Below are positions 1-64,000 of a DNA stretch of 64,000 nt, piece after piece. Every line of letters starts with the position of its first letter. Within the stretch, counting starts at the first letter, position 1. The translations under genes were made by a program, and so were the position numbers. The DNA is from Streptomyces sp. NRRL S-350. GTDB lineage: Bacteria > Actinomycetota > Actinomycetes > Streptomycetales > Streptomycetaceae. The stretch covers positions 186,001 through 250,000 of the forward strand of contig NZ_JOHO01000001.1 of assembly GCF_000719705.1 (NCBI RefSeq). Direction: 5' to 3'. The notes under the pieces were generated by a model. That model did no database searches and was not told the origin of the DNA. It saw nothing but the letters and a program-made list of their open reading frames with translations.

Positions 1-199
1 CAGCGGCCAGCCGGGGGCTGGAGGTAGTGGCCGCCTCCCAGCCGTCCGTCAGGGTCCGGGAGACCAGGGTGAGGGCGTCGAGGAGGTTGGTCTTGCCGGT
101 GCCGGCGGGGCCGGTCAGCACGGTGAGTGGTCCCGAGGGGAACTCGAACTCGAAGTCCTGGAACGACTTGAAGCCGTCTATCGCGATGCTGGTGATCAC
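1..199 (-). CDS. AAA/SMC-type ATPase, N-terminal fragment (cut by window edge)
   Basis: Only the first 66 codons are present and the gene runs off the left edge. The product starts VITSIAIDGFKSFQDFEFEF and then has a P-loop, GPAGTGKTNLLDA, at about residues 31-43. This is the arrangement of RecF/SMC-like AAA ATPases, whose N-terminal strand region precedes a Walker A with the 'KTNLLDAL' helix. Start is GTG at 199 with GGGAG about 6 bases upstream. It is the first gene behind the iterated promoter at 250-278. Such ATPases serve DNA repair, defence or toxin systems; without the rest, the role cannot be named. Confidence 0.75.
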   Translation of the reverse strand, partial: MITSIAIDGFKSFQDFEFEFPSGPLTVLTGPAGTGKTNLLDALTLVSRTLTDGWEAATTSSPRLAA

Positions 200-249
200 T
201 GCAACTCCCGGTTCGGGGCGGCCGGACTGCAACCGGCCCGGTGGCAACC

Positions 250-278
250 ACCATACGCATACTCATGGAATTAAGCAA
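250..278 (-). promoter_or_regulatory. Iterated promoter, copy 1 of 16
   Basis: On the minus strand TTGCTT is followed after exactly 17 bp by TATGGT. The shared core reads TTGCTTAATTCCATGA. It would start transcription about 45 bases before the ATPase gene at 199. Confidence 0.8.
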
Positions 279-323
279 TCATCTTATGTCTGGCTACCGC
301 CCTTGACCCACCTTCGCGCTCCC

Positions 324-1670
324 TCATGTCCTCCAGTCAGGGCCGCCCACCGCGTACACCGTCTCCTGGTCCGCCAGCGGCTGGTCCGGCCTGATCCGGG
401 TCCGCGCCACCCACCGGTGCCGGTACTCGTAGGTCACCCCGAGCACCGCGTTCCCCTTGTAGACCGGCCCGACCTTGCGCCCATTGCCGTCGCGGATCCC
501 ATAGCGCACGCGCGGGCGGACGTGGGCACGACGCCAGGTGCCGGCCGCGAGCTCGCCCGCCCCTGCGGCGGAGCGCGCCCGCGCGGCCGGCTCCTCCGGC
601 GGAGGCTCGTAGTCGAGCAAGTGGACGCCGTGGAAGGCGCCGTCGCGGGCTTGCCGGGTCCGCGCGAGCTTCTTGATCTCCCTGTCCCGGCGGCCCGACC
701 CATCCCGCCGGGGCAGCTCGGGCGGCGGCCGCCAATTCTCGAACGCGAGCAGTGCCGCGTAGCCGTACAGGGCACGCCCGGCCGGATGCCCGCCGTAGGG
801 CACCGGCACCAGGCAGTAGAGGGGGGCCCCGGTGCCCCGGTCGGTGGCCGCGGTGAGGAGCCAGCCCAGCCCGTCGTCCAGGTGCCCGTCTTCGCGGGCG
901 GTGAGCACGCCGCCCATCACCATCGGCGCATCACCCAGCGGCAGGCGCCCTTCACCGGCGGCTTCGACCAGGTCGCCGTCGTCGGCCACCGCGTCGAACG
1001 GCACACCGTCGTGGAACAGCAGCACCGACGGGGCGGGCAAGGTCAGTTCCGCGCGGGTCCGCGCGTCCATCATCGCGGTGGTCGCGGCGTCCTCGGCGAG
1101 CGGTCCGGGGACGAAGTGCGGCACCGAGCTGTACGCGGCCAGGCCGGCCGACACGCGCAGCAGGCGCCCGTCCTGCAGATGGTGAGGGGTCGCCAGGCCG
1201 TGATGGGCGAGCAGGGCGCCGGGAGGGGCGAGCCGGCTGCGCACCGCGCCGATGTCGGCGGGCACCAGGTCGCGCAGGGCGCCGCGGCCGCCGGCCCACC
1301 GTTCGTCGTAGCCGGCGAAGGCCTCGTCGCGCCGCCGGGTCTCGGCGAGGGCGCTGCCGGCCACGGCGACCACGTCGACGACGGTGTCAGCGCGGGGGCC
1401 CGAACGGGGCACCAGCGCGGCGATCGTCTGCTCCGACTCCGGGGTGTCGACGGCCGGGGCCCATCCGCCGCACGCCGCCCGGACGGCTTCCACCGCACCG
1501 GTGCGGTGCAGCAGGTGCCGCCAGGCGGTGTTCAGGGGCAGCTTGGGGCCGTGGGCGAGCAGATCGGCGTACGGCATGCCGTACAGGAACCGGTCCAGCG
1601 CGGCGCGGTCCGCCTCCTGTCGGCGAACACCGCCGGCCGGGACACCGGCCTGCCGGGGCGGCCCGGTCAT
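324..1670 (-). CDS. Hypothetical protein, 448 aa
   Basis: I do not recognise the family. The start is the ATG at 1670, which overlaps the stop of the upstream gene as ATGA, so the two are probably translationally coupled. The frame stays open upstream of this ATG, but there it reads as Arg/Pro-rich noise, which argues against a longer protein. The body is Ala/Leu/Asp-rich and soluble. The C-terminus (last ~70 residues) contains a WRRAHVRPRVRYG segment followed by YEYRHRWVARTRIRPD. This resembles the basic 'HWR...W(I/V)xPxxVxP' tail seen in two other proteins of this window. It is the last gene of the leftward unit 324-4837. Confidence 0.7.
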   Translation of the reverse strand: MTGPPRQAGVPAGGVRRQEADRAALDRFLYGMPYADLLAHGPKLPLNTAWRHLLHRTGAVEAVRAACGGWAPAVDTPESEQTIAALVPRSGPRADTVVDVVAVAGSALAETRRRDEAFAGYDERWAGGRGALRDLVPADIGAVRSRLAPPGALLAHHGLATPHHLQDGRLLRVSAGLAAYSSVPHFVPGPLAEDAATTAMMDARTRAELTLPAPSVLLFHDGVPFDAVADDGDLVEAAGEGRLPLGDAPMVMGGVLTAREDGHLDDGLGWLLTAATDRGTGAPLYCLVPVPYGGHPAGRALYGYAALLAFENWRPPPELPRRDGSGRRDREIKKLARTRQARDGAFHGVHLLDYEPPPEEPAARARSAAGAGELAAGTWRRAHVRPRVRYGIRDGNGRKVGPVYKGNAVLGVTYEYRHRWVARTRIRPDQPLADQETVYAVGGPDWRT

Positions 1671-2326
1671 CGCCGGCGCCATTCCGTGCCGTCGAACACC
1701 CGGTAGAGGAAGCGGCGGTTGATCTCCAGACCGGCGGCGATCTGCTTGACGAGCCGCTCCTCCTGCATCCAGGCCTTGCCCCGGCGGACCGCGTCGCCCA
1801 GCTCGGCGGTCAGCACCACGTCCCGGACCTGGTTCGCGCAGCGCCTCAGGTGGGCGCTGGCGATCTGCGCGGTGAGGGTGTCCCCGGTCAGGACGAGGCC
1901 GTCGGCCATCTCGTCCAGCCGCTCGGCCGCGGCGCGGTGGGCTCCGTCCCAGGTGTCGTGCTCGGTGAAGCCCGGCACCCCGTTGCTGACCCATGCCGCG
2001 GCCCACCGGTCCCCGCCGGGCTCCGCGCCGGCCGCCGACCGGTTGTCCGCGTCCCAGCCCTTGCTGAGCGCCGCGTCGGCGAACACGGTGTTGGCCAGGG
2101 CGCGGTGGAAGGCGTACTCGGCCTCCTGCGCCAGCGGGTAGTTGGTCGCCGTCGGCTCGGCGGTGCGGCACACCACGATGCAGCCGTCGAGGTGGTTGCG
2201 GACCTCGTAGGTCGCGCCGCCCCACTGCCTGTGCAGGGGCCGGCCCCGCGTATCGCGCCACAGCGGGGCGTCCTCGAGATCGGGGATGTCCCCGGCGGGC
2301 AGGACCTGGTCGAAGGGTACGGGCAC
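1667..2326 (-). CDS. Hypothetical protein, 219 aa
   Basis: Unknown family. I place the start at GTG 2326, preceded by GGCGAGG at 5-base spacing. An in-frame GTG at 2389 would add 21 residues, but that stretch uses AT-ended codons including a TTA, unlike the rest of the gene, so it is probably leader. The protein is soluble, with Trp- and Asp-rich segments (WAAAWVSNG, EHDTWDGAHR) and a basic C-terminus ending RVFDGTEWRRR. The stop overlaps the next start as ATGA. Confidence 0.7.
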   Translation of the reverse strand: MPVPFDQVLPAGDIPDLEDAPLWRDTRGRPLHRQWGGATYEVRNHLDGCIVVCRTAEPTATNYPLAQEAEYAFHRALANTVFADAALSKGWDADNRSAAGAEPGGDRWAAAWVSNGVPGFTEHDTWDGAHRAAAERLDEMADGLVLTGDTLTAQIASAHLRRCANQVRDVVLTAELGDAVRRGKAWMQEERLVKQIAAGLEINRRFLYRVFDGTEWRRR

Positions 2327-2360
2327 AGCCACCTCGCCTGTTCGCGGTAAGTGAGCATGA

Positions 2361-2401
2361 AGGTACACACGGCTCATCCGAGTGTCCACTTAGGTACACA
2401 C
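2361..2401. repeat. Direct repeat AGGTACACAC, 31 bp apart
   Basis: AGGTACACAC occurs at 2361-2370 and again at 2392-2401, a spacing of about three helical turns. The pair lies just upstream of the preferred start of the 1667-2326 gene, where an operator or an internal promoter could sit. No good -35/-10 pair was found here. Confidence 0.4.
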
Positions 2402-2427
2402 TTCCGTGTCGGGTGGTCGAGGCTCCC

Positions 2428-3012
2428 CTACATGACGCTGATCAGCACCGGGTGCCCGGACGGTAGGCGTCCGCGGCCGTCGATTCCGAACGGGATGGCG
2501 GGGGCGGTGCGCAGCGCGGTGACCCCCGTCGAGGCCGCGACCATCGCCGCCTTGGGGTCGTCGGCGCCGTCGACGAGCAGCTGCACTCCTAACCGGTGCG
2601 CGGTGTCGGTGACCTCGAGCCCGCTGACCGAGACCGGCAGGGCGGCCAGGGTCTGCGCCCAGGGCAGAAGGGCTCGCAGGAGCGCCGCGGTGGCGGCGGT
2701 GGAGGTCGAGCGTTCGGGGCGGGACCGGTTCAGGGTCGGGTGCGTTCCCGCGACCAGCACCATCCCGCCGGGCAGGTCCGCGGTCAGGGTGTAGGTGTAG
2801 GCACGCGCGCCGAGCTCGGACAGCACCGGGTCGGCCCCGGTCGCCGCGGCCAGCCGGTCGACGCTGCTGCGCTGGTCCGCCATCGTGGTGAACTCCGCGA
2901 AGGAAACCTGCACGTCCCGGCCGGCGAGCGCGAGCCGCAGGGGCTCCAGCGGGCCGGCTGCGTCCAGCACCTCGGCGGTCGCGTGCAGCAGATCGGTCAG
3001 GTCGAAACGCAT
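2428..3012 (-). CDS. Hypothetical protein, 194 aa
   Basis: Unknown soluble protein, starting ATG at 3012 (MRFDLTDLLHATAEVLD). The sequence is Ala/Leu-rich with regular alternation of helices and short strands (DLPGGMVLVAGTHP, SGHPVLISVM) and has no membrane segment or cysteine motif. The layout resembles a small single-domain alpha/beta protein. It lies mid-way in the leftward run 324-4837, about 100 bases from each neighbour. Confidence 0.75.
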   Translation of the reverse strand: MRFDLTDLLHATAEVLDAAGPLEPLRLALAGRDVQVSFAEFTTMADQRSSVDRLAAATGADPVLSELGARAYTYTLTADLPGGMVLVAGTHPTLNRSRPERSTSTAATAALLRALLPWAQTLAALPVSVSGLEVTDTAHRLGVQLLVDGADDPKAAMVAASTGVTALRTAPAIPFGIDGRGRLPSGHPVLISVM

Positions 3013-3108
3013 GCCGTCATTGTCGCCGCTCGGACAAGCCCGGCACCAGACGATCCTCGGACTTCGCCCCAGCCGGGGCGCTTCAGCGCCCCGGGCCGGA
3101 CGGTCCCT

Positions 3109-3747
3109 CTACACGCGCTCCACCGGCGGGGGCATCTCCAGCGGGAAGACGCCCGTTCCCTGTCCCATCAGCCACAGCGCGGGGGCCAGGGTGCGGCCCC
3201 GGGGGCACCGGGAGATGTGGTTCTGGGAGCGGTGCGTCGTCGGCTCACCGGCGGTGCGAGTGACGGCCAGGACCGTACCGTCGGCCAGCACGGCGATCAG
3301 GCTGCGCTGCTGCTTGGCCCCGGGAGTGTCCAGGATGTCCACGCCTTCGATGCGTCCCCCCTGGTCGAGCGCCCACCGTTCGGCCAGGGCCAGCAGCCCT
3401 ACGACCGGGCCCATCGGGTTGGTCCTGGAATCTTCGCCCAGACCTGCGGAGTCGTCGAGCAGTGCCTGCCCGTACTCCTCCATCGCGCTCTGGAATGTCG
3501 GCCCGCCTTTGCGGGCCCAGGCCGGGACGTCCATGTCCTCAACCGCGACCGCGTGGCGGGCGGGCTGTGGGTCGATCATCTCCGGATGCGGAAGGCGGAT
3601 CTGCATCCAGGTGACCGGCAGGCTGCCCCAGGCGACGGACTCGTGGAACTGGTGCTCCAGTGCGACCAGTGCGGCTCCGATGGCGACGCGGGCGTCCTGG
3701 CTCAGCAGCTGGCGGGCGTGACTTCCGGTATTGATCAGGGGGGTCAC
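3109..3747 (-). CDS. Hypothetical protein, 212 aa
   Basis: The start is GTG 3747, with AAAGGACC as ribosome binding site. The frame is open further upstream but reads as non-coding there. The N-terminal half is helical (HARQLLSQDARVAIGAALVALEHQF). The C-terminal part contains short strands around SLIAVLADGTVLAVTRTAGE. No catalytic motif or family is recognised. It belongs to the same leftward unit as its neighbours. Confidence 0.72.
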   Translation of the reverse strand: MTPLINTGSHARQLLSQDARVAIGAALVALEHQFHESVAWGSLPVTWMQIRLPHPEMIDPQPARHAVAVEDMDVPAWARKGGPTFQSAMEEYGQALLDDSAGLGEDSRTNPMGPVVGLLALAERWALDQGGRIEGVDILDTPGAKQQRSLIAVLADGTVLAVTRTAGEPTTHRSQNHISRCPRGRTLAPALWLMGQGTGVFPLEMPPPVERV

Positions 3748-3782
3748 AGCAGTTGGTCCTTTCGGGAGTTGGGGGGGGGAGG

Positions 3783-4262
3783 TCAGGTGTCCTGGACGGT
3801 CAGGAACACGGGAGGGCGGTCGTAGGACTGGGTGAGGGCGTCCACGACCGCGCGGCCTGCGGCGGTGAGGTCGTGCGGGCTCGCGGTCCAGAAGCCCGCG
3901 AAGCACTCGGCGATCGGCGTGGCCGGGTCGGCGTCCGGTTCGCGCATCGCCCAGCTCGCTCCTGTGGTGCCCAGCAGGAGGGCGGCCAGGAGACCGGTCG
4001 AGCGCTCGGCGGTCTCGGGGTCGCCGTCGTCGCGGTCGGGGAAGACCACGGCCCACGGGCCGGGTTCACCGATGGGCTCTTCCTGCAGCTGGGCGTGCAG
4101 CAGCAGGCCGGGGGAGCAGACCACCATCGGCTCGTCGGACACCTCGGGCCACACGGCGTAGACGCTGGTGCCGCAGCCTCCGTAACTGTCGAGGCGGGTC
4201 GGCCAGTTCACCAGGGAGCCGGTCATGGCGGTGCGGTCCATCCGCCGCCAGCGGGCCGTCAC
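3783..4262 (-). CDS. Hypothetical protein, 159 aa
   Basis: GTG start at 4262 overlaps the stop of the upstream gene by four bases (GTGA), which suggests translational coupling. The protein is acidic and soluble, with WAVVFPDRDDGDPETAERS followed by a helical LLAALLLGTTGASWAM stretch that is short for a membrane segment. The family is unknown. Confidence 0.7.
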   Translation of the reverse strand: MTARWRRMDRTAMTGSLVNWPTRLDSYGGCGTSVYAVWPEVSDEPMVVCSPGLLLHAQLQEEPIGEPGPWAVVFPDRDDGDPETAERSTGLLAALLLGTTGASWAMREPDADPATPIAECFAGFWTASPHDLTAAGRAVVDALTQSYDRPPVFLTVQDT

Positions 4263-4837
4263 AGCCGCGCTCCGGCCGCCCGGCCGGACAGGGGGCAGCG
4301 GCGGGCGTAGGAGGCCAGAACGATGCCGAGGATGCCGTCCTCACTGGCCTCGGGGTCGGTCACCTCGTTGTCGTGGAAGAAGTCGGCGGCGGCCTGGAAC
4401 GCCGCTTCGAGGAGCGGGCCTCGTGCGTCGTATCGGTAGCCCTCGCGCTCGGTGTCCAGGGCGTAGTCGAAGGTGAATGTCCAGGTGCCGCGCTCGCGTA
4501 CGGGGGCGGTGGCAAGGTCGATGCCCTCGCCGACGACGAGGGCCGTCTCCCACACCTCCCAGTTCGCGGTGAAGGCGGGGCGCGTGAGCTTGGCGATCAG
4601 CAGCCGGGCCCGCATGAGCGAGTGGAGCTGCGCGAGGCGGGCGGCCGGGACCGGCGGGGCGCCGTCGGTCGTCTCGTAGATGTCGTACATGGGGTGGCCG
4701 GGGAAGGCGTGGGAGCCGTGGACCGCGAAGGTGCGGCCGGTGTCGGCGATCTGCCAGCGGTGCCGGTCGCCCGTGCCGCCCGGCGCTGCGAGCGCGGTGA
4801 TGGCCTGGTCGTGGTCCCAGGGGTGCGCGGAGAGCAT
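4259..4837 (-). CDS. Hypothetical protein, 192 aa
   Basis: First gene of the leftward unit. The ATG at 4837 follows GAGGACC at a suitable distance. The sequence opens MLSAHPWDHDQAITALAAPG and carries an aromatic-rich middle (TWTFTFDYALDTEREGYRYD) and a helical C-terminal third ending near a single Cys. No family is recognised. It is transcribed divergently from the 5139 gene, and a minus-strand promoter overlaps the plus-strand iterated promoter between them. Confidence 0.72.
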   Translation of the reverse strand: MLSAHPWDHDQAITALAAPGGTGDRHRWQIADTGRTFAVHGSHAFPGHPMYDIYETTDGAPPVPAARLAQLHSLMRARLLIAKLTRPAFTANWEVWETALVVGEGIDLATAPVRERGTWTFTFDYALDTEREGYRYDARGPLLEAAFQAAADFFHDNEVTDPEASEDGILGIVLASYARRCPLSGRAAGARL

Positions 4838-4933
4838 GAAGAGGGGTCCTCAGGAGTGTGTGCCAGTGCGGCGGGGCCTGCGCGGAGGTCCGGCGGCGTG
4901 CCGCGAATACGAGGCGAAGACGCCTCGCTTTGA

Positions 4934-4962
4934 TTGCCTAACTCTATGAGTGAGATTAATGA
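4934..4962 (+). promoter_or_regulatory. Iterated promoter, copy 2 of 16 (tandem with copy 3)
   Basis: TTGCCT, 17 bp, TAATGA on the plus strand, with core TTGCCTAACTCTATGA. It is the upstream member of a tandem pair 49 bp apart ahead of the 5139 gene. It overlaps the divergent promoter at 4941-4969. Confidence 0.65.
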
Positions 4963-4969
4963 AGGTCAA
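4941..4969 (-). promoter_or_regulatory. Divergent promoter for the 4837 gene
   Basis: On the minus strand TTGACC is followed after 17 bp by TAGAGT. Its -10 box is the complement of the CTCTA of the plus-strand copy at 4934, so a protein bound to that copy would also cover this promoter. Confidence 0.6.
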
Positions 4970-4982
4970 GAGCTTCGCGACA

Positions 4983-5011
4983 TTGCTTAATTCTATGAGT
5001 CTGAGTTACTG
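4983..5011 (+). promoter_or_regulatory. Iterated promoter, copy 3 of 16
   Basis: TTGCTT, 17 bp, TTACTG (or TACTGT at 18 bp), with a perfect core TTGCTTAATTCTATGA. It lies about 130 bases before the 5139 start. Confidence 0.7.
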
Positions 5012-5138
5012 TGTGGATGTCGCCGAACGAGGCGGCAGCTGACCGTGCCGATGACCGTTCTCGGCCCGGCCCGCCCTCACCGGCGCGCGACCGCTCGCCC
5101 CTGGCCCGCGCCCTGTTCCAGCCGAGGAGTCCCCGCAC

Positions 5139-5870
5139 ATGAAGAGAAGCCTGCGCCGCCACATAGAGGCCGCCATCAACCAGACCTGGAACCCCCGCCG
5201 CTTCGACCGCCGCGGCCGCGTCACGGTCGTGCTCTCCTTCCCCGAAGCGGCGTTCCCCGATGCCCCGCAGTGGAGCCCCGGGCCCGGATTCACCGCCACT
5301 GCCGGCGAATACGCCTGGCTGCGCGACAACGGCGACGGAACGAGTACGGCGGTCGTCGCCGGGGTGGGCCCCAAGGAGCTCCCCGGTGCGGACGGCGGGG
5401 AGTGGACCGAGCCGGAGGTCTGGACGGCAACGACCCCCAACGACAGCGTGTTCATGGACTGCGGCGCCATGTGGGACAAGCCGCACCGCATCACCTGGCT
5501 GCTCCGTGAGCCCGGCGCGACGATCACCCGCGAGCCCTACCAGGGCCACCCCTCCGCCGCCGTTCACGACTACTGGGACAACTTCCACGAGCAGTGGGGC
5601 TTCGTGCCGGGCCGAATGCACAGGGGCGAGTTCCCGTTCGCGGACCGGCGCCGCTTCGCCGCTCTGCACACCGAACCGGACTTTGGCAGCCTCCCCGACG
5701 AGGTCCAACTCCTGGAGACGGCCGTCACCTTGATGCGCTCCTTCGACGCGAAGGCCCGGGTGTACGCCTACGACCCCCAGCGCGGCACCACCCGCGACCC
5801 GATGCGCACCGTCTCCGACTACACGCTCACCAGCGTGGTCCGCGCCCTGGACCGCCGCGCCCCCCGCTGA
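5139..5870 (+). CDS. Hypothetical protein, 243 aa
   Basis: ATG at 5139 follows GAGGAG at 8 bases. The protein starts basic (MKRSLRRHIEAAINQTW) and is rich in Trp and Asp (YAWLRDNGDGTSTAVVAG, EVWTATTPNDSVFMDCG). It has a conserved-looking HDYWDNFHEQWGFVPGR segment near residue 150 and a helical end. No known domain is recognised. It is the first gene of the rightward unit behind the tandem promoters 4934/4983. Confidence 0.72.
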   Translation: MKRSLRRHIEAAINQTWNPRRFDRRGRVTVVLSFPEAAFPDAPQWSPGPGFTATAGEYAWLRDNGDGTSTAVVAGVGPKELPGADGGEWTEPEVWTATTPNDSVFMDCGAMWDKPHRITWLLREPGATITREPYQGHPSAAVHDYWDNFHEQWGFVPGRMHRGEFPFADRRRFAALHTEPDFGSLPDEVQLLETAVTLMRSFDAKARVYAYDPQRGTTRDPMRTVSDYTLTSVVRALDRRAPR

Positions 5871-5912
5871 CCACGCCCACCCTCCCCTTCTCGTCCCCAG
5901 GAGCCCTCTGCC

Positions 5913-6608
5913 ATGGCACTGCTGTCCGCCCTCCGGCCTTCCTCCGACGGCGCCGCGTTCACCGTGCGCGACGCCCGCCCCGCCGACACCGGCGCCTTCA
6001 TGCGGGTGATCGCCCTCGCCGACCCCATCGACCCGGATCCCTTCGGCCTGGCGCGGGATGTCCTGGCCTCACCGCCCACGCCGCCCCTCTCCCACGACCG
6101 GAGCCTGGCCCTGGTCGCCGAGGACAACGACACCGGCACCGTCATCGGCGCGCTGCTCGGCGGGCCGCCGAAGTGGCTGTTCACCCATCCCGGCATCGAC
6201 CGCCTTCCCCTGTTGGAGCGGCTGGTCGGCCGCGTGGGCATGATCAACGGCTTGGCCGTCCACCCCGACCACCGCCGCCGGGGGGTGGCCGCCGCCTTGA
6301 TGAGCGCCGCCGAGCAGCGGTTTACGCGAGCCCGGTACGGCGTGATGACGGTCGACCACGAGCCCGCCCTGGACGACTTCTACCGCCACCAGGGCTACAC
6401 CATCGGCGACGCCCTTCTGGTCCACCTCCCCCAGCAGCGCCTGATCGGCATGACCACGGACGACACCCGCATGTCGGCCAAACCGCTGCATCCGGCGGTC
6501 CGGCTCGCCGACGTACCCGGCGCTCCCCACCGCGTCATCACCGGCCTGGTGCCCGGCGCCTCCCTCCCGGACGACGCCGTGTTCGACGGCACCCGCCTCC
6601 GCTACTGA
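5913..6608 (+). CDS. GNAT-family N-acetyltransferase
   Basis: The product (231 aa) carries the acetyl-CoA binding motif A of GNAT enzymes, INGLAVHPDHRRRGVAAALM, at about residues 111-130. An EPALDDFYRHQGYTIGDALLV segment matching motif B follows. The substrate is not indicated. About 40 extra C-terminal residues after the GNAT fold contain no recognised motif. It is second in the rightward unit, 42 bases after the 5139 gene, with AGGAG before ATG 5913. Confidence 0.88.
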   Translation: MALLSALRPSSDGAAFTVRDARPADTGAFMRVIALADPIDPDPFGLARDVLASPPTPPLSHDRSLALVAEDNDTGTVIGALLGGPPKWLFTHPGIDRLPLLERLVGRVGMINGLAVHPDHRRRGVAAALMSAAEQRFTRARYGVMTVDHEPALDDFYRHQGYTIGDALLVHLPQQRLIGMTTDDTRMSAKPLHPAVRLADVPGAPHRVITGLVPGASLPDDAVFDGTRLRY

Positions 6609-6671
6609 CACCCCACCGGGCCCGGCCGGCGACTGCCCCGCCGGGCCCGTCCGAACGAGCGGGAGTCCGCC

Positions 6672-6842
6672 ATGCCGCCCCACCTGCACATCGCCGAACG
6701 CTGCATCCACGGCGACACGAAACGCCACCTGTGCGATCACCGCCTCGCCTGGAGCCGCTACCGGGTACGGGAAGTACCGTGCCGGCCCTCCTTCTGCGAA
6801 ACCGCCCGCCGAACCCAAGCCGCGCAGAGCCCGGACCGCTGA
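6672..6842 (+). CDS. Small Cys/His-rich protein, 56 aa
   Basis: A short frame with a good ribosome binding site (GGGAG, 6 bases before ATG 6672). The product contains His and Cys residues (MPPHLHIAERCIHGDTKRHL, then CDHRLAW, VPCRPSFCETARR), as small metal-binding proteins do. It fills the gap between the GNAT gene and the 6886 gene. Function unknown. Confidence 0.5.
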   Translation: MPPHLHIAERCIHGDTKRHLCDHRLAWSRYRVREVPCRPSFCETARRTQAAQSPDR

Positions 6843-6885
6843 CCGCGACCGGGCACCGCCCCAACCACCCGCCGAGGAAAGACCC

Positions 6886-7095
6886 ATGCCTCGATTCCGC
6901 TTCCACCACAACGGTGCCCCCGAGACCTACCACGCCGACCTGCTCCGCGCCTGGACCGACTTCTGCGCCCGGCACGGGATATCCGCCTTCCCCCGCTACC
7001 CGACCGGCGATCCGGAGCTGGACGCCTGGAACGCCTCCCACCCGCCTGTGGTGGCTCGGGCACGTCTGGGACGAGGTCCGCTCCGACTGGCGTAG
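6886..7095 (+). CDS. Small hypothetical protein, 69 aa, possible C-terminal frameshift
   Basis: Strong ribosome binding site GAGGAAAG before ATG 6886. The first ~55 residues (MPRFRFHHNGAPETYHADLL, ending DPELDAWNASHPP) read well. The last 14 (VVARARLGRGPLRLA) look like out-of-frame sequence. The +1 frame from about 7050 instead gives WWLGHVWDEVRSDWRSP and a stop at 7102, which is more protein-like. A one-base indel, a sequencing error or a programmed shift could explain this. Confidence 0.6.
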   Translation: MPRFRFHHNGAPETYHADLLRAWTDFCARHGISAFPRYPTGDPELDAWNASHPPVVARARLGRGPLRLA

Positions 7096-7244
7096 CCCCT
7101 GACCGCGCCGGCCACGAGTCCGCAGGGTCAGCGCTGGGGGCCGGACGGGGGAAGGCCGGCGGGACCACGCGGCGAAGGGCATCCAGGTGCCCGCGGGGGC
7201 GGCCAGCAGGTTCTCCAGCGCGCCGAACCGCGGCGCCGGAGAAC

Positions 7245-7273
7245 TTGCTTAAGTCTATGACTATAGGTAGTGT
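7245..7273 (+). promoter_or_regulatory. Iterated promoter, copy 4 of 16
   Basis: TTGCTT, 17 bp, TAGTGT on the plus strand, with core TTGCTTAAGTCTATGA. The 7096-7439 gap otherwise holds a leader of about 160 bases before the 7440 gene, in which no gene was seen. Confidence 0.8.
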
Positions 7274-7439
7274 CTAGCTATCGCCCACCTGGGCCCCACC
7301 CGCCGGGTAGAGGCCGACTAGCGCGGCTCTCGGTGAACAGCCCCGGGCCGAGCCCAGGAACCCGACGGGCAACGATCGGTGCCCGGCGCGCTTCATCGGG
7401 AGGCGCTGGCACCCGACTCGGAAGAAGAGGCAGTAGCAG

Positions 7440-8090
7440 ATGACTGATCCAGTGAGCCTGACCGAAGATCCGGCCCGCCTCGGCGCGCAGCTCGACGTCG
7501 CGCAAGCCGAACTCGACATCGCGCGAACCCGGGTGAAGACCCTGGAGCGCGAGGTCAGGGACCTGGAAGAGCGGACCATCGCGGCCCAGAGCGCTGCGGC
7601 ACAGGCCCACGGGGGAACGGAAGGCCTTCTCCGCTGGTGGACGGAGCGACGCCGCGGAGACGACCAGCGCCACGCATGGACCGCGATGCGAGCGTGGATG
7701 CAGAGCGTGCATCCCGCACTGGCGTGGCCGGACACCAAGCCGGGCAACGAACCCGTCAACATCAACTGGTGGGTTGAGCGCACGCCAACCTTGGAAGAGG
7801 TGGCAGCGGTGGCCCGGGAACTCGACCACATCGGCGCGGCGGTACGCACCGCTCGCTCACAGGAGGTGCCGCTGGCCGGTCTGCGAGTGCTCGTCATGCC
7901 GCCTCGAACCGGGCCGATGCGGTTCGGCGACCACCCTCAGCCCTGTCTCGTGGTTCGTCTCCAGCCCCACGGCTGGGACCTGGCCACGCCGACCGAGCGA
8001 CCTGTAACGCTGGGCGCCTGCCAGGAAAGCGCTCTTCCTCTCCTCGAACAAGCTCTGCGGGCCGCGCTCAGCGTCGCAGCCGACGCCTGA
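7440..8090 (+). CDS. Coiled-coil hypothetical protein, 216 aa
   Basis: Residues ~10-55 form a clear heptad-type coiled coil (LGAQLDVAQAELDIARTRVK and the following LEREVRDLEERT). A Trp-rich linker (LLRWWTERRRGDDQRHAWTA) and a compact C-terminal domain follow. Family unknown. It is a single-gene unit between the iterated promoter at 7245 and the strong hairpin at 8118-8157. The ATG at 7440 is preceded by an AAGAAGAGGCAG purine run. Confidence 0.72.
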   Translation: MTDPVSLTEDPARLGAQLDVAQAELDIARTRVKTLEREVRDLEERTIAAQSAAAQAHGGTEGLLRWWTERRRGDDQRHAWTAMRAWMQSVHPALAWPDTKPGNEPVNINWWVERTPTLEEVAAVARELDHIGAAVRTARSQEVPLAGLRVLVMPPRTGPMRFGDHPQPCLVVRLQPHGWDLATPTERPVTLGACQESALPLLEQALRAALSVAADA

Positions 8091-8117
8091 GCGAAGAGGC
8101 AGGGGATCGAAACGGCA

Positions 8118-8157
8118 GGGGCCTGTCCGTACCGGACTTCCGGTACGGACAGGCCCC
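8118..8157. terminator. Bidirectional terminator hairpin
   Basis: A perfect 18-bp inverted repeat (8118-8135 and 8140-8157) with the four-base loop ACTT lies between the convergent stops of the 7440 gene and the Tad-locus gene at 8171. Confidence 0.85.
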
Positions 8158-8170
8158 GACGCGTGCCCGG

Positions 8171-11100
8171 TCAGGCGGACGCGATGCGGTTCGCCTCCAT
8201 CAGCGCGTTGATCAGGGCCACCGTCTCGGGCGCGGAATCGGAGCCGCTCTCGATCTCGATGCGCGTCAGCTGATGAGCCGTCCGCTCCATCCCTTGGCGG
8301 TCACCGGTCTCGCTGTAGACGGTGAAAAGATCCCGGTAGAGCAGCTCGCTCATCGTGTCGCACACCAGTCCGCGGGAAGCCGCCGCGAGCGCGGCACGGT
8401 AGTCGCGCACCGCCATGCGCCGGGTGGCGAGCTCGTGCGCGACGTCCACGACGGCCGAGATCATCTCCTGGATGTCGTACTCGGCCCAGGCGTACTTGGA
8501 CTGGTTGATGTCGCTGAAGGGCCTGCCGCGGACGAGCGCCAGCGCGTTGGCCAGCGCCGTGTCGGCCTCCGTGCCGGAGTAGTGCATCCCTTCCCGGTAG
8601 TACGCCTGGAACTCCTGCCAGTCGCTGGTGACCTGGTCGTTGAAGCTGTAGATGCCGCCGCTGATCGTCGGCAGGTAGGCGCCGGACGGGTCGTCGGCCG
8701 CCAGGAGCGGGTCGCGGCCGAGCCAGGCCCTCAGCTTGGAGATCGCTGTGTTGCGGGTGTCGGCGCGCACCCGCTGGCCGGGCCAGACCGCCTCGTCCAG
8801 CTCATGGCGGGACTTGCCCGGGTGCAGGGCCAGCCAGGCGGCGATCTCGGTAAGCCCGTTGCGGCGGTACGACTCGACCTTGCCGAGGGTGCTGATCACG
8901 TCGACGGGTCCAAGAACCCGGATCTGCGGGGCGGCCGGGGGGTCCGGCGGCGTGTTCAGGGCCGCCAGCACGCCTGAGGTGACGGCGGTGACCCGGGTGG
9001 CCGGACGTACGGGACGCGCGGCCTCCGGCTCGACCGGGATGTCCTCCGGCCGGCCCAGGGCCGCCGGGGACAGGGCTGAACCCTCCGGCGACTGCCCGAC
9101 GGCGAGCTCGTCCAGGTCCTCGGGCTCCTCGCCTCCCTCCGCCTCCTCGGCCTCGTCGCCGCGTTCGTCGAGGACCTCCTTGAGCGTCTCGTCGAAGAGC
9201 TCCTTGGGCAACGCCTCCACCTCCGGTGCGATCGTGTCTTCGGCTTCCTCCACGAGGTCGCCGCCGGCCGTGCCGGTGACCGAGGGCGCCAGGGCGCTGA
9301 GGCCGAGGTCGGGTACTGCGGTGGCCGAGGAGGACCGGAGGGCGCTGACCGCGACCTGCACGATCGGAGCGGCCGGCGGCACGGTGAGCTGCTGCTCGTC
9401 GGCGTCCTCCAGCGCGGTGTCCTCGTCGTCGGCGCCGTCCTCCGTCGTGTCCTGCGCGAGGGCGGAGTCGCCTCGTTGCGGGATGGGACTCGGGCCGTTC
9501 GGCACGGCGGTGCCGTCGGGCGCGTGGGTCCAGGCGGGGGCCGGGACGTCGTCGGTGCGGGCGGCCGTGGCGAGCAGCTGGACCAGCGGCAGGTATGCCT
9601 CCTCCTCCAGCCTCTGCAGAGTGACTGTCAGATCCAGCCCGGGCAGCTGCACCGGGCTGCCGGGCGCTGCCGGAAGAGTCCACGCGCCGGGGACCTCGAG
9701 CTCGTCACCGGCCTCGGTGACGATCGCGGTCGCGGTGCAGGGCCGCGAGGACAGCAGGTCGGCCAGGGCCTCCGCCTCGTCGCCGCTGGGCGCGGTGGGG
9801 GCGATCAGCACCTTGGGGATCCAGGTGTCGCCGCCGTCCTCGGACAGGCGGGCCTGGCCGAGATCGTCGAAGTCGCCTGCTTCCAGAGCACGGCGCTGCA
9901 TGGCGTCGTGCGCGCGCAGCTCCGGCAGGGCCTGTGCCAGATCTTCCTGGTACTCGACGCGGACGGGAAAGACGCCGGCGAGTTCCTCGCCGAGGCCGGC
10001 CAGGAGCAGCGTGGTGTCGTCGGACAGGCCGGAGGAGGCCAGCTCGACGGCCATGCCCAGCATGACGGCGCGGATGTCGGTGCCGGTGCCGGTCAGGCGC
10101 AGCGCGCCGACGGACTCGAGGTTGACGAGGACCGGTTCGCGCTCCTCGGTCTCCCCGAGGCTGACGAGCGCCGGGTAGGGGGGCATGGTGTCGCGGGCCT
10201 GGTCCTCGTCCAGGAGCTGGGCGCCCCGGGCCGGGCACCACCAGCGGTCCGGGCCTTCCTCCATCTCGGTGAACGGCGCGATCTGCGGGGTCGGCGCCGA
10301 CAGGTACAGCTCCAGGCCCTTGATGGTGACGCGGACGGCTTCCAGCGGCGGGAGCGGCTGGCCGGCCTTGGCGCAGTTGGCCGCCAGGGTGCGCAGGGCG
10401 AAGTCGACCAGGTCGAGGCCCTCAGGGTCGGAGGCGACCCGCAACTGCTTCTCCAGGTCGGCCGTGGCGGTGGCCTGCTGCGGCATCGGGATGCGTCGCC
10501 GCGGGCGGCGGCGGCGCTGCTGGAGCGCGCGTCGGCCGCCGAGGACGGCCAGGACGGCGGCGGCGAACAGGCTGGTGGCGGCCAAGGCCACCGACGCGAC
10601 GGAGGAGTCGTCGGCATCGTCGGCCGGCGCTGCGACGGGGGTCTGGGGCTGCTCGGCCTGCGGGTTCGCGGGCGCGGTGCTCGGGGCGGCCGCCGGCTGG
10701 CTGTGGTCCGCGCCGGTGTCCGGGGTTGCCGGGGGCTTCGGGGCTTCCTTGGTGGGCTCCGCCGTGGGGGTGCTGCTCTGGCCCGCGCTGTCGCCGGTGT
10801 GGGGCGCGGGGGTCTCGGCGGTCGGTCCGGCGCCCTGGCCACCGTCGGTGCCGTGGGCGGACTGACCGCCCCCTCCCGCCTCCGGGGTCTGCGCCGCCGG
10901 GGCGTCGCCGGAGGGCTGGGCGGCGGTGTGCGGTAGCTGCAGTTCCCAGCCGGGATAGATCTTGTCCGGGTCCGTCAGGGTCCGGCCGTCCGGCTGCTGC
11001 ACTCCCTCGTTCAGCTCGGCGAGCTTGGGGTAGTCGGCGGCGCTGCCGAGTTCCTTCTCCGCGATCGAGGACAGCGTCTCGCCGGGCTGGACTCGGTGCT

Positions 11101-11833
11101 CGCGGTCGGTGGCGTTCCAGTCCTTGGGCATCACCAGCTTCCAGCCCGGCTGGAGGGCGCTGCGAGTGGAGAACGTGGTCCCGTCGACCATGGTCTTGCC
11201 GTCGTTGGCCGCGGCGATCTCCCGCCACCTGGAGGCGTCCCCGAGCTGCTTGAGCGCGATCTTCGACAGGCTGTCGCGGGCCTCGACGGTGTAGGTCCCC
11301 GGGTGCTGGTCGGCGGTGCGCGCCGCGGCGGCCGGGGTGTCGGCGGTCGTGGCCGCCTGCACGGTCGCCGGGGCGGTGATGGCGGTGGGGGAGTGCGTGA
11401 CGACGGGGGCGGCCGAGGCCGGCGCCGCCATCGCGGTCCCGACGGGCAGGAGCACCAGGACGCTGCTGACCAGGGCGCCGGCCATGCGCTGCTGGAAGCC
11501 GAGGGCCGGCAGGCGCAGGGTGGGGCGCCCGCGCAACTGGGCGGGGATCTCCAGCAGGGTGGACAGGGCGAAGGTGGCCCAGCCGATCCAGCCGATCGCC
11601 ATGACGACGGCGAAGAACGGCGCGCCCAGCTGGTGGCTGGTCAGCAGCGAGGTGATCTCGTCGAGTGACACCCCTTCCGGCAGCAGCACGCCGGTGAGGG
11701 CCCACAGCAGCACGGGCAGACCCGCGAGGAGGGCGAACAGGACCACCAGGCTGACCAGGCCGCGGACGACATCGACCGCCCGGACGCGGCGTCGGGCGGT
11801 GTGGGGGCGAGTCGGTGTCATGGCGCGGATCAT
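8171..11833 (-). CDS. Membrane LysM protein with C-terminal BTAD regulator domain
   Basis: About 1,220 aa. The order is: basic N-terminus; three membrane segments (about residues 20-45, 70-92, 115-137); two LysM domains (about 178-235, TYTVEARDSLSKIALKQLG, and 245-305, HRVQPGETLSSIAEKELG); a Pro/Ala/Thr-rich linker; a further membrane segment (~405-430) followed by an Arg-rich stop; a large middle domain; a very acidic linker; and finally a winged-helix plus bacterial transcriptional activator domain (from about 965, IRVLGPVDVI). LysM domains bind peptidoglycan, and BTAD domains are typical of SARP/AfsR-like regulators. It is the last gene of the Tad operon, overlapping the upstream stop by ATGA. 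ATG 11821 is an alternative start. Confidence 0.85.
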   Translation of the reverse strand: MIRAMTPTRPHTARRRVRAVDVVRGLVSLVVLFALLAGLPVLLWALTGVLLPEGVSLDEITSLLTSHQLGAPFFAVVMAIGWIGWATFALSTLLEIPAQLRGRPTLRLPALGFQQRMAGALVSSVLVLLPVGTAMAAPASAAPVVTHSPTAITAPATVQAATTADTPAAAARTADQHPGTYTVEARDSLSKIALKQLGDASRWREIAAANDGKTMVDGTTFSTRSALQPGWKLVMPKDWNATDREHRVQPGETLSSIAEKELGSAADYPKLAELNEGVQQPDGRTLTDPDKIYPGWELQLPHTAAQPSGDAPAAQTPEAGGGGQSAHGTDGGQGAGPTAETPAPHTGDSAGQSSTPTAEPTKEAPKPPATPDTGADHSQPAAAPSTAPANPQAEQPQTPVAAPADDADDSSVASVALAATSLFAAAVLAVLGGRRALQQRRRRPRRRIPMPQQATATADLEKQLRVASDPEGLDLVDFALRTLAANCAKAGQPLPPLEAVRVTIKGLELYLSAPTPQIAPFTEMEEGPDRWWCPARGAQLLDEDQARDTMPPYPALVSLGETEEREPVLVNLESVGALRLTGTGTDIRAVMLGMAVELASSGLSDDTTLLLAGLGEELAGVFPVRVEYQEDLAQALPELRAHDAMQRRALEAGDFDDLGQARLSEDGGDTWIPKVLIAPTAPSGDEAEALADLLSSRPCTATAIVTEAGDELEVPGAWTLPAAPGSPVQLPGLDLTVTLQRLEEEAYLPLVQLLATAARTDDVPAPAWTHAPDGTAVPNGPSPIPQRGDSALAQDTTEDGADDEDTALEDADEQQLTVPPAAPIVQVAVSALRSSSATAVPDLGLSALAPSVTGTAGGDLVEEAEDTIAPEVEALPKELFDETLKEVLDERGDEAEEAEGGEEPEDLDELAVGQSPEGSALSPAALGRPEDIPVEPEAARPVRPATRVTAVTSGVLAALNTPPDPPAAPQIRVLGPVDVISTLGKVESYRRNGLTEIAAWLALHPGKSRHELDEAVWPGQRVRADTRNTAISKLRAWLGRDPLLAADDPSGAYLPTISGGIYSFNDQVTSDWQEFQAYYREGMHYSGTEADTALANALALVRGRPFSDINQSKYAWAEYDIQEMISAVVDVAHELATRRMAVRDYRAALAAASRGLVCDTMSELLYRDLFTVYSETGDRQGMERTAHQLTRIEIESGSDSAPETVALINALMEANRIASA

Positions 11834-12282
11834 CCCTCCGGAGCGCCGATGCCGTGCAGGAGCTCAGCGCTGGCGTGACCCTCGACGGAAAGCGAGGACT
11901 GGCCGATGACCTGCAAGAAAATCGTCTTGTGCTGAATGGTGACGTGGACGTTGATGCTCTTACCGTCGCCGCTGACCGTAACCGTGCCGCGGACACCGGC
12001 GGAGTTGAGGTACTGGTAGGCCGCCTGCCGCGCCGCACCGGGGTCCAGGACGACGGCCGTGCCGGCGATCGCCTTCGCGGGGTCGATCGCCTGGCCGCCG
12101 GCGCGGGCGGCCTCGGCGGCGATCGCGTCCGCCCGTTCGACGTCGCGCAGCTTCCCGCCGAGGTCGAAGCAGAGGCCGAGCATGACGAACATCGGAATGA
12201 TCATCAGCAGCCACCAAATCGACAGCGAGCCGCGGTCGTCGCGGAGCCAGCCGAGGCGGGAGGCGGAGGTGGTGGTGCTCAT
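11830..12282 (-). CDS. TadE/TadG-like pseudopilin
   Basis: 150 aa. The N-terminus RDDRGSLSIWWLLMIIPMFV is a prepilin-like cytoplasmic DRG followed by a hydrophobic helix; a periplasm-facing domain follows. The usual Glu at +5 after the Gly (as in GxxxxEF) is replaced by Trp. The start is ATG 12282, overlapping the upstream stop (ATGA); the upstream open frame reads as noise. Likely a minor pilin of the Tad pilus. Confidence 0.82.
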   Translation of the reverse strand: MSTTTSASRLGWLRDDRGSLSIWWLLMIIPMFVMLGLCFDLGGKLRDVERADAIAAEAARAGGQAIDPAKAIAGTAVVLDPGAARQAAYQYLNSAGVRGTVTVSGDGKSINVHVTIQHKTIFLQVIGQSSLSVEGHASAELLHGIGAPEG

Positions 12283-12719
12283 CGCTGCCTGTACCTGTCG
12301 ATCACGGAAGTGAAGCTGGACTGGACTTTCTTGGACCCGAGGGAGAAGCCGAGGTCGTCCAGCTGCACCGTGCAGCTGACGCGTACGGTGACGGCGCCGT
12401 AGGCCCCCAGCGGGGCGCCGAAGCCGGAAGTGTCCACGTTGACGCTGGTGCTGGAGCACTTGAGCTTCTGGTCCGAGAGCGCGACCTCGGCGGCGGCCCG
12501 GGCGTTGGCCTGCGCCTCACCGGGGCTGCGGGCGATCGAGGCCTCGCGCGCGGCGGCTGCGGCCGACGAGTCCACGGCGCTGCCGGCCATGACGATGCGC
12601 CCCGCCACGAACGCGATCGCGAGGAACACGATCACGGCGGGGACCCACATCAGGAACTCGACGGCGATGCTGCCGCGGTCGTCCTCGCAACGGCGCAGGA
12701 ACCGTGTGCTGCTGGTCAC
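12279..12719 (-). CDS. TadE-like minor pilin
   Basis: 146 aa with GTG start at 12719 (GTGA overlap with the upstream stop). The N-terminal CEDDRGSIAVEFLMWVPAVI is a textbook TadE signature: Gly cleavage site, Glu at +5, then a hydrophobic helix. The remainder is an exported domain with two Cys. It is the only one of the three TadE-like proteins here that keeps the Glu used in prepilin processing and assembly. Confidence 0.88.
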   Translation of the reverse strand: MTSSTRFLRRCEDDRGSIAVEFLMWVPAVIVFLAIAFVAGRIVMAGSAVDSSAAAAAREASIARSPGEAQANARAAAEVALSDQKLKCSSTSVNVDTSGFGAPLGAYGAVTVRVSCTVQLDDLGFSLGSKKVQSSFTSVIDRYRQR

Positions 12720-13123
12720 GGGGTGGTCCACCTCTCTACCGGGCCGGTGGCGCGCTCGGTGATGGTGATGCTGAGCCCGAGCATGGACGGTGCCTTGGCC
12801 GTGACGGTGAACACGACGCGGTTCGCGTTGGAGCCGGAAGCGCTCACCCGGGGGCTGACCAGGGTGCCGTGGACACGCTGGAAGACGGAGTTGGCCCGTG
12901 CGACACCGTCCCCGGTGCTGTTGCCGTAGGCGCGAGCACCGGAGACGGCCTCGCGGGCCGCGGTGGTGGCGGCCTGCTTGGCGAAGTAGATGTTGCAGGT
13001 CTCGATCACCAAGAAGAACAGCAGCAGGGCGGCGGGAAAACAGATCAGCATCTGCAAGCTCGCGTCGCCGTCGTCCTCCCGCCACCGCTGCCGGATACGA
13101 CGGGCGAGTGCCCGAAGAGCCAT
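12716..13123 (-). CDS. TadE-like pseudopilin
   Basis: 135 aa. WREDDGDASLQMLICFPAAL is followed by a strongly hydrophobic helix and NIYFAKQAATTAAREAVSGA, as in TadE family proteins. The Glu of the prepilin motif is absent (Gln in this region). ATG 13123 follows the Flp stop directly (TAA then ATG). Confidence 0.82.
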   Translation of the reverse strand: MALRALARRIRQRWREDDGDASLQMLICFPAALLLFFLVIETCNIYFAKQAATTAAREAVSGARAYGNSTGDGVARANSVFQRVHGTLVSPRVSASGSNANRVVFTVTAKAPSMLGLSITITERATGPVERWTTP

Positions 13124-13354
13124 TTACAGGCCCTTCATGTCGTCGAGCTTGGACTGACCGAGGACCTTGAACGCGGCGATGGCTATCGCCGCGAACGCCA
13201 CGATGCCGACGATCCACATGATCGTGGAGATGTTGTTGTCGCCGCGGTCGCCTTCCTCGCGGGCGTCGGTGAACTTCTGCTCGGCGGCCGACAGGAGGTG
13301 CGCGAGCGCGGTGTACGCGGTGACCGCCATGCGCAGAGCGGGAGAGGTGTTCAT
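13124..13354 (-). CDS. flp: Flp-type major pilin
   Basis: 76 aa, the right size and position for a Flp pilin. An amphipathic N-terminal part and an acidic EEGDRGDNNIST segment precede a single hydrophobic helix (IMWIVGIVAFAAIAIAAF). The classical Gly-xxxx-Glu-Tyr cleavage motif is not present; a Gly-Asp-Asn-Asn version takes its place. It lies between tadC and the TadE-like genes. The major pilin role is inferred from size, topology and context. Confidence 0.8.
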   Translation of the reverse strand: MNTSPALRMAVTAYTALAHLLSAAEQKFTDAREEGDRGDNNISTIMWIVGIVAFAAIAIAAFKVLGQSKLDDMKGL

Positions 13355-13380
13355 GGTGATGTGCTCCTTGTGAGTGCGGG

Positions 13381-14277
13381 TCAGACGAGGAAAATGCGGA
13401 CTACGGAGGGGAAGCCGAAGAAGACCAGCAGGACCATGGACAGCAGGGTCACCGGCACGATCAGGCTCTCGGAGGCGGCGTTCGCCCGGGCCTGCTCGGC
13501 GGCGGCCTGCTCGTCGGCCAGGCTCTCGGCCCGGCTGCGCAGGGTGCTGTAGATCGCGGCGCCGTCGGTCCCGGCGCTGGCCACGATGTCGGCGATGTCG
13601 CCGGCTGCGGGTACGTCGAGTTCGTCGGCGATGGCGCGCAGCGCGTCCCAGGCGGGTGCCCGGTCGAGGCGGGCGCGGACCAGGGCGGCCTGGATGCGGC
13701 GGAAGGCCCAGCCGTTGCCGACCTCAGCCGGCCGCTCCAGGGTGTCCTGGGCACCGGAGCTGGAGATCCGCTCCATCGCGGCGAGCTCCATGTAGGCCAT
13801 GACCGCCTGCGCTGCTTCCGCGCGGGCCTGGGCGGCCCGCTTGGCCAGCTGCGCGTCGGGGAGGAACCACAGGCCCACCCCGACAGCCACGCCGGCCAGG
13901 CCGGTGAGGAAGAAGGGCAGGTCGATGCCCGCGAGAGTGACGACCAGCGAGAAGAAGGACGGCAGGAGCAGCCCGACGACGAAGTGCAGGGCCTTGCTGC
14001 CGAAGAACTCGCCGACGGTGTCGCCGACCAGGTTGAGGTTCTTGACCGGCACGCTGACACCGGGCCAGTCCCTGACCCGCTCGGCGACCCGGTCACCGAC
14101 ACGCTCGATCAGCGGACGCTGGTCGTCGCGGCGGCGGACCGGGGCCTGGGCCTTGCCGTGCAGCCGCTCCAGCGCCGGGCCGAGCGCCGGGCCGGAGGGG
14201 AGCAGCTCGCGGACGAGGAAGAACAGGCCCAGTCCGATGCCGGCTCCGGCCAGCAGGGCGACGGTGAGTTCGTTCAT
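13381..14277 (-). CDS. tadC: TadC-like inner-membrane platform protein
   Basis: 298 aa, starting MNELTVALLAGAGIGLGLFF at ATG 14277, which overlaps the upstream stop (ATGA). Hydrophobic segments lie near the N-terminus, around residues 90-150, and at the extreme C-terminus (VPVTLLSMVLLVFFGFPSVV). A cytoplasmic helical type II secretion F domain lies between them, as in TadB/TadC. The partner is the preceding tadB. Confidence 0.87.
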   Translation of the reverse strand: MNELTVALLAGAGIGLGLFFLVRELLPSGPALGPALERLHGKAQAPVRRRDDQRPLIERVGDRVAERVRDWPGVSVPVKNLNLVGDTVGEFFGSKALHFVVGLLLPSFFSLVVTLAGIDLPFFLTGLAGVAVGVGLWFLPDAQLAKRAAQARAEAAQAVMAYMELAAMERISSSGAQDTLERPAEVGNGWAFRRIQAALVRARLDRAPAWDALRAIADELDVPAAGDIADIVASAGTDGAAIYSTLRSRAESLADEQAAAEQARANAASESLIVPVTLLSMVLLVFFGFPSVVRIFLV

Positions 14278-15167
14278 CGCGCTACCTCCGCGAGCACCGG
14301 GTCGGTGTCCGAGCCGGCGGCACGCTCGTCGTACTCCATGAAGCCGGGCAGGGGCTTGTCCATGCCGAGGCGGCTCATCCACCAGAACAGGGAGACGACC
14401 GCGGCCATCAGGATGACCAGCACGAGCATCCCCAGCGGGGTGCCGTACGGCTCGATGTAGGCCTTGTTGAACGAGAACCCGACGATCACCACCAGGGTGA
14501 TCGCGCAGATCCACCGCGTGGTGGTGCGGTGCTTGGCCCGGTCCGCCTCGACGTCACGACGGCGCCTGACCACGTTGGAGGTGCGGGCCGCCAGGTCGGA
14601 CAGGACGTCAGCCAGGCCGGGCCCCCGGTCCTTCATCCGCAGCAGCAGCGCCGCGGAGACCAGGTCCGCCCGCGGGTCACCGATCGCCCGCGCGAACGCG
14701 GTCAGCGCGTCCCCTGCGGAGACCCGCGACTGCAGGCGCACCGCGAGGTCGGCGACCTCGCGCTCGATCTGCCGCGGAGCGGTGCGGACCGACACCGCGA
14801 TCGCCTCCTCGATGCCGGTACCGGTGCGGACCAGGTCGGAGAGACGCTTCGTCCACTGCGCGAGCGCGTCCAGCCGCTCGATCTGCTCGTTGGCTGCCTT
14901 GTTCGGGTTGATGAGCCAGGGCAGGAAGAAGACCGCGCCGGCGACCAGCAGGGCGGAGGGGAGCCACCCGGAGACCAGCCAGGTCAGCATGGCGGCGATC
15001 GCGGCGCCGCTGATCTGCAGCTGCCGCAGCCTCTTGGTCTTCGGCGGGAGGGTGCGCTTGACCTTGACCGGGCGGTCGGCCACCTCGGTGCCGCGCACGC
15101 CCACGATGAACAGGGCGAGGCCGCCCATGACGAACAGCGCGGCGAAGCCGGCGATCAACAGACCCAT
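14274..15167 (-). CDS. tadB: TadB-like inner-membrane platform protein
   Basis: 297 aa. N-terminal and mid membrane segments are followed by the conserved GspF-type stretch (LAQWTKRLSDLVRTGTGIEE) and C-terminal membrane helices. Start ATG 15167 overlaps the tadA stop by one base (TGATG). It would anchor the TadA ATPase at the membrane together with TadC. Confidence 0.9.
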   Translation of the reverse strand: MGLLIAGFAALFVMGGLALFIVGVRGTEVADRPVKVKRTLPPKTKRLRQLQISGAAIAAMLTWLVSGWLPSALLVAGAVFFLPWLINPNKAANEQIERLDALAQWTKRLSDLVRTGTGIEEAIAVSVRTAPRQIEREVADLAVRLQSRVSAGDALTAFARAIGDPRADLVSAALLLRMKDRGPGLADVLSDLAARTSNVVRRRRDVEADRAKHRTTTRWICAITLVVIVGFSFNKAYIEPYGTPLGMLVLVILMAAVVSLFWWMSRLGMDKPLPGFMEYDERAAGSDTDPVLAEVAR

Positions 15168-16711
15168 CAGGCCACCGCCGTCCGCTTCAGCTCCAGCGGG
15201 CCGCCCCAGCTGCCGTTCTCGTTGCGCAGCCACTCCGGGTTGAAGCCGGCGCGCACCAGGTCGTCCAGGCAGGCCGGGTTGACGCCGGTCGGCACGGCGC
15301 GCGGGTCACTGGACCCGGGGCGCGGCGCGAAGATCTTGTTGGTGGCGGGAAGACCGGTCTCGCTGGCCTCGCCGGTGACCTCCAGGATCTGCTCGACGAA
15401 GCGGACCTTCTTACCGCCGAGGCGGGTCTCGTCGATCATCTTGACGTGGACGACGAAGTCCAGCGCCGCGCCGGCGATCAGGTAGGCCAGCTCCTGCGTC
15501 ATCCCGTCGCCGTGCTGGATGCACAGCTGGGCGATGCGCGCGAAGACGCCCTCGGCCTTGCGGCTGTGGATCGTGCAGAGCGATCCGCCCTCGCCCGCGG
15601 ACATCGCCTGGAGCATGGGGACGATCTCGCGGGAGCGGACCTCTCCGACGATCATGCGGCGGAGCATCATGCGCAGGGAGGGGGCGATCAGGTCCGCGAT
15701 CTCGATCTCGCCGACCTCGCGGCCGTCGACCCGCTCGCCGTTGCCTTCGCGGGCCTCCATCGGCACGACCTGCTTGAGGTGCCCGACCTCGTGGAGGAAG
15801 AGCTCGTACTCCGTCTCGAGCGTGCCCACCCGCTCCTGGGGGTCGATCTCGCGGGCCAGCGCGATGATCATCGTGGTCTTGCCGACGCCCTGGGTGCCGC
15901 TGATCATGATGTTCTTCTCCGCGGCCATGGCGGCCTTGAGGAAGTGCATCATCCCGGCGTCGATGGTGCCGTACTTGACCAGGTCCTCCAGCGTCACGGA
16001 GCGGATCCGCTGCTTTCGGATGGTCACGTACGGCCGCGGGGTGGACTCGGTCATCGCCTGCAGACGCGAGGTGTCCGACAGCCGCAGGGCCAGGGTCGGC
16101 GACGCCTTGGACAGGCTCCGCTCGCCGGCGCCGTGGCGGCGGGCGAGCATCTGGAGGAACTCCACCAGCTCCTCGTCGCTCTCCGCGATGGGGTCGACCA
16201 GCTGCCGGGGGCGGTCGGTGTAGTCGATCCACACGTCGTCGCACCCGTTGATCAGGATGTTCTCCACCGTCGGGTCGTCCAGGTAGGGCTGGAGGCGGCC
16301 GTGGGCGAACTGGGCGTCGAACACCGCCTGCGCGAGGCTGGTCTCGTCCGACTCGGCCGGCGAGACCTGCCGGGCCGCGGCGAAGTCCGCCGCCCAGCGG
16401 GCGACGAGCTCGTTGATGAGCTCCCAGCCGCGCTGCTCGGAGTCGTCGGCGGGCATGTCCCGCTTGTTGCTCTCCCGGTACGCCTGGAACTCGGGCGCCA
16501 TCTGGCGGCTGAGTTCCTCGCGCAGGCTGCTGACGGTCTCCCAGTCCCACAGCGACTTGCGGGCGACCACACGGCCGTCCCGGGCCGGTGCCTTCGCCGC
16601 CATCAGGGCCGGGGCCACCGGGCCGGGCGCGATGGGGAATCCCGCGACGGGGACCTGTTCGGGCAGGTACGAGGCCTGGCCCGGTGCGTACAGGGGCTTA
16701 CCGCGCTGCAT
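15167..16711 (-). CDS. tadA: TadA/CpaF secretion ATPase
   Basis: 514 aa. Walker A GTQGVGKTT lies at residues 272-280. An Asp-box-like VGTLETEYELFLHE and the VGEVRSREIVPMLQAMSAGE segment with the following CTIHS complete the GspE/CpaF-type active site. The N-terminal helical domain is typical of CpaF. It powers Tad pilus assembly. ATG 16711 lies inside the end of the upstream gene (14-base overlap), after GGGAGC. Confidence 0.95.
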   Translation of the reverse strand: MQRGKPLYAPGQASYLPEQVPVAGFPIAPGPVAPALMAAKAPARDGRVVARKSLWDWETVSSLREELSRQMAPEFQAYRESNKRDMPADDSEQRGWELINELVARWAADFAAARQVSPAESDETSLAQAVFDAQFAHGRLQPYLDDPTVENILINGCDDVWIDYTDRPRQLVDPIAESDEELVEFLQMLARRHGAGERSLSKASPTLALRLSDTSRLQAMTESTPRPYVTIRKQRIRSVTLEDLVKYGTIDAGMMHFLKAAMAAEKNIMISGTQGVGKTTMIIALAREIDPQERVGTLETEYELFLHEVGHLKQVVPMEAREGNGERVDGREVGEIEIADLIAPSLRMMLRRMIVGEVRSREIVPMLQAMSAGEGGSLCTIHSRKAEGVFARIAQLCIQHGDGMTQELAYLIAGAALDFVVHVKMIDETRLGGKKVRFVEQILEVTGEASETGLPATNKIFAPRPGSSDPRAVPTGVNPACLDDLVRAGFNPEWLRNENGSWGGPLELKRTAVA

Positions 16712-17552
16712 TGACAGCTCCCTTCATTCGGTCGAGGACGGTCTGCGAGCGCACTACGGGTGCGAGGAGCCTCTGCTGCTCCTGGATGGCGAGGCCGCGC
16801 AGTTGTTCGGACATGGCGCGCGCTTCGCGCAACAGGGCGGATCGTCCGAAGTACCGGCCGCCGTCGCCGCCGTGGGAGAGGACCTGTGCGGCCCTCGGGT
16901 CGTGGGGGAGCGTGGCGAAGATGGGCAGCTGCAGCTGCTCGGCGATGTCCCGCGGACGGAAGTCGCCGTCGTCGATCACCACCAGGCCGAGGCGGCCGCT
17001 GTCGTGGCCGCGGACCTCGAGCGCGGCGCGCAGCGCCTCGACTCGCGGCTTGGCGGCGCTGGCCGAGCGCAGGGTGCGGCGCACGACGACGGCGACGAGG
17101 TCCGCGGACCGGGCCAGGGCGCTGGCCGTGCCGGTGGCCCCCGAGCGGCCGAGGTCCACCAGGACGTCGTAGCCGGGGTCCTGGCCCTGCAACTGCTCGA
17201 AGAGCAGGCCGAGGCGCTGCCAGACCTGGCTGAGGCCGGCGGCCTGGGCGGGGTTGGTCAGGCCGGGCAGCAGCAGACGGTCCTGGGTGTCCTTGTCGGA
17301 CAGGTCGATCAGCTGGTACCAGAAGTCCTGGTCGAGCTGGCGGCGGCGGTGGGCGACCTCCAGGTTGTGCAGACCGTAGTCACCCAGGACCCGCGACTCG
17401 AGATAGCCCGCGGCGATCGAGCCGCCGTCCGGGTCGCACTCGGCCAGGATGGCGCGGCGTCCCTGCGGGAGCGGCCAGGTGAGCAGCGCCGCGAGGGCGG
17501 TCGCGGTCACTCCGGGGCCGCCGCTGGCGCCGGCGAAGGCGATGACGGCCAT
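16698..17552 (-). CDS. tadZ: TadZ/CpaE-like pilus localisation ATPase
   Basis: 284 aa. It begins MAVIAFAGASGGPGVTATAL, a deviant MinD/ParA-type Walker A without the signature first Lys, and then has ECDPDGGSIAAG and DVLVDLGRSG segments in the right order. TadZ/CpaE proteins position the pilus machine. It lies one base after the cpaB gene and overlaps tadA. Confidence 0.87.
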   Translation of the reverse strand: MAVIAFAGASGGPGVTATALAALLTWPLPQGRRAILAECDPDGGSIAAGYLESRVLGDYGLHNLEVAHRRRQLDQDFWYQLIDLSDKDTQDRLLLPGLTNPAQAAGLSQVWQRLGLLFEQLQGQDPGYDVLVDLGRSGATGTASALARSADLVAVVVRRTLRSASAAKPRVEALRAALEVRGHDSGRLGLVVIDDGDFRPRDIAEQLQLPIFATLPHDPRAAQVLSHGGDGGRYFGRSALLREARAMSEQLRGLAIQEQQRLLAPVVRSQTVLDRMKGAVNAAR

Positions 17553-17553
17553 G

Positions 17554-18246
17554 TCAGCTCCCCGACGGCACGACGACGAGGGAGGCCTCGCCGTTCGCGG
17601 ACCACTGGGCCAGGGTCGCGCCGTCAAGGGTGTTGGCGGCGAGGTCCACGACGCGGTCGCCGCTGTTGTCGGCCTTGCCCACCTCGATGACGACGGCCTG
17701 CACCGTGGTGGTCTTGCTGCCGCCGGCGGCGCCGTCGGCAGCAGCGGCGCCGTTGTTCTTCGGCGTGTGGATGACGTTGACCTTCTGGCCGGGGCTCAGC
17801 TGGCTGGCGGGGATCTGCGCGGGGGAGAGCGAGACGCCCACCAGCGACTGGCCCTGCTTGATCAGGGGCTGGTCGGTGACCGACAGGGTGGTCAGCAGGC
17901 TGCCCTTGGTCAGGCCGACGGTGGTGCGCTTGCCGATCATCTTCTTCAGCTGGCTGGCCGGTACCGGAGCGAGGACCGGGTCGGTGGCGATCCGGGCTTC
18001 CACGAGGTCGTCGGCGGTGAGCTGGGCGCCCATGGGTACGTCGTGCGCGACGGCGACGACGGGCTCGCGGTTGCCGGTGGACATGTACAGCCACGCGTTG
18101 GCGCCGACGCCGACCGCGATCAGCGCGACGGCCATGGCGATGAAGCCGGGGCGGCGTCGGCGGACGACGGGCTGGCGGACGATCGACTTGGGAGCGGGCG
18201 TCTGCTGGTCGGTTGTTTCGGGGGCGGGCCCCGTGGTGGTGCTCAT
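17554..18246 (-). CDS. cpaB: CpaB/RcpC-like SAF-domain protein
   Basis: 230 aa. A cytoplasmic Pro-rich N-terminus and a membrane segment (AMAVALIAVGVGANAWLYM, about 37-55) are followed by a SAF domain (VVAVAHDVPMGAQLTADDLV). These domains occur in Tad pilus assembly proteins that link to the cell envelope. It lies between the secreted protein gene and tadZ. Confidence 0.87.
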   Translation of the reverse strand: MSTTTGPAPETTDQQTPAPKSIVRQPVVRRRRPGFIAMAVALIAVGVGANAWLYMSTGNREPVVAVAHDVPMGAQLTADDLVEARIATDPVLAPVPASQLKKMIGKRTTVGLTKGSLLTTLSVTDQPLIKQGQSLVGVSLSPAQIPASQLSPGQKVNVIHTPKNNGAAAADGAAGGSKTTTVQAVVIEVGKADNSGDRVVDLAANTLDGATLAQWSANGEASLVVVPSGS

Positions 18247-18275
18247 CTGGGTAATTCCTTACGTGTGCGGGCGAG

Positions 18276-19262
18276 TCACGGCTTGGCGACGACCTGGGCT
18301 TCGCCGACGGCGAGGTTCACGCCCCCGGAGGCTCGGGTCGTGGTGATGTCGCCCTGCTGGCCTCCGCCCTCCCAGTGCACGGTCCAGGTGGTGACGGCGC
18401 TGACGGAGAAGGCGCTGGAGGTCTTGGTGTAGCGGTAGCCGCAGTCGGGAGAGGCGTTGCCGCCGTAGGACTCCTTGTAGGGAGTGCCTGCGCTGGTGCA
18501 GGTCACGCCGCCGCCGTCGCCCATCGTGTAGACGATCTTCTGCACGTTGGCCGTGGCGTTGACCGTGATGCCGCCGGCCGAGGCGCTCGCGGAGACGGGG
18601 CCCCAGGTGCGGTCGGTCTTGACGTTCCAGATCCACACGGGCATGCCGACGATGCCGGTCGTGCCGGTGCCGGGCGCCGTGCCGATCTGCGCTCCCAGCA
18701 GCCGCATCTTCTTGATGGCTTCCTGGGCCAGCTCCTCGGGTGAGGGGCCGCCGCCGAAGCCCGGAGGCGGGTTCAGGCTCCAGCTGGTGCCGCCGGCCAG
18801 CTCACGGCCGATGCCTGGGCAGATGACGTTGTACGCCTTCCCCTTGGTACGGGCCGCAGGGTCCGAGGGCGCTCCGCTGCCCCACTGCCAGTCAGGGGCA
18901 TCCGCGGGGGGCTGGGGGTTGAGGAGGTCCCAGTAGCACTGGTCCGTGTAGTTGAACCAGCCGACGCCCTCCTTGTAGCAGGGCACCTCGCCGACTTCCT
19001 GGCCATTGGGGTTCTTCCAGTGGATGACGCAGGTAGCAGCTCCACCGCCACCACCGCCGCCACCGCCACCGGTGCCGCCTCCCCCGCCAGTGCCGCCACC
19101 GCCGCCTCCGCCACCGCCGCCGACGTGGATGTCGCAGTCGGGGACGAGGTCGGGGCACTTGACGCCGCCGTCGGCGCTGGCCGTGCCGACGGGCACGGTG
19201 AGCGCGACCAGCAGCGCGATGAGAGCACCGAACAGCGCCCCCGCCCATCTGCGGCTCAGCAC
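18276..19262 (-). CDS. Secreted protein with poly-glycine stretch, Tad-associated
   Basis: 328 aa. The GTG at 19262 overlaps the stop of the lipoprotein gene by 7 bases. A Sec-type signal (RRWAGALFGALIALLVALTV, cleavage near TASA) is followed by CPDLVPDCDIHV, a ~30-residue almost pure glycine run (19035-19120) and a Cys-containing C-terminal domain. The glycine run is likely a flexible spacer. I do not recognise a catalytic motif; an extracellular pilus or adhesion role is inferred from the operon. Confidence 0.78.
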   Translation of the reverse strand: MLSRRWAGALFGALIALLVALTVPVGTASADGGVKCPDLVPDCDIHVGGGGGGGGGGTGGGGGTGGGGGGGGGGAATCVIHWKNPNGQEVGEVPCYKEGVGWFNYTDQCYWDLLNPQPPADAPDWQWGSGAPSDPAARTKGKAYNVICPGIGRELAGGTSWSLNPPPGFGGGPSPEELAQEAIKKMRLLGAQIGTAPGTGTTGIVGMPVWIWNVKTDRTWGPVSASASAGGITVNATANVQKIVYTMGDGGGVTCTSAGTPYKESYGGNASPDCGYRYTKTSSAFSVSAVTTWTVHWEGGGQQGDITTTRASGGVNLAVGEAQVVAKP

Positions 19263-19843
19263 GTGCTGTCCTTGTCGATGGTGGAGTCCACGATCAGCCA
19301 CTTGCCGCTGCCGTAGTACGCCTTCGAGGTCTGCACGTGGCGCCGGTTGGCGCCGTTGAGGTCCGACTTCTTGCCCGTCTTGGCGTTCTCCGGGACGAAG
19401 TTCGAGCTGTCGACGCAGTCCACGACGGTCGCGGTCCGCGGATTGGTGTCCAGCGACAGGTCGGTGACCTTCGGGGACAGCACCGGGGCGCCCTTCACCA
19501 CCAGGCCGTTGTCCTGGTAGTACAGCGCGGCCACCTTGACCTTGGAGAGCGCCTTGTCGGCTGCGTACTCCTCCAGCTTCGAGCCGGTGAAGCTCCCCGA
19601 GCTGTAGATCTTGGCCTGCTCGGCCCACATCCCCCGGTACGCGGCGAGGACCTGCTCGGTCGCGGTGGCGCTGGGGTCGGGCGAGGGGGTGGCCGACGTC
19701 GCCGAGGCGGAAGGTGATGCGCTCGCCTTGGCGTCGCCGCCGCCCGACCCACAGCCGGCCAGCACTGCCACGGCGGCCGCGGCCACCACCGCGAAGACGC
19801 CGACCCGGCGTATCTCAGCACTGATTGAAGGTGCCACTGGCAT
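19256..19843 (-). CDS. Lipoprotein, first gene of the Tad operon
   Basis: 195 aa from ATG 19843, preceded by AGGGGG. The signal sequence ends in the lipobox LAGC, and the mature part opens with a Ser/Ala/Pro-rich linker. The C-terminal domain (EQVLAAYRGMWAEQAKIYSS) resembles small actinobacterial SnoaL/NTF2-like lipoproteins, but this is weak. It probably sits on the outer face of the membrane near the pilus. The 138 bases upstream show no iterated-promoter motif and no convincing alternative promoter. Confidence 0.75.
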   Translation of the reverse strand: MPVAPSISAEIRRVGVFAVVAAAAVAVLAGCGSGGGDAKASASPSASATSATPSPDPSATATEQVLAAYRGMWAEQAKIYSSGSFTGSKLEEYAADKALSKVKVAALYYQDNGLVVKGAPVLSPKVTDLSLDTNPRTATVVDCVDSSNFVPENAKTGKKSDLNGANRRHVQTSKAYYGSGKWLIVDSTIDKDSTC

Positions 19844-19981
19844 ATCCCCCTGATGAGTGGTGGTCAGAAAGCTGAAAGGCATGGGAAATCGGCGGACCGC
19901 GGAATTCCGCGTCCAGTACGCAAACGGTTGATCAAATGGATAAGGAGCCTAAATCGCCTGCTGGGGAGTCGTCACATGCTT

Positions 19982-20443
19982 TTAGCGACGCCCACGCGGC
20001 AGCCGGCTGCCTGTGGCGGCGTCCAGCGAGCGCAACAACTGCTCGACCGTGACTTTCAGCAGTTCGGCGGCCAGCCGGAACTTCGACTCGTCGAGTGCCG
20101 CGAGGCCCCGCTCGATTCGTGACCACCGGGCCTGGGCGATGCCCAGTCGGCGCGCCAGCGCTCGCTGGCTCCAGCCGGCCAGCAGCCGAAGCCTCTGCAT
20201 ATCGTCCGACCTGCCGGTCGACAGGAGCGACTCCAGCGGCACCCTCAGGCTGTCGGCGAGGGCCTGCGCCGTCGGCAACTGCGGCTTTCGTCGGGCCTGT
20301 TCGTACAGGCAGATGTGGGTGCCGGCCACTCGCGCCCCGCGCGCGCGGGCCATGGCCGCCAGCTCGTCCTGCGACAGGGATGCCTTGGTGCGCAGTCGGC
20401 GCAGGGCGGCGGCGCTGAAGGCCGGTACTCCTCGGCTTGCCAC
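19982..20443 (-). CDS. Double XRE-type HTH regulator
   Basis: 153 aa containing two consecutive Cro/C1-type helix-turn-helix domains. The first (about 10-70) includes KASLSQDELAAMARARGARV and YEQARRKPQLPTAQALADSL; the second (about 82-140) includes LAGWSQRALARRLGIAQARW and IERGLAALDE. Each resembles a full HTH_XRE unit, so one chain could bind a pseudo-palindrome. GTG 20443 follows GGAGCAAG. It precedes the Tad operon in the same direction and may control it. Confidence 0.85.
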   Translation of the reverse strand: MASRGVPAFSAAALRRLRTKASLSQDELAAMARARGARVAGTHICLYEQARRKPQLPTAQALADSLRVPLESLLSTGRSDDMQRLRLLAGWSQRALARRLGIAQARWSRIERGLAALDESKFRLAAELLKVTVEQLLRSLDAATGSRLPRGRR

Positions 20444-20957
20444 CTTGCTCCGTCTCGACGGGGGTCTCGAGGCGCCTCTCGCCGGGCGGGGTCCCGCCCG
20501 AGCCGGAAGCAGACGGCGAGGCGGCGGCGGCGGTGGCGTGGTGGCCGACCGCCAAGTGCGCCCGCGCCGAGTCGGATTGACTTGCGCCCCTAATCTGATT
20601 GGGGGTCAGCATTCCTTTGAAATGCACACGACCCCCCTCCCCGTGACCGCACGCGTGTGTGCGGATAGTGCTCGTCCCGTGACTGAATCTGACCGGTAAC
20701 TTATACGAATCTTGCACGGCCTTTTCCGGCCGTCAAGATCTATTCTGACGATGATCTTGCGCTTTGCGGCTTATGCCCGATTCGTTCTGGTGTGGCGCTG
20801 ACCTGGCCATCTACCCAGCAGCGGTCGGTAGAGCGCCCGTCGCCCTGCGGAGTCGCACCGGACAACCCTGTACTTTCGGCCATGCCGAAGGTCCCGCGCC
20901 CCTGTCGGGCGAGGCACTGGGTGCCGTCGCGGCGCCCAGTGCCTGCTGTGGCGGAGA
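20444..20957. other. Intergenic region with hairpins, no gene recognised
   Basis: This 514-base stretch between the double-HTH gene and the membrane-protein gene has no frame with convincing codon use. It contains a GGGGGTC...GACCCCC inverted repeat with a nested GCATT/AATGC stem (20601-20636) and an ACGGCC/GGCCGT hairpin (20716-20733). The region around 20690-20760 is clearly more AT-rich than its surroundings and may hold the promoter and operators of the HTH gene. Confidence 0.5.
20913..20943 (-). terminator. Terminator hairpin after the 20958 gene
   Basis: GGCACTGGG (20913-20921) pairs with CCCAGTGCC (20935-20943), with an extra inner GCC/GGC. It lies 15 bases beyond the stop of the 20958 gene. 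Confidence 0.65.
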
Positions 20958-21317
20958 TCACGGCCCTTCTTGCGGACGCCCGGGTTCCGGAGCGGGCTTC
21001 GAGCGCGCGCCCAGCCGCCCCGGAACGGCGACCCGGCCGAGAGCGAGCAGCGCCAGGAAGGCGATGAACAGGCGGTAGAGCGTGACCAGTCCGGACACCA
21101 GGCCGCCAAGGAGGGCAAGCAGCAACACCGGCCGCCCCCAGGGACTCGGAAGGTAGGGCGCCGTCACCACGGTCCCCAGCAGGCTGACCGTCAGGACTGC
21201 CCACACCACGCCCCGGGCGAACGACGCCGCGGCCAGACGCGCCCGCTCAGCCGCCAGCGGATCCCGCACCCTCGCGCGCGCGGTCGCGGGGGCGGACCAC
21301 CGCTTACCGGCCTTCAT
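20958..21317 (-). CDS. Small membrane protein, 119 aa
   Basis: Two hydrophobic segments (ARGVVWAVLTVSLLGTVVTA region, and PVLLLALLGGLVSGLVTLY with an adjoining LFIAFLALLALG) flank short loops. Both ends are basic. Its start overlaps the end of the next upstream gene by 14 bases, so the two membrane proteins are probably made together. Function unknown. Confidence 0.75.
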   Translation of the reverse strand: MKAGKRWSAPATARARVRDPLAAERARLAAASFARGVVWAVLTVSLLGTVVTAPYLPSPWGRPVLLLALLGGLVSGLVTLYRLFIAFLALLALGRVAVPGRLGARSKPAPEPGRPQEGP

Positions 21318-22344
21318 GGCGCTGCTCCCCGGTCCGAGGCGTCACATCGACCGTACGCGCGACGGCATGCTGGGCGTCCCGCAGGCCGGCAGCCAGCTCG
21401 TCCAGCCCCGCGGAGAGTTCGTCCAGGAGCTGCGGAGGCACGGCATCCTCGACGAGCCGCGACCGCCGGCTCCCCAGGTAGGCACCCGGTGCCTCGGTCC
21501 CGCGCCCCGCTTCGTCCAAGTCCGCCAGCCGGTGCTCCAGGCGCTCCTGCTCCCCCAGGGCCGCAGCCGCCGCCACGCCCAACCGCCGGTAGGCGGCCTC
21601 GTACTGCTGGACGACCTCGAGACCGGCCCCGTCCTCTCCGGCGGCCAGCACCAGGCCGGCGGCGTCCCACAGGAACCGGTGTCCGGCCTCGGCCGCGCGC
21701 CGAAGCTCAGCCACCCCCGATGCCGTTGCCGCCGCGGCCACCTGCTGCTGCAGGGCCAGGAGCCGGTGGATGCACTCCGCCCGAGGGACGGTGGCATCCA
21801 CGACCCGCACATGGCGACGGGTGACGATCACGGCGAGGCCCGGGCCGCCCCAGGCCAGCGCGACGCCGACCGCCACGGCCGCGGCCAGGGCCGCTCCCGC
21901 GGAAAGGTGCTCACCCAGCACCGGGGTCAGCAGCAGGACCGCGGCCACGACCACGGCCAAGCGCACCACGCTCACCGCGGCCGGCAGCTCGGCGCCGCCG
22001 ATCCTCCGCAGGAACGGTGCCGGCCGCCGTCCCCACACCGTACGGGCGAGAAACGACTTCCACCCCGTCCCCGAGGTCGGGGCGAGCACCCCGACCTCCG
22101 CGGGGAAGGCGTCCCCGAACCGCACCTCCGACTCCAGCGGGTACCCCCACCGGACCCAGCCCCACTCCATCCGCTCCACCGGCCGCACCGTGGTGACGGC
22201 GGACTCGAAGGCCGCGGCGCCGGCGCGGCTCTCTCCCGACGCGGCGAGGTGGTACTGCAGGGCGTGGACCGTTTCGCGGTGCCAGCGGTCCACGTCACCG
22301 CCGTAGGGGAGCAGCCGGAGCTGGTCCCCGAACTCGCCTATCAC
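21304..22344 (-). CDS. Membrane protein with long helical domain, 346 aa
   Basis: The N-terminal ~115 residues are soluble. Two membrane segments follow around residues 122-170 (AVSVVRLAVVVAAVLLLTPV and AGAALAAAVAVGVALAWGGP). The C-terminal ~170 residues are mostly Ala/Leu/Glu helix, likely coiled coil (LRRAAEAGHRFLWDAAGLVL). Start ATG 22344 overlaps the HNH gene stop (ATGA). Unknown family. Confidence 0.75.
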   Translation of the reverse strand: MIGEFGDQLRLLPYGGDVDRWHRETVHALQYHLAASGESRAGAAAFESAVTTVRPVERMEWGWVRWGYPLESEVRFGDAFPAEVGVLAPTSGTGWKSFLARTVWGRRPAPFLRRIGGAELPAAVSVVRLAVVVAAVLLLTPVLGEHLSAGAALAAAVAVGVALAWGGPGLAVIVTRRHVRVVDATVPRAECIHRLLALQQQVAAAATASGVAELRRAAEAGHRFLWDAAGLVLAAGEDGAGLEVVQQYEAAYRRLGVAAAAALGEQERLEHRLADLDEAGRGTEAPGAYLGSRRSRLVEDAVPPQLLDELSAGLDELAAGLRDAQHAVARTVDVTPRTGEQRHEGR

Positions 22345-23063
22345 TTGGAAGCCCCCTCACCCGGAAGAGCCGGCCCGGGGCAGCTGTCCAGGACGCGGCG
22401 CAGCGCTTCCTTCTCCGGCTGGGTCAGCCAGAGCTTGTACTTCGCCTTCACCTCGATCTGGCGCTGCGCGTAGCCGCAGCGGATCTGCTTGTTCGGCGGT
22501 AGCCAGGTGGCGGCGTCACCGTCACCCTTCGCCTCGTTCGTCGGGCCGTCGACGGCCACGAGGTTGAGCGGGTCGTTCGCGAGGCTGAGCCGCTCGGCAG
22601 CGGTGAGCTGCTGCGCGCCCGTCTGCCAGCTGAGGCTCAAGGGCACGACGTGGTCGATCTGTACGGCCAACGAGGTCTTGGCGCCCCGGGTGAAGGTGAT
22701 CGTGCGCGCGGTGTACGGGTCGTGGAGCACACCGGAGAGGACGGTGCACGGGCCCTTGCGGACGACGTCGGTCAGATCGCGGGCGAGGATGTCGTCGCGG
22801 GTCGAGCAGCCGTTGTGGCTTTCCGGCGCGGTGCTGTTGTCGCTCCAGGCCGGTCCGAACTGGTCGCGGCTGTATCCGGTCTGGGGAGCTCTTCCCTTGA
22901 CGGGGAGTTGGTCGAGTTCCTGGAGGGCGGCCGTGGCCGACATCATGGGCCCGGCCGCGCCCTCGGGCGCCGACTTCACGAGGTCGACAGGGGTGCAGGC
23001 GGCGAGCGTGGCTGCCGCAGCGAGGGCGGCGCCGATGGCCGCGGCGCGAAGAGGGTGGGGCAT
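22341..23063 (-). CDS. Secreted HNH-family nuclease lipoprotein (DUF1524-like)
   Basis: 240 aa. The signal peptide ends in the lipobox LAACTP. The mature protein has IDHVVPLSLSWQTGAQQLTA, then ANDPLNLVAVDGPTNEAKGD and WLPPNKQIRCGYAQRQIEVK, the order of the extracellular HNH nucleases common in Streptomyces (DUF1524/GmrSD C-terminal type). The DHV and N/K residues are the expected catalytic/metal site. It would degrade DNA outside the cell. It precedes two membrane proteins with overlapping frames. Confidence 0.87.
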   Translation of the reverse strand: MPHPLRAAAIGAALAAAATLAACTPVDLVKSAPEGAAGPMMSATAALQELDQLPVKGRAPQTGYSRDQFGPAWSDNSTAPESHNGCSTRDDILARDLTDVVRKGPCTVLSGVLHDPYTARTITFTRGAKTSLAVQIDHVVPLSLSWQTGAQQLTAAERLSLANDPLNLVAVDGPTNEAKGDGDAATWLPPNKQIRCGYAQRQIEVKAKYKLWLTQPEKEALRRVLDSCPGPALPGEGASK

Positions 23064-23203
23064 GGAGTGGTGCTCCTGACTGGTCGGAGGTGCGCGTCAT
23101 CCCATAGAGGTGCCGCGCGGCGTATCCGTGTGACCACTCCCGCCCCACCGGTGTCGAGAAGTTCGGCGCGACCCGGCCGCGGGTCTGCTGAACCTCCTCG
23201 TCG

Positions 23204-24187
23204 TCAGCCGAGGGTGCCGCTGAAGGTGATCCGGTCGCCTTGGTCGAGGGCCTCGATCGTGACCGGGCCGGGGACGGCGGAGGAGGGGAGGGTGAACCGC
23301 ACGGTGACGGTGGCCGAGCGCGAGGGTGCGATCGGCGCGTCGGGGTAGTTCAGGCTCGGGGTGACGGTCGCGGCGTCGGTCAACCCGGCGCCGGTCATCA
23401 CCCGCAGGGTGATCCCCAGGCCCGTCCGGGGCTGGGGATCTCCGTTGGTGACGGTGAGGTCGGCCGTGGCCGTCCGCTTGCCGTCCTTCTCCGCTCCAAG
23501 CGTGATCGGCGAGATCCGCAGACCGGCTTTCGACCACGAACCCAGGGGGAGGACGGGCCCGGATGACGCCGGCGCCGTGTCGGTGGGCTCGGGGGTGCCG
23601 GACGCCGGGGTGCCGGTCCCGGGCAGCGTGCCCTCGAAGAAGAGGTCGTCCGCCTCCGCCATCCCCTCCTGGGTGGCCTCGGCGGTGACGGTGACCCGCT
23701 CGCCCAGGCCCTGCGGGGGAACGGCCACCCCTATCTCGGCGGTGAAGGAAGCGCCCGGCGCCACCTTCGTCGCAGCGTCGTGCGCGGGGAGTCCGGAGAG
23801 AGTCTGGTCCTTGACCGGGACGGCCTGGTGCCCCAGCGGTCCGTAGCGCACGGTGAGCGCGGTGTCCGGCAGCAGGGTGATCCGGTCGCTGGTGTTGGTG
23901 AACGTCGCCGTGGTGCGAAGGACGGCCCAGCCGGCCGGTACCTCGCCGGACGAGACGCCGGCCTCCTTGAAGGGAGCCACCGCCAGGGTCCAGCCCTGCG
24001 CAGCGACCGGGACGGCACGCCCCAACTCGGTGATCCCGGACGGCAGCCCCGCCGGCGTGGCGCCGCCGGTCGCCGAAGCGGACGCCGGGCCGGGAGCAGA
24101 CTGCCCCGACGTGGAGCCGGCGCACCCCGCCGACAGCGCCGCGACGGCCATCACGACTACGGCGGCCCATCCCCGTGTGCTGCGCAT
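23204..24187 (-). CDS. Lipoprotein with immunoglobulin-like (DUF4352-type) domains
   Basis: 327 aa. The signal peptide ends in LSAGC. Two beta-rich repeats follow, each with the 'conserved Thr-Asn strand' look of DUF4352-like domains: VLRTTATFTNTSDRITLLPD (first half) and ATADLTVTNGDPQPRTGLGI (second half), separated by a Pro/Thr/Ser linker. It is exported and membrane anchored. The partner is unknown; the HNH nuclease gene is downstream. A weak GACCCG/CGGGTC hairpin (23170-23185) lies between them. Confidence 0.78.
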   Translation of the reverse strand: MRSTRGWAAVVVMAVAALSAGCAGSTSGQSAPGPASASATGGATPAGLPSGITELGRAVPVAAQGWTLAVAPFKEAGVSSGEVPAGWAVLRTTATFTNTSDRITLLPDTALTVRYGPLGHQAVPVKDQTLSGLPAHDAATKVAPGASFTAEIGVAVPPQGLGERVTVTAEATQEGMAEADDLFFEGTLPGTGTPASGTPEPTDTAPASSGPVLPLGSWSKAGLRISPITLGAEKDGKRTATADLTVTNGDPQPRTGLGITLRVMTGAGLTDAATVTPSLNYPDAPIAPSRSATVTVRFTLPSSAVPGPVTIEALDQGDRITFSGTLG

Positions 24188-24262
24188 GATTCTTCCCCTC
24201 GGTCATGGCGCGCGATCGCGCCCCTGAACGGGGATCATGCCAAAACAGCCGGCGGTCGAACC

Positions 24263-24673
24263 TCAGCACTGCCGGACGGCGGTCGCACCGAACAGCACAA
24301 GCCGGTGACGTGCGCCCGGTGCACCGTGCGCCGCCTCAGGCTCGTAGGGCCCGCTCCCGGCGGGCTGTCCGGTGTCCTCACGGGCCCGGGCGACGGCGGC
24401 CAGCCCCTCCCGGACGATCCGCTGGTTCCTCGAATGGAAGGCTTCCGCCTCGATCAGGCGCCCGAACAGGAGGTCGGCGGTGATCAGGCCCAGGCGGTAC
24501 GACTCGTCGGCGTACTCCGCTGCCGCATCGGCGGCTGTACGGGACAGCTCGGCCGCGCGGTTGGCCCACACCTCGATGGCCTCCCCGTTGTCGTCGGTGT
24601 CTGGGAGACGGCCTACGTGTTCGGCGAACGCCTGGGCAGCAGCGAACGCCAGGGAGAACGGCTTGAAGATCAC
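24263..24673 (-). CDS. Hypothetical helical protein, 136 aa
   Basis: Mostly alpha-helical (FAAAQAFAEHVGRLPDTDDN, then RLGLITADLLFGRLIEAEAF). It contains a 'GLITA' helix also present in the upstream neighbour (LEAGLITAEQHCRRTDAISS), so the two may be distant relatives. The ATG at 24673 overlaps the upstream stop. Last gene of the unit starting at 27035. Confidence 0.7.
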   Translation of the reverse strand: MIFKPFSLAFAAAQAFAEHVGRLPDTDDNGEAIEVWANRAAELSRTAADAAAEYADESYRLGLITADLLFGRLIEAEAFHSRNQRIVREGLAAVARAREDTGQPAGSGPYEPEAAHGAPGARHRLVLFGATAVRQC

Positions 24674-24918
24674 GCCTGCACCCCCGTTCCGGGGTACTCG
24701 CTGCTGATCGCGTCGGTGCGTCGGCAGTGCTGCTCGGCGGTGATGAGTCCGGCCTCAAGCTGCGCGTCGAACAGGGTGCGCGCGGCGGTCTGTCCCTCGG
24801 CACGGGCCCGTTCGATCGTGGCCGGGTCGCCGCCGCGGAGGGCCAGGCGGAAGTCGGCCACCCGGGCGCTGTGCTGCCGAGCCCGCTCGCGCACGGTCTC
24901 GCGGTCGATGGTGTTCAT
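24670..24918 (-). CDS. Small helical protein, 82 aa
   Basis: Highly charged (MNTIDRETVRERARQHSARV, ERARAEGQTAARTLFDAQLE), almost entirely helical, with one Cys. It precedes and overlaps the 24263 gene by ATGA. GGAACAACC-type ribosome binding site. No family recognised. Confidence 0.7.
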   Translation of the reverse strand: MNTIDRETVRERARQHSARVADFRLALRGGDPATIERARAEGQTAARTLFDAQLEAGLITAEQHCRRTDAISSEYPGTGVQA

Positions 24919-24978
24919 GTGGGTTGTTCCTTGCAGGTGTTGGAGGGGTTGGCCGTCCGGCCGTTGCCGGTAGCCGGT

Positions 24979-25488
24979 TCAGACCTGGCGCAGCGCGGGG
25001 TACGGGCCGCCGAGGGGCCTGCTGTAGCCGGCGGGGACGACGTAGGCGACGTAGCAGCAGACGGCGGCGCCGCAGTGGAAGGTGACGTGCAGGCCGTAGG
25101 GGATCGCGCCGTTCGCCGCGCTGAGCGGCTCGACCCAGCGAATGAAGGGGTCCTGCCGTGCGGTCAGCCCGCCGATCAGGTGTCGCTCGACGGCGGTGAG
25201 CGGCGTCTTGCCGACGGCCGGCAGCGTGCCGGCGCGCAGTCGCGGTGGTGGCACTCCCTGCGGTTCGGCGCGCCCGTCCGGAGGGCGGGCGGCCACGATC
25301 TGGAGGTAGACCTCGGCGCCCGTGGGGAGAGTCAGCCGCAGTCCGTACCGGCTGTGGGTGAAGCCGGTCTCGGCGAAGGTGGCGACCTGCCCCTGGTTCG
25401 TCGTGTTCTCGTCGAGGCAGGTGCGCAGAAGCGACTCGAACTCGCAAGCCTGCCAGGGCTGGAGAAGGGCCGGGGCCGGGCTGCTCAT
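24979..25488 (-). CDS. Hypothetical protein, 169 aa
   Basis: Start ATG 25488 overlaps the upstream stop (ATGA). A beta-rich core (RYGLRLTLPTGAEVYLQIVA, then PYGLHVTFHCGAAVCCYVAY) carries three Cys near the end. An Arg/Pro-rich loop lies in the middle. Unknown family. Confidence 0.72.
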   Translation of the reverse strand: MSSPAPALLQPWQACEFESLLRTCLDENTTNQGQVATFAETGFTHSRYGLRLTLPTGAEVYLQIVAARPPDGRAEPQGVPPPRLRAGTLPAVGKTPLTAVERHLIGGLTARQDPFIRWVEPLSAANGAIPYGLHVTFHCGAAVCCYVAYVVPAGYSRPLGGPYPALRQV

Positions 25489-25811
25489 CGCTCCGCCCGC
25501 CGTCCGGCGCACACCGCGTCGTGGTCGGTGACCATGCCGAGCAGCGTGGGCAGCACGTCGCCGGACTCTGCGTCGCACAGGTGCTGTCCGCATCCGGTGT
25601 GGATCAGTTCGAGATCGTGCTTGGCGGGGTCGCCGGAGTCGAGCAGCGGGTAGTCGTCCCAGACGATCGCCGAGGACAGCCCGTGCTCGGCCGGGGAGCC
25701 GGCCGGGGCGGTTGCCGCCGGGGCGAGGGGCTCGCTGCTCATGAGCGCGGTGTCCTGGTCGTCCTTGTGGACGGCGTAGACGTACGGCTGGAACGGTGAG
25801 CGGTCGGACAT
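25485..25811 (-). CDS. Hypothetical protein, 108 aa
   Basis: Acidic protein with CGQHLCDAESGDVLPTLLGM and a further Cys (VTDHDAVCAGRR); the three Cys and several His could bind metal. ATG 25811 follows a GGAGGATCGCC ribosome binding site. Coupled to the 24979 gene. Confidence 0.72.
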   Translation of the reverse strand: MSDRSPFQPYVYAVHKDDQDTALMSSEPLAPAATAPAGSPAEHGLSSAIVWDDYPLLDSGDPAKHDLELIHTGCGQHLCDAESGDVLPTLLGMVTDHDAVCAGRRAER

Positions 25812-25851
25812 GGCGATCCTCCTGTCGCGTGGGCGGGTGGTGGGTCGGTGG

Positions 25852-25883
25852 CCGGGGCGGTGCCGGTCGTGGCGCCGCCCCGG
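25852..25883 (-). other. Intercistronic hairpin
   Basis: CCGGGGCGG (25852-25860) pairs with CCGCCCCGG (25875-25883), just after the 25890 stop and before the next ribosome binding site. Confidence 0.5.
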
Positions 25884-25889
25884 GGTGGT

Positions 25890-27035
25890 TCAGGCCGCGA
25901 GAGCGGCGTCCGGGCGCTGGCGCTTCGTCAGCCCCCGCGTGCGGAGCGGGTCGTGGCGCTGCTCGTCCACGGGAACCACGGTGGTGATCGGGTCGGTGTC
26001 CTCGGGGAGCAGGTCCAGGCGGACCCAGTACGGCATCACCCAGCGGGTGGTCTCGCCCTGGCGCCGCTTGCCGATCCGGAACCGGCGGAAGTGCCCGCAC
26101 CGCTGGTGGGGTGCCTGCTGGACGCCGGAGGGGATGCCGTCGCCGTCCAGCACGCGGCCCGTCGCCCGGCGGGCTGCGTGCAAGGCCGGGCCAACGCGCC
26201 AGCCGATCTCGACGAAGAACGGGTCGCGGTTCTTGTGGACTGCCCGGCGCTTCTTCTTCGACGGCTTGACGACGGGCGGCTCGGCCAGGTCCCGGTTGTC
26301 ACAGCAGAGGTAGATCAGGACGCTCAGGGCGGGGCGCAGCAGATCCTCGAACAGGGTGTAGGCGGCGGCCTTGTCCCGGGTCCGGCTCCAGTGGGCCTCG
26401 GCCCTCGCGGCCGCGAAGTCCACGGCCTGGGCCACGGTGAACTTCTCCATCCCGGTAGGGATGTTCATGCGTATGTAGGTCTGGCCGCGCACCTCCCAGG
26501 TCTCCTCGTCGAGGAGGTCGATCACGAAGAGCAGGCCGAGCCCTTCGATCTCCTCGTCGGTGTACGTCTGCTGCTCGGGCGTCTGGTTGAAGCCGAAGAG
26601 GTAGAAGCCGCGGACCAGGCCGTCCGACTCCTTGTACCGGACCGGCCATGGCTCGGGCAGGACGATGAGCGGGTTGATGTGCGGGAGCTGGCTGAAGATG
26701 TTGCCGGGCAGCGTCTCGGAGGTCGAGCGGTACAACTCTGCGGCCAGGTGCTGGTTGAGGTCGTAGGTAACCCGGCCCCGGCGGGCCCACATGCGGAAGA
26801 TCCCCACGTGACTGGCGACGTCGATCAGGTCGGCCTGTTCGGCGAGCGTCAGGCCGGACGGCGCGGTGTGCCCGAGGGTGACCGGCCGTCCGGTGGAGAG
26901 CTGGTCGAGCTTGGGGGCGAGCCACAGGTGGTTGCCGCGCAGAGCGCTCTCCCGCTCGGTCAGCTCTTCGACGAAGACCTCGCTGACGTCGCGGCTCCTG
27001 AGGGCGCGGGAGTGTCGGCTGTTCATCTCGGCCAT
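25890..27035 (-). CDS. Hypothetical protein, 381 aa, with basic C-terminal module
   Basis: The start is ATG 27035 (MAEMNSRHSR). An upstream extension of the open frame would begin at or before the transcription start predicted from the promoter at 27171, so it is unlikely to be translated. The N-terminal two thirds (EQADLIDVASHVGIFRMWAR, NIFSQLPHINPLIVLPEPWP, FTVAQAVDFAAARAEAHW) resemble a conserved actinobacterial plasmid protein of unknown role. The C-terminal part, HQRCGHFRRFRIGKRRQGET with the following RWVMPYWV, is the basic tail module shared in outline with the 324 and 43210 genes. A nucleic-acid role is possible but not shown. Confidence 0.75.
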   Translation of the reverse strand: MAEMNSRHSRALRSRDVSEVFVEELTERESALRGNHLWLAPKLDQLSTGRPVTLGHTAPSGLTLAEQADLIDVASHVGIFRMWARRGRVTYDLNQHLAAELYRSTSETLPGNIFSQLPHINPLIVLPEPWPVRYKESDGLVRGFYLFGFNQTPEQQTYTDEEIEGLGLLFVIDLLDEETWEVRGQTYIRMNIPTGMEKFTVAQAVDFAAARAEAHWSRTRDKAAAYTLFEDLLRPALSVLIYLCCDNRDLAEPPVVKPSKKKRRAVHKNRDPFFVEIGWRVGPALHAARRATGRVLDGDGIPSGVQQAPHQRCGHFRRFRIGKRRQGETTRWVMPYWVRLDLLPEDTDPITTVVPVDEQRHDPLRTRGLTKRQRPDAALAA

Positions 27036-27069
27036 CCCTGTAGCTACGGGCCCTTGGGGCCGGGGCGTC

Positions 27070-27099
27070 CCGGTGGACCGCTGGAAGGCGGTCCACCGG
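27070..27099 (-). other. Leader hairpin
   Basis: CCGGTGGACCGC and its complement (27070-27081, 27088-27099) form a 12-bp stem with loop TGGAAG in the leader between the promoter at 27171 and the gene at 27035. It could attenuate transcription or stabilise the message. Confidence 0.55.
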
Positions 27100-27170
27100 G
27101 GGAGGAACCGGTGCGCGGCGGCCGATGGGCTGCGCCGGGTGAGTGACCCGTTCGCACCGGGGATGCCTCC

Positions 27171-27199
27171 ACCGTAGCCCATTTCATAGACTTAAGCAA
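27171..27199 (-). promoter_or_regulatory. Iterated promoter, copy 5 of 16
   Basis: TTGCTT, 17 bp, TACGGT on the minus strand, with core TTGCTTAAGTCTATGA. The TAA inside TTGCTTAA is the stop codon of the preceding 27192 gene. Confidence 0.8.
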
Positions 27200-27590
27200 T
27201 TACGTACGGTGTGACGGGGATGGGCACCAGGAAGAACTCCTGTCCGTCCTCTGCGGCCACGCGGATCGGCCGGTCCGGCAGCGCCCCGAACACCGCCTCC
27301 GCGACGGCCGCCGGCGCACTGCCGGGGCCCAGTGCCGGCCCGAGGGCGGAGCGGATGGCCGCCAGGGTGTCCGCCGACAAGGAAGCCTTCAACGGCGCCG
27401 CTTTGGCCTCCGCCGCACAGGCCGCCAGCTCCCCGTCGTCAGCGCTCGCGTCCAGGCCGTGGCGGCGGGCGACGGCGGCCACCGTCGTGGCGAGCGCCGC
27501 GCGATTGTGCCAGCGGCACAGGTCGCCCGGAGTGCCCACGGGGTGCAGGTGCCGGGCGGTGCCGATCGAGGTCTTCTTGGTCGTCTTCAC
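27192..27590 (-). CDS. Hypothetical protein, 132 aa
   Basis: GTG start at 27590 with GGAGGACAC ahead. A basic N-terminus (KTTKKTSIGTARHLHPVGTP) is followed by an Ala-rich helical body (LCRWHNRAALATTVAAVARR) and a C-terminal strand pair (FFLVPIPVTPYVIA). The final codons ATT GCT TAA are also the -35 region of the next promoter. It lies downstream of ligA, beyond a hairpin. Confidence 0.72.
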   Translation of the reverse strand: MKTTKKTSIGTARHLHPVGTPGDLCRWHNRAALATTVAAVARRHGLDASADDGELAACAAEAKAAPLKASLSADTLAAIRSALGPALGPGSAPAAVAEAVFGALPDRPIRVAAEDGQEFFLVPIPVTPYVIA

Positions 27591-27630
27591 GTGTCCTCCG
27601 TTGCGAGGGGTCGACTGATGCCGGGGGGCA

Positions 27631-27663
27631 GGTTGGGGGCCGGGCCGCGCCCGGCCCCCAACC
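27631..27663 (-). terminator. Terminator/attenuator hairpin after ligA
   Basis: Perfect 15-bp stem (27631-27645 and 27649-27663) with the loop CGC, 7 bases beyond the ligA stop. There is no T-tract, as is usual in Streptomyces. Confidence 0.75.
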
Positions 27664-27669
27664 ACGCGG

Positions 27670-29742
27670 TCACAGGTAGGCGCTGACCATCTGCGCGAAC
27701 TCGTCCGGCCCGATGACGGGGATGCCCAGCTGCTCCGCCTTCTCCTTCTTCGAGCCGGCCTTGTCTCCGGCGACGACCAGGCTGGTGCTCTTCTTCGAGA
27801 CGCTGGACCCGGACCGGCCTCCCGCCTTCTCGATCAGCTCGTTCATGCCGTTGCGCGACAGCGGTTCGAGGCGGCCGGACATGGCCCCCGTCACCACGAT
27901 CGTCTTCCCGGCCAGCGGCAGCCCCGCGCCCGTGTCCTGGCCCGAGCCGGAGGTGTCGGCCGCCGGGGCGCTGTCCTGGGGCCCGCCGAGGTTGACGCCC
28001 GCCGCCGCGAGTTTGGCGATCACCGGCTCCAGCTCCGCCAGCTCGGCCAGCATCCAGGCCGACTTCTCCGCGCCGATCCCCTCGACCTGGCGCAGCTCGG
28101 CGGCCGACGCCGCCTGGATGGCGGTCATGGTGCCGAAGAAGTCGGCGATCCGGCGGGCCATGCTGCGCCCGGTCCCACGGACCCCCAGGGCGCACAGCAC
28201 CCGGGCAAGGGGCTGCTGCTTCGCGGCGGCGATGCCGTCCAGGATCTTGGCGGCGGTCTTCTCGCTGCCAGTCGCCTGGGTGAGCTGGCCGAGCGTGAGG
28301 GTGAACAGGTCGGCGACGTCCTGCACCGCCTCCTGCGCGACCAGCTGTGCCACGACCTTCGGTCCGATGCCCTGGATGTCGAGGACGTCGCGCTGCACGG
28401 CGTAGCTGATGGACGCCGCGAGGTTGCACGCGCGGCCCTTCAGGCACCTCCACCGCTCCTGGCTCTTGTCGATCTCGCCTCCGCAGCCCGGGCAGACCAC
28501 CGGCAGCTCGATCGGCGTCTCCTGGCCGGTGCGCGCCGACGTGACGGGGGCGAGGATCTGCGGGATCACGTCGCCGGCCCTGCGGAGTACGACGCGGTCA
28601 CCGATGCGCAGGCCCAGCCGCACGATCATGCCGGGGTTGTGGAGCGTCGCGAACCGCACCGTTACGCCCTCGATCTCGACCGGCTCGACCTCGCCTCGCG
28701 GCGCGATGTTGCCCGTGCGTCCGGTGGTCCAGGTGGCGGCGGTGAGCGTCGAAATCACCTCCAACGCGGGCAACTTGTACGCGATCGCCCATCGGGGCGC
28801 GCGCGAGCCGGAGCCTGCGACGGCCTGGTCCTGCGGATGGTCGGCCTTGATGACGATGCCGTCGATCCCGACGGGCAGGTCTGCGCGCTGCGCGGCGACC
28901 TTCTCGACGTACGCCTGGATGTCCCTGATGAGCGGCGAGGTCAGCGTGCCGACCGGGGTGTCGTCGACGGTCTGGACCCCGAGGCTGCCCAGGGCCTTCA
29001 TCAGCTCGGTGTGGGTCATCTCCTCGCGGATCAGCCGGCCCGTCGCGCCGTCGGCCGAGGTCAGGAGCCCGTACCCGTAGAAGCTGAGAGGGATGGTGTA
29101 CTCCCGGCCGGTCGCGCGGAGCGAGCCCGAGGCGGCGTTGCGGGGGTTGGAGAAGGGGTCCTCGCCGTGGGCAATGCGGATGCGGTTTGCTTCCTCGAAG
29201 CGGGACTGGAGCAGGACCACCTCGCCCCGGACTTCGACCGAGACCGGCGTGTCCAGCTCGACCGGCAGGCCGTCGATGGTGCCGATGGCGTGCGAGACGT
29301 CCTCCCCGGTCGTGCCGGTGCCCCGGGTGACGAGCCGGACGAGCCTGCCCTCGCGGTAGTGCGCCGCGACCGCCAGTCCGTCGATCTTCGGACCCGCGTG
29401 GAACCCGCGCGGCTCGGTGCCCAGCCGCTTGCCCAAGGAACCCGCCCAGCGGACCAGTTCCTCGGCGTCGAAGACGTTGTCCAGGGAGAGCATGGGGGTC
29501 GCGTGTACGACCGATCCCTCGGGCAGCGCCCCGGCGGCCACCAGGGTGGTGGGCGACTCGGCCGCGCGCTGGTCCGGATGTTCCTGCTCGTAGGAGGCGA
29601 TGGTGCTCATGAGGTGGTCGTAGGAGGCGTCGTCCATCTGCGAGTCGCCGCCGCCGTAGTACGCGGCCGCGGCGCGGCGGGCCTGGTCCAGGGCGCGGAG
29701 GTAGGAGTCCTCGTCGGTGATGGGGGCCAAGGTATTCGGCAC
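27670..29742 (-). CDS. ligA: NAD-dependent DNA ligase LigA
   Basis: 690 aa, a full-length LigA. The order is: N-terminal NMN-binding domain Ia (about 1-70, YYGGGDSQMDDASYDHLM); adenylation domain with the active-site Lys in GPKIDGLAV (Lys119) and VEVRGEVVL; OB fold (GNIAPRGEVEPVEIEGVTVR); four-Cys zinc finger (CPGCGGEID...RWRCLKGRAC); HhH region; and C-terminal BRCT (LAGKTIVVTGAMSGRLEPLS). It seals nicks using NAD. The host will have its own ligase, so this is an accessory copy for element replication or repair. Start GTG 29742 after AAGGACAAG. Single promoter at 29872. Confidence 0.95.
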   Translation of the reverse strand: MPNTLAPITDEDSYLRALDQARRAAAAYYGGGDSQMDDASYDHLMSTIASYEQEHPDQRAAESPTTLVAAGALPEGSVVHATPMLSLDNVFDAEELVRWAGSLGKRLGTEPRGFHAGPKIDGLAVAAHYREGRLVRLVTRGTGTTGEDVSHAIGTIDGLPVELDTPVSVEVRGEVVLLQSRFEEANRIRIAHGEDPFSNPRNAASGSLRATGREYTIPLSFYGYGLLTSADGATGRLIREEMTHTELMKALGSLGVQTVDDTPVGTLTSPLIRDIQAYVEKVAAQRADLPVGIDGIVIKADHPQDQAVAGSGSRAPRWAIAYKLPALEVISTLTAATWTTGRTGNIAPRGEVEPVEIEGVTVRFATLHNPGMIVRLGLRIGDRVVLRRAGDVIPQILAPVTSARTGQETPIELPVVCPGCGGEIDKSQERWRCLKGRACNLAASISYAVQRDVLDIQGIGPKVVAQLVAQEAVQDVADLFTLTLGQLTQATGSEKTAAKILDGIAAAKQQPLARVLCALGVRGTGRSMARRIADFFGTMTAIQAASAAELRQVEGIGAEKSAWMLAELAELEPVIAKLAAAGVNLGGPQDSAPAADTSGSGQDTGAGLPLAGKTIVVTGAMSGRLEPLSRNGMNELIEKAGGRSGSSVSKKSTSLVVAGDKAGSKKEKAEQLGIPVIGPDEFAQMVSAYL

Positions 29743-29867
29743 GTTCTTGTCCTTCTTGCCGGTGATGGCTGCTGTGACCGCTCCTCCGTCGGAGCGGTGC
29801 TGCCCGGCTCCACAGCGGGCGCGCGGTGGAGCCAGGAGCGGGGGCGGGGCCGCATCGAGCGGCACAC

Positions 29868-30161
29868 TCAAACCATATGGCGATTCATAGAATTAAGCAA
29901 TGTCGGTTTGATTGTCGAATCCTCCGCGCGCGTGCCCGGAGTGGGTGGCCGAGCCGCGGCGAACTGCCGCAGGTCTCCCGTGCCCGCGCGCAGCAGCCTC
30001 CCGGGCCGCCGGCCTGGCGCTGGCCGGCGGCGACGGAGACTGGCAGCGGGGCGCGCCGGAGGGCGTGGTGCAGCCACCGGCGACCGCTGGAGGGCCGCCA
30101 GCGACTCGTCGGTGATCCTGGGCCTCGTCAGGCGACCGGCCTGCGATCTGGCTTTCAACAC
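29868..30161 (-). CDS. Doubtful small gene, 97 aa
   Basis: A GTG at 30161 overlaps the stop of the 30155 gene and opens a frame starting MLKARSQAGRLTRPRITDES. The later part is Arg/Pro-rich and runs through the ligA promoter, ending after the -10 box. The coupling geometry is the only support, and the composition looks like non-coding sequence. The 29901-30154 gap may hold nothing else. Confidence 0.2.
   Translation of the reverse strand: MLKARSQAGRLTRPRITDESLAALQRSPVAAPRPPARPAASLRRRRPAPGRRPGRLLRAGTGDLRQFAAARPPTPGTRAEDSTIKPTLLNSMNRHMV
29872..29900 (-). promoter_or_regulatory. Iterated promoter, copy 6 of 16 (ligA promoter)
   Basis: TTGCTT, 17 bp, TATGGT on the minus strand, with core TTGCTTAATTCTATGA. 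The ligA leader (about 125 bases) holds two small stem-loops, ACCGCTCC/GGAGCGGT and GGCTCCAC/GTGGAGCC. Confidence 0.8.
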
Positions 30162-30439
30162 TGGTTCCTGCCCGGCTGCTCAAGGACTTCGAGCGAGCGG
30201 AGGACCGTGACGTCGTGGTCGGCCAGCACCTGCGCGTACGCGCCGCTGTCGCGCACGTAGCGGTTGATCTCGGGATCGTCGATGGAATGGGCCGTCCAGC
30301 AGAGCATGTGGTTGCGGCCCGAGGTCCGCTCGTCGGAGCAGATCCTGCGTGCGTCCGCTTCACTCACCCGCCAGAGCACCCGCCGGTGGGTGGTGCGTGT
30401 GTTCCTGGAGGCGATGAAGACCACCACTTGTGCAGTCAT
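30155..30439 (-). CDS. Small hypothetical protein, 94 aa
   Basis: MTAQVVVFIASRNTRTTHRR, then RICSDERTSGRNHMLCWTAH and a helical VLADHDVTVLRSLEVLEQ. Charged, single domain, three Cys. Codon use is less GC-biased than most neighbours. Last clear gene of the unit starting at 32543. Confidence 0.68.
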   Translation of the reverse strand: MTAQVVVFIASRNTRTTHRRVLWRVSEADARRICSDERTSGRNHMLCWTAHSIDDPEINRYVRDSGAYAQVLADHDVTVLRSLEVLEQPGRNQC

Positions 30440-30517
30440 GAGGAGTTCCGATCATGCGCGGACGCCCTGCGCGGCTCCGGCCGGCGCGGCGGTGCGGGAA
30501 GAGTGCTGGCGACCTTC

Positions 30518-30544
30518 GGCGCACCAGCCGGATGCCGGTGCGCC
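30518..30544 (-). other. Intercistronic hairpin
   Basis: GGCGCACC (30518-30525) pairs with GGTGCGCC (30537-30544) in the 172-base gap between the 30612 and 30155 genes. Confidence 0.45.
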
Positions 30545-30611
30545 GGATGCCCGAAGTCAGCGGGCTCGCGTACGTCTGTTCCGCCCACGGGCGGACGGGC
30601 CTCCTCTGCGC

Positions 30612-31388
30612 CTACGGCGGGGGCGTGACCTCGAAGGCGCCGCTGGCGAGGTCAACGGTGAGGTTCGCGTTGAGCTTCGGCCGGTCGAAGCGGGAGTAGG
30701 CCCCAAGGAGGTCCCGGAACCGGCCCTCCAACGCGGTTGCCGAGTCGTCGTGCTGTTCCGGGCCCTCGTACTGCCATGCCTGACCATCCGCTCCCAGGAA
30801 CCACACCGTTTCCTCGTCCCAGTACATGCCGTCCGGGGCGTCCGAGTAGGTCACGAACTCGACGCTGGTCACCCTGCTGCCGGCCTGGTCGGGGCAGCGG
30901 GCGCACATGGCCCGCAGCACCTGGAGCAGCTCCTGCTTGACCCGTTCGTGCGCCGCGTCACGCAGCCAACTGCCGAGCTCGTACAGCTCGTTTCGGCTCA
31001 ACTGCGGCAGCAACGGCTCTAGCTGCTCCTTGGTGAGCATCGCCCGGGTGAGCGGGCTGCGCCACTCCGGTGCGGCGCTCGTCGGCCGGGCGGAAGCAGG
31101 GGGCCGGGGCCGGTTGAAGCAGTAGTGGCACTCCTTGCCGTCGCCGTTCTCGGCACGATTGTCATCCATGATCGTTTCCTGGCAGCGGGTGCAGCGCTGG
31201 GATCCCCCGCATGTGGTGCAGTCCTGGTTTCCATCGCAGTCCGCACATGTAGAGCATGTCCAGCACCCCTCGTTCCCGTCGCAGTCCGGGCAAAGCGCAG
31301 CGGCCGGTGCGGGATCGGGTTCACCTGCGGGAGACGGGGGCGCGGTGTCGCGGTGGACGTCGACTGCGATCTCCGTGATGGGGGTCAT
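30612..31388 (-). CDS. Cys-rich zinc-binding protein, 258 aa
   Basis: ATG 31388 after GAGAGG. Residues ~32-75 contain clustered Cys (CPDCDGNEGCWTCSTC, CADCDGNQDC, TTCGGSQRCTRC) with repeated 'CxDCDGNxxC' units, and a further CHYC near residue 87. This recalls DnaJ-type and RanBP2-like zinc fingers. The middle is helical (LTKEQLEPLLPQLSRNELYE). The C-terminal part (SVEFVTYSDAPDGMYWDEET) is beta-rich. A zinc-stabilised adaptor is a reasonable guess; no enzyme motif was seen. Confidence 0.78.
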   Translation of the reverse strand: MTPITEIAVDVHRDTAPPSPAGEPDPAPAAALCPDCDGNEGCWTCSTCADCDGNQDCTTCGGSQRCTRCQETIMDDNRAENGDGKECHYCFNRPRPPASARPTSAAPEWRSPLTRAMLTKEQLEPLLPQLSRNELYELGSWLRDAAHERVKQELLQVLRAMCARCPDQAGSRVTSVEFVTYSDAPDGMYWDEETVWFLGADGQAWQYEGPEQHDDSATALEGRFRDLLGAYSRFDRPKLNANLTVDLASGAFEVTPPP

Positions 31389-31413
31389 CGGTCTACCTCT
31401 CGGAGCGATGGCC

Positions 31414-31438
31414 GGGGCCGTGCGGGGTGCACGGCCCC
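31414..31438 (-). terminator. Intercistronic terminator-like hairpin
   Basis: GGGGCCGTGC and GCACGGCCCC form a 10-bp stem with a five-base loop, 11 bases after the 31450 stop. Confidence 0.6.
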
Positions 31439-31449
31439 AGGGCGTTGGT

Positions 31450-31962
31450 TCAGGCGGGCAGCGGCACGAAGAGGACGGGGCTCGGCGTCCCGTACGGCTG
31501 CTCGTCATCGCCGATCTCGATCAGGGCGTCTGCCACGAACGTCCGATCGAAGTCGGGGGCCTCGACCGCGAGGTGGGGGCCGTAGTGGAGCGTCGCGCCG
31601 TAGGTGTTCCACGCCGGCCCGTCGTCGTAGTCGTTGGTCACGATGAACGTGACCGCGCTCGGCAGCGGGCACTCCGGGCGGTCCGCAAAGAACTCGATCA
31701 GAGCGTCGCGGAGGTCCACGCGCAGCTCCTCCGGAACCTGGGGGTACACGTCGTGGGCGGGGCCCCGGGTTACGGGGAACGCGGCACGCAGCGCGGTGAC
31801 GAGGTCCGGCGGAAGGACCTGGGAGGCCGTGGCGTCGAGATTCGGCGGAACGGCCTTGGATGTGGTGGTCAAGGCGCCGAAGGCGCGCTTCAGGTCATCT
31901 TCGGCAGCGCGGAGCACGGCGTCCTGGGCATGGCGCTCGGCGGCAGGCAGGGGCTTGGGCAT
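31450..31962 (-). CDS. Hypothetical protein, 170 aa
   Basis: Helical N-terminus (AERHAQDAVLRAAEDDLKRA) then a mixed domain ending in WNTYGATLHYGPHLAVEAPD and SPVLFVPLPA. Soluble. No family recognised. Second-to-third cistron of the 32603 promoter unit. Confidence 0.72.
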   Translation of the reverse strand: MPKPLPAAERHAQDAVLRAAEDDLKRAFGALTTTSKAVPPNLDATASQVLPPDLVTALRAAFPVTRGPAHDVYPQVPEELRVDLRDALIEFFADRPECPLPSAVTFIVTNDYDDGPAWNTYGATLHYGPHLAVEAPDFDRTFVADALIEIGDDEQPYGTPSPVLFVPLPA

Positions 31963-32037
31963 CGTTGGGCTCCAAATCGGATGGGGCGCCTCGGCAGGCG
32001 CGCAGCGGCTGACCGTGCAGCGGGGCCGTGCTGGCGT

Positions 32038-32072
32038 CGCCGACCGTCCGGAGCACTGTCCGGCGGTCGGCG
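32038..32072 (-). other. Intercistronic hairpin
   Basis: CGCCGACCG (32038-32046) pairs with CGGTCGGCG (32064-32072), with a further TCCGG/CCGG pairing inside. It lies in the 155-base gap between the 32118 and 31450 genes. Confidence 0.5.
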
Positions 32073-32117
32073 GAGGGGGCTACGAGTAGCGGCTGTTCCA
32101 CATCTGACGGGTGCTGT

Positions 32118-32543
32118 TCACCGGGTCCGCTGTTGCGCGGCCCGAGCCCGCAGTTCGGCGATGAGCCGGTCACGCCCGGGCCACCAGGATGCGAAGAAGG
32201 CCTCGGTGTTGGACGTGAGCTGCGCCTTGAGCTGGTTGGTCAAGCTCTCCGTCCAGACTTGCGCCACGTCGGCGAGCCAGTCGATGGCGGGACCGGAGTT
32301 CGCCACCTCGCTCGCGTACCCCTCCTTGAGGAAGGCGGCATACACGCGCACCCGACGAGTGACCGGCAGTTGGTACGTGCGGCCGTTGTCCAGGGACACC
32401 TCGGTCGCCACGAAGGCGATCCGCTTGATCGCGGTGACCGTCCCTTCGGCGATGTAGTCCTGAACGGGGTGGTCTCCGTACACCTTGAAGCTCACGGGGT
32501 ATCCCGGGGCGAGGGCGGACGCGGTGGCGGCTATGTAGGACAT
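32118..32543 (-). CDS. Hypothetical protein, 141 aa
   Basis: Start ATG 32543 after CAGGAGC. An N-terminal SH3-like beta region (PGYPVSFKVYGDHPVQDYIA, then VTAIKRIAFVATEVSLDNG) is followed by a helical tail (WTESLTNQLKAQLTSNTEAF) with an Arg-rich end. First gene behind the promoter at 32603. Function unknown. Confidence 0.72.
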   Translation of the reverse strand: MSYIAATASALAPGYPVSFKVYGDHPVQDYIAEGTVTAIKRIAFVATEVSLDNGRTYQLPVTRRVRVYAAFLKEGYASEVANSGPAIDWLADVAQVWTESLTNQLKAQLTSNTEAFFASWWPGRDRLIAELRARAAQQRTR

Positions 32544-32602
32544 GGCAGCTCCTGGAAGCGAGAGGATCGGATCGGCGGAGCACCTTGTCCGCCGCGATCT
32601 CG

Positions 32603-32631
32603 AATATACGCACACTCATAGAGTTAAGCAA
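32603..32631 (-). promoter_or_regulatory. Iterated promoter, copy 7 of 16
   Basis: TTGCTT, 17 bp, TATATT on the minus strand, with core TTGCTTAACTCTATGA. The TTAA contains the stop codon of the 32624 gene. This has one of the best -10 boxes of the set. Confidence 0.85.
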
Positions 32632-33532
32632 CATCCTTCGGGTAGGGCTCCGCTTTCATCGCGATGACTGTGCGCGACCGCTCGGCCCGCGTGCGACCCA
32701 CAGCCAGGACGTAACGGAAGTTGCCTGGGTGGCGTACCGAGCGGGCTCCGAGGTGCTCCAGGGCCCTCGGCAGCCACTGCGCCGGACTTTCGCCGGCCGT
32801 ACGGGACGGCGCTCCGAGAGCGGTCAGCCGGCTTTCCACCCCTGCGGCCCCGGGCTCGGGCTCGCGGCCGGTCAGCTTGGCCCGGGACCGAGCCGTCAGG
32901 ACGGTGCCGTCCGGCAGCAGCGTGAGCGTCCGCCGCGTTCCCCGCCCGGTGAACCGGAAGTTGCAGCTCTGGTACACGATGCCGAGATGCCCGTTGGAAA
33001 TGATCATCTCGCCGCTCGGGGTGCGCCGTGACCTGGGCACCGGGTCGGAGAAGCTCACCACCCCCCGGATGCCGCGCTCGGCGGCCTTCTTCATAGCGGC
33101 CGCGATGAAGAAGCTCTCGCCGTTGGCGGCCACGTCGTCGGTGAGCGCCAGGCGCGAGATCTCCGCGCTCTCGTAGTACGGGGCCAAGTGGGGGAAGGCG
33201 CCGGTTAGGACGCGTTCGTTCATGGGGCAGCCCAGGACGAGAGCGCCGGCGAGGGCGGCGCCTTCGGGGCCGGGGCCCTCCTCGCCCTGCGGCGGCTCGT
33301 GGTCCCACAGGCCGTAGCGGTGGAGAGCCGAGGGCCAGCCGGCCAGGTAGTGGTGGTGCTCGATGAACGACCGGGCGAGCGCTTCGGGGATCTCGGTGAC
33401 GCTGTACCGCTCGCGCCGGAAGCCGCCGTCGCTGACGTGCCGCCAGCTGGGCAGGCCGTACCGCCAGCGTTGGGTCCAGCCTCCGGGCCGGCCGGCGAGG
33501 ATGCCGCGCATCTCCGCCGGGGTGGGCGTCAC
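32624..33532 (-). CDS. Mom-like GNAT-fold protein, putative DNA-modification enzyme
   Basis: 302 aa. The central part reads YESAEISRLALTDDVAANGE, then SFFIAAAMKKAAERGIRGVV and SFSDPVPR. This resembles the acetyltransferase-like fold of Mom-type DNA modification proteins, where an 'E(I/L)SRL' strand is followed by a long helix. Mom of phage Mu modifies adenine in DNA. The C-terminal ~90 residues are basic. GTG 33532 overlaps the DpdA-like gene stop by four bases. The last codons GAT GTT GCT TAA supply the -35 of the next promoter. The family assignment is from memory of motif shape only. Confidence 0.55.
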   Translation of the reverse strand: MTPTPAEMRGILAGRPGGWTQRWRYGLPSWRHVSDGGFRRERYSVTEIPEALARSFIEHHHYLAGWPSALHRYGLWDHEPPQGEEGPGPEGAALAGALVLGCPMNERVLTGAFPHLAPYYESAEISRLALTDDVAANGESFFIAAAMKKAAERGIRGVVSFSDPVPRSRRTPSGEMIISNGHLGIVYQSCNFRFTGRGTRRTLTLLPDGTVLTARSRAKLTGREPEPGAAGVESRLTALGAPSRTAGESPAQWLPRALEHLGARSVRHPGNFRYVLAVGRTRAERSRTVIAMKAEPYPKDVA

Positions 33533-34332
33533 ACCGCGCACGACGGTACCCCCGCGTCCTCCAGCCGCTCCATCAGGTGGTTCCTCCACCAGAGCGCGTA
33601 CGACATGCAGTTGCTCTCCGTCTTGTGGGTCGGGCTGCAGCCGCGCTCCCTGCGGCCGGCCGAGCTCCAGGCCATCGAGTCGGCCGACGCCAGCGAGCGG
33701 GACAGCGTCAGGCCCTGAATCTTGAAGCCGAAGGCGTGCAGCGGCACGAGCGGCGCCCCTTCGCCGCCGAGGCGGGCGAGCTCGTCCAGGAGGAGGGAGG
33801 CGCGCCAGTGGTTCTGGCGCCGGCACATGCTGCCGACGCCCACCAGCGGCTCGGCCAGGAGGTCGATGCCGGCATCGGCATACATCTCGGCGCAGCGGAG
33901 GTAGTGGGGGCGCAGCCAGCCCTGCAGGACCGGGATGACGCGGGCCTTGATGCCCAGGGACCGTAGTTCAACGACGGAGTCGACGGTGCGCCTCATGTGC
34001 TCCTCGATGGTGAGGCCGGTCTTGGGCAACATCCAGGGCTCGCAGACCCAGTCCATGGGACTGCACCACTCGAGGTTGCCGATCTCGTCGTGGTAACGGT
34101 TGACGGCGGTTGCGTACTGCTGAGCGGTGGTCTTCCACCGGCCGTAGAGGTCGACCTCGCTGAACGCCCCGCTGTCCAGGGCCCAGGGGCCGGCGGCCCG
34201 GGGCAGGGACTTGCGGTTCATCAGCCGCCGGTTGGAGACGAACAGGGGAAAGTCGAGGTGTTCCATCCAGGCGGGCTGGTGGACGCCCAGGTGGAACCTG
34301 ACAGGTGTCGGCGTAATGGCGGGGGCGGTCAC
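33529..34332 (-). CDS. DpdA-like / queuine tRNA-ribosyltransferase-like protein
   Basis: 267 aa. FHLGVHQPAWMEHLDFPLFV and the 'SNRRL' motif lead into GPWALDSGAFSEVDLYGRW (Asp53-Ser-Gly). CSPMDWVCEPWMLPKTGLTI, IPVLQGWLRPHYLRC, GVGSMCRR, HAFGFKIQGL and ASADSMAWS then follow in TIM-barrel order. This is the actinobacterial/phage branch of the tRNA-guanine transglycosylase superfamily that includes DpdA, which inserts 7-deazaguanines into DNA. The nucleophilic Asp candidates are retained. GTG 34332 overlaps the upstream stop (GTGA). No deazaguanine biosynthesis gene is present in the window, so the base would have to come from elsewhere. Confidence 0.8.
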   Translation of the reverse strand: MTAPAITPTPVRFHLGVHQPAWMEHLDFPLFVSNRRLMNRKSLPRAAGPWALDSGAFSEVDLYGRWKTTAQQYATAVNRYHDEIGNLEWCSPMDWVCEPWMLPKTGLTIEEHMRRTVDSVVELRSLGIKARVIPVLQGWLRPHYLRCAEMYADAGIDLLAEPLVGVGSMCRRQNHWRASLLLDELARLGGEGAPLVPLHAFGFKIQGLTLSRSLASADSMAWSSAGRRERGCSPTHKTESNCMSYALWWRNHLMERLEDAGVPSCAV

Positions 34333-34715
34333 GGTAGGAGCCGTTCGTTGGGTGTCGGATGCTCGGGCCAGGGCGCGAGCAGGGTCGGGTCTCCGGCTTC
34401 CTCGCGGGCCTGGTCCTCGGCCTCGGCAGCACGCACCCGGCCGGTGTGGAAACGGTCCGCTGCGTGCCCGCTCGGCCGGATGCACCGCTGCTCGGCCTTG
34501 ACCGAACAGCGCGGACAGGGCAGGGAGCCGGGGCAGGTGGCGGTGTCCACCAGCCAGTCGCAGGTCGGGCAGGGGGCGCCGCTCACCGGCCGCCCGGCCC
34601 GGTCGACCAAGGCGCCGGCGGCGAGCAGCTGCTGGTACTCGAACCGGTAGACGGGGGCCGGGAGCGGCTGGCACACAACGGCGAAGGCACCCGGCCGGGA
34701 GGGGTCAGCAGTCAC
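34329..34715 (-). CDS. Zinc-finger protein of the modification cassette, 128 aa
   Basis: Residues ~49-80 contain CPTCDWLVDTATCPGSLPC, then PRCSVKAEQRCIRPSGHAAD and RFHTGRVRAAEAEDQA. The CxxC pairs with a Cys-rich loop and a His/Arg helix match the small actinobacterial zinc-finger type that often recognises nucleic acid. GTG 34715 lies inside the end of the DUF4007 gene (11-base overlap), and its stop overlaps the DpdA-like gene. Confidence 0.78.
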   Translation of the reverse strand: MTADPSRPGAFAVVCQPLPAPVYRFEYQQLLAAGALVDRAGRPVSGAPCPTCDWLVDTATCPGSLPCPRCSVKAEQRCIRPSGHAADRFHTGRVRAAEAEDQAREEAGDPTLLAPWPEHPTPNERLLP

Positions 34716-35688
34716 CGGGTCCCTCCGGACGACGGTAAGCGGCGGCCAGGACCTCGTCGGCCAGCTCCGCAGGGGGCGCCGAGTAGGCGAGCAGGGCCTC
34801 TCCCGCCGCGGACTCGACGACCGACAGTGCCGGGTGCCGGCGCGCGGCCCGCTCGAGGGCGCTGTGCAGCGATCGGGTGTCGATGAGCAGCACCCGGCCG
34901 GGGCTGCCGGGCTCGTTGGCCAGCCGCGAGACGGCGATGCTGCCGGGAGCCGACGCGCGGTGGCGAGCAGCGTGGTCGAGGCAGGCGTACGCCAGGACGG
35001 CGGCGGGAGCGAGCCGGCCGGCCCCCCGGTTCAAGCTGAGCACGTGACTGCGGTCGCCGCAGTGATGTTCCCCCGGGGCGGCGGTGGAGAGCAGGTCGAG
35101 GTCGCGGAACGGATTGGTGAGGACGTCCTCCAGGCCGGCGCGCGGCTGGTCGGCGGAAGCGACCTGCGGGACGTACATCGTCGCGATGCAGGCGATGTCG
35201 CGGCCGACGGTGTCGTCGGGCGGAGCCTTCCAGCCGGTCCGCTCCGCTGCTCTGCGGATGTGGGTGCGCAGCTCGGCCCGGGTGAACGTGGAGAGCCCGG
35301 CGCGCGCGAACAGGTAGTACCAGGCCGGTACAGAGCAGGGCGTGCCGCTGAGCAGCCACCAGTGCAGCAGCCACAGACTCGCCGGGTCCTCCAGGTACGG
35401 GTCGGCGCCGGCTTCGTCGAGCAGCCAGCGGCCGCGGGCGGTCGGCGTCACCGCTCCGCCTCCTGCGGCATCCTCCTCGACGAGGCCGAAGGCGCCGGCC
35501 CAGAACCGCATGCTCGCCACCATGCTGGAGCCGACGCCGAGGACGACGGGCGCGTCGGGGTGGCGGAAGACCAGGGGGTCGTCCTGAACGGCGGTGTGGA
35601 CCTTCAAGAGCCACCCCTGCCTCGGAGGGTAGGTCCGGTGGCGACCGAACGCCGGAGCGCAGTCGGCCAGCGGCGGGTGATCCGTCAT
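34705..35688 (-). CDS. DUF4007-family protein
   Basis: 327 aa. APAFGRHRTYPPRQGWLLKV, then APVVLGVGSSMVASMRFWAG, DPYLEDPASLWLLHWWLLSG, and the LADQPRAG...DVLTNPFRDLDLL stretch are the successive conserved blocks of DUF4007. The biochemical role is unknown; members are, to my knowledge, often next to sulfur- or DNA-modification and defence genes. ATG 35688 is preceded by AAGGAG at an 11-base distance. It forms an overlapping block with the zinc-finger, DpdA-like and Mom-like genes. Confidence 0.85.
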   Translation of the reverse strand: MTDHPPLADCAPAFGRHRTYPPRQGWLLKVHTAVQDDPLVFRHPDAPVVLGVGSSMVASMRFWAGAFGLVEEDAAGGGAVTPTARGRWLLDEAGADPYLEDPASLWLLHWWLLSGTPCSVPAWYYLFARAGLSTFTRAELRTHIRRAAERTGWKAPPDDTVGRDIACIATMYVPQVASADQPRAGLEDVLTNPFRDLDLLSTAAPGEHHCGDRSHVLSLNRGAGRLAPAAVLAYACLDHAARHRASAPGSIAVSRLANEPGSPGRVLLIDTRSLHSALERAARRHPALSVVESAAGEALLAYSAPPAELADEVLAAAYRRPEGPGDC

Positions 35689-35715
35689 CGGGATGGTGTT
35701 CTCCTTGTCGTGGAC

Positions 35716-35746
35716 GGGTGTCCTGCCGCTCGGCGGCAGGACACCC
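35716..35746 (-). terminator. Strong intercistronic hairpin
   Basis: A perfect 14-bp stem (35716-35729 and 35733-35746) with loop TCG lies between the 35760 stop and the DUF4007 ribosome binding site. It could attenuate read-through into the modification block. Confidence 0.7.
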
Positions 35747-35759
35747 GGGCGGTCGGAAA

Positions 35760-36653
35760 TCAGGCCGGGACCTCGGAGCGGGCGAACTCCCTGGGGCCGG
35801 AGGGCCAGACGGCGCTCACCTGCTGGCGGTGCAGGAGCTCCGTCAGGTCCTTGTCGGGAGGCGAGGGGAGCAGCAGAGCCCGGCGCGGCTCCGCGTCGAA
35901 GTAGCGGGCCAGGTCGTGCAGTTCCCCGACGGCTTCCCGCACGACGGAGCGGGCGGCTGTCGCGCGGGCCACCACGAGCTCGTTGCGGGTGAGGTCGTAC
36001 AGGTCGACGTGGAGTTCGGCGAAGGCTCCGGCCACCTTGATCCGGAAACTGGACAGGTCGGCCTGGTGCGCCCACCGGGCATAGCTCTCGTAGTTCCGCA
36101 GCAGCCTGCCTGCAGCCTCCTTGGCCGGGCTGGGATTGGTGGTCCTCATGATCGTCCCCGGGCCGATCGGTCGCACGGCGTTCAGTTCCGCGATGGGGTC
36201 GACGGTGCTCAGGCCCCTCGGGGCGCCGTTCAGCGGCAGCAGCCGGAAGACGATGGCCCGCCTGACCTCCTGGGGCCGCCGCGCGTCGAAGGGACCATCG
36301 GCATAGACGACCGGCAGCTCCGGGTCCAGCCGGTACTGGCCCAGGTACTGGGCCGGTCGTCCGTGGAGCTGGAGGAACACGCGCAGCGCCCGGCCGTCCT
36401 GCTCGTGTTCGATGACGGAGCGGTTCCCCTGCGAGAGCGTCTGGTCCGTACCGTCGAGACCGCCCTCCCCGCCGAAGTGCAGATGAGCGCCGGTCCAACC
36501 GTCGAAGGAACTGGCCTCGGCGTCCGGTGTGATGAACAGGTGGACGTTCGGGCTCTGCTTCGACGGACTGATGCGGGAGTGGATGCGGCCGCCGAAGCGG
36601 GCGTGGATGTCGGCGCGGTCGATGTGCTGGCCGGGGATGAGGTCCCAGGACAC
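35760..36653 (-). CDS. SRA/McrA-N-like modified-base reader candidate, 297 aa
   Basis: Residues ~1-140 read: WDLIPGQHIDRADIHARFGG, SPSKQSPNVHLFITPDAEAS, FDGWTGAHLHFGGEGGLDGT, NRSVIEHEQDGRALRVFLQL, AQYLGQYRLD. This is the block order of the N-terminal domain of ScoMcrA-type restriction enzymes and related HNH nucleases (IHxxxGG, DGW, GEG, GNxxI, YLGxF). No HNH nuclease follows; the C-terminal half is helical with no known motif. GTG 36653 after AAGGAGA. It lies upstream of the DUF4007/DpdA/Mom block in the same unit, which suits a DNA-base recognition role. Confidence 0.6.
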   Translation of the reverse strand: MSWDLIPGQHIDRADIHARFGGRIHSRISPSKQSPNVHLFITPDAEASSFDGWTGAHLHFGGEGGLDGTDQTLSQGNRSVIEHEQDGRALRVFLQLHGRPAQYLGQYRLDPELPVVYADGPFDARRPQEVRRAIVFRLLPLNGAPRGLSTVDPIAELNAVRPIGPGTIMRTTNPSPAKEAAGRLLRNYESYARWAHQADLSSFRIKVAGAFAELHVDLYDLTRNELVVARATAARSVVREAVGELHDLARYFDAEPRRALLLPSPPDKDLTELLHRQQVSAVWPSGPREFARSEVPA

Positions 36654-36706
36654 GGGTGTCTCTCCTTGTAACGGGCAGTGCTGGAGTGGGAGTTCGGTGG
36701 AGCGGC

Positions 36707-36731
36707 GCCGCCGGGCTGTCCGCCCGGCGGC
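36707..36731 (-). other. Intercistronic hairpin
   Basis: GCCGCCGGGC pairs with GCCCGGCGGC (10 bp, loop TGTCC) between the 36760 and 35760 genes. Confidence 0.55.
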
Positions 36732-36759
36732 GGTGCGGGGTCTCCGGCGGGGCGGAAGG

Positions 36760-37464
36760 TCAGCGGCGGCAGTCGACACCGACGACCAGGAAGTCGGCGG
36801 GCAGGGCGTCGATGTAGGCGTTTGCGTGGTCGTAGTACGCGGTGCTGCCCGTCTCGGCGGCGTCGTCCGAGTTCAGCCAGGCGGGGTCGGTGGTCCAGGT
36901 GTCGTCGAGCTCCCGGAGGCTGTTGCCGGGCACCGCCCGGCGGCGGGCCCGGGCGATGAACCCTGCGCGGTCCAGGCTGATCAGAGCAGCCTCCTCGTCC
37001 CGCTGCCGGGCGCCCGGCTTGCCCTTGATCTCGGCCAGCGCCTTGAGCTGGGGCTGATCGCGGAAGGCGAGGAGCGCCCGGAAGGAGTCGCTGCCCCAGT
37101 GTTCCGCGAACGCCGCCCATGGCTTGGCGGGGGGCATCCCCTCGGTGGCGCGCGACCAGGCGTCGTAGAGGTCGGCGGCCTCGGCCGCGCGGCGGTCCCG
37201 CAGAGCTGCGAGGTCGAGGAGGCTGAGGACGCCGCCCGCACACCGGTCGGGTTGTCCGGACGCGGACCGTACGAGGCGCGGATCGTCGGCGGGTGCTCCG
37301 GAGATCAGCGGGAAGTGGCTGGTGTACCGGCCTTGGGTGATTTGGTAGCTGTCGAAGTGGCCACCTCGGACCTTGTTGAGAGCGCGCCGCAGTCGCGTGT
37401 CGAGGGTGTAGGCGGTTTCGGCGGCGTGCGCGGGCAGGCACACAAGGGTGTGTCGTGAAGCCAT
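36760..37464 (-). CDS. Hypothetical protein, 234 aa
   Basis: First gene behind the promoter at 37557. MASRHTLVCLPAHAAETAYT and the following DTRLRRALNKVRGGHFDSYQ look like a compact N-terminal domain. A helical mid-part (DLYDAWSRATEGMPPAKPWA) and a C-terminal strand (DALPADFLVVGVDCRR) follow. Family unknown. It may act with the modification cassette downstream. Confidence 0.73.
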   Translation of the reverse strand: MASRHTLVCLPAHAAETAYTLDTRLRRALNKVRGGHFDSYQITQGRYTSHFPLISGAPADDPRLVRSASGQPDRCAGGVLSLLDLAALRDRRAAEAADLYDAWSRATEGMPPAKPWAAFAEHWGSDSFRALLAFRDQPQLKALAEIKGKPGARQRDEEAALISLDRAGFIARARRRAVPGNSLRELDDTWTTDPAWLNSDDAAETGSTAYYDHANAYIDALPADFLVVGVDCRR

Positions 37465-37556
37465 CGGGGTTCCGTTCGCAGAGCGGGAGCAAGGAGTGCC
37501 GGGCCGGGAGCAGGCCCCAAGGGCGAGCTCTACTGGTGCGGCGAAGGAGTGCTCAA

Positions 37557-37585
37557 ATAATAGCCATTCTCATAGACTTAAGCAA
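37557..37585 (-). promoter_or_regulatory. Iterated promoter, copy 8 of 16 (modification cassette promoter)
   Basis: TTGCTT, 17 bp, TATTAT on the minus strand, with core TTGCTTAAGTCTATGA. This is the closest of all copies to an ideal promoter, so the cassette 37464-32624 could be the most strongly expressed when the regulator allows. Confidence 0.85.
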
Positions 37586-37589
37586 CATG

Positions 37590-37820
37590 TCACCGACGTC
37601 GGCTCCGAGGGATGTCGAAGGGGCGGCCGATGTGCCAGTGCGGCTTTCGCCCGCTGTACTGGCACTCATAGGCGACCTTGGGGTGCCGCCACGGATAGTC
37701 GCGCGCCAGCCGATCGACGACATCCTGCGCCGACTCCGGGGACGGATACTGCCGTTTGTCGAGGCAGGCGCGCCTGCGAGTTGCGGACGCCTTGGTGCGC
37801 CGCAGTGCGGACTTGCCCAT
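37590..37820 (-). CDS. Small basic protein, 76 aa
   Basis: Very basic (MGKSALRRTKASATRRRACL, then DYPWRHPKVAYECQYSGRKP and HWHIGRPFDIPRSRRR), with two Cys and several His. Likely nucleic-acid binding. The ATG overlaps the upstream stop by one base (TGATG), and the stop lies 4 bases from the next promoter. Confidence 0.68.
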   Translation of the reverse strand: MGKSALRRTKASATRRRACLDKRQYPSPESAQDVVDRLARDYPWRHPKVAYECQYSGRKPHWHIGRPFDIPRSRRR

Positions 37821-38038
37821 CAGGTGCCACCCTCCGGCGCGGCCCCCTGCGGCTGGCCCCCGCTCGGGGAGGGGTCAGCCGACCCCGGTTCCTCAACCCG
37901 AGGCGCGGGGGTCAACGACAGCCGGGCCGCCGCCGATCGGAGATCCCGGTTGGCCACGATGAAGAAGCGCTGCGGGGGGCCGATGCTGATCCGGCGGGCC
38001 TGCGCCCGCGGCGTTCCACCAGGCTTCGTGTCGTCCAT
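37820..38038 (-). CDS. Small hypothetical protein, 72 aa
   Basis: ATG 38038 (MDDTKPGGTPRAQARRISIG), preceded by GGAAGAGAATC. Basic and probably disordered apart from a short PPQRFFIVANRDL strand. Longer starts in this frame would read through noise. Confidence 0.55.
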   Translation of the reverse strand: MDDTKPGGTPRAQARRISIGPPQRFFIVANRDLRSAAARLSLTPAPRVEEPGSADPSPSGGQPQGAAPEGGT

Positions 38039-38151
38039 GATTCTCTTCCGTGTTCGTCGCGTGCGGGGACCTGCGGCTCGTGGCCGGCAGGTCCCGGCCT
38101 GGGCGGGTTGCGGGGCCAGGGGCGGGCCCCGCCCCTGGGGTGAGGGCGGAA

Positions 38152-38595
38152 CTATGCGTAGTAGCTCGCCATGATCCACTCCGGCTTGGCGGTGCGGGCG
38201 CGCAGTTCCAGAACGGACAGGGCCCGCGCCAGGACCGCGTCGTACTGGGAGGCGGCGCCCATTGCTGAGGGATCGAGGACGAGCGGCTTGCCGTCGGGTT
38301 CCTTGACGACCGCGGCGAGGATGTGGCCGTCGTCGTCCCATCCGATCGAGTAGGTCCGCAGCCGCAGCCCACTCAGGCCGGAGGCCGCCAGCCGCTCCTC
38401 CGCCGCCCCGGCGAAGTGGTCGGAGTGGTTCTCCTCGCGCATCGCCTCCGTAGCCCACGACACCTGCGGCATCAGCCATGAAGAACCGTCGGCGCTGCAC
38501 CAGGTCAGGTCGCCGGCCAGTCCCACCCAGCCGTCGGCTGGCCCTCCCAGGCGATACCCGTACATCAGGGCTTCGTGATTCTCGATGGCGCCCAT
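38152..38595 (-). CDS. Hypothetical protein, 147 aa
   Basis: ATG 38595 after CGGAGG. GYRLGGPADGWVGLAGDLTW, then SIGWDDDGHILAAVVKEPDG and a helical VLARALSVLELRAR. Soluble, single domain. A GC-rich palindrome (CCAGGGGCGGG and its complement near 38116-38138) follows the stop. Unknown family. Confidence 0.72.
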   Translation of the reverse strand: MGAIENHEALMYGYRLGGPADGWVGLAGDLTWCSADGSSWLMPQVSWATEAMREENHSDHFAGAAEERLAASGLSGLRLRTYSIGWDDDGHILAAVVKEPDGKPLVLDPSAMGAASQYDAVLARALSVLELRARTAKPEWIMASYYA

Positions 38596-38645
38596 GGCGT
38601 CCTCCGTGTTCGTGGGTTGGTTGGTCTGAGCTGAGCGGCGGGGCA

Positions 38646-39047
38646 TCACGGGCGCGTCAGCGCCTTGTAGATGCCCTCCGCCTCCTCGCGGAAGTACTGG
38701 CACGCCTCGACGTACATCTCCTGCCGGGCGTTGGACACGTGGGTCCCCATGCCACCCGTAACCCCGATGTCGGCGGTCCTCTCCGCGTTGGCGATCGCGT
38801 CCTGGAAGACCAGCGAGGCGTTCCTGAGCGCGCACTGACCGACGACGCTGGACCACATCTCAATGAGCCGCTGGCGCAGCTCCAGGCCCTTGAACAGGCT
38901 GGATGCGTTGATGACCCCCGGGTCCATGCCCTTGAACCGGTCCCAGTGCTCGGCCAGCTTCTTCTTCTGGTCCTCCAGTGCGCGCTGCGCCCGGCCGGAG
39001 AGGCGGTCGTGGATCTGGGCGGATCGCTTGCTGTCGGTGGAGGTCAT
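38646..39047 (-). CDS. Helical hypothetical protein, 133 aa
   Basis: Almost entirely helical and charged (MTSTDSKRSAQIHDRLSGRA, then QRALEDQKKKLAEHWDRFKG). First gene behind the promoter at 39130. No family recognised. Confidence 0.7.
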   Translation of the reverse strand: MTSTDSKRSAQIHDRLSGRAQRALEDQKKKLAEHWDRFKGMDPGVINASSLFKGLELRQRLIEMWSSVVGQCALRNASLVFQDAIANAERTADIGVTGGMGTHVSNARQEMYVEACQYFREEAEGIYKALTRP

Positions 39048-39125
39048 TGTGGTCTCCCGGGGAGGGTGTTGGGGTGGGCGCGACGCTTAGGGGCGGCCGG
39101 CCCGGCGAGCGGGCCGCCGCGATGC

Positions 39126-39155
39126 CTTAACTCTATCCATTGTCATAGAGTTAAG
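39126..39155. repeat. Perfect 11-bp inverted repeat within promoter copy 9
   Basis: CTTAACTCTAT (39126-39136) is mirrored by ATAGAGTTAAG (39145-39155) with an 8-base spacer. One arm is the conserved promoter core and the other covers the -10 box. It looks like a full two-half-site operator, while the other copies show one half-site. Confidence 0.75.
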
Positions 39156-39158
39156 CAA
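39130..39158 (-). promoter_or_regulatory. Iterated promoter, copy 9 of 16
   Basis: TTGCTT, 17 bp, TAGAGT on the minus strand, with core TTGCTTAACTCTATGA. Its -10 lies in the second, inverted copy of the core (39126-39136). An imperfect GGCGGCC/GGCCGCC hairpin lies shortly after the start point. Confidence 0.8.
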
Positions 39159-39181
39159 CATCTGTGTGTGATGCGTCTTCC

Positions 39182-39556
39182 TCAGCTCGTCGGTGGCCGC
39201 TGGCGCACCCATTTCTGGGCCGCCGGGTGCCAGCGGGCCCGCGAGAAGACCCGGTTGAGGTCCGGCATGTATTCGGGCCCGTAGTCCAGGGCGTCGGACC
39301 TGGGTGCAACTGGCACCCAGCCCTCGCCGGGGCGGAGCGCGGCGAACCAGCCGAAGTCCACCGCGGCTTCCTCGCCGGGTACAAGTCCGGTCCATACGCC
39401 GCCGCCGGTGTGGCCGTGCCGACCGGGGCAGATGGCCTGCGGGAAGCCGGTCTGGGGGCAGTGCGTCTCCAGGCAGCCGGCCGAGTGCCCCTCGCCGACC
39501 TGCACCCCGCAGCCGATGCACGGTTCACCGCGGGAGAGAGTGAGCTCGGTCGCCAT
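39182..39556 (-). CDS. Cys/His-rich hypothetical protein, 124 aa
   Basis: The N-terminal half contains CIGCGVQVGEGHSAGCLETH and CPQTGFPQAICPGRHGHTGG, likely one or two zinc sites. The C-terminal half is mixed with WVPVAPRSDALDYGPEYMPD. ATG 39556 overlaps the upstream stop by one base. Function unknown. Confidence 0.72.
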   Translation of the reverse strand: MATELTLSRGEPCIGCGVQVGEGHSAGCLETHCPQTGFPQAICPGRHGHTGGGVWTGLVPGEEAAVDFGWFAALRPGEGWVPVAPRSDALDYGPEYMPDLNRVFSRARWHPAAQKWVRQRPPTS

Positions 39557-40137
39557 CAGCGTTCCCCGGCCGACAGAGCCTGGGGCCCGAGGCGGAGTTC
39601 GAGAAGACGCAGCGCCTGATCCCGCTTGCCGTCGACGTACGCGCGTTGGCCGGGAGTGAACGAGGACCTGGTCGCCAGCTCGTAGTCGGACGGGTCCGCC
39701 CAGAGCGGGACGACCACCGAGGCGATCTCCCGAGCCGCCTCGACCCAGTCCGCGGCAGCGTCCTGCGGGATGTTGAACAGCGGGGCGAGAGGGCTTGCCG
39801 GATACGGGTCCCTGTCCAGCGGCGCCGGGGTCCGGGCCAGGTCGGCGGCCAGCGGGCGGAGGTGCTCGGCCGGGCAGGTTCCGTCGACGCGCTCCTGCGC
39901 GACTTCCGTCTCGCGCTCGCGGAGGGGGCGAATCTGGTCCTCCGACAGCTTGAACTGGTTGTGCACGGCCAGGCAGCCGAGCTCGTCCGAGTCGAACCGC
40001 TGGACGACCTCACCGCCTCGCCACTCGTACCCGGCGCCGAGCACCACCAGGACCTGGTGGAGGGCCTGCGTCCGGGTGGGGTACGAACAGGGGAACGTGC
40101 GGATGAGCTCGGCCAGAGTTAGGTCGACGCTCGCCAT
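39556..40137 (-). CDS. Hypothetical protein, 193 aa
   Basis: MASVDLTLAELIRTFPCSYP, then VLVVLGAGYEWRGGEVVQRF and a helical RPLRERETEVAQERVD. Soluble, mostly helical, with three scattered Cys. Third cistron of the promoter at 41080. Confidence 0.72.
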   Translation of the reverse strand: MASVDLTLAELIRTFPCSYPTRTQALHQVLVVLGAGYEWRGGEVVQRFDSDELGCLAVHNQFKLSEDQIRPLRERETEVAQERVDGTCPAEHLRPLAADLARTPAPLDRDPYPASPLAPLFNIPQDAAADWVEAAREIASVVVPLWADPSDYELATRSSFTPGQRAYVDGKRDQALRLLELRLGPQALSAGER

Positions 40138-40218
40138 GGAGACACCTCTTGACGTTGGGGGATCAGGCTCCGGGGGCGCAGCTCATGCCGCGCCCCGTCG
40201 GTCGGATGGCGGTTGCTG

Positions 40219-40491
40219 CTATGCGGCGGCGGTGCGGAACTCGACGCATGCCGGGAAGTCCGGCTTGATGTCCGGCCCTCGCCGACGCTGGGCCTTGATG
40301 GCGCACTTCATCCGCGCCTTGCCGTCGCCGGCGACCCGTTCCACCAAGAAGGTGCACGTCCCGCAGCGGGAGGCTGGGGTGATGGTGCCGGGCTCCAGCA
40401 GCGGCTTGAGGGTGGCCGGGTGGATGCCGCGATCCAGGTTGATGCGTATCGCTCCGCGACCGACGACCGCCGGCGGAATGGTCAGGCTCAT
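40219..40491 (-). CDS. Small Cys-containing protein, 90 aa
   Basis: SRCGTCTFLVERVAGDGKAR, MKCAIKAQRRRGPDIKPDF and PACVEFRTAAA place four Cys in a CxxC...C...C pattern, typical of small zinc or Fe-S binding actinobacterial proteins. A stem GGGGCGC/GCGCCCC (40173-40196) follows the stop. Confidence 0.73.
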   Translation of the reverse strand: MSLTIPPAVVGRGAIRINLDRGIHPATLKPLLEPGTITPASRCGTCTFLVERVAGDGKARMKCAIKAQRRRGPDIKPDFPACVEFRTAAA

Positions 40492-40581
40492 GTGGCTGCG
40501 CTCCTTCGAAAGGTACTGGTGGGGATGGGAGATGGGCGGGCTTGGCCCGAACCTGGCCGGTACGGCCAGAGCAGAGCCGGG

Positions 40582-40995
40582 TCAGCGGAGCTTGACGTGC
40601 GTGGTGTAGTGGCGGCCGACGTAGCCGCGGGTGAAGCGGGCCCCGCAGCGCCAGGCGTCGGTGAGCAGCATGTCGAGGGTGCGCTTGGCGTCGTCGGCAT
40701 GTGGCCCGACGTAAGGCCGGGCGGCGCGCTTGGGCAGCCGAGCGAGCGGCCAACCGCCGATGCGGTGCGTCGGGTAGAGCGCACGGCCGGAGCGGTAGGG
40801 GCCGCCGTGTCGGCGGCCGTCGGCCGTGTAGACCTCGCCGATGTACGCCTGGCCCTGGTGGGCGTGGACGGTGACGTAGGTCGCCTCGGGGTAGAGGGCG
40901 GCCGGAATCCCGGTGACGGCGTCCGTGAGCTGCTGCGCCACGGGGATGAGGACAGCGCGGGCAGCGTCGAGGGTGCTCACGGCGTCGGTGCTCAT
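40582..40995 (-). CDS. Hypothetical protein, 137 aa
   Basis: First gene behind the promoter at 41080. ALYPEATYVTVHAHQGQAYI, then GEVYTADGRRHGGPYRSGRA and KRTLDMLLTDAWRCGARF. Basic C-terminus. Unknown. A CTGGCC/GGCCAG hairpin (40553-40569) follows its stop. Confidence 0.72.
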   Translation of the reverse strand: MSTDAVSTLDAARAVLIPVAQQLTDAVTGIPAALYPEATYVTVHAHQGQAYIGEVYTADGRRHGGPYRSGRALYPTHRIGGWPLARLPKRAARPYVGPHADDAKRTLDMLLTDAWRCGARFTRGYVGRHYTTHVKLR

Positions 40996-41051
40996 GGGTC
41001 GGCCTTCCTCGGGTGTGCTGTCGTCGGCTCGGGTTCGGATCGCCGGTCGAC

Positions 41052-41072
41052 TCGCGGAGCAGCGCTCCGCGA
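41052..41072 (-). other. Leader hairpin
   Basis: TCGCGGAGC and GCTCCGCGA form a 9-bp stem with a three-base loop right at the expected 5' end of the transcript from the promoter at 41080. Confidence 0.5.
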
Positions 41073-41079
41073 TGCCCTA

Positions 41080-41108
41080 ACCATAACGTAAATCATAGAC
41101 TTAAGCAA
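41080..41108 (-). promoter_or_regulatory. Iterated promoter, copy 10 of 16
   Basis: TTGCTT, 17 bp, TATGGT on the minus strand, with core TTGCTTAAGTCTATGA. Confidence 0.82.
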
Positions 41109-41132
41109 CGTGCCGGGGTGTCCGCCTGGCGA

Positions 41133-41180
41133 TGCGGGGCGGCTGCGACCGGGAGGCTTCCCCGCCCGAGCCGCCCCGCA
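41133..41180 (-). terminator. Terminator after the DUF3263 gene
   Basis: A 12-bp stem (41133-41144 with 41169-41180, TGCGGGGCGGCT and its complement) lies between the 41207 stop and the next promoter. Confidence 0.7.
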
Positions 41181-41206
41181 GGACGTCGGTCGCCGGCTTG
41201 ACGGTG

Positions 41207-41548
41207 CTACTGCCGCGCGACCCGCCGACGCTCCCGCACGGCTCGGAGGCGATTGATCATCACGGGGTGGCGGGCGAGAGCTGCCTCGCTGTCCAGTAGG
41301 CCGTTGAGCAGCTGGTAATAGCGCGTCGGTGAGATGCCGAGCTCCTCCCGGATCGCGGCTTCCTTTGGTCCCGGGGCGGCGGGAGCCAGTCTGGGCCAGT
41401 GTCCGTGCTCGAAGTCCAGGAGGGCGGCGTCGCGCCCGCTGAGGGTAAGTCGGGCGACGGGGGCGCGCTCCGCTCCGCCCGCCATGTCGCCGCTTGGGCC
41501 GCTCGGCGGCGGTGCGGGAGGTTGGATGGCTCCAGGGGGCGTGCTCAA
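41207..41548 (-). CDS. DUF3263-family protein, 113 aa
   Basis: The body (SGRDAALLDFEHGHWPRLAP, then PKEAAIREELGISPTRYYQL and LNGLLDSEAALARHPVMINR) is the DUF3263 signature, a small helical protein of actinobacteria with an HTH-like 'EELGISPTRYYQLLN' segment. I use TTG 41548, which overlaps the upstream stop as TTGA; ATG 41485 is an alternative without a clear ribosome binding site. Likely DNA-binding. Confidence 0.8.
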   Translation of the reverse strand: MSTPPGAIQPPAPPPSGPSGDMAGGAERAPVARLTLSGRDAALLDFEHGHWPRLAPAAPGPKEAAIREELGISPTRYYQLLNGLLDSEAALARHPVMINRLRAVRERRRVARQ

Positions 41549-41697
41549 TGGTTGCTCAGCCACTCGCCGAGGCCGACAGCCACCACGATGGCCACCCACA
41601 TCGGTGCGGTCTGGTCGTAGATGAACAGCCCCGCGGCGGCCATCCATGCGAGATAGCGGAGCGCGTCCAGCGCGATGTTCGTGGTGCTCTTGCTCAA
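41545..41697 (-). CDS. Small membrane protein, 50 aa
   Basis: TTG start at 41697 with GGAGTGATCTC ahead. The frame continues upstream into the promoter, which cannot be translated. The product STTNIALDALRYLAWMAAAG continues with LFIYDQTAPMWVAIVVAVGL, giving one or two membrane helices, and ends EWLSNH. Function unknown. Confidence 0.68.
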   Translation of the reverse strand: MSKSTTNIALDALRYLAWMAAAGLFIYDQTAPMWVAIVVAVGLGEWLSNH

Positions 41698-41743
41698 GAG
41701 ATCACTCCATGGGGAAGGTGGGCCACTGCGGCGCACGGCTGAA

Positions 41744-41772
41744 ACACTAAGCGAAATCGTAGAATTAAGCAA
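41744..41772 (-). promoter_or_regulatory. Iterated promoter, copy 11 of 16
   Basis: TTGCTT, 17 bp, TAGTGT on the minus strand, with core TTGCTTAATTCTACGA. The TTAA contains the stop of the methyltransferase gene. Confidence 0.78.
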
Positions 41773-43090
41773 TCACGTGAATGGATTCACCTCCCCTGCG
41801 GTGCGCCTCGGCCTCGACCCCCCGGCGCAGGCGGTCGAGTGCCAGCCGTTGGTGGACCGCCTCCTCGATCGCTCTCCACACCAGGCCCTGGGACGGGTCC
41901 TCCGGCACCCCGGGCTCGCCACGGTTGCCGCGGATGGCGATCACGGTGTCCCCCTGCGGCGGCTGTGCCCTGTGGACCATGATCAGCGTGGGCGTCCCAT
42001 GGCCGGGGATGTACGCCCCCGATGTGTCGATCACCCAGGTCAGGTCCAGGCGGGAGAGGTACTGCTCGATGTACTTTTTGCCGAACTCGCGCTTCATGAA
42101 GGAGTTGGCCGTGAGCTGCGCGATCGTTCCGGCCGGCCGGGCCAGCTTGGTCATCAGGGCGGTGAAGGGCAGCGCGAGGCTGTACTTGCCGCTGCACACC
42201 TGCGGGTAGGCGCGGCGGATCTGCTCGCGCACCTGGGGGTCGCGGACCGTGATGTAGGGCGGGTTGCCCACCACCGCGTGGTAGAGGCCCGGCTGGAGCA
42301 GCGGCGCGTCGGTGTCGAGCAGTGCGTCGGCTGCGGCGACCTGCACGGGCCAGCCGGCGGGCACGGCCGTGATGGGGCCGCCCAGGATGCCGGCGGTCGT
42401 CGCGAGGAGCCGGTACCGCGTCAGGGCAGCCGCGTAGGGGTCGAGGTCGACGCCGTGCACGGCCTGGAGGGCACGCTCCAGGGAGCGCTCGACCGTGGCC
42501 CCGGCGTATGGGGCCCGCCCCCGCGGCCGGTAGGCCCGGACACGGTGGAGGGCGCACACCAGGATGTGCCCGGTCCCGCAGGCGGGGTCGATCATCCGGA
42601 CGCGGTCCGCGCCGACGTCGTCGAGCGCCGGCTCGAGAGAGAGATCGAGCAGCAGTTCCGCGACCCAGGGAGGGGTCTGGCAGAGCGCTCTCGACTTCCG
42701 GGCGTCGGCCGACAACGCCTGGTAGGCGTCTCCCAAGCGGTACCCGTCGATGCGGTGGCCGTCGTCGCCGATCGGCGCGCCGCTCCACAGCCGGGCGATC
42801 AGCTCCCAGCCGGCCGGGCTGATCGGGTTCTCCCAGAGGGGGACGACCTGCGGGTCGGCGAGCGGTTCGAGCGCCGGGTGAGAGCTGGCCAGCGCGCCAA
42901 GGACGCGCCTGGTGTGATCGGGGCCGGCACTGCCCTGGCGCAGCGAGGCGACGAGGCCGTGCGCGGTGGCGTGCTCGACCAGGGCGACCGCGTGGGCCCA
43001 GGAGACGGCGGCCTTGGCGCCGACCTCGCCGGTGAGATCGGCGATCAGGCGCTCGCAGGCCCGGGGGGAGAGTGCTGCGGCAGAAGACAC
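41765..43090 (-). CDS. N6-adenine DNA methyltransferase, orphan
   Basis: 441 aa. Motif I is RMIDPACGTGHILV (DPACGTG at 168-174), motif IV is VVGNPPYI (NPPY at 276-279), and CQTPPWVAELLLDL before motif I matches the 'TP..va' motif X of type IIG/Eco57I and PglX-like enzymes. These use S-adenosylmethionine to methylate adenine in DNA. The protein ends about 100 residues after the post-catalytic region, so a full target recognition domain is missing or very short. No restriction gene adjoins it. GTG 43090 after AAAGGAACTCC. The stop lies in the -35 of the next promoter. Confidence 0.88.
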   Translation of the reverse strand: MSSAAALSPRACERLIADLTGEVGAKAAVSWAHAVALVEHATAHGLVASLRQGSAGPDHTRRVLGALASSHPALEPLADPQVVPLWENPISPAGWELIARLWSGAPIGDDGHRIDGYRLGDAYQALSADARKSRALCQTPPWVAELLLDLSLEPALDDVGADRVRMIDPACGTGHILVCALHRVRAYRPRGRAPYAGATVERSLERALQAVHGVDLDPYAAALTRYRLLATTAGILGGPITAVPAGWPVQVAAADALLDTDAPLLQPGLYHAVVGNPPYITVRDPQVREQIRRAYPQVCSGKYSLALPFTALMTKLARPAGTIAQLTANSFMKREFGKKYIEQYLSRLDLTWVIDTSGAYIPGHGTPTLIMVHRAQPPQGDTVIAIRGNRGEPGVPEDPSQGLVWRAIEEAVHQRLALDRLRRGVEAEAHRRGGESIHVIA

Positions 43091-43103
43091 GGAGTTCCTT
43101 TCA

Positions 43104-43149
43104 CTCGGAGGCGGTCTCCGCGCCAGATGCCGCGGAGACCGCCTCCGAG
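43104..43149 (-). other. Long hairpin immediately upstream of the methyltransferase
   Basis: A perfect 18-bp stem (43104-43121 and 43132-43149) with a 10-base loop, ending only a few bases before the methyltransferase ribosome binding site. If a terminator, the methyltransferase has no visible promoter of its own; it could instead be an attenuator or a regulatory structure. Confidence 0.75.
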
Positions 43150-43209
43150 CCGTTCAAGTCGACGTTGGGGGCGCGCCGTTCGCACGGCAGGTTCAGAGAT
43201 GAGGGCTTC

Positions 43210-44214
43210 TCACGATCCGGCTGCTCGGGCGCTGATCGTGCTGAGCCGGGCGGCACGGCGGGTGTCGAGACCTCGGTCCTTGGGGCCGTTGACGTGTGCC
43301 TTGACCCGGACCTTGATCTTGGGACAGGTCCCTCCTGCTTCGATGATGGCCTTGTGGTCGCGGGGGTTCGGGCAGCGCCAGCTCCATCGGGCGTCGACGC
43401 TCCAACGCAGCGTCTCGTCGGCCCACCTGCGGTCGTTCTCGGCCGGTACGTGCTCGCCGGTGTAGCGGGTCGCGGCCTCGCGGATCACTCGGACCGGCCG
43501 GAACTTGACGCGGAGCTTGGGGCCCTTGCCGGTCTTCCGCATCAGGGTCTGTTCGTCGTGCTCGAACGCGGGCCGCAGCGACCAGAACGCGAGGAGGAGG
43601 CCGACCAGGATGGACGCCGGTGCCGCGCCCCAGTGAGGGTGGTGTCCGTAGCTCTGGATCTTCGTGCTGACCGAGGGGACGGCCAGGACCATGGCGTTGG
43701 GCGTGTAGGGGCTGCGGGCCCAGTGGGAGGGCAGCAGAGGCGGGGGGAGGGCCTCGTACAGGTCGGGTGTGCTGGTGAGCGCGGTCACGGACAGCTGGAG
43801 CTGGTCCCCGCTGCCTTCGGATTCCCAGGCCAGGCCGTGGATGGGGAGCTCGGAGGCGGCGGTGATCGGGATGGGGAAGTGCACGACGCCGACCGGCGCG
43901 GGGGCCTCGTCGGTGCTCTCCAGGAGGTAGCCGTCGGGGCTGGTGACCAGCTCGTGGTCGGCCACGGCCGCGGTGAGGGACGGCGAGGCGACCCACACCT
44001 GGGCCTGATCGAGGTTCTTGGACATCTGGAGCACCCGCTCCCGGTGGAGCTCGACGGCCCGCCGGTCGTCCCCGAAGTCCTCGCTGGTCCGGCTCAGGTG
44101 CATGGCCTGGATGAAGTCCAGGGCCACGGGCAGGCCCCGGACGGGCTTGCCGAAAAAGTCGGCGAGGTCGGCGCGCATCTGCTCGGCGGCTTCGGCGCTG
44201 CGCTCGATGCTCAC
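43210..44214 (-). CDS. Hypothetical protein, 334 aa, with C-terminal basic module
   Basis: GTG 44214 overlaps the zinc-ribbon gene stop (GTGA). Helical N-terminus (EAAEQMRADLADFFGKPVRG, then LDFIQAMHLSRTSEDFGDDR), a middle beta-rich domain with one hydrophobic stretch (ASILVGLLLAFWSL), and a C-terminal region LRWSVDARWSWRCPNPRDH with the following KIKVRVKAHVNGPKDRGLD. That end resembles the 'HWR...VWVxxHxKGPED' tail common in Streptomyces accessory proteins. Function unknown. Confidence 0.75.
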   Translation of the reverse strand: MSIERSAEAAEQMRADLADFFGKPVRGLPVALDFIQAMHLSRTSEDFGDDRRAVELHRERVLQMSKNLDQAQVWVASPSLTAAVADHELVTSPDGYLLESTDEAPAPVGVVHFPIPITAASELPIHGLAWESEGSGDQLQLSVTALTSTPDLYEALPPPLLPSHWARSPYTPNAMVLAVPSVSTKIQSYGHHPHWGAAPASILVGLLLAFWSLRPAFEHDEQTLMRKTGKGPKLRVKFRPVRVIREAATRYTGEHVPAENDRRWADETLRWSVDARWSWRCPNPRDHKAIIEAGGTCPKIKVRVKAHVNGPKDRGLDTRRAARLSTISARAAGS

Positions 44215-44498
44215 GAGCTCACCTCCTCGGAGAGGATCAGCTCGCCGATCCGGGCGGGGTCGAGACCGTGAGCCTCGAACAAGCTGACGAACAGGGAGAT
44301 GACCAGGTCCGCGGCGGACTGTTCGCGCAGCGGGAGCGCGTGGCTGCAGTTCGCGCAGTGAAGCTGGACCTCGTCGGTTTGGATGTCGGTGATCTCCATG
44401 CGCGCTGCGCTGGGGCTGTCGGCGTCGACGATGTTGATCCATGCCGTGGCGGCGATGGAGGGAGCGGTGTCGCCGCACTTCGGGCAAGGGCCGAACAT
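44211..44498 (-). CDS. Zinc-ribbon protein, 95 aa
   Basis: FGPCPKCGDTAPSIAATAWI, then VQLHCANCSHALPLREQSAA give a CxxC...CxxC zinc ribbon, followed by a helical tail. Coupled to the 43210 gene. Role unknown; nucleic-acid or partner binding is plausible. Confidence 0.78.
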   Translation of the reverse strand: MFGPCPKCGDTAPSIAATAWINIVDADSPSAARMEITDIQTDEVQLHCANCSHALPLREQSAADLVISLFVSLFEAHGLDPARIGELILSEEVSS

Positions 44499-44541
44499 GA
44501 TCAGTACCTCCTGGAGGTGGCTGGTGCGTGGGGCGGGGGTC

Positions 44542-44570
44542 GGCGCCCGGCCCGGCGGTGGCCGGGCGCC
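44542..44570 (-). other. Intercistronic hairpin
   Basis: GGCGCCCGGCC pairs with GGCCGGGCGCC (11 bp, 7-base loop), 14 bases after the 44584 stop. Confidence 0.6.
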
Positions 44571-44583
44571 ATGTGCGGATGGG

Positions 44584-45063
44584 TCAGCGGGCGGGCTGCT
44601 TCGGAAGCTCGGCGACCTGCTGCCCGAGGCCGGTGCGGAACGGGTAGTGGACTGCGCCGGAGACGCCGGTGTCGCCGTCGGTCGGCTTGGGGTTCCCGTT
44701 CACGTCGCGGTACTCGGCGAGTCCGAGGTCGACGAGGGAGCTTGCCGTCTGCCAGGTCACGTTCGGCGCCAGACGGCCGCTCGGTTCGACGTAGCGGGTC
44801 AGGGCGTACAGCTGCGGCGTGCTCAGGACAGCTCTGCGGCCCTCCACTGTGATGAGGACCGGTCCCGCGCTCTCGGCGAGCGCGTCCTTGACCGAGAGCC
44901 GGTAGCCGTCGCGGTCCGGGCGGTAGGCGTATCCGTCGGTCAGCAGCGCGTGGAGGATCTTCTTGCTGATCTTGTCGGGCAGCCGGCCGTTCGGGTCGGC
45001 GCACGCGGTCTTGAGGTGCTTGACAGCCCTCGGCGTCGGGGGTTCGGGGGAGGTCGTGGTCAT
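44584..45063 (-). CDS. Winged-helix-like hypothetical protein, 159 aa
   Basis: VKHLKTACADPNGRLPDKIS, then KKILHALLTDGYAYRPDRDG and WQTASSLVDLGLAEYRDVNG look like two winged-helix-type units ('helices then a wing Y-rich strand'). Soluble, no Cys. ATG 45063. Could be a DNA-binding protein; evidence is limited to shape. Confidence 0.7.
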   Translation of the reverse strand: MTTTSPEPPTPRAVKHLKTACADPNGRLPDKISKKILHALLTDGYAYRPDRDGYRLSVKDALAESAGPVLITVEGRRAVLSTPQLYALTRYVEPSGRLAPNVTWQTASSLVDLGLAEYRDVNGNPKPTDGDTGVSGAVHYPFRTGLGQQVAELPKQPAR

Positions 45064-45118
45064 GGGAGGCGTCTCCGGGGTCTCGGGGCGGGCGGGCTGG
45101 ATGGGGCTGGGTCGGCTG

Positions 45119-45808
45119 CTACAGGCCCAGGGCGCTGATCAGGGCCCGGAGCCGGTCCAGTTCGGGCCGGGGGTTTCGCCGGATGGGCCGGATGCGGAGG
45201 ACCGGCACCGCCAGGTCCACCCCGAGCAGCACGTTCGGCCGGTCCGGGGCCGCCTTGATCCGGTAGTGGGCGGCGTCGATCATCCAGGCGTCGAAGTCGT
45301 CGGCGGGACGGCCGGAGCGCGCGGAGTGCCCCTGGTCGGGTACAGCCTCCAGGCAGGGGCAGCCGGGGTCGTCGCACGGGCGTCCCGCCGGGTGCTTGGC
45401 CAGCGAGGAACTTGTGCGATACGTCGCGGCGGTCCCGTTGAGCATGGGGCACCGCAGCTTGCTGTAGGCCAGGCACTCCGGATGGAGTGCGGGTTCGGGC
45501 GCGAAGCCGACCCGGACGTCCATCGGCCGGACAGCCAGGCAGAAGCGCTCCTCCAGCCGTTCTCCGCAGACCTGGCACAGCCGCTCGGTCAGTGCTCGCT
45601 GGGCCCTGACGGCGTCGATGGTGCCGAAGGCGGAGTGCCCGCCGTGCTGGTAGGAGATCCAGGGGACCACGAGGCCGCCCACGCGCTGCCGGGAGCGGCA
45701 CCGGGTGGGCACCGACGGCCCCGCGGACTGAACCGGCCGCCCGCCCGAGGCCGGGCACGGCGGGGAGGCAGGGTGTTGCGAGGAGGCTGCGGGGAGGGTG
45801 CTGGGCAT
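45119..45808 (-). CDS. Zinc-ribbon paralogue A, 229 aa
   Basis: Shares with the 47255 and 48738 genes a unit of the form 'LCxxCGxxL...HPxCxxYxxxxCP': here RLCQVCGERLEERFCLAVRP then ALHPECLAYSKLRCPMLNGT. This copy also has a RPCDDPGCPCLEAV motif. First gene behind the promoter at 45936. The function of the family is unknown to me. Confidence 0.77.
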   Translation of the reverse strand: MPSTLPAASSQHPASPPCPASGGRPVQSAGPSVPTRCRSRQRVGGLVVPWISYQHGGHSAFGTIDAVRAQRALTERLCQVCGERLEERFCLAVRPMDVRVGFAPEPALHPECLAYSKLRCPMLNGTAATYRTSSSLAKHPAGRPCDDPGCPCLEAVPDQGHSARSGRPADDFDAWMIDAAHYRIKAAPDRPNVLLGVDLAVPVLRIRPIRRNPRPELDRLRALISALGL

Positions 45809-45935
45809 GAGGATTCCTTCACGCTGGCGCGGGGCTGGGGCTGCCGATCAGCGGCGGCGCCGCCAAGCCGTGCACGGCACCGGGCTCGACGGCCACCGGG
45901 CGAGCGTCCGTGGACGGATCGGCGACACAACAGAC

Positions 45936-45964
45936 ACATTACCGTTAGTCGTAGACTTAAGCAA
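45936..45964 (-). promoter_or_regulatory. Iterated promoter, copy 12 of 16
   Basis: TTGCTT, 17 bp, TAATGT on the minus strand, with core TTGCTTAAGTCTACGA. It would serve the unit 45808-41765 unless the hairpin at 43104 stops it. Confidence 0.8.
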
Positions 45965-46232
45965 CGTCTGGCTTGTGCTTCTTCGCCACCAGTGGCGCAC
46001 GGGCTGGCTGTCGGAGTGCTGATGGCGCTCCAGCGAGGGCGAAGCGGCCCTGGCTCCATCCCCGGGAGATGCCAGGGGGGCGGCCGGTTCGGCGCACGGC
46101 AGTCCGCCCACCCCGCCTCCTGCCGTGCGCGGTGGCGTGGGAGCCCGTGGCGCCCAGGGTCGTCTCCGCCTGCCCGGATCCCTGAACTGGCCACCCACCC
46201 GCGGGCCTTCGGTTGCACACCGGCGTGCTCAC
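45957..46232 (-). CDS. Possible small gene, 91 aa
   Basis: The 45965-46391 gap has no certain gene. This GTG frame ends PLVAKKHKPDVA with GTT GCT TAA, again putting the stop into the promoter -35 as in three neighbouring cassettes. The RPPGISRGWSQGRFALAGAP segment looks protein-like, while the rest is Arg/Gly-rich. No good ribosome binding site was seen. Confidence 0.4.
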   Translation of the reverse strand: MSTPVCNRRPAGGWPVQGSGQAETTLGATGSHATAHGRRRGGRTAVRRTGRPPGISRGWSQGRFALAGAPSALRQPARAPLVAKKHKPDVA

Positions 46233-46391
46233 GATCTGCGCGCTGCGGCGGCGGGAGGCGTACCGCGCAGGGCGCCGCGGTCGACCGCCTACGAGTTCGA
46301 CGCCGCGGCGCGGCCCGGGGGCGAGGCCGGCTGCTGCCGGGCGGATTGCCGCGCTGCCGAATTGGCGCTGCGGGGGCCGTGTCGAGGGTTG

Positions 46392-47156
46392 TCAGGCGGC
46401 GATGCGGAGGGTGCCGTCGCCCGCCAGGGTCACCGTGTAGCCGCGATCGGCGAGAAGCGCCGTGCACAGGAGCCGCACCCCTCCTTCGGTCCAGAGGTTC
46501 GGGCCGCCCGCTACGTGCGATTCCCACCACGACACGGTCACCGTCGTGTCGCTGCCGTCGACCACGACCCCAACCGCCTGCGGATCGCTCCAGTCGACCA
46601 TCCGGACATGCTGGGCGAGTAGGTCGCGGATGGCGGTGGTGCGGCGCACCGTCGCCTCCTTCCGCTCGCGGGCTGCGCCCCTCAGTTGGTGGGCGACCTC
46701 CGGGCTGACGGGCCGGAAGACCGTGCTGCCGGAGCCCACGGAGGTGATCACGATCGCCCCCGTGGGTCCGGCGGCGACGCGGGAGCTGCCGACGGCGGTG
46801 GCGAGCTTGAGGAGCTCCGCGCGGCGGGAGACTTGCGCCGTGCCGCCGCTGGCGCCCTGGCCGACCGTCAGCCAGAGGTAGTGGTCGTGTCGGACGGCCT
46901 CCAGTGCATGGCGGGCATCCGAGAGTCTGCGCCCGAGCTCGGCGGCGCCCGGACCCAGGCCCGTCACGTACGCGTCCAGGCGGCGCAGCGCCTCGACATC
47001 GACGTCGAACGAGCCCCGGGCCTGCTCGGCCTCCTTCTGCATCGAGCGGCGGATCCGGTCGATGGTCTCGCCGAGGTACGGGGCGGAGAAGGGGGCGCTG
47101 CGCAGGAGGCTGAGGAGGCTGTTCGCGTCGGTTTCGGACATGACGGGGCTCGGCAT
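46392..47156 (-). CDS. Hypothetical protein, 254 aa
   Basis: Helical N-terminal half (TIDRIRRSMQKEAEQARGSF, then LRRLDAYVTGLGPGAAELGR) and a beta-rich C-terminal half (IVITSVGSGSTVFRPVSPEV, VDGSDTTVTVSWWESHV, YTVTLAGDGTLRIAA). Soluble, no Cys cluster. Single-gene unit behind the promoter at 47226. Confidence 0.75.
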   Translation of the reverse strand: MPSPVMSETDANSLLSLLRSAPFSAPYLGETIDRIRRSMQKEAEQARGSFDVDVEALRRLDAYVTGLGPGAAELGRRLSDARHALEAVRHDHYLWLTVGQGASGGTAQVSRRAELLKLATAVGSSRVAAGPTGAIVITSVGSGSTVFRPVSPEVAHQLRGAARERKEATVRRTTAIRDLLAQHVRMVDWSDPQAVGVVVDGSDTTVTVSWWESHVAGGPNLWTEGGVRLLCTALLADRGYTVTLAGDGTLRIAA

Positions 47157-47225
47157 GGCGTACTCCAGGGGTGGACGGCGAGCGCGGGGGCGACCGGCGG
47201 GGCACGCGCCGCCGCCAACGTCATG

Positions 47226-47254
47226 ACAATAGATGGAATCATAGCGTTAAGAAA
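47226..47254 (-). promoter_or_regulatory. Iterated promoter, copy 13 of 16 (divergent -35)
   Basis: TTTCTT, 17 bp, TATTGT on the minus strand, with core TTTCTTAACGCTATGA. The -35 has lost the G, so this copy may be weaker or more dependent on an activator. The stop of the 47255 gene adjoins it. Confidence 0.72.
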
Positions 47255-47827
47255 TCACTGGCTGAGGAGGTGCCGTGCGTCGACCAGCTGCCCCGCGCGG
47301 ATCTCCTCCAGGCCGGTCCAGCGAGCACACCGCGCCATGACCTCCTCCGATCCGTCGGGCAGCGCCAGCCGGATCGCCTCATGAGCGAAGGTGCGAGCCA
47401 GGTACATGCGCTGCGGCCTCTCCTGCGCCACCAGAGGTGACGACGGCCGGGTGGCACGGTCCTTGCGGTAGCGCGCGTTCGGATTCAGCAGGAACGGGCA
47501 GCCGGCCACGGGGTGGGTGGCGGCAAAGACCGCGCACGGTACGCACATCGGTGGATCCATCGCGAGGTGGTGCTCGACCACCTGCGGCCCTCCGATCACC
47601 GCCCGGACCAGCGGCAGCGGCTGCCCGCACAGGCCGCACAGGTGCTCGATGATCGCCTTGGCCCGCCGGGGTCCGTCGAGCTCGGTGAAGTCCGGCGTCC
47701 CGCCGGCCCCCAGTGCGGTGACGAAGCTGATCGGATAGCCGCGCGCGTCTTTCGGCCGGGCGGCGATCGGGTCCGGCAGTTGAGCCGCGAGGCGGCGCTC
47801 GATCGCGGAGCCGGAGTCGGCGCTCAC
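47255..47827 (-). CDS. Zinc-ribbon paralogue B, 190 aa
   Basis: HLCGLCGQPLPLVRAVIGGP, then DPPMCVPCAVFAATHPVAGC and PFLLNPNARYRKDRA. It is related to the 45119 and 48738 products by the CxxCG...C(V/A)xxAxxxCP pattern. GTG 47827 overlaps the upstream stop (GTGA). Confidence 0.77.
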   Translation of the reverse strand: MSADSGSAIERRLAAQLPDPIAARPKDARGYPISFVTALGAGGTPDFTELDGPRRAKAIIEHLCGLCGQPLPLVRAVIGGPQVVEHHLAMDPPMCVPCAVFAATHPVAGCPFLLNPNARYRKDRATRPSSPLVAQERPQRMYLARTFAHEAIRLALPDGSEEVMARCARWTGLEEIRAGQLVDARHLLSQ

Positions 47828-48546
47828 GCTTCCTCCCCGCGGTGGGCTGCGGTGAAGGCGGTCCACGCGTCGTGTTCATCGCCGGTGAAGATGAGCGCCG
47901 GACCCTGCGCGGAAAGGCCGAAGCAGGTGCCGCACCTGGGCGGGACGGAGCCGCTGGGGTCGTCGGTCACTCGCTCGGACAGCCATCGTCCGCAGACGGA
48001 GAGGGCGCCGTCGGCGTCGAACGCCCCGACGGCCAGGTGCAGCTCCCCGCCGTCCGAGCTCAGCCCCGGCGTGACCGGGACGAGAGCGGCCGCGGGAGCC
48101 GGGGGCGGCGCATCGCCGCCTGCGGCATCACGCGCTTCCTCGGAGTGGACCTGCAGAGCGCTGCCCAGGAGCCGCAGCGTGTCGTCAACGTGCCACAGGC
48201 CGAGGTGCAACAGGGCGCTGGCTGCCACCCGGATACGGAGCTCGACTTCGTCAGGCGCGGGGTGCGGCGTGAACCGCTCGCGTTCGGCGAGGAGGAGTAG
48301 CAGCAGCCGGCCTCCTCCCTGTCCCTGGACGCGGGCGTCCAGGAGGTGGGCGAGGCTGGTGAGGCCGTCCCGGGCGGCGGCCGCGACGGCGGGAGAGCTG
48401 CCGAGATCGTCCCGGTTCAACAGCCCGCTGTCCAGGAGGGCGGACTGCACGGCGTCGGCGCGGCGCGCGTCGTCCCGGGGCAAGGGGGCGGCCAGGGCGT
48501 TGATCAGGCGTTGGGCGTCCGCGCGGGAGTCGGCGGGGGTTCGCAT
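47824..48546 (-). CDS. Hypothetical protein, 240 aa
   Basis: Two thirds helical (AQRLINALAAPLPRDDARRA, then GRLLLLLLAERERFTPHPAP). The C-terminal part has a beta/Cys region (GALSVCGRWLSERVTDDPSG, VPPRCGTCFGLSAQGPALIF) with CGTC, as in metal-binding loops. ATG 48546. Confidence 0.73.
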   Translation of the reverse strand: MRTPADSRADAQRLINALAAPLPRDDARRADAVQSALLDSGLLNRDDLGSSPAVAAAARDGLTSLAHLLDARVQGQGGGRLLLLLLAERERFTPHPAPDEVELRIRVAASALLHLGLWHVDDTLRLLGSALQVHSEEARDAAGGDAPPPAPAAALVPVTPGLSSDGGELHLAVGAFDADGALSVCGRWLSERVTDDPSGSVPPRCGTCFGLSAQGPALIFTGDEHDAWTAFTAAHRGEEA

Positions 48547-48585
48547 CGTTCGGTACTTCCTCTCGATCGGGGCGGCTGCGGACCT

Positions 48586-48693
48586 TCAGGGGCCGGGCCG
48601 CCAGACAGTGCCGCGGTAGGCGTGGCCGGGGTAGCCGGCCCGCGTCTTCGCCAGGTGGCCCTCGTACGTACGGGCCCCGCACTTGCACGTCAT
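48586..48693 (-). CDS. Very small zinc-type protein, 35 aa
   Basis: ATG 48693 with GAGAGAGCC ahead opens MTCKCGARTYEGHLAKTRAG and ends WRPGP. The CxC and His spacing could bind metal. It sits neatly in the gap between the 48738 and 47824 genes. Confidence 0.45.
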   Translation of the reverse strand: MTCKCGARTYEGHLAKTRAGYPGHAYRGTVWRPGP

Positions 48694-48737
48694 GGCTCTC
48701 TCGTCATCGGGGGCGCCTGCGCTCGTTCGGTGGCGGG

Positions 48738-49346
48738 CTACAGCGTGGGGGCGTGACCGGCCAGCCACTCCTTGGCGGCGATCCGGTGGGCGCCCTCGGG
48801 GAAGGCCAGGTAGAAGTCCAGCGGCCCCCTGCGGCGGGCGGCGGAGTCCCCGTACGGGAACAGGTCGTAGATGAGGGTGTACTCGGCGGAGACCCCGGTC
48901 ATGCGGCGCTCGCGGAGGCTGTAGGTGCGGGCGATCGTCAGCTCGACGTCCTCGGCCGCCGCCAGCGTCGGACAGACCATCAGCGCGTACGCCGCACACC
49001 GGGGATGGACCGGGGGCTCGATGTAGAAGGTTGCGTTCGGGCCGCCGATGAACACCAGGCGACTCGTCGCCTTGATCGCTCTTCCGCAGATCCCGCAGAG
49101 GCGCTGCGACATCAACTCCCTCTGGCGGGGCGGGCACTGGTCGCCGAAGGCGGCCGTTCCACGACCGGGCTCGCACGGGCACACCACGTGCTCGCCCAGT
49201 TCGGCGCTGGACCTGACGGCCAGCTGCCCACCGCTGGTGGCGGGCTCGTGCCAGGGCGTGTTTCTGGGGACCGGGCGCCCGGCGGTGTTGCGCGGGAGCC
49301 GCGCGATGTTCGGCGGCATGGGGATGGATCGCCAGTGGGCGGTCAA
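48738..49346 (-). CDS. Zinc-ribbon paralogue C, 202 aa
   Basis: RLCGICGRAIKATSRLVFIG, then IEPPVHPRCAAYALMVCPTL is the shared family unit. TTG 49346 overlaps the upstream stop (TTGA) and follows GGAGGAACGACC. The N-terminal ~75 residues (including CPCEPGRG and a further Cys) are unlike paralogues A and B. Family function unknown. Confidence 0.77.
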   Translation of the reverse strand: MTAHWRSIPMPPNIARLPRNTAGRPVPRNTPWHEPATSGGQLAVRSSAELGEHVVCPCEPGRGTAAFGDQCPPRQRELMSQRLCGICGRAIKATSRLVFIGGPNATFYIEPPVHPRCAAYALMVCPTLAAAEDVELTIARTYSLRERRMTGVSAEYTLIYDLFPYGDSAARRRGPLDFYLAFPEGAHRIAAKEWLAGHAPTL

Positions 49347-49636
49347 GGTCGTTCCTCCGTCGAGGGGCTGGGCGACTCCGGGTGCGCGATGCCGCGCCCC
49401 GCGCCCACGGGGTCTGTGATGACGCTCGCGCTCAGGGCGAGCACCACGGAGTCCACGACCTCTGCTGCGAGTTCGGCCTTCGCCTCGCTGCGGGCGATGC
49501 TGTGGTCGGTGTCTCCGTAGTCGGGCTTCGGGGCCGGCGTGTACCAGGCGACGGTGTCAACGGCCGCCTGGACAGCGGCCGCGAGCTGGTCGCGGTCTGC
49601 CTCGCGGACGAGCCGGGCCAGGTCAGGGACGAGCAT
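49343..49636 (-). CDS. Hypothetical protein, 97 aa
   Basis: ATG 49636 after GGAGTACGTC. Helical (MLVPDLARLVREADRDQLAA, then RSEAKAELAAEVVDSVVLAL). First gene behind the promoter at 49798, with a leader of about 150 bases holding a small CGACC/GGTCG stem. Confidence 0.7.
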   Translation of the reverse strand: MLVPDLARLVREADRDQLAAAVQAAVDTVAWYTPAPKPDYGDTDHSIARSEAKAELAAEVVDSVVLALSASVITDPVGAGRGIAHPESPSPSTEERP

Positions 49637-49797
49637 GACGTACTCCGGGTGATCTTGGTGCGGCACGGCTCCGGCCGGACGCCGGGGGAGAACGCCCCGG
49701 GAGTAGCCGACCTGCCGGTCGCGGATCTGCAAGCCGCAGCCCGCTCCGCTGAGTTACAGGGGCATCCGGGAGCTCTTCGCCGTTCCGGACGTTCTCG

Positions 49798-49826
49798 ACC
49801 ATACGTAGACTCATAGATTTACGCAA
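49798..49826 (-). promoter_or_regulatory. Iterated promoter, copy 14 of 16
   Basis: TTGCGT, 17 bp, TATGGT on the minus strand, with core TTGCGTAAATCTATGA. It drives 49636 to 47255. The 49827-50001 stretch beyond it holds a GACAACTTGTC palindrome (49862-49872) and the leader of the divergent 50002 gene. Confidence 0.75.
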
Positions 49827-50001
49827 CTTCGCCAATGCCCTTGACGTGCACTATGACGCTATGACAACTTGTCAATGCATCGCAGCGGGCAGCTCGCGGC
49901 CCGCCCGGCCGCTTCCCGCGCCGCGCCCCTTTCCTTCCCCGGCTCCGCCCAAGTGCGGTCGCCGCCCCAGGCCCCAGCGGCCCCGCAGAAAGAGACCCCC
50001 C

Positions 50002-51636
50002 ATGCCTTCCTCCTCCGCATCCCCCCGCCCCTACGCCGACCTCGGACCGTGGCCCGCAGCCACCGACCTCGCGCCGCGCCTGGACGAGAAGGCCATGGAC
50101 CGCGCCGCCGGCGTCATCCTGGGCGCGGCGGCAGGCGATGCGCTCGGCGTCCCGTACGAGTTCAAGCCCAGCATGAGCGACAGCCAGTTCCCGGAGATGA
50201 AGGGCGGCGGCCCCTTCAACTTCGCCCCCGGTGAGTACAGCGACGACACCCAGATGCACGTGTGCATCGCCGAGGTCGCCGCGACCGGCGCCGATCTGCG
50301 TACCCCCGAAGCACTGGACGCGATCGCCACGAACTTCCTCCGCTGGTACGGCGGCGGACCGGCCGACGTGGGCAACCAGACGCGCAGTGTCCTGAGCGCC
50401 ACGGCGCGCGGCAAGGGGAGTTCACCCTCCGAGGTGATGCTGACCGTCTCCCGCCGGTACGCGGCCGCCAACCCGAATAGCAGCGCCGGGAACGGCTCGC
50501 TGATGAGGACCGGTGCCGTCGCGCTCGCCTACCTGGACGACGTGACGGCCATGGCCGAGGCCGCGAGGCTGGTCAGCGAGCTGACGCACGCCGACCCCGA
50601 CTGCGCCGAGGCGTGCATCCTGTGGTGCTCCGGCATCAGGACCGCCGTCCTGACCGGGACGTTCGAGGGTGTCCGTGAGGGCCTTGACCTTCTGCCCGAG
50701 GAGCGCCGCGCCGTCTGGGCGGCCCGGCTCGACACGGCCGAGGCCCACCCGCCGCGCCACTTCCGGCGCAACGGCTGGGTGGTCGAAGCCCTCCAGGCCG
50801 CATGGTCCGCCATCACCCGCACCCCGGTCCCCGAGGACCTGCCCGAACAGGGCGTCTTCGCCGCTCAGCACTTCCAGCTCGCGCTGGAGGCCGCCGTACG
50901 GACCGGGAACGACACCGACACCGTCGCCGCCATCGCCGGTGCTCTGCTCGGCGCGCGCTGGGGCTGCTCGGCCATCCCGCTGGCCTGGCAGCGAAAGGTC
51001 CACGGCTGGCCCGCCAACACCAGCGCCGACCTTGTCCGTCTCGCTGTGCTGACGGCCCGCGCCGGGCAGAGCGACCGCGACGGCTGGCCTTCCGCGCCCC
51101 GGGTCACCACCCCGCTCTCCTCGGGCAAGGCATTCTCCGTGCGGCACCCCCGCGACCCCGGGCTCTTCCTGGGCAACCTGGCCCTGACCGAGTACACCGG
51201 TCCCGCGCCGGTCGACGCGGTCGTCTCCCTGTGCCGTGTCGGCTCCGACCCGATCCTGACCGGGGCCGATGTCGAGCACTCCCGGGTCTGGCTGGTCGAC
51301 AAGTCCGGCGCGAACTCGCATCTACACTTCACCCTCGACCAGGCCGCGCGAGAGGTCCTGCGACTCCGGCAGGAGGGCAAGCGGGTCCTGCTCCACTGCG
51401 TGGCCGGACGCAGCCGCACCCCCGCGATCGCGGCCCTGTACAGCCACCTCGCCGACGGGGTGCCGCCCCTGGAAGGGCTGCGGGAGGTCAACCGGGCACT
51501 CGGCAGCTACTGGACGCTGCCGAACCACCCCGAGATGCTCGACGCGGTCTTCCAGCTGGCCGGTGAGGAGCCCCAGCGGGCCGCCTTCCCTCCGGCTCGG
51601 CGGTCGCGGTGGCGCGAGCTGATCCACCGTCGCTGA
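50002..51636 (+). CDS. ADP-ribosylglycohydrolase (DraG-like) fused to a dual-specificity phosphatase
   Basis: 544 aa. The DraG part (1 to ~370) has GVILGAAAGDALGVPYEF (Gly-Asp at 44-46), YSDDTQM (80-85), GNGSLMR, and TGNDTDTVAAIAGALLGARW, all the metal-binding Asp/Thr positions of the family. It would hydrolyse ADP-ribose from a modified target. The C-terminal part has HCVAGRSRTPAIAALY (Cys466, Arg472), the Cys-x5-Arg phosphatase signature. Start ATG 50002; an in-frame GTG at 49846 would add a Pro-rich stretch and is less likely. Rightward, alone; IS30 follows. Confidence 0.92.
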   Translation: MPSSSASPRPYADLGPWPAATDLAPRLDEKAMDRAAGVILGAAAGDALGVPYEFKPSMSDSQFPEMKGGGPFNFAPGEYSDDTQMHVCIAEVAATGADLRTPEALDAIATNFLRWYGGGPADVGNQTRSVLSATARGKGSSPSEVMLTVSRRYAAANPNSSAGNGSLMRTGAVALAYLDDVTAMAEAARLVSELTHADPDCAEACILWCSGIRTAVLTGTFEGVREGLDLLPEERRAVWAARLDTAEAHPPRHFRRNGWVVEALQAAWSAITRTPVPEDLPEQGVFAAQHFQLALEAAVRTGNDTDTVAAIAGALLGARWGCSAIPLAWQRKVHGWPANTSADLVRLAVLTARAGQSDRDGWPSAPRVTTPLSSGKAFSVRHPRDPGLFLGNLALTEYTGPAPVDAVVSLCRVGSDPILTGADVEHSRVWLVDKSGANSHLHFTLDQAAREVLRLRQEGKRVLLHCVAGRSRTPAIAALYSHLADGVPPLEGLREVNRALGSYWTLPNHPEMLDAVFQLAGEEPQRAAFPPARRSRWRELIHRR

Positions 51637-51658
51637 AACGCAGTGCGGCTGAGCTGCT

Positions 51659-51712
51659 GAAACGGTGTGTGGGCCCCCAGGGATTCTTGAGTTCTAGCGG
51701 TCGTTGCAACAC
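51659..51712. repeat. Left inverted repeat of the IS30 element
   Basis: Matches 52979-53032 in reverse complement over the outer 25 and inner 12 bases. Confidence 0.8.
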
Positions 51713-51730
51713 CCCAGTTCAGGGGATGCG

Positions 51731-52972
51731 ATGGCCATCGACTATGGCAAGCAACGCAAGCGCAAGGGGCACGCTCCGCAAGCTGAGAAGCGCGAGGAAT
51801 ACTTCCGGCTTGTGGATCAAGGGACATCATTCGCGGAAGCCAGCCGGGTCGTCGGCATCAACGTGCGGACTGGGAAGCGTTGGCGCAACGGCCGTGCTGC
51901 TTCCAAGAATCGGAGGGCGACGCCACCCCTACGGGCGGTGGCGTCGCCCCCTGCCGCGCGGTCCCGGTACCTGTGCGAGGCCGAGCGTATTCACATAGCT
52001 GATCGGCTTCGGGAGAAGGCCACGGTCCGTGCCATCGCTGCTGAGCTGGGCCGCAGTCCGTCCACGGTCAGCCGCGAGATCCGTCGCAATGGCGTGCCAC
52101 TCTGCGGAGACGCCTCGCGCTGGGCCTATCGCCCACACGCCGCTCAAACACGTGCCGACGCCCGCAGGCCCCGTCCCAAGCCGGGAAAGATCGGCCAGAA
52201 CCCCGCACTGCGAGAGTTCATCCAGGACCACCTCACCAGGAAGTGGAGCCCGGAACAGATCGGGCAGGCACTGCGTAAACGCTTCCCCGACCAGGCGGAG
52301 ATGCACGTGGTGCACGAGACGATCTACCAGGCCCTCTATGTCCAAGGCCGTGGGGAACTGCGTCGGGAACTGACCCGGGCCCTCCGTACCGGCCGGGCCG
52401 TGCGCAAGCCTCGCCGACAGGCTGAAGCCCGCACACCCCGCCGCTTCTCACACCCGATGGTGATGATCAGCGAACGCCCCGCCGAAGCCTCAGACAGGGC
52501 TGTCCCTGGCCACTGGGAGGGCGACTTGATCGTCGGCCGGGAGAACCGCTCCGCCATCGCCACCCTGGTTGAACGCAGCACCCGTTACCTGATGCTCGTC
52601 CACCTGCCTGATGACCACAGCGCGTCAGCCGTTCGTGACGCCCTCACCGAAACCATCAAGACCCTGCCACCTCATCTGACACGTTCACTCACCTGGGACC
52701 AGGGCTCGGAGATGGCTGCCCACCACTCCTTCACCATCGCCACCGATGTCCCGGTCTACTTCTGCAACCCGGCCAGCCCCTGGCAGCGCGGCTCTAACGA
52801 GAACACCAACGGCCTGCTGAGGCAGTACTTCCCCAAGGGCACCGACCTCTCGCGCCACAGCCGTGACTACCTCAACAGCGTCGCCGCAGAACTCAACAGT
52901 CGACCACGCAAAACGCTCAACTGGGAAACCCCAGCTGAGCGTCTCGCTAAGCTCCTACCGACAGCCAGTTGA
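51731..52972 (+). CDS. IS30-family transposase
   Basis: 413 aa from ATG 51731 (AGGGG ahead). The N-terminal HTH region (REEYFRLVDQGTSFAEASRV, then IAAELGRSPSTVSREIRRNG) is typical of IS30. The DDE catalytic core is complete: GHWEGDLIVG (first Asp), LTWDQGSEM (second Asp), and NPASPWQRGSNENTNGLLRQ (Glu). The stop is inside the element. Confidence 0.95.
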   Translation: MAIDYGKQRKRKGHAPQAEKREEYFRLVDQGTSFAEASRVVGINVRTGKRWRNGRAASKNRRATPPLRAVASPPAARSRYLCEAERIHIADRLREKATVRAIAAELGRSPSTVSREIRRNGVPLCGDASRWAYRPHAAQTRADARRPRPKPGKIGQNPALREFIQDHLTRKWSPEQIGQALRKRFPDQAEMHVVHETIYQALYVQGRGELRRELTRALRTGRAVRKPRRQAEARTPRRFSHPMVMISERPAEASDRAVPGHWEGDLIVGRENRSAIATLVERSTRYLMLVHLPDDHSASAVRDALTETIKTLPPHLTRSLTWDQGSEMAAHHSFTIATDVPVYFCNPASPWQRGSNENTNGLLRQYFPKGTDLSRHSRDYLNSVAAELNSRPRKTLNWETPAERLAKLLPTAS

Positions 52973-52978
52973 TCAACT

Positions 52979-53032
52979 GTGTTGCAACGATCCCTGGAAT
53001 TCGCCATTCCCTGGGGGCCCACACCCCGTTTC
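52979..53032. repeat. Right inverted repeat of the IS30 element
   Basis: Reverse complement of 51659-51712 apart from the variable 17-base middle. Confidence 0.8.
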
Positions 53033-53053
53033 CATGACCCGCCGCCCAGCCGG

Positions 53054-53818
53054 TCAGCTCTTCTTCCGGGTCGTGCGCCGCGTCCGGCCGGCACGCACCC
53101 GTCCCTGCCCCCTGCGGGAGTACACGTGTCTGGTGATCGTCTCCAGGTACCACATGTCCTCGAACACCTCGGGCCGCTTCCGGTCCCCCGGGGTCCGGTC
53201 CGGTGGCTCCAGGTGGCCTTGCCGCTTGTAGTTCTGCGCCGTCGTACGGGGCAGCGGCTCGCCCCGGGTCGCGTTGCCGAGGATCATTCCGTAGCCGCTG
53301 ATGTCGTAGAGGTCCTTCGGGTTGCCCTCCGGAGGCGGGATGACAACCTTGGGCCCGTCGCCCTTGAACTCCGCCCAGACGTGTGACCGGTGCTCTTCGA
53401 CCCAGGTGTCGACCTCGTGGGAGCGCCACCGGCCGGGTTCCGCCTCGTCCGGGAAGCCCTCGACCTTGGTCCAGGTGTCCACCGTCGTCTCGGAGACCTT
53501 GTACCGCAGCGCCAGGCCGGACTTCCCCAGCAGTTCGTCCTCTGCGGTGGCCTCCTCCGCCCCGGCCGCGCCGGCGGCCTCCGCCTGCGCGGTCGCAGGG
53601 GCTTCCACCGCGGAGGCAACGGCACGGCCAGGCCAGGACTGCGGCCGGCTGACCTTGACCCAGGCGTCGACCTGCTCCGCGTCCCACTGCCCGTCAGCGC
53701 CAGGGGCGGGAAAGTTCAGCAACCTCACCCAGGCGTCGACCGTCCGCTCGCCCTCCCCGTAGGTCTCCCCGATCCCCGCGCGGGTCAGCCGCGCAGCAGG
53801 GGGCTTGCTGGTGCTCAC
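53054..53818 (-). CDS. Protein with two excisionase-like HTH repeats, 254 aa
   Basis: GTG 53818. Two related units occur: LTRAGIGETYGEGERTVDAW with QWDAEQVDAWVK (about 10-60), and LALRYKVSETTVDTWTKVEG with RWRSHEVDTWVEEH (about 100-145). Each is a short HTH plus wing typical of MerR/Xis-like DNA-binding proteins. The C-terminal domain (DLYDISGYGMILGNATRGEP, then NYKRQGHLEPPDRTPGDRKR) resembles the repeat of the neighbouring 53877 protein. It ends with an Arg/Lys-rich tail. It would bind DNA, perhaps multiple sites. Confidence 0.75.
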   Translation of the reverse strand: MSTSKPPAARLTRAGIGETYGEGERTVDAWVRLLNFPAPGADGQWDAEQVDAWVKVSRPQSWPGRAVASAVEAPATAQAEAAGAAGAEEATAEDELLGKSGLALRYKVSETTVDTWTKVEGFPDEAEPGRWRSHEVDTWVEEHRSHVWAEFKGDGPKVVIPPPEGNPKDLYDISGYGMILGNATRGEPLPRTTAQNYKRQGHLEPPDRTPGDRKRPEVFEDMWYLETITRHVYSRRGQGRVRAGRTRRTTRKKS

Positions 53819-53876
53819 TACTTCACCGTCCTGTCGTGCCGGTTGCCGACCGCGAAGGCCGGAGCGATGTCTGCCA

Positions 53877-54992
53877 TCAGCGGGCTCCACCGAGCTTGCC
53901 GGGGCGGCGGATGAACGTGTAGGCGGTCGAGCGGTACCACTTGGGCTCGTCGACGGCCGGCTCCTGCCCGTCGTCCGGGGTGCGGTCGGCCGGCGCCAGC
54001 AGCCCGCCGTACAGGTACGTCCGCATCGACGCCACGGTGGTGGCCTTGCCCCGGCCGCGCACCTTCCCGTCGAGCTTGCCGATCTCCTGCAGGGTGAACA
54101 GGTCGGTGTCCGCGCCCGCCGGCAGCTTCAGATCGTCCCGCAGCGGCCCCGGAGCCTCGGCATCCCGGCGGGGAGCACGCACGGCTGCTCCCAGGCGGCC
54201 GGGGCGGCGGATGAAGGTGTAGGCGGTCGAGCGGTACCACTTGGGCTCGTCGACGGCCGGCTCCTGCCCGTCGTCCGGGGTGCGGTCGGCCGGCGCCAGC
54301 AGCTTCTGCGACAGGTAGTTCTTCAAGGTGCCGACGGTGGTGGCCTTGCCCCGCCCGCGGGCCTCGCCGTCGAGCTTGCCGATCTCCTGCAGGGTGAACA
54401 GGTCGGTGTCCGCGCCCGCCGGCAGGTCCAGGTCGAGCAGGTCGCCGGAATCGGCATGCGACTTCGGCGCGGCTGGCTGCCGGCCGGCTTCCTCCTTGCG
54501 CGCTGCTGTTCGGCGCGTGCGCCGCGGCCGGGTGATGTAGGCGTAGGCGGTCTCACGGAACCACATCGGCTCGGTGACCGTCGGCTGGCCGCCATCGTCG
54601 GGGGTGCGGTCGGCCGGCGCCAGGATCCCCTTGGACGGGGACAGGTAGCTGCGCAGGGTGGCGACCGGAGTGGCGTCCCGGTTCAGGGCCCGGCCCTCGA
54701 GCTCGCCGATGCGGCGCAGCGTCAGGAGATCGCGAGGACCGCCCTTGGGCAGGTCGAACGGGTTCTTCTTGCCCTGCTGGGACTGCACCCACGTGCCGAA
54801 GTGGTGCTCGCGCAGCCACGCGTCGACCTCGTCCTCGTCGTAGATCTGCTGCCCGCCCTGGCCGGCCGTGAAGAGGACGTCGGGGAAGCCTTCCTCCTGG
54901 GACCACTTGGCGGCGGACGTCCGGTCTACGTTGTACCGCGCCGCCATCCTGTCGAAGTTGGTGTGCTTGCGCTCGTAACCTGCGGGAATCAT
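53877..54992 (-). CDS. HTH protein with three tandem ~100-aa repeats, 371 aa
   Basis: ATG 54992. The N-terminal HTH is FDRMAARYNVDRTSAAKWSQ with DEDEVDAWLREH. Three copies of a DLLTLRRIGELEGRALNRDA / DLFTLQEIGKLDGEARGRGK -type unit follow, each ending LLAPADRTPDDG...W(Y/F)R. The last two are nearly identical at DNA level with a 300-bp period. The basic linkers (RPRRTRRTAARKEE) suit DNA binding. First gene behind the promoter at 55142; related to the 53054 protein. Confidence 0.8.
   Translation of the reverse strand: MIPAGYERKHTNFDRMAARYNVDRTSAAKWSQEEGFPDVLFTAGQGGQQIYDEDEVDAWLREHHFGTWVQSQQGKKNPFDLPKGGPRDLLTLRRIGELEGRALNRDATPVATLRSYLSPSKGILAPADRTPDDGGQPTVTEPMWFRETAYAYITRPRRTRRTAARKEEAGRQPAAPKSHADSGDLLDLDLPAGADTDLFTLQEIGKLDGEARGRGKATTVGTLKNYLSQKLLAPADRTPDDGQEPAVDEPKWYRSTAYTFIRRPGRLGAAVRAPRRDAEAPGPLRDDLKLPAGADTDLFTLQEIGKLDGKVRGRGKATTVASMRTYLYGGLLAPADRTPDDGQEPAVDEPKWYRSTAYTFIRRPGKLGGAR
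53901..54426. repeat. Tandem 300-bp coding repeat
   Basis: 53901-54126 and 54201-54426 are nearly identical at exactly 300-bp offset, inside the 53877 gene. They encode two of its three 100-residue units. A third, more diverged unit lies near 54516-54780. The near-identity suggests a recent duplication or ongoing homogenisation. Confidence 0.85.
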
Positions 54993-55072
54993 GATCGCTC
55001 CATCGGGGCCAGCTGGGCCGGCGGTAGTGCCGGACCGCCCACGGGGGCGACCGGGCTCTGTCTGTCCTCACG

Positions 55073-55094
55073 GCCGGCGGGTCCATCCGCCGGC
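55073..55094 (-). other. Leader hairpin
   Basis: GCCGGCGG and CCGCCGGC (8 bp, loop GTCCAT) in the leader of the 53877 transcript. Confidence 0.45.
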
Positions 55095-55141
55095 AGCTCT
55101 TGTGTGCTGGCCGAGTGCCGCAGGGGGCGACCTCGCCAGCG

Positions 55142-55170
55142 AGATTACCCAAACTCATAGACTTCCGCAA
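55142..55170 (-). promoter_or_regulatory. Iterated promoter, copy 15 of 16
   Basis: TTGCGG, 17 bp, TAATCT on the minus strand, with core TTGCGGAAGTCTATGA. The -35 differs from the consensus at two positions. Confidence 0.75.
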
Positions 55171-55212
55171 CGTGGCGGGGTGGCGTGTCCCGCGCGGCGC
55201 GGAATGCCGCGA

Positions 55213-55243
55213 GGGCGGGCCCAGCTGAGTGCTGGACCCGCCC
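55213..55243 (-). terminator. Terminator after the Gp88-like gene
   Basis: A 13-bp stem with one G-U pair (55213-55225 and 55231-55243), five-base loop, 24 bases beyond the stop. Confidence 0.7.
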
Positions 55244-55266
55244 CCGCGCCACTGTCGGGCATCCGG

Positions 55267-56043
55267 TCACGATGCCAGGCGGAATGTCTTCTCGGTCGCG
55301 CGCTGATTCTTCTTCGCATCCAGGGCTCGCTGGCGGCTGGAGAATGTGTCCGCGCCCTGGAGCTTGAGAAGATGCGGAATCCGGTTGGCTGGAATTCCGA
55401 CGAGGGGTGAATCGCTGAGCACCGAAAGGAGGTCGGACTCAGTCTGGTCGGAGTATCCGGCGGCGATGAGTGCCTCCACATCGGGAAAGACGTCGGCATG
55501 CCTCTCGTTCTTGAGGTCGATGAGGTGATCCTCGCGCCCGCCGAGACTGTAGCACCAGAGAAAATTGTCGGGGGCGTCGTTCTCGACCAGACGCCGGAAA
55601 CGGGAAATCTCCTTGGTGTAGCAGTAGAATCGAACGGTCGGCGCCCCCCTCATAATGCGCATCCATGCCAACAGATAATCGTCCGAGAAGAAATCTCCGG
55701 AATCGTGCAAGCGAATCCACTTCCCGTTGTAGCGGGAGTGCGTCAACTCCTTCGCCATGCGCTCCTCCCACTCCTTCGGAGAATCCCGGCACAGTAGAAG
55801 GTTGCGAATGTGCGCAGCACGGACGTTGCTGAACCTGTAGGCCCCGACCCGGGCGTAGCAAAGAGATGCACACGCGCCGGCCTGACTGCACACATTGAAA
55901 TTCTTACCATCGGGAAGTTTGATGACGAAAGCCGGTAGGGTCCAGTTGAAAATACCCTCCTTGCGCAGCTGTGAATTCTGCGTGAGAAGCCTTTTCTCGG
56001 CAGGCTTCTTCTTTGCCGGGGCGGTTTCAAGCGTGGTGGTCAT
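55267..56043 (-). CDS. Phage Gp88-like protein
   Basis: 258 aa. IKLPDGKNFNVCSQAGACAS, then LCYARVGAYRFSNVRAAHIR, KWIRLHDSGDFFSDDYLLAW and VRFYCYTKEISRFRRLVEND are the ordered blocks of the Gp88 family of actinobacteriophages. Cys52, Cys58 and Cys62 could bind a metal cluster. Its function is not known. Composition is visibly less GC-rich than the surrounding genes and it uses AT-ended codons, so it was probably acquired later, from a phage. Overlaps the upstream stop (ATGA). Confidence 0.87.
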   Translation of the reverse strand: MTTTLETAPAKKKPAEKRLLTQNSQLRKEGIFNWTLPAFVIKLPDGKNFNVCSQAGACASLCYARVGAYRFSNVRAAHIRNLLLCRDSPKEWEERMAKELTHSRYNGKWIRLHDSGDFFSDDYLLAWMRIMRGAPTVRFYCYTKEISRFRRLVENDAPDNFLWCYSLGGREDHLIDLKNERHADVFPDVEALIAAGYSDQTESDLLSVLSDSPLVGIPANRIPHLLKLQGADTFSSRQRALDAKKNQRATEKTFRLAS

Positions 56044-56435
56044 TTCATCGTCTCGCAGAGGTCGGGGGTGGTGGCTCGCTCGCCGGGGCAGTAGGGGTGC
56101 GGGGCGGTGCAGGCGTGCACGCCGAGCGCGGTGACCCCGCCCTCGGCGCGGGCCAGGACGGCGAAGCCCTTGGCCAGTGCGGTCCGGGACGAGCTCTGGT
56201 GCCTGCCTCCGAACTGGAGGTCGTCGCCATGGAAGGCGATCTGCTCCAGAGCGTCGGAGCGGGCACGGTCGATCTCGTCGGCGGTCGCGTTCCGCTGCTC
56301 CGCGATGAACAGCGGAACCATGAACAGCAGCCAGTCGGCCAGCCGCTCGCGGAACCCGTCATCCGATGGCGCGCCGGTCCGGGCCTTGGGGTCGAGCAGT
56401 ACGAGGCCGAAGGGGCCGTGGGAGTCACCGGTCAT
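56040..56435 (-). CDS. Hypothetical protein, 131 aa
   Basis: FGLVLLDPKARTGAPSDDGF, then LADWLLFMVPLFIAEQRNAT and HACTAPHPYCPGERATTPDL. A helical middle and two to three Cys at the end. Its 5' end overlaps the upstream gene by 11 bases. Unknown. Confidence 0.7.
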   Translation of the reverse strand: MTGDSHGPFGLVLLDPKARTGAPSDDGFRERLADWLLFMVPLFIAEQRNATADEIDRARSDALEQIAFHGDDLQFGGRHQSSSRTALAKGFAVLARAEGGVTALGVHACTAPHPYCPGERATTPDLCETMK

Positions 56436-56697
56436 CGCGGGCTCCCGTGTCGGCGCCGTGGCCTGACGGCTCGATGCCGAGGATGTCGACGAGCGCGACG
56501 TCGGTGATCCGGTCCAGCGTGGTGTCGGTGCATGCGGCGGACAGGACGCCCGGCTGGAGGTCTTCGACGTAGCGGCGGATCGCCGCGGGATCGGCGCTCG
56601 AACCGTCGGGGAGGCTCAGGAGGAGGGTGAGGTCGTAGAGGGCGGTCCGGGCCGCCTTCACATGCACAACGACGGTGGCAGGGGCAGAGGGGTTCAC
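56425..56697 (-). CDS. Small hypothetical protein, 90 aa
   Basis: GTG 56697 (GAGAGAGCAGC ahead). NPSAPATVVVHVKAARTALY, then DLTLLLSLPDGSSADPAAIR, a mixed alpha/beta small domain. Coupled to the 56040 gene. Confidence 0.68.
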   Translation of the reverse strand: MNPSAPATVVVHVKAARTALYDLTLLLSLPDGSSADPAAIRRYVEDLQPGVLSAACTDTTLDRITDVALVDILGIEPSGHGADTGARDDR

Positions 56698-56837
56698 TGC
56701 TGCTCTCTCGCTTCTTGTGGAGGCGGGCGACGTCGGCTCGAGTCCGCGACTGGGACAGGTCGGTGCTCGCGGCCGGGACGGGTTCCACACCAGATGGGAT
56801 GCGCCGGCGTAGGGGGCGCGGCGCGCCGTTCATGCAG

Positions 56838-56868
56838 GGTGCCCCCGGCTCGAAGAGCCGGGGGCACC
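56838..56868 (-). terminator. Strong intercistronic hairpin
   Basis: A perfect 14-bp stem (56838-56851 and 56855-56868) with loop GAA lies between the 56912 stop and the 56697 start. Confidence 0.7.
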
Positions 56869-56911
56869 AGGGATGTACTGGGGCACCGGGGGCGGCGCCG
56901 GGGCGAGCCGG

Positions 56912-57412
56912 TCAGTCGCCGCGCACCGGGCAATGGGCACGGTGGACGGGCGAGGAGCGGAACTGCGGGGCCTCGCGCTGGTCCCGGGCGGCCATGAGCA
57001 AGTCACCGAAGTCCGCCAGGGAGTCGATCGCGACGGAGGGAACCGGAGAGAGGCAGGCGTAGCACGGCGCGATCACGCTGAAGGCCAGCCGGGCGGACCC
57101 GGCTTCGTAGGCGGCGATGAAGAAGTAGCTCCGTCGGCCGTGCGAGAGCTGGACGCGGCCCGCGCGGTAGTGCTGCGCCCCGGGGAACAACGGGTGGTTG
57201 GCGTCCTCGTACACGCTCAGCCGGATGCTGCCGTCCAGCCCCAGCCGGTGGCGGAGCAGTGCGGCTACGCCCTCCAGCTCGGAGTCCGAGTCCAGGATCG
57301 TGGGCTCCGGGCCGGAAGGGATGCCGCTTTCCGGGCCGGTCGCGCGGGCGATGGCGGCCCGGAGGGCGGCGTCCTCTATCGCGTCCAGATCAGGGCTGAT
57401 GGTTCCGGGCAT
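56912..57412 (-). CDS. Hypothetical protein, 166 aa
   Basis: ATG 57412. Acidic helical N-terminus (SPDLDAIEDAALRAAIARAT) then a beta-rich part (IRLSVYEDANHPLFPGAQHY, YFFIAAYEAGSARLAFSVIA) with CYAC and a late Cys. First gene behind the promoter at 57592. Unknown. Confidence 0.72.
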   Translation of the reverse strand: MPGTISPDLDAIEDAALRAAIARATGPESGIPSGPEPTILDSDSELEGVAALLRHRLGLDGSIRLSVYEDANHPLFPGAQHYRAGRVQLSHGRRSYFFIAAYEAGSARLAFSVIAPCYACLSPVPSVAIDSLADFGDLLMAARDQREAPQFRSSPVHRAHCPVRGD

Positions 57413-57445
57413 GTCGTCTCCTCGACGGGGATGGCAGAAGGGGGT

Positions 57446-57487
57446 GAGGCCCGGACCGGCCGGGAGGGGTGGCCTGGTCCGGGCCTC
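57446..57487 (-). other. Leader hairpin
   Basis: GAGGCCCGGACC pairs with GGTCCGGGCCTC (12 bp) around an 18-base loop in the leader from the 57592 promoter. The 57413-57738 gap holds this, the promoter and the terminator at 57682. Confidence 0.5.
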
Positions 57488-57591
57488 ATGGCCCCGCCGC
57501 CCGGGGGGAGTGGCGGAGGGGCGAGCCGCGCGAGGCGGCTCCTACGGAGTGGTCTTCGCTGTGAGGTGTTCTCCCGCCCTCACAGCAATGA

Positions 57592-57620
57592 CTATACGCA
57601 TACTCGTTGACTTAAGCAAC
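57592..57620 (-). promoter_or_regulatory. Iterated promoter, copy 16 of 16
   Basis: TTGCTT, 17 bp, TATAGT on the minus strand, with core TTGCTTAAGTCAACGA (two differences in the spacer part). Confidence 0.75.
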
Positions 57621-57681
57621 ATGCAGGACTGTGTTTTCCACCGGTCTCCGCCGATGTCGGTCCGTACGGCCAGGAGTCGGG

Positions 57682-57724
57682 CCGCGCTCGGCGGCCTCCG
57701 CCGACTGGAGGCCGCCGAGCGCGG
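57682..57724 (-). terminator. Terminator of the right-hand operon
   Basis: A perfect 18-bp stem (57682-57699 and 57707-57724) with a 7-base loop, 15 bases beyond the stop of the 57739 gene. It isolates the HTH/protease unit from the next promoter. Confidence 0.85.
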
Positions 57725-57738
57725 GGGGCTCGCGCTGG

Positions 57739-58161
57739 CTATGCGGCGAGCGAACCGACCCGGTCCAAGATCTCCTGCGCGCAGGCGAACGCTTCCCGCT
57801 TGTGCCCGTAGGAGGGAACCCGCAAGTGCATGCACTCGTGGGCAAGCGCGCGGTCGGCGTCCCCCCTCGTCGCCACCATGCTCAGGTTCATCACCATGAG
57901 CGGCGTCGCCAGACGGGCGCCGGGCTCTCCCCGGTAGACCTGGGCAACGTAGTGGGGGTGGAAGGCCAGGCCGGTGACCTCGGCGTACCAGGCGGTGTCG
58001 AAGGTGAGGGTGAACGGCCGCTCCGCCGCCTGGCGGAACAGCTCGGCGCGCCCCCGAAGCCAACGCGTGTCGACCGACAGTTGGGCCTCGCAGGGAGGGA
58101 GTCGGCTGAGCAGGGCCTCGTGCCGGGCGACGGTCAGCGGGTGCCCCCGGTGGGAGGTCAT
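57739..58161 (-). CDS. ImmA/IrrE-like zinc metallopeptidase
   Basis: 140 aa. ADRALAHECMHLRVPSYGHK carries HECMH (His108, Glu109, His112), a zinc-protease HExxH, and a Glu (123) a short distance on in REAFACAQE. The compact size and position directly behind an HTH repressor match ImmA-type proteases that cleave the partner repressor (ImmR) in ICEBs1-like elements. The ATG overlaps the repressor stop by four bases (ATGA). Peptidase activity and target are inferred. Confidence 0.7.
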   Translation of the reverse strand: MTSHRGHPLTVARHEALLSRLPPCEAQLSVDTRWLRGRAELFRQAAERPFTLTFDTAWYAEVTGLAFHPHYVAQVYRGEPGARLATPLMVMNLSMVATRGDADRALAHECMHLRVPSYGHKREAFACAQEILDRVGSLAA

Positions 58162-58724
58162 CGGGACTCACCACCCTCGCCGGCCGCCAGGCGCTGCGCC
58201 AGGTGGAGCAGGTCCTCGGTGGCCATACCGAAGTGGCCCGCCAGGCCCTCCAGGAGAGCGCCCTCCAGGACGAGGGGCGCCGGCCGAGACGCCTGACCGG
58301 CCACCGATGCGGCGTGGGCGGCCTCCACGGCGTCGCGTTGCACTCCGAAGAGTGCGGCGAGGCCCTCGGCCGCCTGCGGTGCCAGTGTCTTGGTGCGTCC
58401 CTGCTCGAGCATCGCGTACGTGCTGCGCTTGTGCCCCGCGGCCGCGGCCGCTGTCGGCTGGCTGACGCCCGAGCGCTCTCGCAGCTCCCGCAGTGTCACG
58501 ACGGTCGGCCGGCACAGGTCGGTGACCTGGCAGTCGAGGGCCTCGGCCAGGCGCGAGAGCGTGCCCGGGTCCGGCAGGCGCTCCTTGGCCTCGTACTGGT
58601 TCAGGACCGTCACGGTGACGGCGGTCTCGGAGGCCAGCTCGCTCGGGGTCCATCCACGCCGACCGCGGGCCTGCGCCAGGAGCCGGCCGTCGAAGCTGCT
58701 GACGCCGCGTCGCGTGGTCCGCAT
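58158..58724 (-). CDS. Double XRE-type HTH repressor (ImmR-like partner)
   Basis: 188 aa, ATG 58724 after GGAGGAGG. First HTH (about 12-66): LLAQARGRRGWTPSELASET and VTVLNQYEAKERLPDPGTLS. Second HTH (about 75-130): TLRELRERSGVSQPTAAAAA and STYAMLEQGRTKTLAPQAAE. A C-terminal helical part (EGALLEGLAGHFGMATEDLL) may serve dimerisation. Overlap with the HExxH gene points to a repressor/anti-repressor pair. It is a candidate controller of the iterated promoters. Confidence 0.85.
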   Translation of the reverse strand: MRTTRRGVSSFDGRLLAQARGRRGWTPSELASETAVTVTVLNQYEAKERLPDPGTLSRLAEALDCQVTDLCRPTVVTLRELRERSGVSQPTAAAAAGHKRSTYAMLEQGRTKTLAPQAAEGLAALFGVQRDAVEAAHAASVAGQASRPAPLVLEGALLEGLAGHFGMATEDLLHLAQRLAAGEGGESR

Positions 58725-58772
58725 GCCGGTACCTCCTCCGTTCCTTCGGCGCCGGCCCGGGCGCCGGCGGAG

Positions 58773-58797
58773 CGCCGCCGGCGAGCTGCCGGCGGCG
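58773..58797 (-). other. Intercistronic hairpin
   Basis: CGCCGCCGGC pairs with GCCGGCGGCG (10 bp, loop GAGCT) between the 58847 stop and the repressor ribosome binding site. Confidence 0.55.
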
Positions 58798-58846
58798 GGA
58801 CCATCATGCCAAGACGCTGCGGGCCGACCGGTTGCGGTGGCCGCGG

Positions 58847-59311
58847 TCACGAGAACTGCCCGTGCCACGAGTCGGAGTCCAGGGCGTCGAGCTGTGCTTC
58901 CTCCTCGCGGGTGAGCCGGTCGGTGAAGCGGTCCCAGCGTTGCAGTTCGGCCAGTTGGTCGCCTTCGGCCGGCTGCACGATCGCGGTCTCGCCGGACTGC
59001 AGGAGCAGTACGACGTCGCCGTTCTCCTCCAGGTGGGCCCGCGTCCAGCTCAGCCCCCGGCGCCGGGTCGCGCTGAGGTTGAACAGGTAGCCGAGGTCCG
59101 CGGACTCCGCTCCGCCGACGAGCGGCCGTATCCATATCAACTGCGGGTCGTCCTGGTCGACGCGGTGGTGACGGGCGAGGGCCTGCAGGAACACCTCGGC
59201 GCCCTCGTCGTCGAACACCCTGAGCTGTGCGCCGGCGTCGACCGGATCCCCGCTGCTGCTGTGACGGCCGGCGATGAGGTCAGCGAGCCGGGTCTGCCAG
59301 GTAGTGCTCAT
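58847..59311 (-). CDS. Hypothetical protein, 154 aa
   Basis: MSTTWQTRLADLIAGRHSSS, then LRVFDDEGAEVFLQALARHH and DVVLLLQSGETAIVQPAEGD. Acidic, alpha/beta, no Cys. Possibly an accessory or immunity protein of the large 59349 product upstream of it; this is speculation from position. Confidence 0.7.
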   Translation of the reverse strand: MSTTWQTRLADLIAGRHSSSGDPVDAGAQLRVFDDEGAEVFLQALARHHRVDQDDPQLIWIRPLVGGAESADLGYLFNLSATRRRGLSWTRAHLEENGDVVLLLQSGETAIVQPAEGDQLAELQRWDRFTDRLTREEEAQLDALDSDSWHGQFS

Positions 59312-59348
59312 GCGGACATTCTCCTTCTGTGCGGGTGGGCCTGTGGCC

Positions 59349-61607
59349 TCAGTGGTTGCTCTTCACGACGTCCTCGACGGGCTTGCCGCCGAGGTGGGTG
59401 ATGCCGCGGGCCTTGAACGACTCCAGCAGCGCCGTGCGCTGGTGCGCGTAGTGGCAGACGATGCGGCTGGGCGCCTCCTTGCCCAACAGGTCGATGCCGT
59501 CGCGGAACATGATTTCGTTGTTGGACGCGTTGTGCGTGGCGATCTTCAGGGGATCGCGGGTCAGTCCCGACGCCTTCTTCTTGTCCGGGCTGACCCCGTA
59601 CTTGTCGCCGTTGTAGGCGTAGTAGTCGGACCGGCGCATCAGGACGGACGGGTCGTCCCAGATCAGCTGGCCGCCGTAGCCCGACCCCGGGGTGCTCGAG
59701 ACGCGGAGGAAGACGGAGTTCGCCCCGCCCGTGTACTTGTCGGCCTGCTCGGACATGCCGACACCGCCGCCGATGCCCATGACCGCGCGCTTCTCCGTGG
59801 AAGCCAGCACCCCGGTGCCGAACAGGGCCACCATGTCGCCGCTGCCGATGCTGTGCGTCAGCGACCGGCCCTTGTACGCCTCCTTGATCTGCGCCGTCTT
59901 GCCCGTGACGTCGAACCGGGACCACGTCAGCCAGCCACCGGACGTCGCCGGCGTGGGGTCGTACCCGGAGCTGGCTGCCAGCGCGTCCCCGCTGTCGAAG
60001 CCGGTCGCCTTGGCGACGGCCTCCCTGAGCACCTTCACCTTCTTCGGCAGGACCTTCTGCGCGGCTTCCAGCTGGATGCGCTTGACCTGGTAGTGGAGCT
60101 CGTCCTCCCCCAGCCCGATCAGCGACTCGGCGCGCTGGTGCACGATCTCCTGGACCTGCAGGTCCTCCAGCCCCTTGGCCTCCTCGAAGGCCGCCTTCAT
60201 CCCGGGAGCGGTCGCCAGGTTCTGCGCAGTCACATTGTTGGACAGGTAGGTCCATTCGCCCTCGGCGGCCGTCATCGGGGCGTTGACCAGGTGCAGCTGC
60301 TCCAGCCGGTCGACGAGCTGCTTGCCGTGACCGGCGCCGACGGGCGCGTGGACCTCGAGCTGGCCGCGCATCGAGAACTCGGTGCTGTGCGGGTCGTTGG
60401 CCGCGTACGGCCGGTACACCGCGCTCCAGCCGTCGCCCAGGTCGATCGCGTACTCCTTCCCGTTCGCCTTGCTGCGGCTCTTCCCGTCCCAGGACGACTC
60501 ACCGCTCTCCCCGTCGAGCGAGGCCTTGATGCGGCTGGCGTCACGCAGCTGCGCGGTGAGCGTTCCCGGCTCCGGCTCGTCCGCCGGCGCCGGTATCTGC
60601 TTGGTCACCGTCTTGGTGACCGGCAGGCCGTGCGCATCGAAGTGCGCCATCGGCGCACCGCCGTTCTGGATCTTCTCTCCGACGGTGTTGACCTGGTCCA
60701 GGTAGTACTGGGCCATGGCCTTCTCGTCGTCCGTCAGGTTCGGCGAGGCAAGTACCGCGTTCACCGCGTCGAGGGCCTTCTGGTGCTTCTGGATCGAGGC
60801 CTCCGACATCGGGCCGCCGCCCTTGAGCTTGTGCTGCACCGAGGTCGTCGCCGCGGTCACCAGCTCGGCGAGCTTCGCCTTCTTGTCCAGCGCCAGCCGC
60901 TCCTTGGTCTCCTCCTCGACCTGGACGTCGACCATCTTGGTTCCCGACACGCTCAGCGCGTCGAGCAGCTTGCCCTCGGCCTCCTCGCTGACGTGCGCGA
61001 GCAGCACCTCGCGGGGCCCATCGGGGGAGAGGTAGGAGACCAGCGCCGCCTGCGAGTTGAGGAAGTCCTCTCCTCCGACCAGAATCGGCGTACCGAGAGC
61101 TGCGCCGGCCACCGGAGCGTCCGGAACGGGCGTCAGCGGCGGATCGACGTCCTCCGGCTCCTCCTCCGGCTCGTCCTCGGTCTCCTCCTCGAATGCGGGT
61201 CCGGCTCCGACTGCGCCTTCGGCTTCCTCCTCGGCGGCGGGGGTGAGGGCGGCGACCTCCTCCTCGGCCGGCTCGTGCACCTCGTGTTCATCAGCCTCGT
61301 CCACGGGAGCGCCCGCGGCCTCCGGTTGCTGCTGCTCCTCGGGCGCTGCGGTCGGCGGCATCTCACCGCCCGCCTGCCCGCCGAGCACCGGCTCACCGTC
61401 GGTGGTCCACACGCCGCCCTGCTCGGCGAGCGGCACCTCGCCGGTGAAGTCGGGCATCAGCATCGACGCCAGCAGCGCCGGGTCAATCTCGCTCACCGGC
61501 TCGGGGCCGGTAGCCGAGAGGTTCGGTGGCGCCGGTGGCGCCTCGGTCGAGACCGTCGGGGAGACGGCGTAGGACTCGTGGCTGCTCTTCGAGTTGGTGC
61601 CCATCAC
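59349..61607 (-). CDS. Large phage-type protein with ADP-ribosyltransferase-like C-terminus
   Basis: About 752 aa. A long acidic, Pro/Glu/Ala-rich N-terminal third, then coiled-coil helices, then a compact C-terminal region (last ~230 residues): SLTHSIGSGDMVALFGTGVL, ASTEKRAVMGIGGGVGMSEQ, TGGANSVFLRVSSTPGSGYG, NNEIMFRDGIDLLGKEAPSR. This block resembles the ADP-ribosyltransferase-like tail of actinophage MuF/portal-associated proteins; SVFLRV, an ST motif and NEIMF could be its Arg, Ser-Thr and Glu elements. Start is GTG 61607 (GTGA overlap) or ATG 61604. No MuF domain was identified. Confidence 0.6.
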   Translation of the reverse strand: MMGTNSKSSHESYAVSPTVSTEAPPAPPNLSATGPEPVSEIDPALLASMLMPDFTGEVPLAEQGGVWTTDGEPVLGGQAGGEMPPTAAPEEQQQPEAAGAPVDEADEHEVHEPAEEEVAALTPAAEEEAEGAVGAGPAFEEETEDEPEEEPEDVDPPLTPVPDAPVAGAALGTPILVGGEDFLNSQAALVSYLSPDGPREVLLAHVSEEAEGKLLDALSVSGTKMVDVQVEEETKERLALDKKAKLAELVTAATTSVQHKLKGGGPMSEASIQKHQKALDAVNAVLASPNLTDDEKAMAQYYLDQVNTVGEKIQNGGAPMAHFDAHGLPVTKTVTKQIPAPADEPEPGTLTAQLRDASRIKASLDGESGESSWDGKSRSKANGKEYAIDLGDGWSAVYRPYAANDPHSTEFSMRGQLEVHAPVGAGHGKQLVDRLEQLHLVNAPMTAAEGEWTYLSNNVTAQNLATAPGMKAAFEEAKGLEDLQVQEIVHQRAESLIGLGEDELHYQVKRIQLEAAQKVLPKKVKVLREAVAKATGFDSGDALAASSGYDPTPATSGGWLTWSRFDVTGKTAQIKEAYKGRSLTHSIGSGDMVALFGTGVLASTEKRAVMGIGGGVGMSEQADKYTGGANSVFLRVSSTPGSGYGGQLIWDDPSVLMRRSDYYAYNGDKYGVSPDKKKASGLTRDPLKIATHNASNNEIMFRDGIDLLGKEAPSRIVCHYAHQRTALLESFKARGITHLGGKPVEDVVKSNH

Positions 61608-64000
61608 TCAGCTCCGTGCTTCAGCGACGCCGCCTGCGGCATCTTCAAGTCCTTGACGAAGAACTCCGCGAACGACTTGCGGAGGTTCTGCTTGCGCTCG
61701 ACGGCGTGGTCGAGGAACGCCTCGGCGATCTGCTCCGTGCTGACCTTCGCAGCCGCGATGCCGTGCTTCTTGGCGGCCTGCTTGCGCATCGCGGGCACCC
61801 AGTGCACGCCACTGCCGGCCTTCGCGCCCTCGTACGCGGTGGAGTGCAGCATGGAGCGCCACTGGCTGTCCGGGATCGCCTCGAAGCTCTTGATCACAGG
61901 CTGCACGACGGCGTGGTTCACCTTGACGCCGTCGGCCAGGCCGCCGCTGAGTGCCGCGGAGTAGAGCTTCTGGTGGACCGGGTCGTACGACCCTCCACCG
62001 GAGGGGGCATAGCCGAGGGAGAGCTTGTCGCTGCCCCAGTGCTTGAACGCCTGCCCCCTGTCGATCTGCACCAGGCCGCCCGACGCGGTCCGCAGCACGT
62101 TGGCCTGGTGGCCGTCGTGGTCACCGACGATCCATGAGCCGACGTGGGAGCGCACGATCGAGTCGACGTCCGACTGCGACCACTTGTGCGGGTCGGACGC
62201 GAAGTGGCTGGCGCCCTTGAGCATCGGCTGGACACTGCCGACCTTGCCGCCGACTTCCTTGACGTATACCGGGACGGCGGGGACGCCGCCGAGCGAGAGA
62301 GCGTGGGAGGCGGCCGCCTCCGAGTGGGCGATCACCCCGCCGTTGTGGTCGGCCTTGAACAGCCAGCTGGAGCCGTCCGGCGCGGAGTGGAGCGTCTTGC
62401 TGTAGGTGCCGCCGAGGTTGGCGGGCGTGCCGGCGCCGAAACTCCACGAGCCGACGACGTCGGAGTCGATCCGGGCCGGCACGTCCTGGGCGGTGGCCTT
62501 GACCTGCTGGAGGCCGGCGATCAGTGCCTGGACCTTGCCGTTGAACGATCCCGGAGCGGCCGGCTTCTTCGGGGCCTTCGGGATCGGCTTCTTCGGTCCG
62601 GCCGTGGCGGCCTGGGCCAGTTGCTGCGCCTGCACGGGGCTGGCGCCCATCTTGATCGCGGCCTCGACCTTGCTCTCCTGGGTCAGCCCGCCGGCGCCCG
62701 CAGGACCCGCAGGCGGGGCGGACGTGGTGCCCGTGCTGCTCGCGAGCTTGGACTTGAGGGCGTTGACCGCCTCGTCGGAGGCGAGCGGGGATGCGGCCTT
62801 GGCGGCTGCGGCTGCCTGCTTCTTGGCCACTGTCGCCTGGACCTTCGCGTTGATCGCGTCCTTGTCCAGCGCGGGGTTGAAGCTTGCGGCGATGTAGCCC
62901 TGGAGCTGGGCACGGTTGGCCTTGCCCGGGTCCGGCATCCCCAGCTCGCCGGCCACCGCGCGCAGATCACCGACCTTCTGGTTCTTCGCCCAGGCGTTGA
63001 ACTCGGTGGTGAGCGCCTTCGGGTCGACCTGGTGGGTGTTGAGGAGCGCGGGGTTGGCGAAGCCGATGTCGACGGGAGACTGCAGGGTCTCGTGGATCCA
63101 CCCCTGCGCGTCCTGCTGCAGCGTGTGCAGCTCGCCGGTGCTCTTCGCCCAGGAGGCGACCTGGGCGGCGGCTTCGGGGCTGCCGGCCAGGTCGGGCAGC
63201 GTCAGCTCGGTGTGGATGTCCTGCTTGCCGCCCTGGTGGACGTCCAGGGCGTTGTCGAGCGCCTTGAGTTGGTCCTTCCGTGCCTGAGCGGTCGCCTTCA
63301 GCGCCTCTTTCTCAGCCTCGGGCGTCCCCGTGCGCAGCAGCCCGACGAGTTCGACCGGCTTGAGGTGCTGGGCTTCGGTCAGGGACATCTCCCCGGACGC
63401 CAGAGCGTCCTGGACCAGCGGCATCACGGTCGACTGGTTGATCTTGGCGACTGCGAGGGGGTCGCCGGTCCACACCTGGATCTGGTTCTTCGTCGTCTCC
63501 AGGTCGGGGGTGTCGGGCGAGTGCGCGGTCAGGACCTGCTTCTCCGCGTCGAGGAGGTTCTTCAGCTTGTCGCTGTCCAGCACACCCTTCGCGTAGGCCG
63601 CCTCGTGGCTCGCCTGGGTCCACGTGTCCACTGCGGCCTTGAACTGGTCCGGCGTCGCGGCCCACGTTCCGGCCGGCGCGTCGGGGGCGCCGCTGGTGCC
63701 CTCGATCTGCTGGAGGTCGGCCAGGGTCATTCCGCCGACCGTTTGTCCGGCCGCGAGCTGCTCGTATCTCTTCTGCGCGGCGGCCTGGATCTTCTGCTTG
63801 GACGGGATGTCGTCGTTGTAGTACGGGTCGAGCCAATGGACGAGGGGGTGCTGGCCCTTCCCGGACAGGCCGACCAGGGCCGGGTGTTCGAACCCCTTGG
63901 CGGCCGCGATCTGCTGCAGCTCTTCCGGGTCGAGCGTGTTGAGGTAGGCCAAGGACTGCGCGCGCAGGGCGTCGAGCTGCACCTTGACCTCTTCCTCGGA
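61604..64000 (-). CDS. Large protein with kinase-fold (HipA/PI-kinase-like) domain, truncated at window edge
   Basis: At least 798 aa; the frame runs open through the right edge. The N-terminal part is helical. From about 62450 to 61980 it has SSWLFKADHNGG (nucleotide-binding Lys), AHSEAAASHALSLGGVPAVP, GDHDGHQANVLRT (catalytic Asp/His/Asn) and VQIDRGQAFKHWG (metal-binding Asp). This is the residue order of HipA and PI3/4-kinase-like folds. Substrate unknown. It is directly upstream of, and coupled to, the ART-like gene. Confidence 0.65.
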   Translation of the reverse strand, partial: SEEEVKVQLDALRAQSLAYLNTLDPEELQQIAAAKGFEHPALVGLSGKGQHPLVHWLDPYYNDDIPSKQKIQAAAQKRYEQLAAGQTVGGMTLADLQQIEGTSGAPDAPAGTWAATPDQFKAAVDTWTQASHEAAYAKGVLDSDKLKNLLDAEKQVLTAHSPDTPDLETTKNQIQVWTGDPLAVAKINQSTVMPLVQDALASGEMSLTEAQHLKPVELVGLLRTGTPEAEKEALKATAQARKDQLKALDNALDVHQGGKQDIHTELTLPDLAGSPEAAAQVASWAKSTGELHTLQQDAQGWIHETLQSPVDIGFANPALLNTHQVDPKALTTEFNAWAKNQKVGDLRAVAGELGMPDPGKANRAQLQGYIAASFNPALDKDAINAKVQATVAKKQAAAAAKAASPLASDEAVNALKSKLASSTGTTSAPPAGPAGAGGLTQESKVEAAIKMGASPVQAQQLAQAATAGPKKPIPKAPKKPAAPGSFNGKVQALIAGLQQVKATAQDVPARIDSDVVGSWSFGAGTPANLGGTYSKTLHSAPDGSSWLFKADHNGGVIAHSEAAASHALSLGGVPAVPVYVKEVGGKVGSVQPMLKGASHFASDPHKWSQSDVDSIVRSHVGSWIVGDHDGHQANVLRTASGGLVQIDRGQAFKHWGSDKLSLGYAPSGGGSYDPVHQKLYSAALSGGLADGVKVNHAVVQPVIKSFEAIPDSQWRSMLHSTAYEGAKAGSGVHWVPAMRKQAAKKHGIAAAKVSTEQIAEAFLDHAVERKQNLRKSFAEFFVKDLKMPQAASLKHGAE

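What the first reader, a model, noticed from the sequence alone, without database searches (positions are those of the whole stretch)
250..57620. Sixteen copies of one promoter/operator sequence define an element-wide regulon
TTGCTTAAnTCTATGA, always placed so that a TAnnnT-like box begins 17 bp after the -35 hexamer, occurs at 250, 4934, 4983, 7245, 27171, 29872, 32603, 37557, 39130, 41080, 41744, 45936, 47226, 49798, 55142 and 57592. The first base of the TTGCTT run and the TCTATGA block inside the spacer are both conserved, which promoter function alone would not require. This points to a shared operator or activator site, as in the repeated stoperators of mycobacteriophage L5. No copy was found inside the Tad (8.2-19.8 kb) or 20-24 kb blocks, so two regulatory domains coexist. 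I know of no description of this motif.
Basis: partly seen in the sequence, partly recalled or inferred. Interest (0 to 1): 0.95.

Follow-up and report, generated by a model that had tools for sequence, protein, structure and literature searches.

The report
Plasmid-wide promoter code, one per plasmid
A contig that matches large Streptomyces plasmids carries 16 copies of one DNA tag in front of its genes, and related plasmids each carry their own version of the tag; a protein encoded on the plasmid itself likely reads the tag and is predicted to switch the whole gene set, including DNA-protection genes, together.

Summary
All 16 sites exist and are far beyond chance. The 16-mer (up to 2 mismatches) matches 24 times in the 8.78-Mb genome, all on two contigs, C1 (which holds the window) and C111. 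C1 is syntenic with a 338-kb linear Streptomyces plasmid; 23 of 23 orthologs of site-bearing genes keep a site there, 0 of 180 other orthologs have one.

The likely reader is the 371-aa protein at 53877-54992, predicted to be a MerR/BldC-like winged-helix domain plus three repeats of one. Starting from the single site in front of each plasmid's homolog of this gene, 8 plasmids (one read in part) each give their own set of 14-34 sites: same promoter geometry, different spacer box. Operator types do not mix, except on two held-out type IV replicons (S. clavuligerus pSCL3, an S. caelestis contig). Each of these holds an islet with a type I regulator, 2-3 type I sites and a candidate defence gene, beside its own type IV regulator and sites. 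So regulator and operator travel and diverge together.

The likely regulon includes DpdA, Mom, DUF4007/SspB, a DNA methylase and DNA ligase. Repression is favoured but untested; binding and transcription starts are unmeasured. It works like the phage P1 C1 and L5 immunity regulons, with a different regulator family.

The parts
250..278 (-). operator/promoter copy; 1 mismatch; in front of the ATPase gene that runs off the left edge of the window
4934..4962 (+). operator copy, upstream member of a tandem pair (49 bp apart); -10 reads TAATGA
   Evidence: same pair in NBC_01216
4983..5011 (+). operator/promoter copy, downstream member of the tandem pair; TACTGT at 18-bp spacing; upstream of 5139-5870
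7245..7273 (+). operator/promoter copy upstream of 7452-8090
27171..27199 (-). operator/promoter copy upstream of 25890-27035
29872..29900 (-). operator/promoter copy upstream of ligA (27670-29742)
32603..32631 (-). operator/promoter copy upstream of 32118-32543; overlaps the end of the Mom-like gene by 8 bp
37557..37585 (-). operator/promoter copy in front of 36760-37443 and, on the same strand further down, DUF4007, DpdA and Mom-like genes (one operon is inferred)
39123..39151 (+). weaker inverted copy facing the next site (28.9 bits); left out of the cleaned set
39130..39158 (-). operator/promoter copy upstream of 38646-39047
41080..41108 (-). operator/promoter copy upstream of 40582-40995
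41744..41772 (-). operator/promoter copy upstream of 41545-41697 and the DUF3263 gene 41207-41485
45936..45964 (-). operator/promoter copy upstream of 45119-45682
47226..47254 (-). operator/promoter copy upstream of 46392-47156
49798..49826 (-). operator/promoter copy upstream of 49343-49636
55142..55170 (-). variant copy (TTGCGGAA...) in front of the candidate regulator gene: putative autoregulatory site
57591..57619 (-). operator/promoter copy upstream of 56912-57412, a gene that has a site of the plasmid's own type upstream in all 8 plasmids compared
53877..54992 (-). candidate regulator, 371 aa: N-terminal MerR/HTH_17-like domain plus three repeats of a winged-helix-like domain
53054..53818 (-). 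254-aa protein with one such repeat, downstream of the regulator
36760..37443 (-). first gene behind site 37557-37585 (227 aa, unknown)
34705..35688 (-). DUF4007 protein / SspB-like, likely in the regulon
33529..34266 (-). DpdA (7-deazaguanine DNA modification) family, likely in the regulon
32624..33541 (-). Mom protein family, likely in the regulon
27670..29742 (-). NAD-dependent DNA ligase LigA, first gene behind site 29872-29900
41765..43090 (-). Eco57I/N6 DNA methylase, PglX-like; last gene of the run behind site 45936-45964 (operon inferred)

Best explanation
The 16 sites are copies of one asymmetric operator of about 30 bp laid over promoter-like sequences, likely bound, and probably repressed, by the plasmid's own 371-aa protein (53877-54992), which is predicted to be a chain of four winged-helix domains and whose own gene carries a site (55142-55170). 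Shown: the sites, their restriction to this replicon, their conservation in front of the same genes in a related plasmid, the matching of operator type to regulator type across plasmids, and two independent replicons in which a type I regulator sits with 2-3 type I sites inside a type IV plasmid. Inferred: that the protein binds the site; that binding over the -35, spacer and -10 blocks RNA polymerase (host sigma-HrdB-type promoters); that the weaker site at the regulator's own promoter keeps its level steady; and that the regulon (DNA modification, methylase, ligase and candidate defence genes) is held down in an established host and released when the plasmid enters a cell without the regulator.
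For: Restriction: 24 matches, all on C1/C111; 6 of 394 family genomes (own included) match a 25-bp form at 1 mismatch. Co-occurrence: of 12 motif-bearing handles (11 distinct genomes, as G032 and G397 share coordinates), the regulator is in the 7 that have three or more matches on one contig, and in none of the rest, which have 1-3 scattered matches; all 7 have a variant site in front of the gene. Seeding: one site in front of the regulator homolog leads to 14-34 sites in each of 8 plasmids; for C1 and NBC_01216 these are the sites found beforehand. Of 800 AT-matched random seeds, 16 ended on the same sites and the rest gave at most 14 strong sites. Type specificity: by best matrix, each of the 8 plasmids has its own type only (matrices were trained on them). 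Held-out replicons: S. caelestis contig, 18 type IV + 3 type I sites; pSCL3, 14 type IV-like + 2 type I (25 bits or more); each has a type IV and a type I regulator, and the type I sites and regulator lie within 3.5 kb. GntR, WhiB and ParB-like proteins give one hit each there, at the identity seen in type IV plasmids, so they do not explain type I sites. Conservation: 23/23 vs 0/180; six distant plasmids pooled without the seed gene, 18/46 vs 18/539, p=1.4e-12. Fold: four helix-turn-helix units in the model, best Foldseek match BldC; Pfam MerR in 17 and HTH_17 in 18 of 28 alignment members.
Confidence: 0.73

Rival explanations
1. The same protein is an activator: it binds in the spacer and recruits or re-shapes RNA polymerase at promoters that are weak alone, as MerR-family activators do.
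For: MerR-like domains; the box lies in the spacer; the -35 TTGCTT departs from TTGACA.
Against: Spacing is mostly 17 bp, already optimal, whereas MerR activation works on long 19-20-bp spacers (recalled). The -10 fits TAnnnT in 14 of 16 window sites (read) and 20 of 25 on C1.
Confidence: 0.2
2. Another plasmid protein reads the site, such as a conserved GntR, WhiB or ParB-like protein, or one of two double-XRE proteins (58158-58724, 19982-20443).
For: GntR, WhiB and ParB-like proteins are in all 7 compared plasmids; the 153-aa double-XRE protein is in 5 of them. The double-XRE proteins occur in 5 of 12 motif-bearing handles, those with many sites.
Against: Double-XRE proteins are absent from the caelestis and F-6676 genomes, which have three good type I sites. 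On caelestis and pSCL3, GntR, WhiB and ParB-like proteins give one hit each at the type IV level of identity (36, 52-53 and 66-69%, against 36, 55 and 68-69% in type IV plasmids), while type I sites sit beside the type I regulator.
Confidence: 0.08
3. The motif is the promoter of a dedicated sigma factor or of sigma-like DUF3263 (41207-41485), with no repressor.
For: Complete -35/-10 geometry; a DUF3263 gene lies behind site 41744-41772. That DUF3263 is sigma-like is my own guess.
Against: DUF3263 is not among the proteins shared by at least 4 of 7 plasmids. The spacer box changes between types while -35 and -10 stay, which a sigma factor would not require.
Confidence: 0.06
4. Repeated sequence spread by copying, such as a mobile or recombination element, with no regulatory role.
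For: Many near-identical copies per replicon.
Against: Conserved only within about 30 bp, with flanks at 0.45-0.69 identity; fixed orientation to genes; kept at 23 of 23 orthologs.
Confidence: 0.01

Closest known systems
Phage P1 C1 immunity regulon (PMC8546580, passages)
   Same: 22 dispersed asymmetric 17-bp operators on a plasmid-like replicon; one repressor that acts on its own promoter too. The type IIIa operator here, ATTGCTTAATTGGATTT, even resembles the P1 consensus ATTGCTCTAATAAATTT.
   Different: Plasmids with conjugation and Tad genes, no phage relative found; regulator built of MerR-like repeats; several operator types on related replicons.
Cluster A mycobacteriophage repressor and stoperators (PMC6550527 and PMC9283540, passages)
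   Same: Asymmetric sites repeated over the element; operator sequence shifts with the repressor between related elements; one chain with more than one DNA-binding domain.
   Different: Sites here are promoter-placed, not mainly stoperators; about 30 bp, not 13; no sequence relation found; plasmids.
BldC (PMC5859096, passages)
   Same: Closest solved fold in Foldseek; MerR-like winged-helix units laid head to tail on asymmetric DNA.
   Different: BldC is a 68-aa single domain that oligomerises; here four or more domains are in one chain.
IncP-type Kor regulation (PMC11790492, listing only)
   Same: Plasmid-encoded repressors control plasmid promoters at a distance or on many promoters (listing and recalled).
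   Different: Different proteins and operators (recalled, not compared here).

Membership tests
Cluster A mycobacteriophage repressor-stoperator system | asymmetric site repeated 20 or more times over the element | tested here: met
   25 cleaned sites on C1, 28 on NBC_01216; 14-34 on the others
Cluster A mycobacteriophage repressor-stoperator system | most sites not promoter-associated (stoperators) | tested here: not met
   all 25 C1 sites lie upstream of a same-strand gene, 20 wholly intergenic, 22 with TA at the -10 place
Cluster A mycobacteriophage repressor-stoperator system | regulator related to the phage repressors | tested here: inconclusive
   tblastn of 50,697 phage records: no match at E 0.01; only weak excisionase, terminase small subunit and DNA-binding PHROGs; no fold comparison with the phage repressor itself
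Phage P1 C1 regulon | dispersed asymmetric operators with one in front of the regulator gene | tested here: met
   site 172-197 bp upstream of the regulator gene in 8 of 8 plasmids (this site was the seed); binding and autoregulation untested
Phage P1 C1 regulon | C1-related repressor | tested here: inconclusive
   no phage match to the regulator; P1 C1 itself was not fetched or folded
MerR superfamily DNA-binding fold | winged helix-turn-helix domain of MerR type | tested here: met
   Pfam MerR in 17 and HTH_17 in 18 of 28 alignment members at E 0.1; model and fold matches, modest scores
Classical MerR regulator | one wHTH, coiled coil and effector domain | tested here: not met
   four DNA-binding-like units and no long dimerisation helix in the model
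BldC family | single-domain protein oligomerising on 9-bp direct repeats | tested here: not met
   367-469 aa multi-domain chains in types I-IV; 9-bp repeats in the operator not demonstrated

The most novel reading that the evidence does not exclude
Operator types are immunity groups of conjugative plasmids: the tandem winged-helix protein is a plasmid immunity repressor that silences any incoming plasmid of the same type, while a plasmid of another type escapes. The type I islets on type IV plasmids would then be captured immunity-plus-defence cassettes. This would be a phage-style immunity system run by plasmids.
Probability: 0.35. Interest if true: 0.9.

Novelty: new variant of a known kind. 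Interest (0 to 1): 0.78.

Why it matters
Large Streptomyces plasmids carry defence, DNA-modification and natural-product genes, yet no shared regulatory circuit for them turned up in the papers searched. A regulator that can be paired with its operator in several orthogonal versions makes plasmid compatibility, zygotic induction and co-residence directly testable, gives a ready family of orthogonal promoter-regulator pairs for actinomycetes, and offers a natural series for reading how tandem MerR-like domains recognise DNA.

Tried and rejected
Double-XRE proteins as readers: less consistent. DUF3263 as a sigma-like reader: not conserved enough. Set size alone as a control statistic: random seeds sometimes gave large, weak sets (up to 107), so I repeated the test by margin above the reversed control. 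In one search, five runs counted as 'other' gave 17-28 strong sites (NBC_01216 28; NBC_00280 26 and 22; xanthophaeus 19 and 17). They are probably the known sites in a shifted register, since that call allowed only 12 bp; I did not check them one by one. One 9-bp unit per domain: not supported. Low-GC hits of the genome-contig scan (Polaribacter, Alkalihalophilus, Bacteroidetes and others) were taken as chance in AT-rich DNA and dropped; that was not tested. Rfam: no match in the window. Scattered matches in G032/G397, G120, G161, G399 have no regulator and were set aside. Rows dropped: shifted-register or non-TTGC sites, althioticus 37 to 20, xanthophaeus 18 to 17, pFRL4 15 to 14, C1 26 to 25. 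VIA-align rows for unrelated proteins (XPA, Rad14, TniQ) were taken as common small-fold matches.

In type IV plasmids (pFRL4, xanthophaeus, mirabilis, liliifuscus) annotation shows one longer regulator gene and no separate 254-aa paralog; the hits of the paralog there fall in the regulator gene, so 'in all 7' is not claimed for the paralog.

Mended: single-copy claim for GntR, WhiB and ParB-like proteins (checked), flank identities, Tad identities, -10 counts, leader lengths, the Kitasatospora and pSCL3 own-promoter results. Confidence moved from 0.74 to 0.73 for the last of these.
Full report
WHAT IS THERE. The window is G000:C1:186001-250000; C1 is a 283,353-bp contig of an 8.78-Mb genome. 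Its relatives are Streptomycetaceae. C1 and C111 share 211 of 292 called proteins with the linear 338,085-bp plasmid of Streptomyces sp. NBC_01216, largely in order, so C1 is very likely a plasmid; C111 matches that plasmid's ends. The top protein relative of the regulator, 98% identical, is from Kitasatospora, so the host may be Kitasatospora (inference).

THE OBSERVATION. All 16 copies are real. A matrix scan separates 29 sites on C1+C111 (23.5 bits and more) from the background (7.4 and less). In the genome the 16-mer occurs only on C1 and C111. The 25 cleaned C1 sites lie 5' of same-strand genes, 39-294 nt from the predicted start of transcription to the start codon chosen by my own gene finder; 20 are wholly intergenic and 5 overlap the end of the gene upstream by 8 bp. 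TA is at the 17-bp place in 22 of 25 and TAnnnT in 20.

CONSERVATION. Against NBC_01216, 23 of 23 orthologs of site-bearing genes have a site within 450 bp upstream and 0 of 180 other orthologs do. Within the site, -35, AA, TCTATGA and TAnnnT are kept while the N and the flanks drift. This is the mark of a bound operator fused to a promoter, not of a promoter alone.

FROM MOTIF TO REGULATOR. The motif is rare: 3 of 70 genus genomes and 6 of 394 family genomes, own genome included, match a 25-bp form at 1 mismatch. I tested three DNA-binding candidates against 12 motif-bearing handles (11 distinct genomes). Each of two double-XRE proteins was in 5 (in G090 the 188-aa one only weakly). The 371-aa protein at 53877-54992 was in 7, those with three or more matches on one contig, and in none of the other 5 handles, which have 1-3 scattered matches. 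In all 7 a variant site (TTGCGG or TTGCGC) lies in front of the gene. It has relatives in 31 plasmid records (30 Streptomyces, 1 Kitasatospora) and 40 proteins in the large database (a capped candidate list).

A CODE PER PLASMID. I took the one site in front of each homolog and grew a matrix on that plasmid, accepting only sites above the best hit in the reversed sequence. Sets after clean-up: C1 25, NBC_01216 28, S. althioticus 20, NBC_00280 26, NBC_01456 34, S. alboflavus 27, S. xanthophaeus 17, pFRL4 (first 260 of 432 kb) 14. The geometry is common (TTGC, then TA about 23 bp on), the spacer box is not: type I TCTATGA; type II TTCTTTTT; type IIIa TTGGATTTA; type IIIb TTTTAATT; type IV TTTCAATGTGTA. 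I count IIIa and IIIb as variants of one type. Kitasatospora purpeofusca pKP058 has a fifth type, 18 sites, with the fixed part moved to TGCTGTAACTTATT; there I seeded from a weak cross-match, and no site of the set lies directly before the regulator genes. Scored by best matrix at 30 bits or more, each of the 8 training plasmids holds its own type only, and the reversed controls hold none. Of 800 AT-matched random seeds, 16 ended on the known sites and the rest gave at most 14 strong sites, which in pFRL4 equals the real set. For six plasmids the 'known' set is the one its own seed defined, so this control speaks to how rarely a chance seed does the same.

TWO NATURAL TRANSPLANTS. An S. caelestis contig (315 kb) is a type IV replicon with its own type IV regulator (84% to pFRL4's) and 18 type IV sites. 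It also has a type I regulator (74% to the window's) with exactly three type I sites, all in one 3.5-kb stretch. S. clavuligerus pSCL3 (455 kb) has a type IV regulator (64% to pFRL4's), 14 type IV-like sites (25 bits or more), and a type I regulator (67%) with exactly two type I sites, one before its own gene and one before the next gene. In both, that partner is a homolog (74 and 65%) of C1:174214-175704, which matches the PADLOC candidate defence family PDC-M28C (E 1e-110). Neither replicon was used to build the matrices. The other shared DNA-binding proteins (GntR, WhiB, ParB-like) give one hit each on both, at the identity seen in type IV plasmids, so of the candidates tested only the 371-aa protein accounts for the type I sites. 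The type IV regulator of caelestis has a site 174 bp upstream (37.9 bits); that of pSCL3 only a weak one 178 bp upstream (21.3 bits).

WHAT IS CONTROLLED. Genes behind sites or in the same run include LigA, DUF4007 (SspB-like), DpdA, a Mom-family protein and an Eco57I/PglX-like methylase, and outside the window a gene annotated dndC in NBC_01216 and PDC-M28C; operon membership is inferred. An ADP-ribosylglycohydrolase gene lies convergent nearby. DNA modification and anti-restriction genes are common in the leading region of conjugative plasmids (PMC11541004, start of abstract and passages). This suggests, but does not show, release of the regulon on entry into a new cell. The Tad block and the conjugation block carry no site.

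LITERATURE. None listed a paper on this motif or regulator; the library holds open-licence papers only, and I saw titles and abstract beginnings. Comparisons rest on passages of PMC6550527, PMC9283540, PMC5859096, PMC8546580 and PMC11541004. PMC13245405 (SCP1) was searched for terms; Tad, megaplasmid and pFRL do not occur in it.

LIMITS. No wet data. The conservation test in distant plasmids counts the seed gene unless removed; with it removed, six plasmids pooled give 18/46 vs 18/539 (p=1.4e-12), but pFRL4 alone is not significant. S. mirabilis pI was read in part (100 of 518 kb). Of the 31 plasmid records with a homolog I looked at 12: ten scanned whole or in part (pFRL4 and S. mirabilis pI in part), and two (NBC_00582, S. 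liliifuscus) only at the regulator locus and by pattern search.

Noticed in passing
window 11830-19789: The Tad genes are 61-78% identical to those of type II/III plasmids but 35-51% to NBC_01216, while neighbours at 20-23 kb are 84-90% to NBC_01216 (the LysM gene 8171-11821 is 73%): the block looks swapped as a cassette.
   Followed up: partly
window 32624-37443: Run of genes with DUF4007/SspB-like, DpdA and Mom-family members, an unusual combination of DNA-modification families.
   Followed up: partly
L017:14214-15704 (C1:174214-175704): PADLOC candidate defence protein PDC-M28C; homologs sit beside the type I regulator in both islets.
   Followed up: partly
window 58158-58724 and 19982-20443: Two proteins with two XRE domains each; among 12 motif-bearing handles found only in the 5 with many sites; the second is also in type II and III plasmids.
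   Followed up: partly
window 27171-27199, 32603-32631, 41744-41772: These and two more C1 sites overlap the end of the upstream gene by exactly 8 bp, so the TAA of TTGCTTAA serves as its stop codon in my gene calls.
   Followed up: no
Kitasatospora purpeofusca pKP058 (L191-L205): Fifth operator type with the conserved block at the -10 side; the regulator repeats are spread over two adjacent genes.
   Followed up: partly
type IIIa operators (NBC_01456, L131-L150): ATTGCTTAATTGGATTT resembles the phage P1 C1 operator ATTGCTCTAATAAATTT; chance or convergence not tested.
   Followed up: no
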